Below are positions 1 through 64,000 of a DNA stretch of 64,000 bases, in pieces. The DNA comes from Antedon mediterranea (lineage: Eukaryota > Echinodermata > Crinoidea > Comatulida > Antedonidae): assembly GCF_964355755.1 (NCBI RefSeq), contig NC_092674.1:28942001-29006000 (forward strand). Direction: 5' to 3'. A program made the translations under genes and the position numbers. Every line of letters starts with the position of its first letter. The first letter of the stretch is position 1. The notes beneath the pieces were generated by a model, which saw only the letters and a program-made list of their open reading frames with translations, did no database searches and was not told the origin of the DNA.

Positions 1-3000
1 CATTCACGCCAATGCCGCCAGCAGTCTTAGAAATCAAAGCACATTGTCTCAAGGTGTCGTATATACCATCAATGCTATCATCTGACATCGTAAGAAGGAA
101 GCAACTAAAAAAATATTAAATCTAGTTAAGCTGATATAAAGTTTGCAGTACATCATGTAGATATACACCACATATATTAGTTCTGAAAAGAACTGTTGAG
201 CTTCTCGACGTTTCGATCAATATGCTTTGATCGTCCTCAAAGCATTTGATTGAAACTTTGAGAAATTTAACAGTTCTTTTCTGAACTAATATATGTGGTG
301 TACCACAAACTTTATATATCAACATTTGATTTCGCCATGCAAACCTTCAAACAATATAAATCTAGTAATGTTTAGACACTTTTATGTGTATATCTTTTGT
401 GAAATTTACTTTTAATTAAATTTATAAAATCTTATCCAAACATGGTTTGATAGCAAGGCATCTAAAATCATGCTGAATTCTGAATAGGACAACTTGTTCG
501 TACTCTTGCAGTACACGATAGTGCCGTGGGTTTTGAAGTACCAGTAAAATGATTCGTTTCATAAGTTTAAATTTACCTTGACAGTTGAGGGCGGTTTGTA
601 CCAGCGTTGAAAAGTGTTGGGGAGGCATGTGTAAACCATTTCTCTGACATCAGGTTGTACGTCTAAAAAAAGAGATGAAGTTATAATTACTATGTAATAA
701 CATCTTGTATTTGATAACATGAGCAATGAATTTTTAAAATTTGCTGCATCCTGGAATTTAGCACAAAATGACAAAAAAAATATATAACAAGTTCCAACTT
801 ACAACCAATCAGTGCGTAATAAAATCCTGAAAATGTGCCTATATATGGACATGATTATGTCATATCATTACCATATTTGGGTATATCACTGTCATTTTTA
901 GGTATATCACTGCCATATTTGGGCACATCACACTTTTTTTTACAAACTAGTTTGATAGACAGAGCTTAAAGGTTTATTCAAGATAAATATTTTGGTAAGA
1001 GTGCAACATGTCGTCCTCGAACCATCCGTACCTCTATAGCAGCATCAATGTCTTTATGATGAATGCCAACTGCCACTCTCATCAACATGTGCTGTGGACG
1101 TTCAGCAACTGCAATATACAAGACAGGTTATGAATGTTAAATGACATATTCTTTGAACTTGTAATTGGTAAACTAAACAAGTTGTCCAACAAGTGTGTTT
1201 GCTTGGTGGCTTAAACCAATATCCCAATGAAGAAAATAACATTTACATACTTAAACCTGACAAATACAGTAGAACAATATTCAGGGAAAACTTTCTTATG
1301 AAACGAATAAGGGACAATAAATGTTTTACATGAAAGGCAATCCATATGCACGAGACACCTTATTAAGGGACACTTTGTTGGGTCTTAAGGCATCCCTGTA
1401 ATAGGGGTTCAACTGTGTTTAACATATTCCAATCATTTCTAAAGCCACAAACCCACTCACCTTTTCCATCTAGCTTTAAAAGATATGATCTTTCTAGAGT
1501 TTTGAAACCAAAAAAATTGTAACCATAGTCTCGGTCGTAAATAATGGCAGAGTTCAAACGCTGAAAAGAAAACATTTTTTTGTGAATATTTTAGGGATGG
1601 GCAGTCATGGCAGTAACATTTGTTGTAAAAATAAATAATATTTTGCAATATGTGCAATATCTTGAAGGCGCTACATACTCTGATCAATCGGAAAACAAAA
1701 ATTAAGTCAGTTTACTCTGATATGAATATTGTGATTAACTCAACATATATTCTTGCTTTATCTTTTCACATGAAAATAACAAAATTATATTTGATAATTT
1801 GTTTTAATAAATCATGTCATCATTTAAACACATACCTCTTTATTGTCTACTATAATTTGGTAAATTTCATCAGAGATCATCGGCGAAGGTTTCTTGTTTC
1901 GTGGATTAACGTATGTATAAAGATCATGCATCACATCTGTAAAAGAAATATCAATGAAACTGCAAAATTGAAATTTTTAAAAATTGGCAGATGGTATTCA
2001 AACTTAAAACACAACCACAAAAACAGGACTTCATTACCACGACAACCACATTTCAACATAAGCAAGTCCCAAGCCGCCATACGAATGTGCGCATTGGGCC
2101 AATTGTAGGACAGGAAGTTGGTACAATCATAGGATTTTGTTAATAGGAATTACTTAAGACAATGCTGAGAACAAGATTGAATATCAATGTACGAGTATAC
2201 ACTATTAAACAAAGGTTATTGCATTGCAATGCGAAGCAGTAGTTTGACAAAAGTGCGATGTGCCCAAATATGGTAGTGATATGCCCAAATATGGTAGTGA
2301 TCACTATATCCATATATGGGCACATAATATAAGTGTTTAGGCCTGAAACTTTTTAGATTGGGCTGACTTTCTCTTAATCATATCAGACCTTACCACTAAA
2401 AACCTTCTTTGTTTCCTTGTGTAGGTTAGAAACAGCAATTCGTGCAGCCAAGACGGCGTAATCAGGATGTTTGGTTGTCATAGTGGCTGCTGTCTCAGCC
2501 GCCAAAGTGTCCAGTTCAACAGTGGTCACGCCTGGATAAATACCGCTGATTACCTTTTGAGTGATGGCAGCCTATTGTTAATAAACGAGACAATTACTGA
2601 AGTGTGTGGTATTTAAGTGGTTCTTAAGTGAATCATGAGGCAAGTGAGTTTAGTACTCGTATTGACTGCCTCCTCTCTTGGATGTGTTAATGTTTTTGTC
2701 ATGATTGTTTGAAACTATTTAAATAGTAGTACTGTCTATAACATGTTGTGTTAGTGCGTTCCATTTGTCTATGATTCTTTTGTCAAAAAAAGTGTCTCTT
2801 GTTTTGGTGATGTGCCTGGATTTTGATGGTGTTTGGGAGTGGCATCCTGGTTTGTGACGGATGGAAAAGAAGGTTGTAACGTCCAGGTCATCAAATCCAT
2901 TTCTGGGATGAAAGTAAAACTCTCAACTGTGTTTCAATTGATCAGAGGCAAATTTTATATTAATAAATTAAAATAAAAAAATTAATACACAAAATTGTTT

Positions 3001-3589
3001 GTGCCACAAAATGCACCTCTGTTGACTATGGCCATAGGAAATGATATTGTATGCAAAGGTATTTATTTGACTACTTGGTTGGGATCTTTCTTACCGCATC
3101 TACAAAGTCAGTATTCAGTTTATAACATAATTTGTCAACTCTTGATGTTACTTTGTCAAACATGACCTTCTCGCTTCGACCATCTGAAATAAAACAAGTC
3201 AAATTCATTGTAATAATAATACATGGCCCATGGGCCAACAGATTTATATGCAGAACAAAGAATTGTTCTTTTATTTTAACAAAAAAAGTCCACAGTTTCA
3301 AAGTTCCTATTTTTAGGCTCTTACTTAGTCTGGCCTAAACTAAAATATGCATTAGGCCTATGCTACCAGACCTATTTAACCATTGGCTCTAGCATATTAG
3401 GAGACTAGATCTGCTGTAAACTAGGCCTAGATCTAGGCCCTATTTTCCTGAGCTAGCCTAGTAGCTAGGCCTAGCCTAGCTAGGTCCAGGCCCAATCAAT
3501 TCATTAATATTATCATAACAATGCAATGTATGCCTATATATATATATATATAACATTTTAGCTTACATACCTCGCTTTACAACATACAT
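1..3589 (-). CDS. RRM1: Ribonucleoside-diphosphate reductase large subunit, N-terminal part (8 exons, continues beyond left edge)
   Basis: RRM1 reduces ribonucleoside diphosphates to deoxyribonucleotides in the cytosol, together with the small subunit. Coding exons, read right to left, are 3571-3589, 3095-3183, 2394-2571, 1836-1936, 1461-1560, 1032-1108, 577-662 and 1-104. All have AG acceptors and GT donors, and the phases join into one 251-codon frame. The protein starts [18 protein letters not shown], the ATP-cone that senses ATP/dATP. It continues with [60 protein letters not shown] and [20 protein letters not shown]. Exon 8 gives [19 protein letters not shown]. By count its cysteine is residue 218 and an aspartate is residue 226, matching the human redox cysteine C218 and the specificity-site D226. 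The catalytic radical cysteine lies beyond the window. The first ATG fits the family N-terminus. Identity is close to certain from remembered family sequence. Confidence 0.96.
160..305. repeat. Foldback element in RRM1 intron 7
   Basis: Two 34-base arms, 164-197 and 268-301, are reverse complements with one mismatch. The arms contain ACCACATATATTAGTTC. The loop carries a smaller stem-loop, GATCAA/TTGATC at 215-232, followed on the minus strand by GAAAC. It looks like a short non-autonomous mobile element. The family was not recognised. Confidence 0.7.
837..970 (-). mobile_element. MITE copy 1 of a local family, degenerate
   Basis: In reverse orientation it reads through the same blocks as the intact copy at 57730-57893: a TTTGACAAA-type block, GTGTGATGTGCCCAAATATGG, and two or three GGTAGTGATAT-type internal repeats. 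It lies in RRM1 intron 6. One terminal inverted repeat is recognisable near 955-970; the other end is eroded. Confidence 0.65.
1290..1415. mobile_element. Possible DNA-transposon fragment in RRM1 intron 5
   Basis: The end reads AGGGGTTCAACTGTG, resembling the ACAGTTGAACCCCT-type termini common in pogo/Tigger-like elements. An AAGGGACACTTT block lies before it. No second terminus was found, so the call rests on one end only. Confidence 0.3.
2236..2340 (+). mobile_element. MITE copy 2, degenerate
   Basis: Carries AGTAGTTTGACAAAAGTG, two copies of CCCAAATATGGTAGTGAT, and CATATATGGGCACAT. It lies in RRM1 intron 3 and lacks recognisable outer inverted repeats. Confidence 0.65.
2640..2905 (-). pseudogene. 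Remnant of a non-LTR retrotransposon ORF (C-terminal tail)
   Basis: The minus strand translates to [15 protein letters not shown] and [18 protein letters not shown]. This is the R-x-x-F-F-x-x-R ... W-N-x-L pattern typical of the end of CR1/L2-type reverse-transcriptase polyproteins. A stop follows shortly after. It sits in RRM1 intron 2 on the same strand as the gene. Only the tail survives. Confidence 0.5.
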
Positions 3590-3860
3590 AGCAGCAGGAG
3601 ACATGATTTACTTTCTTCTCTTTGTATATCAAGAAAGAAAAACACAAACAAACGGAAAATAACGGAGTACACTTCAACCGATAACCTTCCCGCTAGGATT
3701 TCAAGCGCGAAATGTACAAGAAAACTGTAATAGGCGCGCGAGTCACACTGCACAAATGAAACGATTACTTCCGGGGTGATCATTGACGTTTCACCGTCGT
3801 TTTGACCAATCATAGAGGAACTAAATAATGGACCACAAAGAGCGCGAAGTTAAAACAAAT
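3590..3860 (-). promoter_or_regulatory. RRM1 5' region with E2F-like sites
   Basis: This stretch lies immediately upstream of the RRM1 start codon and is richer in CpG than its surroundings. GCGCGAAA at 3705-3712 matches the E2F half-consensus, a related GCGCGAAG lies at 3842-3849, and a GGCGCGCG word lies near 3732. RRM1 is a classic S-phase gene, so E2F control is expected. The transcription start cannot be placed from sequence alone. Confidence 0.5.
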
Positions 3861-4546
3861 TCAACGATTACACACAATCGATCACAAATAAAATGAAATA
3901 CTGTCCCCAATTATCAATAAAAGCGAATTTATTTATCGAATGGTGGTGTGAGAAAAATCACCTTGTCCTCAACTCTATATTGACATCAGAATCAAGAAAA
4001 AACGTGGGCCTAGTCATGATGTTGTTGTAAAATGATGGCGAAAACACAAAATCCTAATAATTCTACAAATTAGCGTGATACCGTTTTGATATGCCGTACT
4101 AGAGGTAGCATAGGCCTAATTAGTTTGTTGCTGCCCAATCATATCTGAGTCGTGCTAATAAATAGCTTGTAATTTTGTATTATATATTTTGCTTACAATA
4201 ATCTTAAATAATCAATTGAATAGAACAAATCCTCATAATATTACATTTTAAAATCAATTTTAAATCACTTATAATAAACCAAATGCAATATTAATTGCAT
4301 TCATGAATATATTAATTTAGGCCCATATTACTTGTACCTATACTGTGTTATTTTTGGTACCATTATTGTCTGTTCTGTAGTGTATGAAACAAACAATTTC
4401 CAATCTTTATGTTTTTATATAAGTTATTGGACAATAAAACTTTTAGAAAAAAAAACGTTGAATTTGATAAGTTACTCATGCGATAATAATTGTAGGCCCT
4501 AATGTTTTAACATTCACACTCAAATAAGTAAATAAAGTTTACTTAC

Positions 4547-4632
4547 AAGTTGCAAAGTACAACACATTCCATAACCCTCAGCTGGATACTATCTCCAGAG
4601 ATGTGTTTGATGAACCCTCCATCAGAGGTTAT
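4547..4632 (-). other. Candidate isolated exon, gene not recognised
   Basis: A minus-strand acceptor with a good pyrimidine tract ending TTTTTATAG precedes an 86-base open block. The block ends at GTAAGT (4541-4546). The open frame reads ITSDGGFIKHISGDSIQLRV and then MECVVLCN. No partner exons were identified on either side. It could be an exon of a gene overlapping this interval, an alternative leader, or a pseudogene fragment. I do not recognise the peptide. Confidence 0.35.
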
Positions 4633-5019
4633 CTATAAAAAGAAGAGAATGTAGGCCTATTTAAAACGCCGTGTGTAGGCCTATCACTCATGTAAACTCT
4701 TTCTTGTTAAATATTCTCGTGTCAATGTTTGTAAAAATTGTATTTTCTGTAGACTCTCGTCATTGTACAATTCATGTCTTTTAAAAAATAATTATTTAGA
4801 TATTTTTAACTGTAATTTTTCTCAATTTAAATGTATTATTAATAAAATTATTTAAATAATCTTTTTTTTTTCATTTTGTATATATTTATATTGGCTAATG
4901 TTTTATAGTTTAGTTATTCAACCTGTTATTGTTGTTTTACACTGTTGGTTTGAAATAAAGAATAAATTAACAATGTACATGTCAACTCAGAATTATGGAC
5001 AATAACCAAAAAAACAAGA

Positions 5020-5400
5020 GGACGAAATTGACTGTTTCCATAGGAAATTATTAAGAAAAATTTTAAAAATTAAGTGGCTGTACACAATCAGAAATATAGA
5101 ACTACATAGCAGAACGAAAGAACTAAAATGGTCAAACATAATAAGGAAAAGAAAATACAAATAGACCGGACATAATATGCTAAGGCCTCCGATGGACACT
5201 CCAGCCAAATTAGCGTTGACAGAATCCATTCGAAAAGTTAAAAGACCAGTTGGCAGACCAAAAACTACCTAGATAGGAAACATAAATAAAGAACTCAAAA
5301 AGCAAATACATCGATCGCAAAATTAATGACAGACCATCAGACCACCCGAAAGAGAGTCATGGATGGAAACGATTAGCGTACGCAATGTCTACCCAAGACG
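5020..5400 (+). pseudogene. Decayed non-LTR retrotransposon C-terminal fragment
   Basis: The plus strand translates, with stops, to RKILKIKWLYTIRN, ELHSRTKELKWSNIIRK, TPAKLALTESIRKVKRPVG and VGRPKTT. This is the familiar 'RPRGRPK-TW' tail found downstream of the reverse transcriptase in many animal non-LTR elements. In-frame stops follow RKYK and PKTT, so it is dead. Confidence 0.6.
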
Positions 5401-5819
5401 AATGTATTTTGTCACTTCTCGATATTAATTATTAACGCCCCGGGCGTTTATTCGAATAAATACGGTATTTAATTTCATTATTGTTCATGCATATTGGTCC
5501 ATCTTTATATATCCCTCTTTTATTTTATGGGACTGCTGTTTGTATTTTGTATATTTCAAATGCAAAAAATACATTTCATTTTACAATATTTTTAGGTCCG
5601 ATCACCCGGCCCACTATTTCAAAACCCCAGATCCACCACTCCTGTACTTAATTACCTGACCTGATATTTTTTTCATATTGATTAAGATAATACAATAGGC
5701 CTATTAAGTATTATTGTTTTATTTCATTGGCAACATAAAATAATATTTATTATTCTCTATAAACTGAAGAGGTACACACACACACCCACTCAACATTATT
5801 GATTAGGAATTGTATTTGT

Positions 5820-6029
5820 AATCATCCAATGAAAGACGAATAATGTTGGAATTTCCCAAGAAAAAAACACAGTTTTACGTGGCCGGATATTGATTTAAAC
5901 TACTAGTCACGTCATGACAGATTCACACGCATATATAAAAATATTATGCTATCAGGAATAGTTCTCGCAGCAGTTGGGTGCAGGTAGCCATGCCTGGTCC
6001 AAGAAAATGTGAATCGATTTATACTGCAG
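5820..6029 (+). promoter_or_regulatory. Putative promoter and leader exon of sacsin-like copy A
   Basis: Recognised by similarity to the region upstream of copy B (31367-31605). Shared blocks in order are CATCCAATGAAAGACGA (5823-5839, with a CCAAT box), a kappaB-like GGAATTTCCC (5848-5857), TTACGTGGCCGGATA (5875-5889) and AGTCACGT (5905-5912). A TATATAAAA at 5932-5940 could set a start near 5965. Both copies then share GAAAATGTGAA and an ACAG- or GCAG-GTTGGTA junction. I read this junction as the leader-exon donor, with the exon ending at 6029. Confidence 0.55.
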
Positions 6030-6129
6030 GTTGGTAGTGTTACATATTTATTGATCGACTTCTTTTTGTGACCTCCTTCCTTACTGTGACCTCGGACACT
6101 CACCCCTATATCATGTTACATCCAGGGAC

Positions 6130-7770
6130 CAGGGGTGGCGCCAGGATCTTCCCGACGCGGGGGCTACATTCCCCGACGAGGGGGGCTATGCGAGCGAAGC
6201 GAGCATCACTAGGCTGGGGGCCAGGGGGCCGCCAAGGGCCCCCGGTGGGGGTCCAGGGGGCGGAGCCCCCGGAAGCAACGCGTTCTAGCGTCATTTGAGG
6301 TCATTTTAATCAGATTTAGGATAGCCATTTTTTCCATTTTTTATAATGCATAAATAAAATACTGCGTGCAAAAAAACGATGCGCGATGACTGTTTCAATC
6401 CATATTTTTCAATTTAAAAAATAAAAGTTCAAAGAAAATTTAGAAAAATAGAGTTGGAGGTCCCGGAAATTGGACTTAATATACTTCAAAACATGAAACA
6501 AAATATATAATAAGTCCCTATCATGGTTGTGACTGGGCTAAGAAATGTTTGAAAAATAGAGATGTTAGGTCCCGGAAAATGCACTTCTTGTACTTCGAAA
6601 TATGACCAGCTTTATTGTTGGGGCTGAGCTAAGAAACTGTTTAAAACTAGAGCTGCGGGTCTTCAAAAAATTGCATTTTATACTTTGGAAACATCAGGCC
6701 TAGAGGCTTAAGAAACGCAAGCGTAGACCTTTTTCAGTCGGGGAAATAAGTTTATTCCTCCCAAGTGTATGCGTGCGTACTATCTGGACTTCCGAGTGGT
6801 GAGAAATTCATGACATACAGGACATTGAAAATGTAATAACTTAGCTATAATAAGATGTTGGCTAAGCAAAAATGGCATGTTTTTTTGTTTAGTAATGGAT
6901 GAAAAATTTATTTTAGGTGCCCCACGGTACAGAAGGTTACTTGTAAATTAAAAAATTGGTGAACATACGTACGAACAATTAACATAATTCGTTTTTGCTG
7001 TAGTGTAGCGTACGTCGACGCAGTACACGACGTAACCGTAAGTAAACTTCGCCTGGAAAATAACTACAGTACACATTTTGGTCCCTGGATGGAACATGAT
7101 ATCACGCGTCTCGACCCAACGTTGAACGATTCGTACAAAGGGATACCGCCAGACAAGTGCGAACCTAGCTATTGTTTAGTAGTAAGTTAGGTCGCTGGCA
7201 ATAATGAATGCATATAAAGTGCATAATATCACTCTGACGTACTCTCACGGTCAATGAAACGTCGCGGTTTTCTAGGCGCTGAAGCTAGCTACGAAGTGAA
7301 CGCGAACGCTTTTTACTGTATATTATATTCCCCGACAAAAAGTACCCGTGTTCCCTTCGGTAACCGTCGGTAAACTTCGCCTGGAAAATAACTACATTAC
7401 ACATTTTGGTCCCTGTATGGAACTTGATATCACGCGTCTCGACCCAACGTTGAACGATTCGTACAAAGGGATACCGCCAGACAAGTGCGTACCTAGCTAA
7501 TGTTTAGTAGTAAGTTAGATCGCTGGCAATAAATGAATGCATAAAAGTGCATAATAGCCCTCTGACGTACTCTCACGGTCAAACAATGGAACGTCGTGGT
7601 TTTCTAGGCGCTGAAGCATGAAGTGAACGCGAACGTTTTTTACTGTATATTATATTCCCCGACAAAAAGTACCCGTGTTCCCCGACGGGGGGAGGGGGGG
7701 CTAGGCTCCCCGACGAGGGGGTTAGAGCCCCCGTAGCCCCCCCCCCCCCCCCCCGCTGGCGCCACCACTG
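6130..7770. mobile_element. Complete non-autonomous hAT element
   Basis: The ends are inverted repeats: CAGGGGTGGCGCCAG on the left and CTGGCGCCACCACTG on the right. They are flanked by a perfect 8-bp direct repeat, CCAGGGAC, at 6122-6129 and 7771-7778. CAG-type termini and an 8-bp duplication are diagnostic of the hAT superfamily. The 1641-bp interior has no transposase frame. It contains a roughly 327-bp tandem duplication (about 7033-7358 and 7360-7690) and G/C-rich CCCCGACGAGGGGG words near both ends. It lies in the leader intron of copy A. Confidence 0.85.
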
Positions 7771-8149
7771 CCAGGGACCAACAATTTGTATTTATTTTTC
7801 ATGTGAAAATCGGCAACCAATTCAGATACGTATCGCTAGACGTACGCCTATACACGGAAGAAGGTATGAGTTATTAACGAACGAGTTTACGAATGTTTCA
7901 ATTTACAAATAACCTTTGTAGGAAGTTTCAGAGATGAGGGTGAGGTATTGGGCATATGGGGGATGGGGGTTCCAGTCGGTATGTTTGTTTGCAAAAGAAA
8001 CGAAACGAAAGACTTTTGTTGTTGTCTATAGTGTGTGGGTTCGTTTTGTGTTAAGTTATGTTGTATTCTTCAGTATTGAACATGATCGGTATTTTGTTTG
8101 GTTCCATTGTATGGAACGCGGTTTACGCAAAATGTCGATGATATGAATC

Positions 8150-9205
8150 CTGACGCGGTGTGAATGAAATGCATCGCGATGATATGAATTTAATGAGGCT
8201 ATGTGAATGAAATGCATCGCGATGACATGAATTTAATGACGCGGTGTGAATGAAATTCATCGGGCGATGACATTAATAAAAACGCGATGTGAATGAAATG
8301 CATCGCGATGATACGAATTTAATGACGCGATGTGATAAATGCATCGCGATGACATGAATTTAAAGACGCGATGTGAATGAAATGCATCGCGATGACATGA
8401 ATTTAATGACGCGATGTGAATGAAATGCATCGCGATGATATGAATTTAATGACGCGATGTGAATGAAATGCATCGCGATGATATGAATTTAATGACGCGA
8501 TGTGAATGAAATGCATCGCGATGACATGAATTTAAAGACGCGATGTGAAAGAAATGCATCGCGATGACATGAATTTAAAGACGCGATGTGAATGAAATGC
8601 ATCGCGATGATATGAATTTAATGACGCGATGTGAATGAAATGCATCGCGATGATATGAATTTAATGACGCGATGTGAATGAAATGCATCGCGACGATATG
8701 AATTTAATGACGCGATGTGATTGAAATGCATCGCGATGACATGATTTTAAAGACGCGATGTGAATGAAATGCATCGCGATGACATGAATTTAATGACGCG
8801 ATGTGAATGAAATGCATCGCGATGATATGAATTTAATGACGCGATGTGAATGAAATGCATCGCGATGATATGAATTTAATGACGCGATGTGAATGAAATG
8901 CATCGCGATGATATGAATTTAACGACGCGATGTGAATGAAATGCATCGCGATGACATTAATTTAATGACGCGATGTGAATGAAATGCATCGCGATGATAT
9001 GCATTTAATGACGCGATGTGAATGAAATGCATCGCGATGATATGCATTTAATGACGCGATGTGAATGACATACATCGTGATGATATGAATTTAATGACGC
9101 GATGTGAATGAAATGCATCGCGCGATGATGGATTTTATGACGCGATGTGAATAAAATGCATCGCGATGATATGGATTTAATGACGCGATGTGATTAAAAT
9201 CGTAT
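8150..9205 (+). repeat. 43-bp tandem array (about 24 units)
   Basis: The unit begins GACGCGATGTGAATGAAATG and continues with the palindrome CATCGCGATG and ATATGAATTTAAT. Units are mostly full length, with single-base variants and small indels at the edges. Each unit carries four CpG dinucleotides, standing out against AT-rich DNA. It lies in the leader intron of copy A, about 0.4 kb before the start-codon exon. Confidence 0.95.
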
Positions 9206-9350
9206 ATGCATCGATATGAATTTCATCATTATCAATCATTCACATCGAAACACCATTCGTATCACCGATATGCATTTAATTCACATCGAAACAAATTTTC
9301 TGTATCATAAAGCATTAAGTCCACATCGCGACAAAATTCATATCAATGCA
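9206..9350 (-). repeat. Degenerate, inverted continuation of the 43-bp array
   Basis: ATTCACATCGAAAC-type words recur three times. These are reverse complements of the CGATGTGAAT core of the array, so the array's edge contains eroded copies in the opposite orientation. Confidence 0.5.
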
Positions 9351-9587
9351 CTATATTATGTCCTTGGACTGTTTTCGATTGAACATTTGAATAAAGGCTG
9401 TATTTTGTAGCATTATGCCCACTTTTCATGCACACAAGAGCAGTTAATTCTTCAGGCCTAATGCCTATTGCTTGCTGCTGTGTGCTTAATAGGCCTAAAA
9501 TAGTATAATTCTACATTTTCATCTAGTTACAATTATATAATTATTTACCAATTTCCAGATGACTAACAACAGCAAATCTCAGCCGTG

Positions 9588-12500
9588 ATGTCTAGTAAAG
9601 TTAAGGGTAAAGGTATGTAAAATCACATTCCCTCTCTTCCTTTGCCACATTCCTCAACTTACAGATGAGATCGAGTCAATGAAATAATAATTATTATAAT
9701 AATGGTAGTCACTCTTATATATCGCTTAAATGTCTTCAACTTGATTGTCTTGCTTTCAATATAATGCAATATTTCTAAACGCTTTACACTCGCACACACA
9801 CACAAATATCCTAATAAGCAATGATAATTTGTTAGGCCTAATGTTCATAATTGTAATATGATTGTATGATAATTATTTTAGTACCACTTTTTTTCTTAGA
9901 CAACTATAGATTTGGCCAGAGAGAGCCTCCGTTGGTTGACTATGTGAAACAAATACTTCGAAATTACACAGGTGGTCAGTTGTTGAAGGTAAATAAAATC
10001 ATCGTTATTTATACAGTATCTTATTTAATTGGCTCAATACAAAATATTTTATATAGAGTTTGTATAATTAGCGCAGCATACAGGAAGTAATTGTCATATT
10101 CCAAAAGTGTCCACGAACGTACACCACTTACACTGATCAGATAGGAATGTACAAATATAGGCATTCGAATATTTGTTAATGTCTAATTATATAGAGTGTA
10201 GGCCAGCTCATTCTATTATTATTAATTTATAATAAATAATGTTAAATCCAAAGGCAAAATACTGAAAAAATGACAATGCTGTGGGTATCAGTGGCTGGAT
10301 CAATGGAGATACAAAAACAAGCGAAAAGCTAAATCAAAACGATAAAGTAAAACAGCCAGAAAGTTAGCAGAGCTTTCAACCAACACTAATATAATTTTAA
10401 TATACATTTCTATATAAAGGAGTTGACACAGAATGCAGATGATGCCGGTGCTGCGACGATCAAGTTGTTATACGATGGACGACAACACGGTACAGATAAT
10501 CTGTATTGCGATGAAGGAGCCGGTGATCTGTCACCTTATCAAGGACCAGCTTTGTGTGCATTCAATGATGCTACATTTCAAGAAAGTGACTGGAATAGCA
10601 TACAGAATTTGTCGAGATCTGGAAAGAAGGATGATCCAACGAAAGTTGGTCGTTTTGGAATGGGATTTGTGTCCGTATATCATTTGACAGGTAAGCTTAC
10701 ACAGCAGAGTCATAAAATTGCCATTACAATCCTATGCTATAATGCATATTTCTGTCTATATTATTATTATTATATGGTAGATTGAAATAGTTTGCACTTA
10801 CCGTATTTGTATGTACATTTTTCTGTTACTCAGTTCATCTAATTCTAGAAATCATGGTTATTACTTTGCACCTTACATACACTACCTGTAATATATTTTT
10901 TTTAAACCTTATTTTTCAATGCCTAATCATGTGTCATGTAAGCTCAGACGCAGCAAAAGAGAACTAACGATAACTAAACCTATGCTTTCTGTGTTTTTAT
11001 AATGTTGTACTGTGGACATGAAAACAATTCTCAAAAGTCGTTTAGATATGTAATCCATGAGTTTTAGAAATGGGATTTTTTTTAAATTTGTTTCACTTAC
11101 TGCTTTCTCTACACATCAGTATTTTTAATATTATTCAACTTTTGTCTTTTTTCTATGTTTGTTTAATAATTAATTTCAGATATTCCAAGTATTGTCAGTG
11201 GAGATCATTTTGCATTTATGGATCCTAGTGAGACATTGTTTATGCATGAAGGTAGAGTAGAGCGGGGCCGGCAATTTCACAAGAGCAATCCTGTTTTTAA
11301 AAACAGTAAATCCTCAGACACATTTGCACCTTATAAACATCTGTTCAACGATCATCCAGGTCTAGTAGAAGGAGAGTCTTTCTCAGGAGCAATGTTTCGC
11401 TTTCCTCTTCGAAATCGACGATCAACGATTTCAGAAGAGACAATAGATGGTGAAGAAGTAAGGAAACTTTTTAAATTATTTGTTGATGATGCAAAAATAC
11501 TACTTCTATTTCTGAAGAACATAAGTAGTATATCTGTTGGAGAGAGATTCACTGAAATGGAAAAACCGTTATTTTCTGCACGAATATCAGCTGCAACTAA
11601 TGACTTAGTTAAGGAAAAGAGGAAAGAAATACTATCATCCATAAGAGGTTGGAAACAGCAAAAACACAAACAACAATTCTTAACATTTCCGATGAATATT
11701 CAAGTAGAATTACTTGAGAATGAGAATGTTACAGCTACAGAATATAAATGGCATGTGAGTGTTTATTTGGGTAAACTAGATCGAAAATCAAAAATGTTGA
11801 CATTAGCAAAAGAACTTGATCGACTTCCACTTGCTGGCGTCGCCATGCAAGTTTCCACAAGCAACGTGGTGCAGGCAATTGAGGGCAGAACATTCTGCTT
11901 TCTTCCACTCCCAGCAGAGGAGAACTACAGTGGGTTACCAGTACATGTCAATGCAGATTTTGTTGTTAGTGATGACCGTCGCTCAATCAAATGGCCCCTT
12001 AAAGATCGTAATGATACTATGTCTAGATGGAATCACCTACTACTACAGGAAGTTGTTCCAAAAGCTTACATGAAACTCATTCAAGAAGCCATTGAGCTGC
12101 AAAAAAAAGGAAAATGTTCAGTTAAATGTGTTTATCAGACTTGGCCTGATATGGAGAAGGTGACTTCCCCTTGGAAAGAAGTAATGTGCCGTGAACTTTT
12201 CAAGATGTTACTGGAGGAAAAAGTTTTCTTTACTGAGGCTTGTAATGGTAGTTGGATAAATATTGACACTGCAATATTCGATCTTCAAGAAGACATTCCA
12301 GAAGTAACACAACACCTTATTTTGCAGCTTCTTTGGGAGCAGAAGAAACCGGTTGTCTCCATTAAAAACTATCCAAATGTCATGAAGGCACTTGAGAATT
12401 CCAGAAAACGCCATATCACTCCTAAACTTGTTCGTGACACTCTACGTGGGGTTTCTTTAGGCAACCTTACCAGTCAAGAAAAGATCAATCTTTTAGAGTA

Positions 12501-15500
12501 CTTACTAGCTGATGATGATTTCAATGATCTGCAAGGATTTGAGTTGCTGCCTCTCGCCAATGGATCGTTTTGTGAGTTCGCATCTGGAGAAACTAATGTG
12601 ATTTTCTCTGTATCAAGTGAATGCTCAATGGATCTATTACCAGGTTTAAGTCACAGATTCATTCAAGAGGACCTTAAAGTTTCATTGAAAAAGAAAATTA
12701 AAGATGGAAGCAATAGAACAGGTAAGTTAACACTGTCTTCTACATTTTAGAATTTGTATTTTCCTCGCATTTACAACTAAAATGTGTGTAATCTTCGACA
12801 AAAGAATTAAAATAGGTTGCGAAAAGTGCGACAGGGTTGTCTACTCCCGCAATCTAAGCTACCCTAAATGTGTCTGTGTAACAAATACAAATTTAGAAGT
12901 AATGTAAAGTTATTATTATGATCCAGCAGAGTACCAAATTGATGGCACTGATGTTAGATTATTTCCTTCCAGTTCTGGGGTCAATACCAGAATGTGCAAT
13001 ATGAAATATTCTTTGCACTTAATATAATCACTGTATTTCCGCATAAAAATTAAATATATATTAATTTATTACTGAAAATCATATAACTGAATAAACTGAT
13101 CTTGTGCCTGAAAATTGAGGGTCCTCTTTGGTGATTGTACACATTGTAATATGCATTGGACCAAAGGAAAACTGTTAGTCTATATAACCGTGGGTATTTT
13201 TATCGGACTTACAGAAGATTTAACTTTACTAACTCTAACAAATACCCCAGTGCAGGTACTTTTCTGATAGCCCGCACCACACCATACCAAAGTAGTTTAA
13301 AACCTTCTCAGTACAAATTCCGGTCATTGTTGTTGATAACCCATCACTTACAACCTGCAACCCCTTCGTGGCAGTTTTTAAATGTGAATTCATCTCCAGT
13401 ACAATTTCAGTCATTTATCACACTCCATTACTCCCCTAAACACCAACCCATTTCCCGGTGTAATACATGCGGATAATGTTCAAATTTCATTTCCCAGTAC
13501 AATTACGATCATTTTGATACCGTATGCTAATGTATGTTCGCAGTAGAACAAATTTGGGTGACTCGCCCTTTCTCTTTTTCTCATAATTTATAGATTGCAT
13601 ATATGTGCATACATTTAAATAAATAAACTTGAGTCAGTCAAATTTGTTGAGACTCTATATGATTCATGATATGTATATATTCTTCATGAAACAGTATGCG
13701 TGCAATACATTGTTGATATGTAAACTTGAGTTGCATGCAGATTATATTAACATCAATATATTCTCTATTTCCAGGTATAAAACAGGTTCGAGAGCTGAAA
13801 CCAAACATGATTCCAACTTTAATCAAAGAAGCATTGCCACATGATTGGTTAACCAACCCATGTGTTATTTGGCATCCTGGCCATTATGGCCATCCTCCAT
13901 TCAGCTGGCTTGAAATATTTTGGAATTTCCTTCAACGATCTGGTAAAAGCATCTGTTCATATGAAGGTATTACACTTATCCCTACGAACCTCAATCATGA
14001 TCCTAAAAATATTGAGTTAGCTCGATTTCAAGAGAAATCTCGCCTTGTTGTAATCAGTAGTAAGTATGTGGATCCAAACTTGGTAGAAATATTGACAAAA
14101 CTGCATTTGATTCTAGTTAATATGGAAGGTGCAGATTTTGTTATAGTTCCTCCATCAAAATGGCAACTGTACTTCCATGATGTATCATCACCAGGAGACA
14201 TCTTGCGCATTTTTATTGATGATGGAACCAGCCAAAAATTTAAAGAGGATGTTGATAAACTTTCTGCAGATCATGTCAAATTGTTGAGATCATTTCTAAA
14301 AGATATTCCAACTGGAATTATGTGTGAAGAGTTAAGGATACTTTTGCTCAATATTGCTGTCTTTGAAAGAGCAACACATGTTTTCAGAAGCCCTGCTAAT
14401 AGGTTCCAGATTGCTGTTGCCGATAGAAAGTTACTTAGGACAGTGAACAAAGAAGGACTTCCACCATTTGGCTTTCCAACCAACGATATAGTTCTTGACA
14501 TATCTGATGAAGACTCGAGTATTTTAGCTTCTAAATTAAGCCTTCAGTCATGTCCAAGAGAAGTCATATTGTGCCAAATGATTCAGTGTACCGAGATAGA
14601 CGACGAGATGGATCTAAAGTCACTTATCATCTGGATAATGGAAAGGTGGCATGAACTAAATGCCAACAAGAAGGTTATCAGCGAAATTAAAAAGAAAGCA
14701 TTCATTCCAATGCAAGATGGGAGTCATAAGAAGGCATCAGATTGTTTTGATCCATCAGATGAACTTTTAACCAAGCTTTTTGGAGTTTTAGATGTATTTC
14801 CCACAGCACCATTTGATCGTAACTATAGGGAAATCCTTCTAAAGCTTGGATTAAAAACATGCCACAAAGTGACAAGTAGTGACATTATAAGGTGTGTAAA
14901 TCACTTAAATGAACATCCTAACGAAGAGAGAGCATATGCTCTATGCAATCTTTTAGAAGTAATTCCCCATGTTATCAATGATGGCAGACTTTACAGTTGC
15001 CTACAAAGTCACCAATGGGTTCCTATTGTAAAGTCATTGCCACAAAATACATATCTAAAGGATTTCCCTCTGTTTAAGTCAACTCATATTCTAGTGTCGC
15101 CAAATGATGTGAAGTCTGTGAAACATGCATCTTTAGTAGGTTCGAAATTGCATCTTGTCTTGGATCAGTTTACTGAATTATCTAAAAGATTCCGATGGGA
15201 GTCAATGCCTTCACCACGTGTGGTTTACAAACATTTGCAAAATGTAGTAAACTATGTAACAGAAGAGAAACAAATGGGAAGAAATATAGACACACATAGC
15301 ATTGAAAGTATACTAATAGATATATACCCAGTTTTGCAAAGTGCTATAGTTGAGTTAACACCATTGATAGAGAAAGAAGACAAGTGGGTATGGACTGGAC
15401 AAAATTTTGTTGCACCAACACAAATTTCAATCCAGAAAACCAGACATGTTTTAGAGCCTTACATATTTGTTCTTCCTCTAGGATTTCATCTATACAAGCC

Positions 15501-18500
15501 ATTGTTTAGTGAATTTGGAGCAAGTTTAAAATTTGATGATGAAACAAACCCAATGCTTAGACTATTTGAGGAAATAAAGGATTTTCATGAGGCTAGACAG
15601 GATGTGACGCATGAGCGCATTAAACACGATAGAGATCTAGCAATACAAGTCATTGAATCTATTATAGACTTGAACCTTGAACATGACAAGTTGCCGAATG
15701 AAGTTAGGAATCAAATTTTTCTTCCAATAGCGACGCCAAATGAAAATGTTCTTAAATTTGCCTCATGTAATGATGTATGCTACCCTAATGAGGAATGGCT
15801 AGAAGATGAAGAATTTGAAGATATTAAGCTTGTGCATGAAAGTGTCCCTCGTGGGATATACCAACGTCTAGGTGTGACACCACTTGGTCAAAAGATTAGT
15901 GGTGCAATGTCATTAGCAGGATTTCAACAAGCTGGTCAAAAGGAGGATCTTACTCAAAAGTTAAGGAACATTCTTGACAGTGGCTATACTGAAGACTCTA
16001 TCGCAAAAGAGATGATTCAAAATGCTGATGATGCAGGTGCCACTGAAGTTAAATTCATGATTGACATGCGCACAAATAGTGAATTAAAATCAAAGCTATT
16101 AGATAAAGGCATGAAAGTATGGAATGGCCCTGCGTTATGGGTTTACAATGATGCAACATTTAGTGATGCAGATTTTGTGAACATTACCAAACTTGGTGGG
16201 AGAACCAAACAAGACAATCAAGTTCAGATTGGCACATTTGGTGTAGGATTCAATTCTGTTTATCACATAACAGATGTTCCTAGCTTCTTGTCCCGTGGTA
16301 TTATTGGGTTTCTTGACCCACACACAACGTTTCTGGACAGCCAATTGAGGGATAAGAGCAATCCTGGCATTAGAATTGATCTCAATCAAAGCAAAATGAC
16401 TTTGCAAAGATTCAAAGATCAATTTCTACCATATCAGGGGATTTTTGGATGTGACATTCTTTCCAAAAATAAAGTAAACTTTAATGGAACATTGTTTCGT
16501 TTGCCATTAAGACAACACAGCATGGGCGTTAAAAGTGAAATAAGTAATAAATACTTTAAAGAAGACAATGTTGTTCAGTTAATGAAAAATGTTACTGAAA
16601 TGTCTGAGAAACTACTTCTTTTCACGCAGCATGTAACACGGGTATCTGTTTGTTATCTAGGACCTCATCAAAAGCCACAGCATGCTGTAAAACTGTTCTC
16701 TGTCCGAAAATTTCCAAAACAATACCTGCAAGAAATAAATGGGTTACTGAAATATCAGCCAGAAGAAAGCAAGTTTGAAATGCAGAATACCATCTTACGT
16801 GAGGCTGAGCAGTATATTTCACAAAAGAACGGCACTGGTGATTATCCATGTGCATTAACAGAAGTATGTGTGGAACATTGTCTCACACGTGAAGGAGCTG
16901 TGCGACTTCATAGTACTTGTGCTGAATTTGCAAAAGATTGGCTAGTTTTTACTTGTATGGGCCAAACAAATTCTCTAGATTTATACAAAAAGCAACAGAG
17001 CTTAGAGCTTAAGATTTATGCGCCAAGGTTTAAGATTCCATGTGGAGGAGTAGCACTTCCAGTTCAATCCATTCTTGAAGAAGGTGAAGTATTCTGCTTC
17101 CTTCCTCTGTCAATCCCAACCTCTGGTATACCTTGCCATATAAATGGTAATTTTGCTGTATCTAATGACAGGCATAGTCTTGTGAAACGAAATACACAAT
17201 GTGATGACGATAATAAAAAAAAATCTACTTGGAATAAAGTTATTATGAAAGATGTAATCACCAGAAGCTATGTCGGTTTACTAAAACATGAAGGAGCCAA
17301 GAAATGCTTTAAAACTACTTCATTGTATGACCTTTGGCCTGATGAAAAACAAATTCCTCGGCAAAGTGAATACTACCCCCTCTTAAATGCATTCTATCGA
17401 GCAATTGCATATGGAATTGATGATTCTGGAGATAAGCCATATGTATTTTATAGCGATGGTAAGTGGTTAAATTTTGAATCAATTGCCATTTACAAGCCAA
17501 CTGTTCCACACAGCTCTATCACTGATGATGTGAAGGCAGTTCTTCAGATGTTCATCCCCTCTGAAAAGTATGTAGTAGACCTACCAGAAAAGATTATCAA
17601 TGGATTTAAAAGAGCTGGGTGTAGTGACTTAATTGATCAATACACAGAAGAAAGGTTTTTTGAAGAAATATTTTTCCGCAACATCACAAAAATTCAAAAT
17701 CAAACTCAACGTAATAAATTGATCATGCATGTTATTGACAATTCTAAGAAGACCCCGCTGTTCAAAAAGCTCTTACAGAACACAGCTTGCATTCCAACTG
17801 GCAGTTGTTTGGAAAAGATATCTAGAGTCATACATCCACATGGTAAAGTGGCTGATCTTTTTAAAAATGAAGAAAATCGTTTTCCAATTAAGTCTTTTCA
17901 GACAGACAATACACGAATGGAAGTTATGGTTGAGCTTGGAATGATAAAAGATGATCTGGACTTGCCAGAACTTCTAGAAAGAGGACGTGCTTTTGGAGAT
18001 AGTAAGCAAAAGAAAGAACATAAGATAAGGAAGATTCAATCATTCATGAGGTTGTTGGAAAGAAAACGAAAGATGATCGATCGTGGATTTCTTAATAAAC
18101 TTTCCACTTTACAACTTTTACCAATATTGAAAAGACCAAAAGATTTTCCTACTAACTTTCCATGGTTCGGAGATAAATGTCGTAATTTTGTTTGTGCTAA
18201 AAATATCTGCCTTTCTGAACATACAGATTTAGTATGCTTTCTAAAACCTATCGTTGATGAAGATGTTTTTCAAAGTTGTGAAGATGCAGGACGTGTTCTT
18301 CGGATGTTTAATCTATCAAGTAAAACATCTACACCAGGTTGCAATGAAATTATCCAACAACTTAAAAAACTATCTGAGATTGAAAATGACTTACTTATTA
18401 GTAGTGAATCAACTGTTGTACGGCTTTGCAACAGCATCTATTCACATCTTGAAATAGGACTTCAATGGGACGCAGATATTCATGAATTACGTAATGCTGA

Positions 18501-21500
18501 TTGGCCATGGATGTGGTGTGGGGATCGATTTGTCAACACAAATTCTGTTTGTGTAAATGAAGGCAATGTTAATCTCAGTCCATACTTCTTCTCAGTTCAC
18601 AAAAGTTTACGGAATCATAAGAAATTGTTTAAGCATTGTGGAGTAGCAATGGATCAAAGTGAACGATTAAGTGATCTAATACAAATTCTTCATAAGATCA
18701 AAGAAAAACACCAACGAGTTGTTACTCCTCTTGAAACTAACATTGACCACAAGCTTGTTATTGACATTTTACTTTTTATCAAAAGTCATACAAAAGAACC
18801 TTTTGCAGAGGATGATCAACAAATTCTTATTCCCATTCAGAGTCAAAATCTCAAACTAGTCTCACCAGATGAGTGTTGCTTCTGTGATGATTGGTCGAAG
18901 CAAGGTTTAGACATTGACCATGATGAAAATGTTGTACATCAAGATATATCAAATGGAACAGCTTCATTTTTTGGAGTCATACCTTTGAGTAAAAAGTTAT
19001 CTTACAGTAAAGAGATTGGAATAACACAATATGGTCAAGGCGAAAAATTAACCCAAAGGTTGCATAACATACTACAAGACTATCAAGCAACAGATATTCC
19101 AAAAGAAATGATCCAGAATGCCGATGATGCAGAAGCTAAAGAGGTAAACTTTCTAATAGATCTTAGCAGAAATTCAAACACAAAAGGTTTATTAGATGAA
19201 GGAATGGCTCTATGTCACGGCCCAGCGCTTATTGTGTATAATGATGCAGAGTTTACAAAAGAAGATTTTGAAAGCATAATAAAGTTGGGTGGACAATCTA
19301 AGAAAGAACAAACAAGCAAAATTGGAAAGTTTGGTCTGGGTTTCAATTCTGTTTACCACATCACAGATGTCCCAAGTTTCATCAGTAATGGCCGACTAAC
19401 GATTTTTGATCTTCAGAGATTTCATCTTGGCAATCAAATTCAGTCTGGAGCTCCGGGAATTCAGATCGATTTCAGAAAAAACCCAAGCACTTTGACAAGG
19501 TTTAGTAACCAGTTTCAGCCATACGAAAACTTGTTTGAATTGAATTTTTCACGTTTTTCATGTTTCACTGGAACTCTTTTTCGACTTCCACTTCGAACTC
19601 AGGATCAAGTGCAAAAAGGTGGAGAGATAAGCAAAGCAGTTTTTGAAGAAAGCCAAATAACAGAACTCATTACCATGTTTTGTGAGCAAGCTGGTAATAT
19701 GCTATTATTCACCAAGCATGTGAAAGCAATCAAAGTCTACCATAGAAGATCCTATGATGAACAACCAGAATGCATTTGTAGCGTTGCAAGAGAAAGTACC
19801 AGAAAAGACATGGAAATCGCTTACAAGATTAGAATTACTGTAGACTTAAAGGGTCAAAGTACGAAAGAAGACTGGATCATTCAACCTGCTATAGGAACTA
19901 GTGATGCGCTACAATTAGCTAACAGTCCATTTGGTATAAAGCATGGGTTAAACTCACATGGTGGACTGGCATATAAATGTAACAGTAAAGAAAATTTCAC
20001 TGGATTAGTGTTTTGTTTTCTTCCACTCTCTATTCCATCTAGTGGACTTCCCATACATATCAATGCAAAGTTTTCTGTAGCTCCAGATCGAAGAAGTCTT
20101 CGCAAGAGGGGATCAGGAGATGATGCATCAATACATTCAGAGTCACAATGGAATGATGCTTTAATGAAAGATGTAATCTCAAGAGGATATGTTGTGATGC
20201 TTTCAGAGCCTACCTCAAGATCATTTATACTCAATGATGTATCGATTAACAATAAAGAAGACAGTATGTTTTCACTCTGGCCAAGAACTGATCATGTACA
20301 TACAGATATTAATCATGTTGTGCATTGTTTCTATCAAGCTGTTGTTCATGGAATGGATGAAAAACTTCCAGAGATATTTAAAGTTAAAGATAACTGGTAT
20401 ACATTTCAGGAACTTTGTTTCCTTGATGAAGAGTTAACAAATTGTCATATTTTACCGACGGTAAAAGAGATACTGGAGAGAAATGGGTGTGTGATTGTAG
20501 ATCTACCTAAGTACATTCGGAAAAGCTTCCTACACTCAAAGTGTTCAGATGCTCTAGCAGAAAATACAATTTCATACCAAGAGTTTTTTGAAGAACAGTT
20601 CTTTCCACATTTAGCAGAGTTACCAGATTCTTTGGTCAATAAAGTTGTACTGTTCCTGCTCAAACACAATGCCGGGTATGATTGGATAGATAGCAACTTG
20701 AAATGTCTTCCTTGTATTCCCTCTACACCTAATGGGATTCGGAAACGTCCATCTGAACTAATTGATGAATCTTGTCCTAACATTGCTTCAATGTACCTTC
20801 CAGAAGATGGAAGATTTCCATTTGGCAAAGAATTCAAAGATCAACAAATATCTAGAAAGTTACATTCACTAGGTATGTCACATTCGGTTGTACCATTTGA
20901 GTACATTGTCGAACGATGCCAATCAATTGAGATATTACATCAATCAGACTCAACTGATGCAGTTACACTATGCCAGAAAAGAGCTAATGCTGTCATTAAA
21001 TACGTAGATTTAATTCAAATTGATGAACATCAAGTACAAATAATTAAAAGTATCAAGTTCATTCCAATTGAGACTCAAGCTCCAGCTGATTATCCTATTG
21101 GTTGGGCAAATTCAGTGGATTTATTTCTGTCACCAGATTGTGTTTACACATCAGATTTAGTAGATTATGTTGGAGCTGTTGCCCCTGTATCGAAGTCTCT
21201 ACCATGTTCTTATTCGACCAGGAAACTACTAAAAATGAAAGTCGTGCCTAGCTTGGTGGACATGCTTAAACAGCTGAAATATTTAGTTGTTACTGACATG
21301 ACTGACAGTACTAAAGTTGCAAAAGTTCAAAGAATGTACAAGTGCTTAATGAAGAAAATTCAGAAATTAAATTCCAATAAAGAAACAACCATCCGTGAGT
21401 CATTGCAGGATTCAGCCATTGTCTTGTGTTATGGAAAGTTTATGAGAATTAAACATGTCGCACCAGAATGCAAAAAGGATTTCCAGCCATATCTTTACAA

Positions 21501-24500
21501 ATTACCACTTGAACTCCGAGATTACAAAGATATTTTTCAATTACTAGGCATAGAAGACGATTTCTCTTTTTCAACTTTATTGAATATTAGTTATAATCTT
21601 CAAGAGAAGTATACAGAACAAGCTCTTGAAGGAAGAGACTTACAAGTGGCAATTGAAATGGTTCAAAGTATTCCTAATTGTAAATCTAGTGTTGATCAAC
21701 GTCCAATTTTAGTTCCCGATCGACAAGGACATTTAAGGCCAGTCGACCAACTAAGCTTTTGCCTTCATGACACTTCAGATGCTGATATAGGAGAAGAAAT
21801 CATATGCCATGATCAAATATCTCACAAAGTGGCAGCTGATATTGGTATAAAAGATATCAGATTCAGTATACTGTCAAAGAGTGGATCAAGACTTAAATAT
21901 GGTACAATGTTTGGTCAAGTCGAAAAACTGACTAACCGAATCAGTAATATCCTGAAGGGGTATCCGTGTGACGAGTCAATATTCAAAGAGCTGCTACAGA
22001 ATTCTGACGATGCCGGGGCGGATGAAATTAATCTCATATACGACTCACGTCAACATTCAGATAAGAAAGTATTTTGTGAATCCTGGAAAGAAACTCTTGG
22101 ACCAGCATTATGTGTTTACAACAATAAACCATTTACAGAAGATGACTTAAAGGGAATTCAAGATATTGGAACTGGTGCCAAATCATTTCATCCAGATAAG
22201 ACAGGCCAATATGGAATAGGGTTCAATTCTGTGTACCATCTTACAGATTGCCCTTCATTTTTAACTGATGATGACAAACTTTGTATTTTTGATCCATATT
22301 GTGCATTCATTGACCATGCCACTCCAAATTCGCCAGGATACCAGTACAATATTTCACCAGAGGTTAATGAAATATTTCGAGATGCTCTGGCTTGCTTTCG
22401 TTTGGACTCTCTCAGAAACCAAGGGTCTACATTATTTAGATTTCCTTTGCGTACTTCTCTAATGAAGTGTCTTACTTCAAAAGAACAAGTACCAATGAGT
22501 CAAGAGCTATTTGATGGTGATAAAATACAAAGACTACTTGAAAATTTCAAATCAAATGCATTTCAGATGTTGTTGTATTTGAATAATCTTACAAAGATTA
22601 CAATTTCACATATTGACGAAGAAAACCACTTGAAAACAGATTACTGGGTGAATGCAGAATTATCACAGGAAGATAGAAAAAGACGACATGACTTCTACGA
22701 ATATGTTAAAGAATGTTCCAAGACATCAACATTAAAAGACATTCAGATGAAAGAGGTTACATATGAAATGACAATTTCTGATAAGTGTGGTAAAAGTCAA
22801 GTATGGTTAATCAATCAACGTATAGGATCGACTGAGGAGATTCCAGAATACATATTAAATCCATATGATAAAGGCAATTTAAAACTTTTGCCACATGGCG
22901 GAGTGGCAGCATGTATATCCGATAGATCTTCATCAACAGGTACCTATTGCTTCCTACCTCTTCCAATACGTGTAAAACTACCTGTCAGTATCAATGGACA
23001 TTTCAGTCTTGATCCAAGTAGGCGAAATGTATCAAATATCTTACACAATAAAACATGGAACGATTATGTTAAATGTCAAGTGATTGCCCACTCTTACTCT
23101 CAACTGCTCAAAGAATTGAGAGATAGACACTTTGCCTCTGACAATGGCAGTACATCACAAATTACCTGCTCTCCAGTGGAGATGGCTACAAAGATGGAAT
23201 TTTATTGGAATTATTTTCCAGATATACAAAAAGTGCATACAGAATGGAAGCAATTGGCTACACATGTGTTTAAAGTTTTTCTTCGAAACCAAATGTTAAT
23301 GTTTCCAGTTACCCGACGCAATGATGGGGTGATTGATCATAATCCAAACATATGTGACATAGATGTTGCTTACATATTGAAATGGCTTCCTGCTGTTGGC
23401 AAAATTGAGGAAAAGGCATATTTTGATACGCTCAACTCATCTTGGTTTGCATTAAATATGATTCTGCAACAAATAGGTTTTAATGTTACAACTGTTCCAC
23501 AAACTGTCTACAACGATCTGATTGAAGCAGGATCACAGGCTGCCAAACGGCAATCATATGCAGATGACATTGAAGAAAAATCACAGGCTTCCAAACTGCA
23601 ATCAAATGCAGTTAACATTAAAGAAGGATCTGCCAAACACCAAATAGATGCAGTTGAGAAAGTTTCACCAAAAGCTGTTGTTTACTTCCTGAAAACTGTC
23701 TTCAATCCAGGTGAACTACCTTGTGACATCACTAGTTCAGCTCTTCAAAGTGAAAAGAATTACTTAAAGCTCCTGGAGTATATTGATAAAGATGAAGAAT
23801 TAAAAGAAGGGGAAATCTCACTAAATGGTATTCCATTGCTTCTCACTCAAGACTTGCAGTTACGAAGATTCAGCGAAACAGATACTTATTTTTTATCAAT
23901 AAGACATACACTGCTTCCAAAATCCTTGGCTGAGTTTGTTCATACAAATGCTCAATGTCATTTCTCTTGCAAGTCTCGTGAAATAAAGAAGTTCAGCATT
24001 ACAGATCTTGTAGAAAGGTTACCTGCCAATTTAGGCCAAAGATATGAAGATTGTGTTGTGTGGGATCCAAACAGCAAAGAATTGCCAAATAAATCTTGGA
24101 TTGAAGAAGTGTGGCGTTTTCTTAAAATAGAATTTGAAAATGAGAAATGCTTTCCTACCAATAAGCATGAGAGACGCAGTCATATGAGACAACTGCTAGG
24201 TAATTGGTCTGTGCTTCCAGTTAAAGTTCCAATCAGAACAAGTCTATTAGCAATTAGGCCAGAAGTAAATCACTACTTAATGCCATTTTCTGCTGCTGAG
24301 TCTGTACTTCATTGTCATATATATGATAGCTTTATTAAAGATGCATGTGCAAAGATGAGTCTTCCAGTTGTAGATGAGTCTATATTTCCGAGAAAAGGTT
24401 ATAACTTTATGCCTTTTTCTAAATCTGATGATCTCGTAGACTTCATTAAATGTTTCATTGCCACTGACGACAAACCTACAAGAATATTGAAAAGTTTTGT

Positions 24501-27500
24501 ATCTTTGTTGGATAAAGATGATCAAGCCTTTGATTCACTGAACCAGTGCAACAGAAAAAATATTTTGTTGTTTTTTGAAAGGTTTGTTGGATCTTCCATA
24601 AATAAAGAACATATCAACGATTTGCAACGATTACCATGCTACCGTTCAATTCACGATGAATTCATTAATTTGAGTAAAAACAAACGTCATTTTGTTCTTA
24701 ATTCTGATATTCCAATGGCCGAAAAAGAAAAGTGGGTAGATGAAGCAAATGCCGAGTTCATTAAAGATGATGAATCATTGAAAAAACTCTATGTACTTCT
24801 TGGATTGACACAAAGTAGTGAACCAGACGTCTACAAAAGGTTCATTCTACCATCTTTTCACAAATTTACAGATGGTACAAGAGTTGAACACATGGAACAA
24901 ATTCGATATATTGTGGATAAAGCAACTTCTTACAAAGATAAACAAGAAAGGAAAAAAATGATAGAGTCCATGGATTTGAAGAACACGCCTTTAATTTCCC
25001 ATAAAGACCAACCATTGAAACGTATATGTGATTATTTTGACGATTCAGTTCCAATTTTAAAACTTATGTTAGAACCTGAAAGGTTATTACCAGAGGCATT
25101 CTGTGACTATAATTGGAAACCATTTATGACAGACCTGGGTTTGCAAACAAAAGCTACATCTAAACTGGTTTTGGAATTTGCACATGACATCGAACAGAGG
25201 TTGAATAATTCGGAATTCAAGGCACAGTTGAACAAGTCTAAAGCACTTGTTGAATACATTGCAAATTCTGAAGAACTAAAGGCAGAAAAAAGATTCTTAA
25301 GTCAAATCTGTAAAATATCATTTTTAGTACCAGAGGACTTGGACAAGAATCTGTTAACACTTCACGAACGATATCAAGAACCCGGTAAAGTAGGCATAGC
25401 TTACAATGGTGCCTTAACATATAGAAATGTTCACCTGGCATGGACAAGTGCAAGCATTTTACCATACTATGCGGTTCCTAGCACGCTACGTGTTAACAGG
25501 GGTAAATCGTTCACGAATATACTTTCCGACTTAAATATGTCTGACACGCCATCAAGTGATACTGTTCTTAAGCATTGCAAGAACATATTTACACATCTTG
25601 AACGAAAATACTCTAAAAGACATGAAAGCATAGCTATATCCTCGGATTTTAAAAAAGCATTGCATGACGTTATGCAAAAAGTCTATGAGTATTTTTCAGC
25701 CAAATGCAGAAAAAGTAGTGTTGATTGTACATGTATTGTGAAAGAATTAAAAGATATGCCGATCACGTTAGTCGATGACGATAAGATTCTTATTCCAGCT
25801 AAGTATACTGTAAAGTATAAAGGAAAAGTTCTAGCACCATACATACATGAAATACAAGAAACCTTTTCCCAATACATGGATTTCTTTACCAGTCTTGGTA
25901 CTCAGGACAAGTCTTCCATTTGGCAATGTTGTGAAGTTCTCAGAATGATTCATGACGATATTGAAGATCAATCATTTTGTGATAATCCAAATTTAATATC
26001 CAAGATCAAGTATGCTGTTCACAAAATCTTCAAATCTTATGACGAAGAGGACTGGCTACAAGGTATTGACGTGTTGTATCTTCCTAATCGATCTTATCAA
26101 CTTATGGATTCAAGTACTTTGAAGTACTACGACAAACCGATGTTTGAGGTTAGAATGAAAAAGGAAAATGACAAGAATATTCTTTTTAATTTCACCGAAA
26201 TTGAATTGAAAGGTCCTCCTATTGTATACATCAAAAACATGCCAGAGAAACTACAGCCTGGTAAATTCAGCACGGAAGTAAAAGAGTGTATGAGTTCAAA
26301 TCCAATTGAAACTGAATGTCGTCATGCAAAGGAGGAACGTTGTAAAGTATTAAATGATATTCAACGTCAACTCCAAGCTAGGGAATTCCGTCAAGGTATC
26401 TACCGTCTTTTGAAACATGAAGCTAATCAACAGGGCATAAAAGATGCAGACACAGCTTATTCAGAAAAACCTTTGGCATTATCATCCAAACATCTCACCA
26501 TCAAATGTCTCAAAAACCTAGAAATACATCTTGAGCAGTCTGGAAAAGTAATTGAAGGAAGTTCATATGAACCACATTGTTTCTTGGAAAGACAAGACAA
26601 TCATGCAACAATATTCATGAGGCATGTCGATTCAAGTGATTCAGACAACGTTCACACATTGAAGCTAAAGATGGTGTATATAGTACGTGAGCTTACTGGA
26701 GTTCTTAATGACATGGCAGTAGCAATGATGATTGTTAATGATCTGAAAAATATACAAACATCACTTAGTGATCTTAATATTCAGGCTTTAGATGAAAACA
26801 AATCCAACAGAATGTCGTTGCCAGACTTGGGATCACCTGTACGAGATGATGTTGTGGGATCTTTGAATAACGATCCATTCAATGAATTCAGACCTGGGGA
26901 GTATGTTGTATATGAGCTAGACAATGAGGATGAAGTTTATGTGTATGCACAAATATTACAGGAGATCTTGTGCGATATGTCAGGAAGCAGTTCTCTCAAC
27001 AGGATGTACAAAATTGACTATGGAAAAGTCAAAATAGTTAGCACTTTGAGTCTATATAAGTGGCTGCCACGAAGTTCTAAAGAAACAGGTAAACATGTAG
27101 CCATGGAATTACAGCCATATATAGCTCCGGAATATAATCCACCAGGTACTGAAGAACCTTCAATACCTTCAGTACCACGAACATATGACAACCTTGAAGA
27201 AACTAAATCTGAGGTGTCAGACAAACTAGAAGAGATTTGGAAACTTGGAGTTGAAGAAAGAAAAAAGGCAATCAGACGCTTGTATCTGAAATGGCACCCA
27301 GATAAAAATCCAGGTCATGAAGAATTTTGCACTGAGGTATTTAAGCATCTACAAAATGAAGTCATTCGCTTAGAAAAGGGTCTTCCCAGACACAAAGAAT
27401 CAACTGAGAGAAATGAATATCCCTCTGACTTTGGAACATGGAGTACACCATTTAAACAATGGAACGAAAGGGCACGAAGGGATAGAGAAAATAGAAATAG

Positions 27501-27972
27501 TTTCAATTTTGGTTCATCAACTGGATTTACATCCCGAGGTGGAGCTCGACCCTCGACGCCTGAACCTGCAAAAGCGAAGTTATTGCAGAGAGAAGCTCAT
27601 CACGACTTCAATGCAGCTAGTAACGATGTTGATGGCAGTCGTCCAAGTTACAAATGGGCTGCTTATAAGTGTTTGCAAGCAGTTGAAAAATCATTAAAAG
27701 CAGCTATATTATCAAAGACTGGTGGAAATGTAAGGCATGATATTAGACATTTGTTAATCACAGTTGAAGATATACCTAACTGCCCACATGACCTCCGTAA
27801 ACACGTCAATGAACTGTGTACCTATAGTAAGGATCAGAATTTTGCCAGTTATCAGAACGGTAATGAAGCACTGCATAACCTATATAGCAGAGAGGATGCC
27901 GAAGTTTGCATTTCAAATGCACAAGTAATTTTAGACATGATGGACACACTTAGCGATTTAAATAATGATTGA
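9588..27972 (+). CDS. SACS-like: Sacsin-like giant co-chaperone, copy A (5374 aa, 5 coding exons)
   Basis: Coding exons are 9588-9612, 9900-9988, 10420-10690, 11180-12721 and 13775-27972, and the phases close to 5374 codons. The start MSSKVKGKDNYRFGQREPP is preceded in frame by TAA (9564-9566) in the same exon, so no upstream ubiquitin-like domain can be encoded through that exon. Four sacsin repeat regions begin with a GHKL/Hsp90-like fold. Their E-x3-N-[AS]-D-D boxes are at about residues 39-46, 1391, 2424 and 3385, each followed by G-x-[FY]-G-x-G-F-x-S-V-Y-H and ending near a D/S-R-R/H-S block. A J domain (about 5124-5178) and a HEPN domain (about 5250-5368) close the protein. Human sacsin has three repeat regions in 4579 residues. 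Sacsin couples Hsp70-type chaperoning to organelle and cytoskeletal quality control; the role of this paralogue is unknown. The ATG at 13726 is intronic. Confidence 0.93.
13285..13545 (+). repeat. Interspersed repeat in intron 4 of copy A
   Basis: AAAACCTTCTCAGTACAA and a later CAGTACAATTACGATCATTTTGATACC match the repeated blocks at 55179-56075. The family was not recognised. It is probably a fragment of the same interspersed element. Confidence 0.5.
27205..27955 (+). other. Copy A C-terminus: J domain, Gly/Ser/Phe linker, HEPN domain
   Basis: The J domain spans about 27205-27385, with WHPDKNPGHEEF and the catalytic HPD at about residues 5150-5152. HPD is the motif that stimulates Hsp70 ATPase. 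A basic and FGSSTGF-containing linker follows. HEPN (about 27595-27955) begins HHDFNAASNDVDGSRPSYKW, followed by AYKCLQAVEKSLKAAI, RHDIRHLLITVEDIPNCP and a final helix with ISNAQVILDMMD. In human sacsin this domain dimerises and binds nucleotides. Confidence 0.9.
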
Positions 27973-28195
27973 TTCACCTAGCATAATATTATGTTTAAGT
28001 TACGAACATTAATGGGAAGTTTCAAATCAATTAAACTATTAACATGATTATTAATGGTTGAATCATTGAACTGCCATCTTTGCAAAACAATTCACAACTA
28101 TAAATCTACACCAGGCTTAATCTTGTTTTAACAAAAATTAGAAATTACAGTCCAAATAAACAAATTGAATTATTTTTATTAAAGTTACAGTGTAA

Positions 28196-28300
28196 AGCTC
28201 TTTCAGCACTATCAAACTAGTTAGACAAAAAATGTGATGTGCCCAAATATGGTAGTAATATGATCGTATCGCCTATTATGGACATCACAGGAACAATCGG
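28196..28300 (+). mobile_element. MITE copy 3, truncated
   Basis: ACTATCAAACTAGTTAGACAAAA, GTGATGTGCCCAAATATGG and TAGTAATATGA follow the order of the intact family members. The right terminus is missing. Confidence 0.65.
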
Positions 28301-28552
28301 AAGGAACAAGCACCAACAAAAAATGCACTAAAAAATGCAAATTTTGCTATACAGTAAATGACATTATGCTTATTAATGTGTAGGTACCATAATGTATTTT
28401 CTATATAATTATTATGTACTGGTAATTCTTCAAATTACTACAAAATGTTAATAAATGTATGAATAATAATTATAATAATGTATAACAACATTTTTTAAGG
28501 CAGATTAATATTATTATTGAAAGAATGGTTTCATAGTTCTTGTGTCACTATA

Positions 28553-28579
<27 letters not shown>

Positions 28580-28588
<9 letters not shown>

Positions 28589-28850
28589 ACATCAGGTAAA
28601 GAAAATTAATTCTAAACTACCCAGTGATATACTGAAAATTTAATTAATTAATTTGAAACGATAAAGATGAGGAAATCTGTGAGAATGAGAAAAAGTCGCC
28701 CCAACCGAGACTCGAACTCGGGCCGTCTGCTTGATATGCAGCTGTCCTAACCATTAGACCTAACACATTAGGCAAAGAACATTAATTCTAAACCGCCCGG
28801 TGATATACTGAAATTTAATTAATTAATTTGAAACGATATATATATAGTTT
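28580..28850 (-). repeat. tRNA-derived SINE, tail-head-tail composite
   Basis: On the minus strand, a tRNA-like head (about 28685-28765) has an A box around GGTCTAATGGTTAGGAC and a B box GAGTTCGAGTCTC. The same roughly 85-base tail lies on both sides. It contains TTTAGAATTAATGTTCTTTGCC and AAATTAATTAATTAAATT, at about 28580-28665 and 28763-28848. The arrangement suggests two overlapping insertions or a dimeric source. The acceptor ends do not pair, so it is not a functional tRNA gene. Confidence 0.7.
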
Positions 28851-30031
28851 GGCCAATTAGCCGGATGTCACCTGTCTTTTACTGAAGCTAAGCATTTTTG
28901 TATAATTTCATATATAACAGTACATAAGAGTAAATAAAACATACTATTAAGACAGTGTGAGGAAATGGATGTCAAATATCGTAGTAAATATAAGTATTCC
29001 GAAACACTAAATATATATATATAGTAATATTACGCGAACAAGTTTTTACTCGCATGCGTTTTTGATTCAATCGTTGATAAAACCCTTCTCTTTTTTTTGC
29101 AAATGTGTTAATTTACTATTTTAAATTCTGTAGAATTATGTTAAAATTATACAATTATGTTTGTTTGCCATTGTTTGGTGTGTGTATTTTTTTGTAGAGT
29201 TAGGTCTAAAGTCGATTTATAAAGAAATAAAAGTTATTTTAATTTTGTTTGATAGTTTATTGTAAATTGATCCAAAGCAATAATAAGAAAAAGAACTGAA
29301 TTATGATTTGTATCAATTTGGTCAACACTTGATTGAAAATCAGGTCAACACTTGATTGGAAAAAATGAATAAGCATTTTGTACTGTTGCCTTTTTGTTTT
29401 CCTTAGTTAGAAGGAATGAAGGCGCTGTTTGCGTGGATGGATTTGTAAGGATAATTACATTTAAAATATAAAATAAAATCATTATGAATCACACAGATGT
29501 TTAAACCGTATTATTTATTGTGTTTTTGTCTTTTTTTTTTCATTTAACCAACGAATTCGTATCATTGACGATTTACTCGACGCATATAATTTAGTATTCT
29601 TTTATTACCGTCTTGATAAAAACAAAAACACTGATTAGAGGGAGGTGGGGGTTGGGGTCGGGATTCGGGTCATCATTACTAGCTAACTAATAAGAAACAT
29701 TGATTGAATCCTATAAACCATAACCGATAACACCGCTGTTTTCTTCTATAAATACACAGATATTCGCTGCATTATAAAACAAGTTTTATCGGATTGCTCA
29801 CCATTTTGATTTATTTAGTTTGTTAATGATGACGATATTATTTCAATATAATAGTCTTCGTGATGCCAATTTTAAAACTCCGAATGTATGATAAAGAGAT
29901 ACGAAACAATAAATACCAGTGTTATGTTTTATCCGGCGGATTTTTGCCTTTGCCTTAATACTCATATATGTTTAGGAATATTGATGGTTGATTTATATTT
30001 ATGCCTATATATAGTACTAAAATACATTCCT

Positions 30032-30198
30032 TAAGTTCTGTCTACACTATCAAACTCGTTTGACAAAAAAAGTGTGATGTGCTCAAATATGGTGGTGATA
30101 TGCCCAAATATGGTAGTGATATGACATCATCATCATGTCCATATGGGCACATCACATTTTTTTTGTCACATAAAGTTTGATAGTGTAGATAGAGTTTA
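30032..30198 (+). mobile_element. MITE copy 4, near intact
   Basis: Terminal inverted repeats TAAGTTCTGTCTACACTATC and GATAGTGTAGATAGAGTTTA bracket two CCAAATATGGT(A/G)GTGATATG internal repeats and a CACATCACATTTTTTTTGTC block. The TA ends suggest a Tc1/mariner-type MITE. Confidence 0.8.
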
Positions 30199-31366
30199 AT
30201 ATCGTTATCTTAATCATTGTCAGTATCACCATCATAACCATCATATTATTATTCTAGCTATGACTGGACGCCCACCTGCATTCCTGAATTTGAAAGAAAT
30301 CCAATATCGCATATAGCAAGAAGTGTTACTGACCAGAAGACTAATGTTCCATGGTCTTGTGGTCCGTCGCTGAAAGAAGAACAAATAAATAACTTTGCAA
30401 TAATGTGTAATAATAAAAATAAATATATAGCTTTGCTTGTATTTTAAATGTTTACTTAATAGAATAATCTTAATTGAATAAAGCTCATTAATTGACTGTC
30501 AATAGAACTATAGGGATGGAAATTGTAAGTTACAACCTTCTGATGACAATTAATTCTATTCATTTTGATACCCATCACCTCTAGGACCATTGTGTACAAC
30601 GAGATTCTAAAGATTAAGAAGCAAGACATTTTGAATATTTTGCGTTTGACTTTCGATTCTTTTCCTTTCAAAATTATTCATATCCTGTTTGACAGTTATT
30701 GGCCATGCAAATATTTTTTAAAATTCACTTTTCACGACGCTTTTGAGAGGGCAGGGGATGTTTTTTTGTTCACATCGATAGTTACATCATAGTGTTGTGG
30801 GAGTAAACACATTGCTCCACAAACAGCAGTATGACACCCATATGCAAGAGACACACGATCCCATTAAGGAACACTTTACCGCGAAAAGAGGATATACGAA
30901 TGTAAGAATAAATGCACTGTTGTGTGACAAATTGTTGATTCAACCGTTATTAACGAGAAAATATTTTTCCAAAAACAACAAAAAAGACCATAATTATTTA
31001 TATTAATTTATATCGCTATACAATACAAAATGGATAGAATTGGGTGGCGGCAGACAGTAGGTTCACATTACTGAACAAACACTGTCGTTTTATTTAATTT
31101 TAAATGTTTATGAAATTGATTGTCAATTTCATTATTAAATAAATTTTCACACATATTAAAATAATATTATATATTTTATCAGGAAACTGCTGACTTTTGA
31201 AGCTATATTTAATATGGTAACTTTACTTTTATTATTGCAACACCGATTCACTTTTTGTTTCATATTGTTTATTAGGAAATGAATAATAATAATATTCCCT
31301 GATGGTGGTAGTGTAGCGTACATGCACTCAATCAAAAATACTGTTGAGGATTATCTTAATATCTTT

Positions 31367-31605
31367 AACCATCCAATGAAAGACGAGTGTTATTTTGGAA
31401 ATTCCCAGTAAAAAAAACCACCTTACGTGGCCGGATACCATTCGCCTGTTAATTAAGTCACGTGATTCCGACTATTGTATGAAGATGAACAAACACGACG
31501 AAGCACGCTACATTAATGACCCACTCTGCACGAAGATGGAAGGGTGCATCAGGTGGTAGCCCAAAGAAAATGTGAAGAAGTCCAATTTACAGATATTTAC
31601 TACAG
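31367..31605 (+). promoter_or_regulatory. Putative promoter and leader exon of sacsin-like copy B
   Basis: Counterpart of 5820-6029. It carries CATCCAATGAAAGACGA (31370-31386), a kappaB-like GGAAATTCCC (31397-31406), TTACGTGGCCGGATA (31423-31437, identical over 15 bases to copy A) and AGTCACGT (31456-31463). It then has AAAGAAAATGTGAA and a TACAG-GTTGGTA donor-like junction at 31605/31606. No clear TATA box lies at the copy A position. The 5'-leader intron would run to the acceptor at 32580. Confidence 0.55.
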
Positions 31606-32099
31606 GTTGGTACGCCCATTTATCACACTTGTTTCGGCCAAAATCTAATCATATAGTGCTGATAATATTATAGGGCTATAATATAATCTTATACAAACAT
31701 ATTAATATTGAATGATCGATTTTTTAGTCCAAAATAAATTATAATGATAATGCTGTGTGTGGTGGGATCATTGACATTAGTATTTATTTTGGTTCTTTTG
31801 TCATTTCCCATTGACATGCTTTCTGCTTGTTTGGTTCTATTGTGTTCAATCAGACAAGGAGTTATTTTATATTTATATTGACATTTATGAGCCACGAACT
31901 GTCACTAGGCTACTACAAAAACACACAGTACATATTTAGTATATAATAGGCCTACCTAGGCCTAACTTTTCTTTTATGATCATGAGCTTGTTACTTGAGA
32001 AATTAACACAGTAGATATACTTGTTGATTGATTGATTGAAATATATATTTATACTGGGTAACCTGTTAGTGGTTGCATGAAAAATGGATACAAATTAGT

Positions 32100-32270
32100 T
32101 GGAAATTCCCAGTCAAAAAACTGTTCGTAAGGTAATCATTTTTACTGATGTTAGTAATTTCCGCCATTGAGGTATGACACGACCTAAGTGTCATAATTTA
32201 CCAGCCGCCTAACAGGAGCCATGGATCAGAGGGTGCGAGATAATAATTTACCCGATTATAAATACCCTGT
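32100..32270 (+). promoter_or_regulatory. Possible second promoter of copy B
   Basis: A second GGAAATTCCCAGT (32101-32113) is followed by an A-run and GTAAGGTAAT, echoing the start of the upstream module. An ATTATAAATACCC TATA-like word lies near 32256. It sits within the presumed leader intron and may mark an alternative start or an eroded duplicate. Confidence 0.3.
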
Positions 32271-32615
32271 CTCCCTCGTGTGCTAACAAAAATTGCTGTC
32301 AGACCATGGCTTACGGTATGGTACAAAGTGGGTTTTCACTGATCTCGCTTCTAGGAATTCCCTTAAAATCACATATTTAAGCATACGGCGTATGGCTGGT
32401 TTCTGTCAAGGGGAAGGTATGAAAATAGTAAATGTGAAACTACCAATTTTCCATTTAATTCAACAACACAACGCCATCTTCTATTTGTGAAATGGAGTAA
32501 ATGTGAATGCAGCTTTAGTTACGTAATCACTATGAATAACTATGAATGTTTTTAATCACAATTATAATTATTTACCTTAGGATCTGGAATTGAATAGCAA
32601 CAAATATTATTCATG

Positions 32616-35600
32616 ATGTCTGATGAGGATGAAGGCGAAGGTAAGTAAACCGAAAAACAATTATGAAATGATATGAAGAAATGGAGGAGGTCACCATGAC
32701 ATCCTTTGATATTATATTGCTTCCCCTGGAAAAATAATTTGTTTACATTTTTTTTTATATGCCATTTTAATGTCACATAATAGTTATTCACTTTGATCAA
32801 AAATTTGATTGAAAAAGAAAATATTTACCTGAAAAAATGTACTTTAAAGCAAAAAATAGTCAAGTTGACTGGAAGTCAATGTTTTTTTTTTATTGAATTT
32901 CACCATTTATTTTGTCTTTTTATAAGTGACAAACTTATTTTTAAAGTTTTTTTTTTAGCAAAAGTGATTAGATTTATTAAAACTGCAAAATGACCTTTTT
33001 AAGGTGTTTTTTATTATTATTTTTTATTCATTTTTTTTTGGGTGACAATATAATACATCTGGGTGACATGCATGTATTAAAAGTTCTCAAATAAGATGAT
33101 GAGATAGTCCAGGAGAGGATCCAGGATTTTTAAACAGGGGAGCGCTGACATGATATTTATAGTATGTCAAAAAGTATTCCATAATCAATGTAATTTTAGC
33201 TGTCAAAAGTGGCAACTTAAGAGCTATTCCTGGATCCGCCGCCTCTGTAAGTATGCAGCGAAGACAGAGAAGTTCTAACATCATGATACACAACTGGGCC
33301 AAGATGCACAAAGTGTTTCAAATCAAATCAAATCACTTTTTTCGTCCTCATTAGGGAAATATTTTTAGTGTTATTTCATGGTATAGTACATAAAAAATCT
33401 AAAAACATTTTAAGTATTTTAAGAACACTAAATATTAAATACTTACTTTAATATTATGAAAAAGGGAATAAATACTGTACTGTTACACCAAAAAACATCA
33501 TAAGGCCAAAAAAAAATGCTTATTTGGAATGCATTTTTTTTTCTTAGATAATTTTACTTTTGGCCAAAGAGAGCCGCCATTGGTAGATTATGTCAAGCAA
33601 ATACTTCGAAATTACACAGGTGGTCAGTTGTTAAAGGTAAATGGAATTATCACTTATTAGCAATAATCCACAATATTTATTAACACTTTGACTGCCAGAG
33701 GTTTTTCCAGTTAGAAACCGCCAGTGTTTTTAGCCCAGTTTGATGTTTTTATTAAAGCTGATTGAAACTATATGTGATCTGATTTATATGTAATTTAGAC
33801 TAAAATAATCATAAAGATTTTAGCTTTACAATGGTACCAAGAACGATTTGAAAATCGCTATATGTAAATCGTAATAGTAAAATAAAAGTAACCCACTTTT
33901 TTAGTTTTTCGTAGTTTCGCGCAAGAAAGTCGAGATATTCGCGATTTTGTGCAAGACATCACAATATGAAAATATCGCCCGGTGAGATCAACAAACAACA
34001 AAAAAGTTACTTACACGGCACCGATAGGCCAATAAAAACAAGTTATCACTATCAAAAAATGTATTACATTTTATAAATCATAAATCTTACATCAATGTTT
34101 CGCCAAAATCCACATAGTAAAGACACCAGGCCTAGTTAACCAGGCCTAAAGTTGGTCCTGAACCGTTTTACGACTAGGCCTAGCCTAGCCTAGTACTACT
34201 AGCCTAGTAAACTGATGATAATACCATATACCATTTCTAAACAAGTTTGTTGCGTGAAACTCGGTCACTTACAGTGAAACACCAAAACAATTAGGGTGTA
34301 CATACAATAATAAAATTAAAGACTTCATATATTGAAAATGACTCCATTATTTTTTATTCTGAGATAACAAACAAACATGCCAATCTACAAAAACCTTTGT
34401 AATGCTTCGGCGGCATAGCTAGCGCGCGACCGATACACATTGCGCCAAGCCATAGCTCTACGTGCTACTGTGATGCGCGGTGTACAGTATGTTGTTTCGA
34501 CAGGTACCATTTTGACAGTCGTTCATAACCAGATCAGTTACTTTCAAATAGTAAAATATTGACGGTCCAGACCGAATATAGTGTCCATGTTTATATTATA
34601 TACCAATAATTAACCTATCTACCGGTTAAAAATGCGAAACATGAAGATCTTCGTGTTTGGCAGTCAAGCGTTGTGTTTCCAAACATGAAGATGGCAGTCA
34701 AAGTGTTACAAAAAACAATTACGGTAATGTGCCTTTGATATGGGTGGCAATATTCTCACGCTGGAAGGTTAAACTATATTTAAGCTCTGTCTACACTATC
34801 AATCTAGTTTGACAAAAAAAAGTGTGATGTTACCCAAATATGGTAGTGTTATGCACAAATATGGTAGTGATATGAAATCATCATGTCCATATATGGATGG
34901 GCATATCATATACACATATTGTTTTGTCACATAAAGTTTGATAGTGTAGACAGAGCTTTGATATGTTGTTTATTTATGTTTCGATGTAGTTTTATAATTA
35001 TTTTTATATACAGGAGTTGACACAAAATGCAGATGATGCTGGTGCTGCGACAGTCAAATTTTTATATGATGGACGACAGCATGGCACAGATCGTCTGTAT
35101 CACGGAGAAGGAATCGGCGATCTATCACCTTACCAGGGACCAGCTTTGTGTGCGTTTAATGATGCAACATTTCGAAAGAATGACTGGAGTAGCATACAGA
35201 ATTTGTCGAGATCTGGAAAGAAGGACGATCCAACAAAAGTTGGTCGCTTTGGAATGGGATTTGTGTCCGTATATCATTTGACAGGTATTCAATTGCAACC
35301 ATGTGTGTCACATTATAATTTTATGCTGTAATATGTACAGTATGTGCCCTAAATACTTCCAAATCTTCATTTGAATAATAGATTACTATTTTTTTTTGTT
35401 CTATTGCTCTTAATTTACTTAATTGTATCTTCAATACCATGAGGTATGGTTTATGAACATTGTTAGAACATGACATGTACATTTTCTTATAGCCTTTGAT
35501 TATATTTTTGGAATTTCCCGCTATAAATGTTTTGTTTTGTTATTGTTTTAATTAAATGAATTATTTCCAAATGTGCATGCATGTATGTATCATACAACTG

Positions 35601-38600
35601 GGTGAGAGGGGGCGAGACAGAGAGAAATAAACTTAAGCTTTCTTATGTAGTTGGAGTGGTGGTACTTTTTAGTATTGGGAAAAAATGCTCAGAAATGTTT
35701 AGATTTTTTTTTCTGAAGAATATGAATGTTATTTTTTTAACTTTCAGATATTCCAAGCATTGTTAGTGGTAATTCTTTTGCATTTATGGATCCTAGTGAG
35801 AAATTGTTTATACATGAAGGTAGAATACAGCGGGGCCGGAAATTTCACAAGAACAATGATGTTTTCAAAGATAGTAGATTCTCAGACACATTTGCACCAT
35901 ATAAACATCTGTTCAACGATCATCCAGGTCTAGTAGAAGGAGAGTCTTTCTCAGGAGCAATGTTTCGCTTTCCTCTTCGAAATCGACCTTCGGTGATTTC
36001 AGAAAAGACAATAAATGGTGAAGAATTAAGAAAACTTTTTCAATTGTTTGTTGAAGATGCAAAAATACTACTTCTATTTCTGAAGAACATAAGTAGTATA
36101 TCTGTTGGAGAAAGATTCAAAATGGAAAAACCGTTATTTTCTGCACGATTATCAGCTGCAACTAATGACTTAGTTAAGGAAAAGCGGGAAGAAATACTAT
36201 CATCCATAAGAGGTTGTAAACAGCAAAAACAACAATTCTTAACAACATTTCCGATGAATATTCATGTGGAAGAACTACGTGAGAATTGTGTGACAGCTTC
36301 AGAAGACAAATGGCTTGTGAGTGTTCATTTAGCTGAACTACATGCAAACTCTGAAATGTTGACATTAGCAACAGAACATGATCGACTTCCATTGGTTGGT
36401 ATTGCCATGCAAGTTTTCACAAGCAATGTAGTGAAGGCAATTGAGGGAAGGACATTCTGCTTTCTTCCACTCCCAGCAGAGGAGAACTACAGTGGGTTAC
36501 CAGTACATGTCAATGCAGATTTTGGTGTTAGTGATGACCGTCGCTCAATCAAATGGCCCCTTAGAGATCGTAATGATAAGATGTCTAAATGGAATCAGCT
36601 ACTACTACAGGAAGTTGTTCCAAAAACATATACAGAACTCATTCAAAAAGCCATTGAGCTGCATAAAACAGGAAACATTTCTCTTGATTGTGTCTATCAG
36701 ACTTGGCCTGACATGCAAAAGGTTACTTATCCCTGGAATGAGTTCATGTGCCCTGAACTTTTCAAGATGTTACTGAAGGAAAAGGTTTTCTTTACTGAGG
36801 CTTGTAATGGTAGTTGGATAGATATTGACACTGCAATATTTGATCTTCAAGAAGGCATTCCAGAAGAAACACAACACCTTATTTTACAGCTTCTTTTGGG
36901 GCAGAAGAAACCGGTTGTCTCCATTAAAAACTATCCAAGTGTCATGAAGGCACTTGAGAATTCCAGAAAACGCTGTATCACTCCTAAACTGGTTCGTGAC
37001 ACTCTACGTGGTGTTTCTTTAGTCAACCTTACCAGTCAAGAAAAGATCAATCTTTTAGAGTACTTACTGGCTGATGATGATTTCAATGATCTGCAAGGAT
37101 TTGAGTTGTTGCCTCTCGCCAATGGATCGTTTTGTAAGTTTGCATCTGGAGAAACTAATGTGATTTTCTCTGTATCAAGTGAATGCTCAATGGATCTGTT
37201 ACCAGGTTTAAGCCACAAATTCATTCAAGAGAATCTTAAAGTTTCATTGAAGAAAAAGATCACAGATGGAGGTAATAGAACAAGTAAGTTAATATTTCAG
37301 TTCCACAATCCCGCAAAATAGCTGAGACACTATTTTAACTTGCTATTGTTCTGTTTTATGTAATTACAGTAGAACCTGTGTTTTACGTACCCTGATTTTA
37401 CGTTCCCTCGATTTTACGTACGCTTAAAATAATCTATGACGTCATCATTTTCTTACATTGAGGGCGCAATTTAACAACAACAAAGCACAAAAAGCCACAA
37501 TCATGGCTGTGTGATGAGGAATTCTGCTGTGTGTGGGACAAGCTACGCACGTGCATTCCCCCTAAAGCAGCGACTGTTTTTATTGATAGAAAACAATTAT
37601 ATTTTACACTTTATTTAAACATCGCACAGCCTGTATATACTGTACTTTTCTAGTTAGGCCTCACATCTTGCTAGGCCTGCTAGCCTAGCCTGAATAGTCT
37701 AGGCCTAGCTAGTGACCACCTCAGCCTGCATACTGTACAGGAGTAGGCAAATACGGCTAGCTACGATCTCTACGTATTTGGGGTCAATTTAAGGTCAACC
37801 TTGATTTTACGAATCCCTTGTTTTACCTTTCGGTCCCGTACCGTACGTAAAATGAAGGTTCTACTGAAGGAACAAATGCCTGTTTTCAAAATGATACCAT
37901 TAATATTCATTGACAATTCATTAAAAAAATTGACTACTTTTTGCCAAATTTAGCTCAAATGTGATAAAAGCTGAGATAATAAGCTTGCTGACAGTAGGCG
38001 CCTGTGTTCACCTAAACAATATTATTTTGCCTAATATAAAACATACAATGCATTAGTTGGTGAGTGATTTCAAAATAGGATTTTCTTAATTACACATTCT
38101 GAATTCTATTTTCTTTTCATTATTTCAGGTATAAAACAAGTTCGTGAACTAAAGCCAAATATTATTCCAACTTTAATCAAAGAAGCATTGCCACGTAATT
38201 GGTTAAACAATAACTGTGTTATTTGGAATCCTGGCAAATATGGTGAGCCTCCACTCAGCTGGCTTGAAAAATTCTGGACCTTCCTTCAAAGATTCTGGAA
38301 TGACATCCACTTATATGAAGGCATTACCCTTATCCCTACCAACTTCCGTCAAAATCATAACAAAATTGAGTTAGTAAGGTTTCAAAGAAAATCACGACTT
38401 GTTTTATTAAGTGACAGAGATCCAAGTTTTGAAAATCTATTGACAAAACTCCATTTGATTCCTGTTAATCCAGAGGGTGCAGATTTTGCGATACTTCCCC
38501 CATCCAAAGGGCAGCAGCTGTACTTCCATAAGGTATTACCAAAAGACATCTTGCGCATTTTTATTGAAGATGGAACCAGCCAAAAGTTCAAAGATGATGT

Positions 38601-41600
38601 TGATAAGCTTCCTGCAGATCATGTGCAGTTGTTAAGAGCATTTTTAAAAGACATCCCACATAAGATGGAGTCTGAAGAAAGGAACATTTTGCTCAATATT
38701 TCTGTCTTTGAAAGAGCAACACATGTCTTCAGAAGCCCTGATAATAGGTATCAATCAGCTGTTGTCAATGGAAGTGAACTTAAGACTGTGAGTAAAAATG
38801 ACCTTCCACCATTCGGTTTTCCAACAAAAGATATACTTCTTGACATATCTGATGAAGACTCAAGTATTTTAGCTTCTAGATTACGCCTTCAGTCATGTCC
38901 AAGAGAAGAAGCATTGTGCCAAATGATTCAAGGTACAGAGAAAGACAACGATTTGAAGTCACTCATCATTTGGATAATGGAAAGGTGGCATGAACTGAGA
39001 AGCGGCTACAAGGAGAATATTATCAGTGAAATTAAAAAGAAACCATTTATTCCAATGCAAAATGGGGATCATAAGAGGGCATCAGACTGTTTTGATCCAT
39101 CAGATGAACTTTTAACCAAGCTTTTTAGAGGAGAAGATTTATTTCCCACAGCACAATTTGCCTGCTATCGGGAAATCCTTCTACAGCTTGGATTAAAAAC
39201 TTGTTGTAAAGTAACAAGTAGTGACATAATAAGATGTGTAAATCACCTAAATAAACACCCTAACGAAGAGAGAGCATATGCTCTATGCAATCTTTTAGAA
39301 GTAATTCCACATGTTATCAATGATGACAGACTTTTCAGTTGCCTACAAAGTCACCAATGGGTTCCTGTTGTAAAGTCATTGCACCAAAGTACATATCTAA
39401 AGGGTTTTCCTTTGTTTAAGTCAACTCATATTCTAGTGTCGCCAAATGATGTGAAGTCTGTGAAACATGCATCTTTAGTAGGTTCGACATTGCCGCTTGT
39501 CTTGGATCAGTTTACTGAATTATCTAGAAGATTCTACTGGGAGTCAATGCCTTCTCCACATTTGGTTTACGAACATTTGCAAAATGTAGTAAACTATGTA
39601 ACTGAAGAGAATCAAATGGAAAGGAATGTAGACACACATAGCATTGAAAGTATACTACACAATATATACCCAGTCTTACAAAGTACCATATTTGAGATGA
39701 AACCATTGATAAAGAGAGAAGACAAGTGGGTATGGACTGGACAATGTTTTGTTGCACCAACAAAAATGTCAATTGAGAAAACCAGACATAGCTTAGAGCC
39801 TTACATATTTGTGCTTCCTCAAGGATTTCTTGGCTACAAACGATTGTTTAGGGAATTTGGAGCAAGTTTGAAGTTTGATAATGAAACAGAACAAATGCTT
39901 AATCTATTTGAGGAAATAAAGGATTTTCATGAGGCTAGACAGAATGTGACATATGAGCGCATTGATCATGATAGAGATCTAGCAATACAAGTCATTAAAT
40001 CTATTATAGATTTGAACAAAGAATTACCAAATGCAGTCAGGAATCAAATTTTTCTTCCAGTATCCACGCCAAATGCAAATATCCTTGAATTTGCTTCATG
40101 TGATGATGTATGCTTCCCAAATGAGAAATGGCTAGAACATGAAGAATTTGAAGATATTAAGCTTGTGCATGAAAGTGTCCCTCCTAAGATATACCAACGT
40201 CTAGGTGTGACACCACTTGGTCAAAAGATTAGTGGTGCAATGTCATTAGCAGGATTTCAACAAGCTGGTCAAAAGGAGAATCTTACTCAAAAGTTAAGGA
40301 ACATTCTTGACAGTGGCTACACTGAAGATTCTATCGCAAAAGAGATGATTCAAAATGCTGATGATGCAGGTGCCACTGAAGTTAAATTCATGATTGACAT
40401 GCGCACAAATAGTGAATTAAAATCAAAGCTATTAGATAAAAATATGAAGGTGTGGAATGGCCCTGCATTATGGGTTTTTAATGATGCAACATTTAGTGAT
40501 GCAGATTTTGAGAACATCACCAAACTTGGCGGAAGAACCAAACAAGACAATCAAGTGCAGATCGGCACATTTGGTTTAGGATTCAATTCTGTTTATCACA
40601 TAACAGATGTTCCCAGTTTCTTGTCTAGAGGTAGTATTGGATTCCTTGACCCACACACAACTTTTCTGGACAGCCAATTGAGGGATAAGAGCAATCCTGG
40701 CATTAGAATCGATCTAAATAGAAGTACAACAACCTTGAAACGATTCAAGAATCAATTTCTACCATATCAGGGGATTTTTGGATGTGACATTCTTGCTAAA
40801 AATAAAGTCAACTTTGAAGGAACATTGTTTCGTTTGCCATTAAGACAACACAACATGGGCGTTGAAAGTGAAATAAGTGATAAATACTTTAAAGAAGACA
40901 ATGTTGTTCAGTTAATGAAAAATGTTACTGAAATGTCTGAGAAACTACTTCTTTTCACGCAGCATGTAACACAGGTATCTGTTTGTTATCTAGGACTTCA
41001 TCAAAAGCCACAGGATGCTGTAAAACTGTTCTCTGTTCGAAAATTTCCAAAACAGTACTTGCAAGAAATAAATGGGTTACTGAAATATCAGCCAGAAGAA
41101 AACAAGTTTGAAATGCAGAATACCATCTTACGTGAGGCTGATCAGTATATTAAACAAAATAACGGCACTGGTGATTATCCATGGGCATTAACAGAAGTAT
41201 GTGTGGAACATTGTCTTACATATGAGGGAGCTGTTCAACTTCATAGTACTTGTGCTGAATTTTTAAACCATTGGCTAGTTTTTACTTGTATGGGCCAAAC
41301 AAAATCTCTAGATTTATACGAGAAGTTACACGGAATGACTGATACACCACGATTTAAGGTTCCATGTGGAGGAGTAGCACTTCCAGTTCAATCCATTCTT
41401 GAAGAAGGTGAAGTTTTCTGCTTCCTTCCTCTGTCAATCCCAACCTCTGGTATACCTTGTCATATAAATGGTAATTTTGCTGTATCTAATGACAGACATA
41501 GTCTTTGGAAACGAAATACACAAAGTTACGCACGTGACGTCAAGTCTGATTGGAATGAGGCAATTATGATTGACATAATCACTAGAAGCTATGTGGGTGT

Positions 41601-44600
41601 AATACACCATGATGGAGCTAAGAAGTGCTTTAAAGCTACCTCATTGTATGACCGTTGGCCAGATGAATCGAAAATTCCTGAGCAAAGTGAATATTTTCCT
41701 CTTCTAAAAGCATTCTACACAGCCATTGCATATGGAATAGATGATTCTGGAGATAAACCATGTGTATTTTATGGTGATGATAAATGGTTAAATCTTGAGT
41801 CAATCGCCATTTACAAAGCTACTGTTCCAAATAGCCCTATCACTGATGATGTGAAGGCAGTTCTTCAGATGTTCATTCCGTCTGAAAAGCATATGGTAGA
41901 CATCCCAGAAAAGATTCTAAATGGATTTAAAAGAGTTGAATGTAAGGACTTGATTGATCAATACACGGAAGAACGTTTTTTCAAAGAAATATTTTTCCCC
42001 AACATCACCAAAATCCAAAATAAGACTCGGCGGAATAAATTGATCATGCATGTTATTGACAATTCTAAGAATTGCCCATTGTACCAAAGGCTTTTAAGGA
42101 ACACAAATTGTATTCCAACTAACAGTCGTTTGGAAAAGATATCTAGTGTCGTACATCCACATGGTAAAGTAGCTGATCTTTTTGAACCTGAAGAAAATCG
42201 TTTTCCAATCAAGGATTTTCAGACAGACAGGGCACGAATGGAAGTGATGGTTGAGTTGGGAATGATAAAGGACGATTTGGATATGACAGACATTTTAGAA
42301 AGGGGCCGTGTTTTTGAAGACAGCAAGCGTTCAAAACAAATCAGGATAAAGAAGATACAAACATTCATGAGGCTTTTGGAAAGAAAACGAGGGATGTTCA
42401 ATGATGTGGATCTTGATAAACTTTCCAGTTTACAAATATTCCCAGTATTGCCAAGACCAATGGACTTTCCTAAAGTCTTTCCTTGGTTTGGAAATGAATG
42501 TGGGGATTTTGTGTGTGCTAAAAAGCTTTTCCCCTCAGTACACACAGATTTAGTATGCTTTGTAAGACCTATCATAGATAAAGTTGTTTTTCAAAATTGT
42601 GGAAATTCAGTTTTACAAATGTTTAATCTATCGAATCAAACATGTACACCACATTGCAATGATGTCATTCAACAACTAAAAGAACTATCCAGGATTGAGA
42701 ATAAGTTCCTTGTAAGTAATGAATCAACTGTTCTCCGGCTTTGCAGCAACATCTATTCACATCTTGAAAGAGGTAGTAATGAAGAAATTCGTGAGTTGCT
42801 TAACACTGATTGGCCATGGATATGGAGTGGGGAACAATTTGCCAATACGACTTCTGTTTGTATTAATGAAGGCAAGGTTAATCTCAGTCCATACTTCTTC
42901 TCAGTTCATAGAAACTTACGGAAGTATAAGCAACTATTCGAACATTGTGCAGTAGCAATGGAACAAAGTGAAAGATTAAGTGATCTTATACAAATTCTTC
43001 ATAAGATCAAAGATAACCATGAACAAAGTGTTGAAACTAAGGATGACCACAAGCTTGTTATTGATGTTTTACATTTTATCAAAAGTCATACAACTAAAGA
43101 AGATTTTGCAAAGAATTATCAGAACATTCTTATTCCCATTCAGAGTCAAAATCTCAAATTAGTCTCACCAGATGAGTGCTGCTTTTGTGATGATTGGTCA
43201 AAGCAAGGTTTAGACATTGAACATGATGAAAATGTAGTACATCAAGATATACCAAATGCAATAGCTTCTTTTTTTGGAGTTATACCTTTGAGTAGAAAAT
43301 TATCTCATAGTAATCAGATAGGGATAACACAGTATGGTCAAAATGAACCATTAACACAGAGGTTGCACAATATACTGCAAGACTATCAAGCAACAGATAT
43401 TCCGAAGGAAATGATCCAGAATGCAGATGATGCAGAGGCTAAAGAGGTAAAATTCTTAATAGACCTTAGCGAAAATTCAAACAAAAAAGGTTTATTAGAT
43501 GAAGGAATGACTCTATGTCACGGCCCAGCGCTTATTGTGTATAATGATGCAGAGTTTACACAAGATGATTTTGAAAACATAACAAAGTTGGGTGGACAAT
43601 CTAAGAAAGAACAAACAAACAAAATTGGAAAGTTTGGTCTGGGTTTCAATTCGGTTTACCACATCACTGATGTCCCGAGTTTCATCAGTAATGGTCGTTT
43701 AACGATTTTTGACCCCCAAAGATTTCATCTTGGTAATCAAATACAGTCAGGAGCTCCTGGAATTCAAATAAATTTCAAAAAGAACCCACAAACTGTGGAA
43801 AGGTTTAGCAATCAGTTTCAGCCCTACTCAAACTTGTTTGGATGGAATTTTCAAGATTCGTATTTCACAGGGACCCTTTTTCGACTTCCACTTCGAACTT
43901 ATAAACAAGTACAGAAAGGAGGAAAAATAAGCAGAGAAGTTTTTGATGATAAAAAAATAAGAAAACTCATATCTACGTTTTGTGAGCAAGCTGGTGATAT
44001 GCTGTTATTTACTAAGAACGTTGAAAAAATCAAAGTCTACCACAGAAGATCCTATGATGAACAACCAGAGTGCATTTGTAGCGTTGCAAGAGAAGGTACT
44101 AGAAAAGACATGGAAACAGCTTACAAGATTAGAATTACTGTAGACTTAAAGGGTCAAAGTACGAAAGAAGACTGGATCATTCAACCTGCTATAGGAACTA
44201 GTGATGCGCTACAATTAGCTAACAGTCCATTTGGTATAAAGCATGGGTTAAACTCACATGGTGGACTGGCATATAAATGTAACAGTAAAGAAAATTTCAC
44301 TGGATTAGTGTTTTGTTTTCTTCCACTTTCTATTCCATCTAGTGGGCTTCCCATACATATCAATGCAAAGTTTTCCGTAGCTCCAGATCGAAGAAGTCTT
44401 CGCAAAAGAGGATCAGGAGATGATGCATCAATACATTCAGAGTCACAATGGAACAATGCTTTAATGAAAGATTTAATCTCAAGAGGATATGTGGTGATGC
44501 TCTCAGAGCCTACTTCAAGATCATTTATACTCAATGATGTATCGATTAACAATAAAGAAAACAGTATGTTTTCACTCTGGCCAAGAACTGATCATGTACA

Positions 44601-47600
44601 TACAGATATCATCCATGTTGTGCATTGTTTCTATCAAGCTGTTGTTCATGGAATGGATGCAAAACCTCCAGAGATATTTAAAGTTAAAGATAACTGGTAT
44701 ACATTTCAGGAAATTTGTTTCCTTGATGAAGAGTTGACAAATTGTCATATTTTACCGACGGTAAAAGAGATACTGGAGAGAAATGGGTGTGTGATTGTAG
44801 ATCTACCTAAGTACATTCGGAAAAGCTTCCTACACTCAAAGTGTTCAGATGCTCTAGCAGAAAATACAATTTCATACCAAGAGTTTTTTGAAGAACAGTT
44901 CTTTCCACATTTAGCAGAGTTACCAGATTCTTTGGTCAATAAAGTTGTACTGTTCCTGCTCAAACACAATGACGGGTATGATTGGATAGATAGCAACTTG
45001 AAATGTCTTCCTTGTATTCCCTCTACACCTAATGGGATTCGGAAACGTCCATCTGAACTAATTGATGAATCTTGTCCTAACATTGCTTCAATGTACCTTC
45101 CAGAAGATGGAAGATTTCCATTTGGCACAGAATTCAAAGACCAACAAATATCTAGAAAGCTATGTTCTCTAGGTATGTCACATTCGGTTGTACCATTTGA
45201 GTATATTGTCGAACGATGCAAATCAATTGAGACTCTAAACCAATCTGGGTCAACTGAGGCTGTTACAATATGTCAGAAAAGGGCTTCTGCTGTACTTAAA
45301 TATATGGATTCTATTAGTAAAGAAATTGAAGAACATGAAGTTCAAAGAATTGTAAATATCAAATTCATTCCAGTTGAGATCCAAGCCCCACCTGATTATC
45401 CTGTTAGATGGGCAAATTCATCTGATTTATTTCTGACACCAGAGTGTGTTTACATATCAGAATTAGTAGACTGTGTTGGAGCTGTTGCCCCAATTTCAAA
45501 ATGTCTACCATGTTCTAAGAATACCAGGGAAATACTGAAAATGAAAGTCGTTCCTAGCTTGATGGACATTCTTAAACAGCTGAAATATTTAGTTGTTGCT
45601 GACATGACTGACAGTATTAAAGTTGCAAATGTTCAAAGAATGTACAAGTGCTTAATGAAGGAAATTCAGATATCAAATTCCAATGAAGAAACAACCATCC
45701 GTGAGTCATTGCAGGATTCAGCGATTGTCTTGTGTTATGGAAAGTTTATGAGAATTAAACATGTCGCACTAAGGTGCAAACGAGAATTCCCGCCTTATCT
45801 TTACAAACTACCATTTGAACTCAGAAGTTATAACAATATTTTTCAATTGCTAGGCATGGAAGAAGATTTTTCTTATTCTACCTTATTGGATATAAGTTAT
45901 AATCTTCAAGCGAAGTATACAGAACAGGCTCTTGAAGGAAGAGACTTACGAGTGGCAATTGAAATGGTTCAAAGTATTGCTGATTGTAAATCTTGTGAGG
46001 ACCCACGTCCAATTTTAGTTCCCGATCGACAAGGATATTTAAGGCAAGTCGACCAACTAAGCTTTTGCCTTCATGATACTTCAGATGCTGATATAGGAGA
46101 AGAAATCTTGTGCCATGATTTAATCCCCCAAATATTAGCAGCTTGTATAGGTATAAAAGATATAAGATCAAGTGTACTTTTGAAGCATGGATCAAAACTT
46201 AAATATGGTAAAATGTTTGGTCAGGTACAGAAATTGACTAACCGAATTGGAGAGATTCTGAAGGGTTATCCTTGTGACGATTCAATATTCAAAGAGTTGC
46301 TACAGAATTCTGATGATGCTGGGGCAGATGAAATTAATTTTATATACGACCCACGTCAACATTCAGATACAAAAGTATTCTGTGATAACTGGAAAGAAAC
46401 TCTTGGACCAGCATTATGTGTTTACAACAATAAACCATTTACAGAAGATGACTTAAAGGGAATCCAGGATCTTGGAACTGGCGCCAAATCATTTCATCCA
46501 GATAAGACAGGCCAATATGGAATAGGGTTCAATTCTGTGTACCATCTTACAGATTGCCCTTCATTTTTAACCGATGATGACACACTTTGTATTTTTGATC
46601 CACATTGTGCATTTATTGACCATGCAACTCAAGAATCACCAGGATACCAGTATGATATTTCACCAAAGGTTAATGAAATGTTTCGAGATTCTTTGGCTTG
46701 CTTTCGTTTGGACTCTCTCAAAAACAAAGGGTCTACATTATTTAGATTTCCCTTGCGTACTTCAAGAATGAAGAATTTTGCATCAATAAATCAAGTACCA
46801 ATGAGCCAAGAGCTATTTGATGGTGACAAAATACAAAGCCTACTTGACAATTTCGAATCGAATGCATTTCAAATGTTGTTATATTTGAATAATCTAACAA
46901 AGATTACAATTTCACATATTGAAAAAGACAGCCATATGAAAACAGATTACTGGGTAAAGGCAGAATTATCACCGGAAGATAAAAAAAGGCGACATGACTT
47001 CTACAACTACGTTAAAGAATGTGCCAAGACATCAAAATTGGAAGACATTCAAATGACAGAGGTTACATATGAAATGACAATTTCTGATAAGTATGGTAAA
47101 AGACAAGTATGGTTAATCAATCAACGGATAGGCTCGACTGAAGAGATTCCTGCATCCATATCATGTGCTTATGATGAAGGAAGTTTGAAACTATTACCAC
47201 GTGGTGGAGTAGCAGCATGTATATCTCATAAATCGTCATCAACAGGTACCTATTGCTTCCTACCACTTCCAATACAAGTAAAACTACCTGTGAGTATAAA
47301 TGGACATTTCAGTCTTGATCCAAGTAGGCGTGATTTATCAAATATAATGCAAAATAAAGAGTGGAATGAATATGTTAAATGTCAAGTAATTGCCCATTCC
47401 TATTCTCAACTGCTCAACAAATTAAGAGATGGATGCTTTGCCTCTGACAATGGCAGTGCATCACAAATCACCTGCTCTTCTGGGGAGATGGCTAAGAAGA
47501 TGGAATTCTATTGGCAATACTTTCCAGATATACAAAATGTACACACAGATTGGAAGCAATTGGCTACACAAGTATTTAAAGATATTCTTCAAAATCAGAT

Positions 47601-50600
47601 GTTAATGTTTCCAGTTGTTCGAAAAACAGATGGATTGATCTGCAGTAAGCAAGAAACTGACAACATAGGTGTTGCTTATTTATTGAAATGGCTTCCTGCA
47701 ATTGGAACAAATGATAAAAAGGTATACTTTTGTCCAGTCAACAAACCTGTGTTTGCATTAAAAAAGTTGCTGTTTGGTGAGGAGGAAGATATTCTACCTC
47801 TAGCTATTCTGCAGCATATATGCTTTAATATTACAACTGTACCAGGTACTGTCTACAATGGTCTGATCGAAGTAGGATCACAGGCTGCCAAACACCAAGT
47901 AAATCCAGTTGAGGAAGTTTCACCAAAAGCTGTTGTTTACTTCCTGAAAAGTGCCTTCAACCCGGGTGAACTACCTTGTGACATCATTAGTTCAAGTCTC
48001 CAAAGTGAACACAATTACATAAAACTGCTTAAGTATATTGATAAAGATAGAGAATTGCAAGAAGGGAACATTTCTCTAAATGGCATGGCATTGCTGCTCA
48101 CACAAGACATGCAGTTAAGAAGATTTAATGAAACAGATACATATTTTATATCCAGAAGATATACTTTGCTTCCAAAATCCTTGGATGAATTTGTTTATGA
48201 AAAGGCTCAATGTCATTTCTCTTTCAAATCTTGTGAAATAAAGAAATTCTGCATTGAAGATCTTGTAGAACGGCTACCTGCCAATTTGGGGCCGACATAT
48301 GAAAATTCAAAACTTCTATGGAATCCAGACGGTAAGGAATTTCCAAATAAATGTTGGATTCAAGATCTCTGGAAGTTTCTTAAAACAAAATTTGAAGATA
48401 AGAAATACTGTCCTAATCTTAATGATAATGACAAATGCGATCATATCAAACATCGTATGGGTAATTGGTCTGTGCTTCCAGTTAAAGTACCTACCAAAAG
48501 AAAAAGTTTATTGACAAGAATGTCGGTAGTGAATCACTATTTAATGCCATTTTCTGCAGCAGAATCTGTACTCCATTGTCATATATTAGACAGCACTATC
48601 AAAGAAGCATGTTCAAAGTTAAGTCTTCCTGTTGTAGATAATGATATATTTCAGAGAAGAGATTTATATAATTATCTCTCTTATAGTATCTCTGATGACA
48701 GCGTCAACTTCATTAAACGTTTTATTGCCACTGAGGGTACCCCTACAAGAATACTGACAACTTTCATATCCTTGTTGGATGAAGATAACCAAGCCTTTGA
48801 TTCACTGAACTCGTACAACAGAAAAGAAATTTTGTTGTATTTTGAACGGTTTGTTGGATTTTCCGTAAAAGAAGAACATATCTACAGTTTAAAACGGCTA
48901 CCATGCTACCGTTCCATTCACAACGAATTCATTAATTTGAGTCAAAACAAACATCATTTTGTTCTTCATTCTGGCATTCCAAAGGTCGAGAAAGAAAAGT
49001 GGGTAGATGAAGCAAACGCAGAGTTCATTGAAGATGATGACTCATTAAAAAAACTTTATGGACTTCTTGGATTGACAAAATGTAGTGAACCAGACGTCTA
49101 CAAAGAATTTATTCTACCATTGTTCTACAAGTTCACTGATGAAGCAAGAGTTGAACACATGACGCGTATTAAACAGATTGTGGATGAATCGATTTATCAA
49201 AGACCAGTTGATAAATATTCAAGGATCAGGATGATAGGAACCATGGATTTGAAGAACACACCTTTAGTATCCCACAAAGACCGACCGTTAAAATACATAC
49301 GTGAATATTTTGACGATTCAATTACAATTTTCAAACTTATGTTACAACCTGAAATGTTGTTACCAGAGCCATTCTGTACTTATGATTGGAAACAATTTAT
49401 GACAGAGCTAGGTTTGCAAACAAAAGCTACACCTCAAATGGTTTTAGAATTTGGACGTAAAATTGAACAAAGGTTGAATAGATTTAAATTCAAGGAAGAG
49501 TCGGAGAAGTCTAAAGCACTTGTTAATTACATTGCAACGACAGAAGAACTGAAGACAGATAAAGGATTCTTGAGTCAAATGAGTGGCATAGCATTTTTAG
49601 TGCCACCTTACTTAGATCCCAACCTGTTAACCCTTCATAAACGATATAATGAACCTGGTAAAGTTGGTGTTGCATACAATGGGGCTTTAACAAGTCAGAA
49701 TGTAAAACTCGCATGGACAAGCGCAAGTATTTTACCAAACTATGCCATTCCTTATGTGCCACATCGTATAGGATGTATTTCATTTAGAGATATGTTTTCA
49801 GACTTAAATATATCTGAAACACCATCAATTGATACTGTTCTTCAGCATACCAAGAACATATGTACACATCTGGAAAAAGAATATGACTACTTTAAAAGAA
49901 CAGGAAGCGTAGCTACGTCTCCTGAATGCAAAGAAGCATTACATGAAGTTATGCAAAAAATCTATGGGTATTTTTCTGAAAAATTCAGAAAAAGTAGCGA
50001 AGATTGTACATGCATTGTGAGGCAATTAATTGATGTGCCCATCCTGTTAGTTGATCATGATGAGATACTTACTCCAGTTAAGTACACAGTGAAACAAATA
50101 AAGAAAGACCTAGTACTTACACCATACATTCATAAAATACAAGAAAGCTTTGTTCAATATATGGACTTCTTTAAACATCTTGGTGCTGAGGACAAACCTT
50201 CCATTTGGCAATGTTGTGAACTTCTCAAAATGGTTCATGAAGAAGTTAAAGATAAATCATTTCATGATAATCCAAATTTAATGTCCATGATCAAATTTGC
50301 AGTTCGCAAAATCTTCAAATCTCACAAAGATAAAGGGTGGCTGCAAGGTATTGACGTGTTGTATCTTCCTAATCGATCTTATCAACTTATGGATTCAAGT
50401 ACTTTGAAGTACTACGACAAACCGATGTTTGAGGTTAGAATGAAAAAGGAAAATGACAAGAATATTCTTTTTAATTTCACCGAAATTAGATTGAAAGATA
50501 GTCCTATTATCTATATTGAAAACATGCCAACAGATCTACAGCCTGGTAAATTCAGCACACAAGTGAAAGAGTGTATGACTTCAGATCCTGTAGAAAGCGA

Positions 50601-52293
50601 ATGTCGTTATGCAAAGGAGGGACTTTGTACGCAACAAAATATTATTCAACATCAACTCCAATCTTCGTTGTTCCATAGAGGTGTTTACCGTCTTTTGAAA
50701 CATGAAGCTAATCAACAGGGATTGGAACTTACAGATGCAGATTATTCACAAAAACTGTTAACATTATCTCCAGATCATCTTACCATCAAATGTCTCAACA
50801 ACCTAAAAACCCATTTTCAGAAATTTGGAGACATAATTGAAGGAAGTACATTTGAACCACATTGCTTCCTTGAAAGAAGAGAAGATAAAGCAACAATATT
50901 TATAAGGCATGACGATTCAGATGATTCAGATAACTTTCAAATTCTAAAACTAATGTTGGTAGAAAAAGTAGGTGAACTTACTGGAGTGTTGAGCAACATG
51001 GAAGTGGCGCTGATGATTTGTAGTGATCCAAATAATATACAGAAAGTGTTAAGTACTCGTAATATTCAGGCTTTAGATGAAAACAAATTTAAAAAAATGT
51101 CATTGCCAGAATTGGGATCCCGTGTACCAGATGATGTTGTAGAATCTTTGAATAACCATCCATTCAATGACTTTAGACCTGGAGAGTATGTTGTATATGA
51201 GCGAGAAGACCAAGATGAAGTTTATGTTTATGCGAAAGTATTACGAAAGATATCATGCAATACTTCAGAGAGCAGTTCTCTCAACAGGATGTACGAAATA
51301 GACTATGGGAAAGTGAAAATAGTCAGCACGTTGAGTTTATACAAGTGGCTGTCACATAATTCTAATGAAACAAGTCAGGATGTAGGCATGGATTTACAGC
51401 GATATGTAGCCTCTGAAAATAACCCATTGGGTAGTGAAGAAACTTCAGTACCACAAACCTATGACAATCTCGACGACACTAAATCCACAGTGTCGGACGA
51501 ACTAGAAGAGATTTGGAAACTTGAAGTTCAAGAAAGGAAAAAAGCAATCAAACGCTTGTACTTAAAATGGCACCCAGATAAAAATCCCGACCATGAAGAA
51601 TTTTGCAATGAGGTATTTAAGCATCTGAAAAATGAAGTTGATCGTTTAGAAAAGGGTCGTCCCAGAAACTCAATGAATTATTACACATCTGATTTTGGAA
51701 CATGGGATGAACCATTTAGAGGATGGGACGAAAGAGCCCGAAGGTATAGAAGTAATAGATATCATTTCAATTCTGGTTCCTCACCAAGATATAATTTTGG
51801 TTCGTCATCCGGATACAATTTTGGATCATCATCTGGATTTAGTGGTTATCGCAACTTTACATCTTATACCTCAACACCTAGTCAACGTGATGCAAAGTTA
51901 TCACAAAGTCAAGCACGCCATGACTTCTTTGCAGCCGGCAATGATGTTGATGGCAGCCATCCAAGTTATGAATGGGTTGCTTATAAGTGTTTACAAGCAG
52001 CCGAGAAGTCACTAAAAGCTGCTATATTATCAAGTACAGGAGGAAACTACATGACACATGATATTAGACATTTGTTAATCACAGTTGAAGGTATACCAAA
52101 CTGCCCAAATGGTCTACGTAAACATGTCAGTGAGCTGTGTACTCATGGTAAGGATCAGAATACCGCACGTTATTATTGGGGTAATACAATTCCACATAAC
52201 AGATATAGTAGTGAAGATGCCAACATCTGTATTTCAAATGCAGGAGCAATTTTAGACATGATGGACACACTGATTGAAGGATCACCGATTTAA
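32616..52293 (+). CDS. SACS-like: Sacsin-like giant co-chaperone, copy B (5361 aa, 5 coding exons)
   Basis: Coding exons are 32616-32640 (an in-frame ATG at 32613 would add one Met), 33548-33636, 35014-35284, 35748-37283 and 38129-52293. Exons 1, 2 and 3 have exactly the same lengths as in copy A, and all phases match. An in-frame TAG at 32595-32597 precedes the start MSDEDEGEDNFTFGQREPP, again excluding an upstream ubiquitin-like domain through this exon. The four E-x3-N-[AS]-D-D boxes are at about residues 39-46, 1382, 2404 and 3366. The J domain HPD is at about 5122 and HEPN at about 5232-5355. Copy B lacks the linker expansion of copy A near 23530-23660 but has an FGSSSGY-repeat linker before HEPN. 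The tandem position, equal structure and same strand show a segmental duplication. Function beyond sacsin-type chaperoning cannot be read from the sequence. Confidence 0.93.
33684..34705. mobile_element. Non-autonomous piggyBac-like element in copy B intron 2
   Basis: The left end is CACTTTGACTGCCA and the right end is its reverse complement TGGCAGTCAAAGTG. The left flank is TTAA (33680-33683) and the right flank TTAC (34706-34709), one change from the TTAA duplication typical of piggyBac. The 1022-bp interior has no transposase frame and includes a second TTGGCAGTCAAGCG subterminal copy near 34660. Confidence 0.65.
34781..34959 (+). mobile_element. MITE copy 5, near intact, copy B intron 2
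   Basis: TAAGCTCTGTCTACACTATC at the left mirrors GATAGTGTAGACAGAGCTTT at the right. Internal AAATATGGTAGTG repeats and a TCATGTCCATATATGG arm match copies 4 and 6. Confidence 0.85.
37367..37866. mobile_element. Tigger/pogo-like non-autonomous element in copy B intron 4
   Basis: The left terminus CAGTAGAACCTGTGTTTTACG is mirrored on the right by CGTAAAATGAAGGTTCTACTG. CAGTAGAACC is a typical pogo/Tigger end, and a TA precedes the left end. Internal TGATTTTACG repeats lie near both ends. No coding frame was seen in the 500 bp. Confidence 0.65.
51485..52285 (+). other. Copy B C-terminus: J domain, repeat linker, HEPN domain
   Basis: The J domain (about 51485-51665) has WHPDKNPDHEEF with HPD intact. 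The linker at 51770-51850 contains repeated FGSS units (NFGSSSGY twice). HEPN begins ARHDFFAAGNDVDGSHPSYEW and continues with AYKCLQAAEKSLKAAI and HDIRHLLITVEGIPNCP. The protein ends ILDMMDTLIEGSPI. Confidence 0.9.
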
Positions 52294-52580
52294 ATAACGA
52301 TAATCATTTATACTATTCTGTTTCTGTCAAAAAACGAATGATAATTATTAAGAATTGTTTTGTTTTAAATTTAATAATTATGCTATATTACTGGATAACC
52401 GTGATTTATTAATAGACATGATGCACTTATTGAAGGATCACCGATTTAAATAACGATAATCACTTTTACTATTCTGTTTCTGTGAAAAAAAACCGTAACA
52501 AAATGATAAAATTAAGAATTGTTTTGTTTTAAACTTGATAATTAAACTATATTACTTGATAACCATGATTTATTAACTGC
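52257..52580 (+). repeat. Tandem duplication of the last codons and 3' UTR of copy B
   Basis: The block starting CATGATGGACACACTGATTG (52257-52416) is repeated at 52417-52580 with a few changes. Both units include ATTGAAGGATCACCGATTTAAATAACGATAATCA and TTAAGAATTGTTTTGTTTTAAA. The functional stop is in the first unit; the second lies entirely downstream. Confidence 0.85.
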
Positions 52581-54040
52581 AAATGTACATCAGCCTCAGT
52601 CTTAAAAATAAGTATACAAATGGTCATTAACAACGATGTTAGCATTTTAAAGTTTTTAGTACAGTAATTGAAAATACAATGTTGGGAATAATCAGTGACA
52701 ACTAAACAAGTACTAAACAATACCTTACTGTTTGTAAGATATTTAATTCATTTGTGCATACGCATAGGCCTATCTCTACTAAATTTTAATCATTTTGTGT
52801 ATAATAGTATAACAGAAATTTGTAATGCATTATTGTTAACATAGCTATGTAGGCCTAATGTAATAATCAAAGCTAAACAATTTTAAATGATACAAGACAT
52901 ATATTTATTTGGAATATTTAAGCATTTAGATTTATTAAGATTCAAAGACAGTTCAGGCATGCATGTTATAGACCTATGTCAGATAGATAGTTTTTTCCAG
53001 AACCTGTTTTACTCGCGTGCGTTTTGAATTAAATCATTGTTTAAAGCTGGAATTGTGTTCCATTGTAAAATAATGTTATGATGTATTCTTAAGATGTTGG
53101 TTTGTGTATGATTTAAAGAGAACGTTATTTTAGTAACGGTAAATGTCGGACCCCAAAACGTGACGTGAATAATTAGAAATCACTAGAATTAGATTGTTTC
53201 ATTCTTTATGGATATTGTAGAATAGGCCTAATGTAATCTTAACATTATTAAACATCTTCCAAGTACTTCAGTACGTTTTAAAATTGTCAGGAATAATTGT
53301 AAATAATGTTCATGATTTTATATTGTTTTGTTATTATTTGTCATAAATAAGACCTTAATTATCTTTGGTTAATGATTTAACATTCATCATGTCATTGTTG
53401 TGTTTTATACGATATTTTAATCAATAGTTGCACGTGTGTTGTGGTAGTTTAGTTACAGTACACTTTCAAATATATTGGTGTTGGTATAAACATTTTACGG
53501 CAAAGTTACTACTTTTAAATTGTAATGATAAGCGCGTATTTTCAAGTGCGTATTAATTAGTAGCAATCGCGTATTAGTAGCAATCGCGATGATAGTAATA
53601 AGCAGAATTTTATATAATGTCGGTATAAGATCTAGATACCAATAACCGTAAAGGAAAGTATGTCTATTGCCGCTTTTGGATCTTTTTATTGGTTTAATGG
53701 GATCAAAGCGCTCTTTGCCGACAGCTGCATGCTGAATCTGTAACTGATAATTACTTTTTTATTGGAATAAAATCATTACGAATCACACACATTTTAAAAT
53801 TGTATTATTGGATTGTTATTTTGTTTGTTTTTGTTTTAATACAAAATTACTTAAGTATCGTTTTGGCCTATACCAACCAGTTCGTTGACTCTTACCAGCT
53901 CCAGAAAGAAAAACCACTGATTAGTGATACCTGATCCCAACCATCTAAGAATATCCACCAGAAAATGTTTTTATTTGGGGTGCGCATGCAAAAGAACGAT
54001 ATTTGTAATCATGTTGATTAAAATAGGCCTATTGTTCAAC
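52581..54040. other. Gene-poor DNA downstream of copy B
   Basis: Blocks resembling the 3' flank of copy A are visible: TTTACTCGCGTGCGTTTT near 53009 and GGAATAAAATCATTACGAATCACACA near 53764. No open frame with family similarity and no RNA gene was recognised. Confidence 0.5.
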
Positions 54041-54044
54041 GACG

Positions 54045-54460
54045 ATATGCAGTTTTACATGTCGACGATTACAGTTTAAATATCGACGATTACAGTTTTA
54101 AATGTCGAAGATAGCAGTTTTAAATGTCGACGACTACAGTTTTGAATGTCGATGACTACTATACAGTATGTCGACGACTACAGTTTTAAATGTCGACGAC
54201 TACGGTTTAAATGTTGATGACTACCATTTTAAATGTCGAAGAATGCAGTTTTAAATTTCGACGACTACTATACAGTTTAAACGTCGACGACTACCATTTT
54301 AAATGTCGACGACTACTATTTTAAATGTCGACGATTACAGTTTTAAATGTTGACGACTACAGTTTTAAATGTCGACGACTACCATTTTAAATGTCAACGA
54401 CTTCAGTTTTAAATGTCGGCGATTGTAGTTTTAAATATCGACGATTGCAGTTTTAATTTT
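54045..54460 (+). repeat. About 22-bp GTCGACGACTACAG minisatellite
   Basis: The unit ATGTCGACGACTACAGTTTTAA recurs about 18 times with variants such as GATTACAG, ACTACCAT and ACTACTAT. It is less homogeneous than the other arrays in the window and looks older. Confidence 0.85.
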
Positions 54461-55135
54461 GCAATGACGATGATAGACATTGAATAATGATGATGTGGTA
54501 TTATGGTAATGAGATATGACATTATTGATTGTTGGAAATAACTGCCATTGTGCGGTGTTTTTGTTGGAAGGGCTGGATAAAGCATTAGCCATTCCTTTAC
54601 CAGCAGCTGGGTCTTACTGATCCTCACATACTGGAATAAAATCATAACGATTGCACATGTTAAAATCGTATTATTGATTGTTGTTTTGTCTGTTCCTGTT
54701 TAACTACATTTGTAGCGAACAGCTAACTAATAAACGAATTAATAAATATATTACTGTGTGATGCCTACTCACTATGCCAGTGATGCATGTTGTACAGTTT
54801 TTAAATAAATACCTCTTCTCCAGGAGGAAGACAACACTTAGCGAAACTGGTCGCGATCCTACCAACAACATTTCCAGAACGGTTTTTCAGTATAGTTGAT
54901 ACAAAAAAACACCGATATTATTGCATTGACAATGGATAACGGTTTATGCACTGACAACTAATGTAATTTGAATTGAGTGATGATATTAAAGGATTTTACA
55001 TATTAAATAAGACAGTAGTGTCGATGAATGATGATGCGATTATTTGATAATAACGCTGAGATATTACTAATTGTACATTCCATTTGAGCACTGTTATGTA
55101 CAGTGAGAAACTACTGTATTACGACTATTATAGAA

Positions 55136-56160
55136 AACTAGCAATTGTACCCGCCCCAGGGCGGGTTTTAAAATTAGTTTAAAGCCTTCTCAGTACATAA
55201 CACCCGACGCCAATACCTCCCTATAATCACCACCCCCACCCCTCTTCAATAACACCCCACACTCTTTTTCTTTAAAAACCACAATTTTCCAACCACAATT
55301 CTGGTCAATTTTTGATAGCCTACTACCCCTAGCCTAAGCAATCCCCACTATCTTCTGAACCCCAACTCCCCACCAAATCCCGTACTTTTTTAAATGTAGT
55401 TTAAAACCTTCCCGGTACAATTGCGATTATTTTGATACCCCATAATGTATGGTTACATGCAGAAACAGAAATTTTTATAATGAAACAATGAAAGTAGGTC
55501 ATTTTGACCACATTTTGGCCCCTAACTTGGATCCTAGATCCAAGTTAGGGGCCAGATACAAAATCTTGATTTAAAAGACCGATACATAGCTGGATATGGT
55601 TAAAGCACTTTGCTAAATGTGTAAATGAATAGGTGTCATATTGGTTAATGATTGAAATATGTATATCTATATCTATATTTCCCCAAACACTTTCCTGAGG
55701 ATAATTGAAATACTGTAAAACCTTTGTAGTATAATTTACAATTCGATAGCCTACAACCCCAAGCCCTAGCAAAAATGCTATTCAACTGACATCACAAACC
55801 ACCCCCTCCCCCGTCTCCCACAAAAACCCCTGGACTCAGGGGATTTTTTAAATGTAGTTTAAAATCTCCCGGGTACAATTGCCATCATTTTGATACCCCA
55901 TATGTATGGTTACATGCAGAAACAGAAATTTGTATAACGAACAAACATCGAAAGTGGGGATTTTGACCAAATTTTGGTCCCTAACTTGGATCCTAGGTGG
56001 CGGATGATGTTCAAATATAGCTTAGAACATTCCCGGCACAATTGCGGTCATTTTGATAGCCCATATGTAAGATTATGTGCAGTAACAACATTTTGTATAA
56101 CGAACAAACAAACGAACAAACAAACAAACAGACAGACAAACTCTCTCACTTATAATATAG
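55136..56160 (+). repeat. Composite block of an uncharacterised interspersed repeat
   Basis: It begins CTAGCAATTGTACCCGCCCC and ends with an AACAAACAAACAGACAGACA tract and ACTTATAATATAGATG. Inside, the block GGTACAATTGCNATCATTTTGATACCCC occurs at about 55413, 55871 and 56035, each followed by CCATATGTATGGTTACATGCAG-type sequence. An inverted segment creates a perfect palindrome at 55516-55554. Similar sequence occurs at 13285-13545. Confidence 0.65.
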
Positions 56161-56227
56161 ATGCGTGAAGAAAATCTGCGCTGTGAGAGCTCTTCTGTCT
56201 ACTCCAATATAAATCGATTTTCCGCAG

Positions 56228-56533
56228 GGAGGGACTGGGTATTATACAGTCACCATTGCAAGGAGGGACTGGGTATTATACAGTCACCATTGCAAGGAGG
56301 GACTGGGTATTATACAGTCACCATTGCAAGGAGGGACTGGGTATTATACAGTCACCATTGCAAGGAGGGACTGGGTATTATACAGTCACCATTGCAAGGA
56401 GGGACTGGGTATTATACAGTCACCATTGCAAGGAGGGACTGGGTATTATACAGTCACCATTGCAAGGAGGGACTGGGTATTATACAGTCACCATTGCAAG
56501 GAGGGACTGGGTATTATACAGTCACCATTGCAA
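56228..56533 (+). repeat. Nine identical 34-bp tandem units
   Basis: The unit begins GGAGGGACTGGGTATTATAC and ends AGTCACCATTGCAA. I read all nine copies as identical. Because 34 is not a multiple of three and the unit has no stops in sense frames, it makes three long but meaningless overlapping open frames. Confidence 0.97.
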
Positions 56534-57190
56534 GGTTATTTACATCACATCATGCTCATTTATGGAAAATATCCCAGGTTGTTATTGTACAATAGTATCA
56601 TAAATAGTGTCTTATTTTATTACCGTATGCCCACATCATTTAGAATGTTTAATGACGTTTTATAAATAGCATATCTATGTAATTTTTTATCCTTTTTATC
56701 TTGGTTTATTCTCGCTATTTTATTCCTTGTTAATAATATCATGTAGCATTTATTATTTATTTATTTCGGTATAAAAAAGACATATATATACAAAAAAGTA
56801 GCAGAAGCTGAAAGTATTGCATTCATATAAAATCAGTATAAAAGGTACACAAAAACATCAAAACATAGAAAAGTAATAATACATGTATTAACCTGGTCTA
56901 AAGGCACCAACAAGTAGGTAAAAGTTAATACGACACATTATCTACCGACTATTATCAGATAATAAAAGTTGCAAATACGGAGCACGTTACTTATGTACTG
57001 TGGTGTACCATTTTCGTACTACAATCAGAAATCCAAAGGTCGCTTTGCAATTCATATTTGCAGGTAAACATCAGATTCGGAAGAAATTTCATAAATACAA
57101 CAGTATAATAACAAATGTATTGGATGTTTGGAAAATAACAATGAAGTTTCTTGAATCAAGTTAAATGTATGAGAAACATTGACAGTAGAA
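56534..57190. other. Upstream region of TMEM184C
   Basis: AT-rich DNA with no clear TATA box or conserved module that I can support. The transcription start and 5' UTR of TMEM184C must lie here. Confidence 0.4.

Positions 57191-64000
<6,810 letters not shown>

What the first reader, a model, noticed from the sequence alone, without database searches (positions are those of the whole stretch)
9588..52293. Tandem pair of sacsin-like genes with four repeat regions and no ubiquitin-like domain
Each gene encodes four GHKL-type sacsin repeat regions, a J domain and HEPN. Human sacsin has three repeat regions after a ubiquitin-like domain. In both genes an in-frame stop lies 20-25 bases upstream of the start codon in the same exon, so the missing domain is not an annotation gap. 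A giant chaperone that has lost the proteasome-binding end and gained an ATPase-like region, kept as a local duplicate, may have a different client range.
Basis: partly seen in the sequence, partly recalled or inferred. Interest (0 to 1): 0.75.

Follow-up and report, generated by a model that had tools for sequence, protein, structure and literature searches.

The report
Paired four-repeat sacsin genes
Two neighbouring animal genes encode giant sacsin-type chaperones with four ATPase-like units instead of three, and three-unit copies elsewhere in the same genome look like shortened versions of this older four-unit form, so the number of units in this family is less fixed than its human member suggests.

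Summary
Two intact five-exon genes in tandem (9588-27972, 5374 aa; 32613-52293, 5362 aa) each encode four sacsin (SACS/SIRPT) units, a J domain with HPD and a HEPN domain. They start on a short exon with an upstream in-frame stop, and no ubiquitin-like match lies near them. The genome holds three more sacsin genes on contig C8, also without a ubiquitin-like match nearby, and these have three units. Their middle unit is a fusion: its head is orthologous to unit 2 and its last ~175 residues to unit 3 of the window genes. Units 2 and 3 split before the two gene clusters separated (heads: AU test against the alternative p=2.8e-5; tails alone undecided). So here four units are most likely older and three derived, by an in-frame loss of about 977 residues. 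"Lost the proteasome-binding end" is not supported: a published survey describes the ubiquitin-like fusion as a vertebrate feature. Both genes are under purifying selection (dN/dS 0.37), with signs of local gene conversion. Whether vertebrate sacsin is primitively three-unit or also reduced remains open. New variant of a known kind; moderate interest.

The parts
9588..27972 (+). Gene 1: four-unit sacsin-like gene, exons 9588-9612, 9900-9988, 10420-10690, 11180-12721, 13775-27972; 5374 aa
   Evidence: open frame across five exons with GT/AG sites and conserved phases; Pfam SACS x4, HEPN
32613..52293 (+). Gene 2: four-unit sacsin-like gene, exons 32613-32640, 33548-33636, 35014-35284, 35748-37283, 38129-52293; 5362 aa
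   Evidence: Pfam SACS x4, HEPN
9588..9612 (+). Gene 1 short first coding exon (MSSKVKGK then phase-1 donor); in-frame stop starts 24 bases upstream
32613..32640 (+). Gene 2 short first coding exon (MMSDEDEGE then phase-1 donor); in-frame stop starts 18 bases upstream
10405..11565 (+). Gene 1 unit R1, Hsp90-like sr1 (split by an intron); equivalent of vertebrate SIRPT1
   Evidence: PDB sacsin match of the second half; tree with the PDB sacsin sequence
15940..16680 (+). Gene 1 unit R2 sr1
19042..19770 (+). Gene 1 unit R3 sr1, the unit absent as a separate unit from the C8 genes
   Evidence: PDB sacsin match E=1.3e-36
21922..22629 (+). Gene 1 unit R4 sr1; last unit, position of vertebrate SIRPT3
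   Evidence: PDB sacsin match E=5e-34
18451..21381 (+). Gene 1 stretch (residues 2202-3178, 977 aa) with almost no counterpart in C8 gene A: tail of R2 plus most of R3
   Evidence: breakpoint scan
42766..45687 (+). Gene 2 equivalent of the stretch missing from C8 gene A
27208..27381 (+). Gene 1 J domain (HPDK at 27295)
   Evidence: 1iur match E=7.3e-18
27577..27942 (+). Gene 1 HEPN domain
   Evidence: PF05168 E=6.5e-14
35005..36112 (+). Gene 2 unit R1 sr1 (split by an intron)
40273..41007 (+). Gene 2 unit R2 sr1
43345..44070 (+). Gene 2 unit R3 sr1
46228..46941 (+). Gene 2 unit R4 sr1
51532..51651 (+). Gene 2 J domain (HPDK at 51571)
   Evidence: below Pfam cut-off
51907..52263 (+). Gene 2 HEPN domain
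   Evidence: PF05168 E=7.8e-11

Best explanation
These are two tandemly duplicated, apparently functional sacsin-family genes of the four-unit, Ubl-less kind. The protein most likely works as a giant cytosolic co-chaperone: four Hsp90-like N/middle modules in a row act on client proteins, the J domain recruits and stimulates Hsp70, and the C-terminal HEPN domain dimerises or binds nucleotide. No proteasome tether is built in. The four-unit form is the older state in this genome. The three-unit sacsin genes on C8 arose from a four-unit ancestor by an in-frame unit-2/unit-3 fusion that removed about 977 residues; since A, B and C share it, it most simply happened once, before the C8 copy was multiplied. 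Shown by sequence: gene structure, four units, no Ubl match, the fusion in C8, purifying selection; its polarity is supported by the head trees. Inferred from family knowledge: chaperone activity, Hsp70 recruitment, HEPN function.
For: Four SACS units per gene. The units keep the Bergerat-type E..N..DDA and GxGF motifs and, in genes 1 and 2, an arginine motif at the expected place; one search's pattern did not find the arginine motif in R4 of C8 gene A. R1 (second half), R2, R3 and R4 match solved sacsin chains. Whole genome: 22 SACS matches (23 candidates) = 5 genes, 2 of four units on C5 and 3 of three units on C8. C8 gene A is collinear with gene 1 apart from residues 2202-3178. In 100-residue windows starting at unit positions 0-750 its middle unit matches R2 at 50-92% and R3 at 22-64%; the window at 800 is mixed (R2 36-40%, R3 46-47%); windows at 850 and 900 match R3 at 65-72% and R2 at 25-37%. 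B and the pieces of C behave alike. The breakpoint at unit residue 846 separates 280 R2-only/45 R3-only matches from 10/74 (A against gene 1); 0 of 10,000 shuffles of the 409 informative columns reach the observed statistic. R2 and R3 share 34% in gene 1 against about 61% for C5-C8 orthologous units. Head trees put R2 of C5 and C8 together, apart from R3 (100/98 to 100/100). Holding C5 R2+R3 together costs 31.4 log units, AU p=2.8e-5. dN/dS of genes 1/2 is 0.37, of gene 1/A 0.29.
Against: The tail region alone does not reject duplication after the C5/C8 split (AU p=0.295), because the R2 tail is very divergent. R3 identity between genes 1 and 2 (86.7%) is partly inflated by likely gene conversion. 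No transcript or protein data. No other metazoan genome was available, so polarity outside this genome is unknown. The fold prediction of R3 was poor (mean pLDDT 47.4) and was not used. Exon 1 of C8 genes A and B was picked by eye and none was found for C, whose upstream side has a 2,500-base gap.
Confidence: 0.78

Rival explanations
1. The C5 genes gained a unit: a three-unit ancestor underwent an internal tandem duplication of its middle unit in the C5 lineage after it split from C8, and the inner copy (R2 tail + R3 head) then diverged fast.
For: The three-unit layout matches vertebrate sacsin (PMC3629688, passages). The tail region alone does not exclude it (AU p=0.295).
Against: R3 shows no sign of fast change between genes 1 and 2 (86.7% aa; dN/dS 0.31, the lowest of the five regions), although gene conversion lowers its divergence. 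R2 and R3 stem branches are of similar length (0.75 and 0.63). Heads reject it (AU p=2.8e-5).
Confidence: 0.12
2. One reading: a sacsin derived from a human-like ancestor by loss of the Ubl domain and gain of a fourth ATPase-like unit, with a new client range.
For: No Ubl match is near and four units are present.
Against: PMC3710099 reports the Ubl fusion as a vertebrate feature (passages). None of the five sacsin loci found here has a Ubl match nearby, whatever its unit number. Four units most likely precede three in this genome.
Confidence: 0.07
3. Annotation gap: an unseen upstream exon carries a Ubl or another N-terminal domain and splices into exon 2.
For: Exon 2 begins at a good acceptor, so an alternative first exon is mechanically possible.
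Against: No PF00240 match at E<=1 near either cluster; no Death-domain match there among 149 listed, 150 of 179 candidates scored; a short first exon of the same phase in four of five paralogues, two of these picked by eye.
Confidence: 0.05

Closest known systems
Vertebrate sacsin (SACS; SIRPT1-3, Ubl, XPCB, J, HEPN)
   Same: SACS/SIRPT units with Bergerat ATPase motifs, J domain, HEPN, one giant last exon. The first unit groups with the solved vertebrate sr1 (99/97), whose residues fit those listed for SIRPT1. R4 shares four of five variable ATP-site residues listed for human SIRPT3, by my hand count from PMC9880540 Table 1 on alignment A1.
   Different: Four units instead of three (two middle units, R2 and R3), no N-terminal Ubl found, two genes in tandem, 5362-5374 aa instead of 4579.
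Three-unit sacsin paralogues on C8 of the same genome (genes A, B, C)
   Same: Same exon pattern in gene A, no Ubl match nearby, HPD and HEPN-like end in gene A; 61.5% aa identity of gene A to gene 1 over shared columns.
   Different: The middle unit is an R2-head/R3-tail fusion. B and C carry frame breaks in this assembly.
Invertebrate sacsin-like proteins, some fused to Death domains (PMC3710099, passages)
   Same: Animal sacsins with HEPN for which no Ubl is reported.
   Different: No Death-domain match at these loci.
Bacterial single-SACS proteins (e.g. cyanobacterial loci L008-L027)
   Same: Homologous sr1, 36-40% identity over about 235 residues.
   Different: One SACS motif in 8 of 10 ORFs inspected and none by my pattern in the other 2; ORFs of 1059-1927 aa, some possibly cut by contig ends.

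Membership tests
Sacsin family (SACS units + J + HEPN) | repeated SACS/SIRPT units with an Hsp90-like ATPase site | tested here: met
   PF25794 x4 per gene; PDB sacsin matches; site motifs
Sacsin family (SACS units + J + HEPN) | J domain with HPD near the C-terminus | tested here: met
   1iur E=7.3e-18 for gene 1; HPDK in genes 1, 2 and A; Pfam DnaJ itself below its cut-off
Sacsin family (SACS units + J + HEPN) | C-terminal HEPN domain | tested here: met
   PF05168 52.5 and 42.6 bits against cut-off 22
Vertebrate-type sacsin architecture | N-terminal ubiquitin-like domain | tested here: not met
   no PF00240 match near the loci; short first exon with an upstream in-frame stop
Vertebrate-type sacsin architecture | exactly three SIRPT units | tested here: not met
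   four units in each window gene
Vertebrate-type sacsin architecture | XPCB region | not tested
   no model searched
HEPN ribonuclease | intact Rx4-6H motif | tested here: inconclusive
   by eye: gene 1 lacks the arginine, gene 2 has a longer spacer, C8 gene A has an R-x6-H string; alignment uncertain
Active Hsp70 co-chaperone | chaperone or ATPase activity | not testable with these tools
   -

The most novel reading that the evidence does not exclude
Four units without a Ubl is the ancestral bilaterian (at least deuterostome) sacsin. Vertebrate sacsin reached three units independently, by losing or fusing its middle units, and gained the Ubl, so the human three-unit plan would be a reduction that paralleled the C8 genes. 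The few human residues I could place do not decide it: W1523, R1575 and the E1480-N1526 spacing look R2-like, K1555 and H1587 look R3-like (hand comparison, assuming no length change in between).
Probability: 0.3. Interest if true: 0.6.

Novelty: new variant of a known kind. Interest (0 to 1): 0.42.

Why it matters
Sacsin is the ARSACS ataxia protein and the papers I saw describe it as a three-unit chaperone with a proteasome-binding end. A genome that carries four-unit and three-unit Ubl-less sacsins side by side, with the three-unit form made by an in-frame fusion of two units, suggests that a whole module can be removed without destroying the gene. It offers a natural pair for asking what each module does, and it makes the origin of the human layout directly testable with a handful of invertebrate sequences.

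Tried and rejected

Led nowhere: COX1 search for the organism, 0 matches; paper searches for a feather-star or crinoid genome (0 papers, 6 of 14 listed, none read); viral-contig search, 100 stretches matched a pattern, none confirmed; fold prediction of R3, mean pLDDT 47.4, not used further; the sacsin Ubl/SR1 crystal paper by DOI is not held.

Results against my reading: the tail-only AU test does not reject duplication after the C5/C8 split (p=0.295); the third test in that call was uninformative because the tree is unrooted. Human SIRPT2 residues give no clear answer. The windowed comparison uses local alignments, so weak matches may be somewhat inflated.

Rows left out: gene C enters only as pieces (tails) and is absent from the trees and the first tree; B and C R4 are absent from the second tree; R1 of B and C was not used; 10 of the 80 bacterial loci were used.
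Full report
What is there. The window (C5:28942001-29006000 of an unnamed 354-Mb animal genome) holds two complete sacsin-like genes on the + strand. Each has five coding exons: a very short first exon, three that carry unit R1, and a last exon of about 14.2 kb. Splice sites are GT/AG and phases agree between the genes. The proteins are 5374 and 5362 aa, 78.4% identical over shared columns. Pfam finds SACS four times in each, HEPN once, and a DnaJ match below its cut-off. The J domain is secured by a match of gene 1 to the solved J domain 1iur (E=7.3e-18; named KIAA0730 there, which I recall to be sacsin) and by HPDK in both genes.

The missing ubiquitin-like domain. In-frame stops begin 24 and 18 bases upstream of the ATGs. 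A search of the whole genome with the ubiquitin family gave 72 matches at E<=1, none near either sacsin cluster. Two of the three sacsin genes on C8 show a short, acidic first exon of the same phase (read by eye; positions), so four of five loci share this kind of start. I found none for gene C, and 2,500 bases upstream of it read N. The Ubl is thus most likely truly absent from the window genes, but cDNA is needed to close the case. It is not a loss peculiar to them. PMC3710099 (passages) lists the Ubl fusion as a feature that vertebrates show.

Which unit is extra. The genome has 22 SACS matches: two genes of four units on C5 and three genes (A, B, C) of three units on C8, with the first unit split over two exons in all five (loci). 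Gene A (C8:8916670-8931117, 4347 aa) is open throughout and collinear with gene 1 except that gene 1 residues 2202-3178 have almost no counterpart. The missing stretch is about one unit long but out of register: it runs from late R2 to late R3. The remaining middle unit of gene A is a fusion. In 100-residue windows starting at 0-750 it matches R2 at 50-92% and R3 at 22-64%; the window at 800 is mixed; windows at 850 and 900 match R3 at 65-72% and R2 at 25-37%. Gene B and the pieces of gene C show the same. A breakpoint scan of A against gene 1 puts the switch at unit residue 846: 280 R2-only and 45 R3-only matches on the left, 10 and 74 on the right, and 0 of 10,000 shuffles of the 409 informative columns reach the observed statistic.

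Polarity. R2 and R3 of gene 1 share only 34%, whereas C5 and C8 orthologous units share about 61%. Trees of the heads place all R2 sequences together, those of C8 included, apart from R3, with 100/98 and 100/99 when ten bacterial relatives are added. Forcing C5 R2 and R3 together costs 31.4 log-likelihood units (AU p=2.8e-5). The tail region on its own does not reject it (p=0.295). R3 is the unit most alike between genes 1 and 2 (86.7%, against 75-81% for the others), which speaks against fast change of R3, but part of that likeness is probably gene conversion (below). Taken together, units R2 and R3 most likely split before the C5 and C8 clusters did, and the C8 genes lost about 977 residues by an in-frame fusion shared by A, B and C. 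So in this genome four units are older and three are derived, the reverse of what 'gained an ATPase-like region' implies.

Relation to vertebrate sacsin. The first unit groups with the solved vertebrate sacsin sr1 (98/94, 99/97); the residues of that chain fit those listed for SIRPT1 in PMC9880540 Table 1 (section 6 read). Spacing between the catalytic glutamates in human sacsin (E116, E1480, E2548; same table) is 1364 and 1068 residues. Here it is 1349, 1032 and 961 in gene 1, and 1349 and 1021 in gene A (from positions). So SIRPT1 corresponds to R1, SIRPT3 most likely to R4, and SIRPT2 to the middle. The few human residues available from that table and from the mutation list of PMC3629688 (section 12 part 1) are mixed between R2 and R3, so I cannot say whether vertebrates are primitively three-unit or reduced.

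Function. The window pair is under purifying selection (dN/dS 0.37 between genes 1 and 2, 0.29 between gene 1 and A), so both genes are probably used. All four units keep the ATP-site motifs. By family knowledge (PMC3629688, PMC9880540, PMC8395086: passages) the protein should be a giant co-chaperone whose J domain recruits Hsp70. That, and the roles of HEPN and of the fourth unit, are inference. Without a Ubl, a direct proteasome link is not expected.

Gene conversion. Divergence between genes 1 and 2 is uneven: dS is 0.05 and 0.02 at residues 2801-2900 and 2901-3000 against 0.33 overall. The longest identical run is 235 bases, against at most 96 in 2000 random placements of the differences. 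Recent local gene conversion within unit R3 is likely. The C5-C8 argument rests on the head trees and the fusion, not on the R3 identity.

Novelty. In the listings of my paper searches and in the passages or sections of the five papers I opened (PMC3629688, PMC9880540, PMC6208414, PMC3710099, PMC8395086) I saw no description of four-unit sacsins or of the fusion. This does not cover subscription journals or database annotations, where such gene models may well exist. I rate it a new variant of a known kind.

Noticed in passing
gene 1 residues 2801-3000 (window about 20248-20847) against gene 2: dS falls to 0.02-0.05 against 0.33 overall, with identical runs of 235, 209 and 155 bases nearby: likely recent gene conversion between the tandem copies.
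   Followed up: partly
C8:8897161-8911800 (gene B) and about C8:8868254-8882674 (gene C): Both three-unit paralogues have breaks of the reading frame in this assembly (B one shift in its last fifth, C a shift and an in-frame stop); pseudogenes or assembly errors.
   Followed up: partly
59361-61318 (-): Two overlapping open frames, one with a weak GIY-YIG match (E=0.0047, below cut-off), which look like a Penelope-type retroelement (name recalled) inside an intron of the neighbouring transporter-like gene.
   Followed up: no
57173-64000 (+) and about 981-3300 (-): Flanking genes: exons with PF03619 matches (Ost-alpha; E down to 3.4e-22; TMEM184-like by my reading) downstream, and an ATP-cone match (E=2.8e-7) with a weak ribonucleotide-reductase match (below cut-off) upstream, by my reading the large subunit of ribonucleotide reductase.
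   Followed up: partly
8136-9200: A 43-bp minisatellite of about 25 copies a few hundred bases upstream of gene 1.
   Followed up: no
52268-52576: A 164-bp unit present 1.9 times covers the 3' end of gene 2, its last codons and stop included.
   Followed up: no
L008-L027 and others: Cyanobacterial and other bacterial ORFs of about 1060-1930 aa carry a sacsin-type sr1; the cyanobacterial ones are 36-40% identical to the window units.
   Followed up: partly
G000:C2:7827797-8206132: 12 homeodomain matches in 0.38 Mb, apparently a Hox cluster; the matches all lie on contigs C1-C11. A bilaterian; echinoderm is my guess from repeat style, not tested.
   Followed up: no
G000 C3, C5, C9: 149 listed Death-domain matches (150 of 179 candidates scored), many in local arrays.
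   Followed up: no
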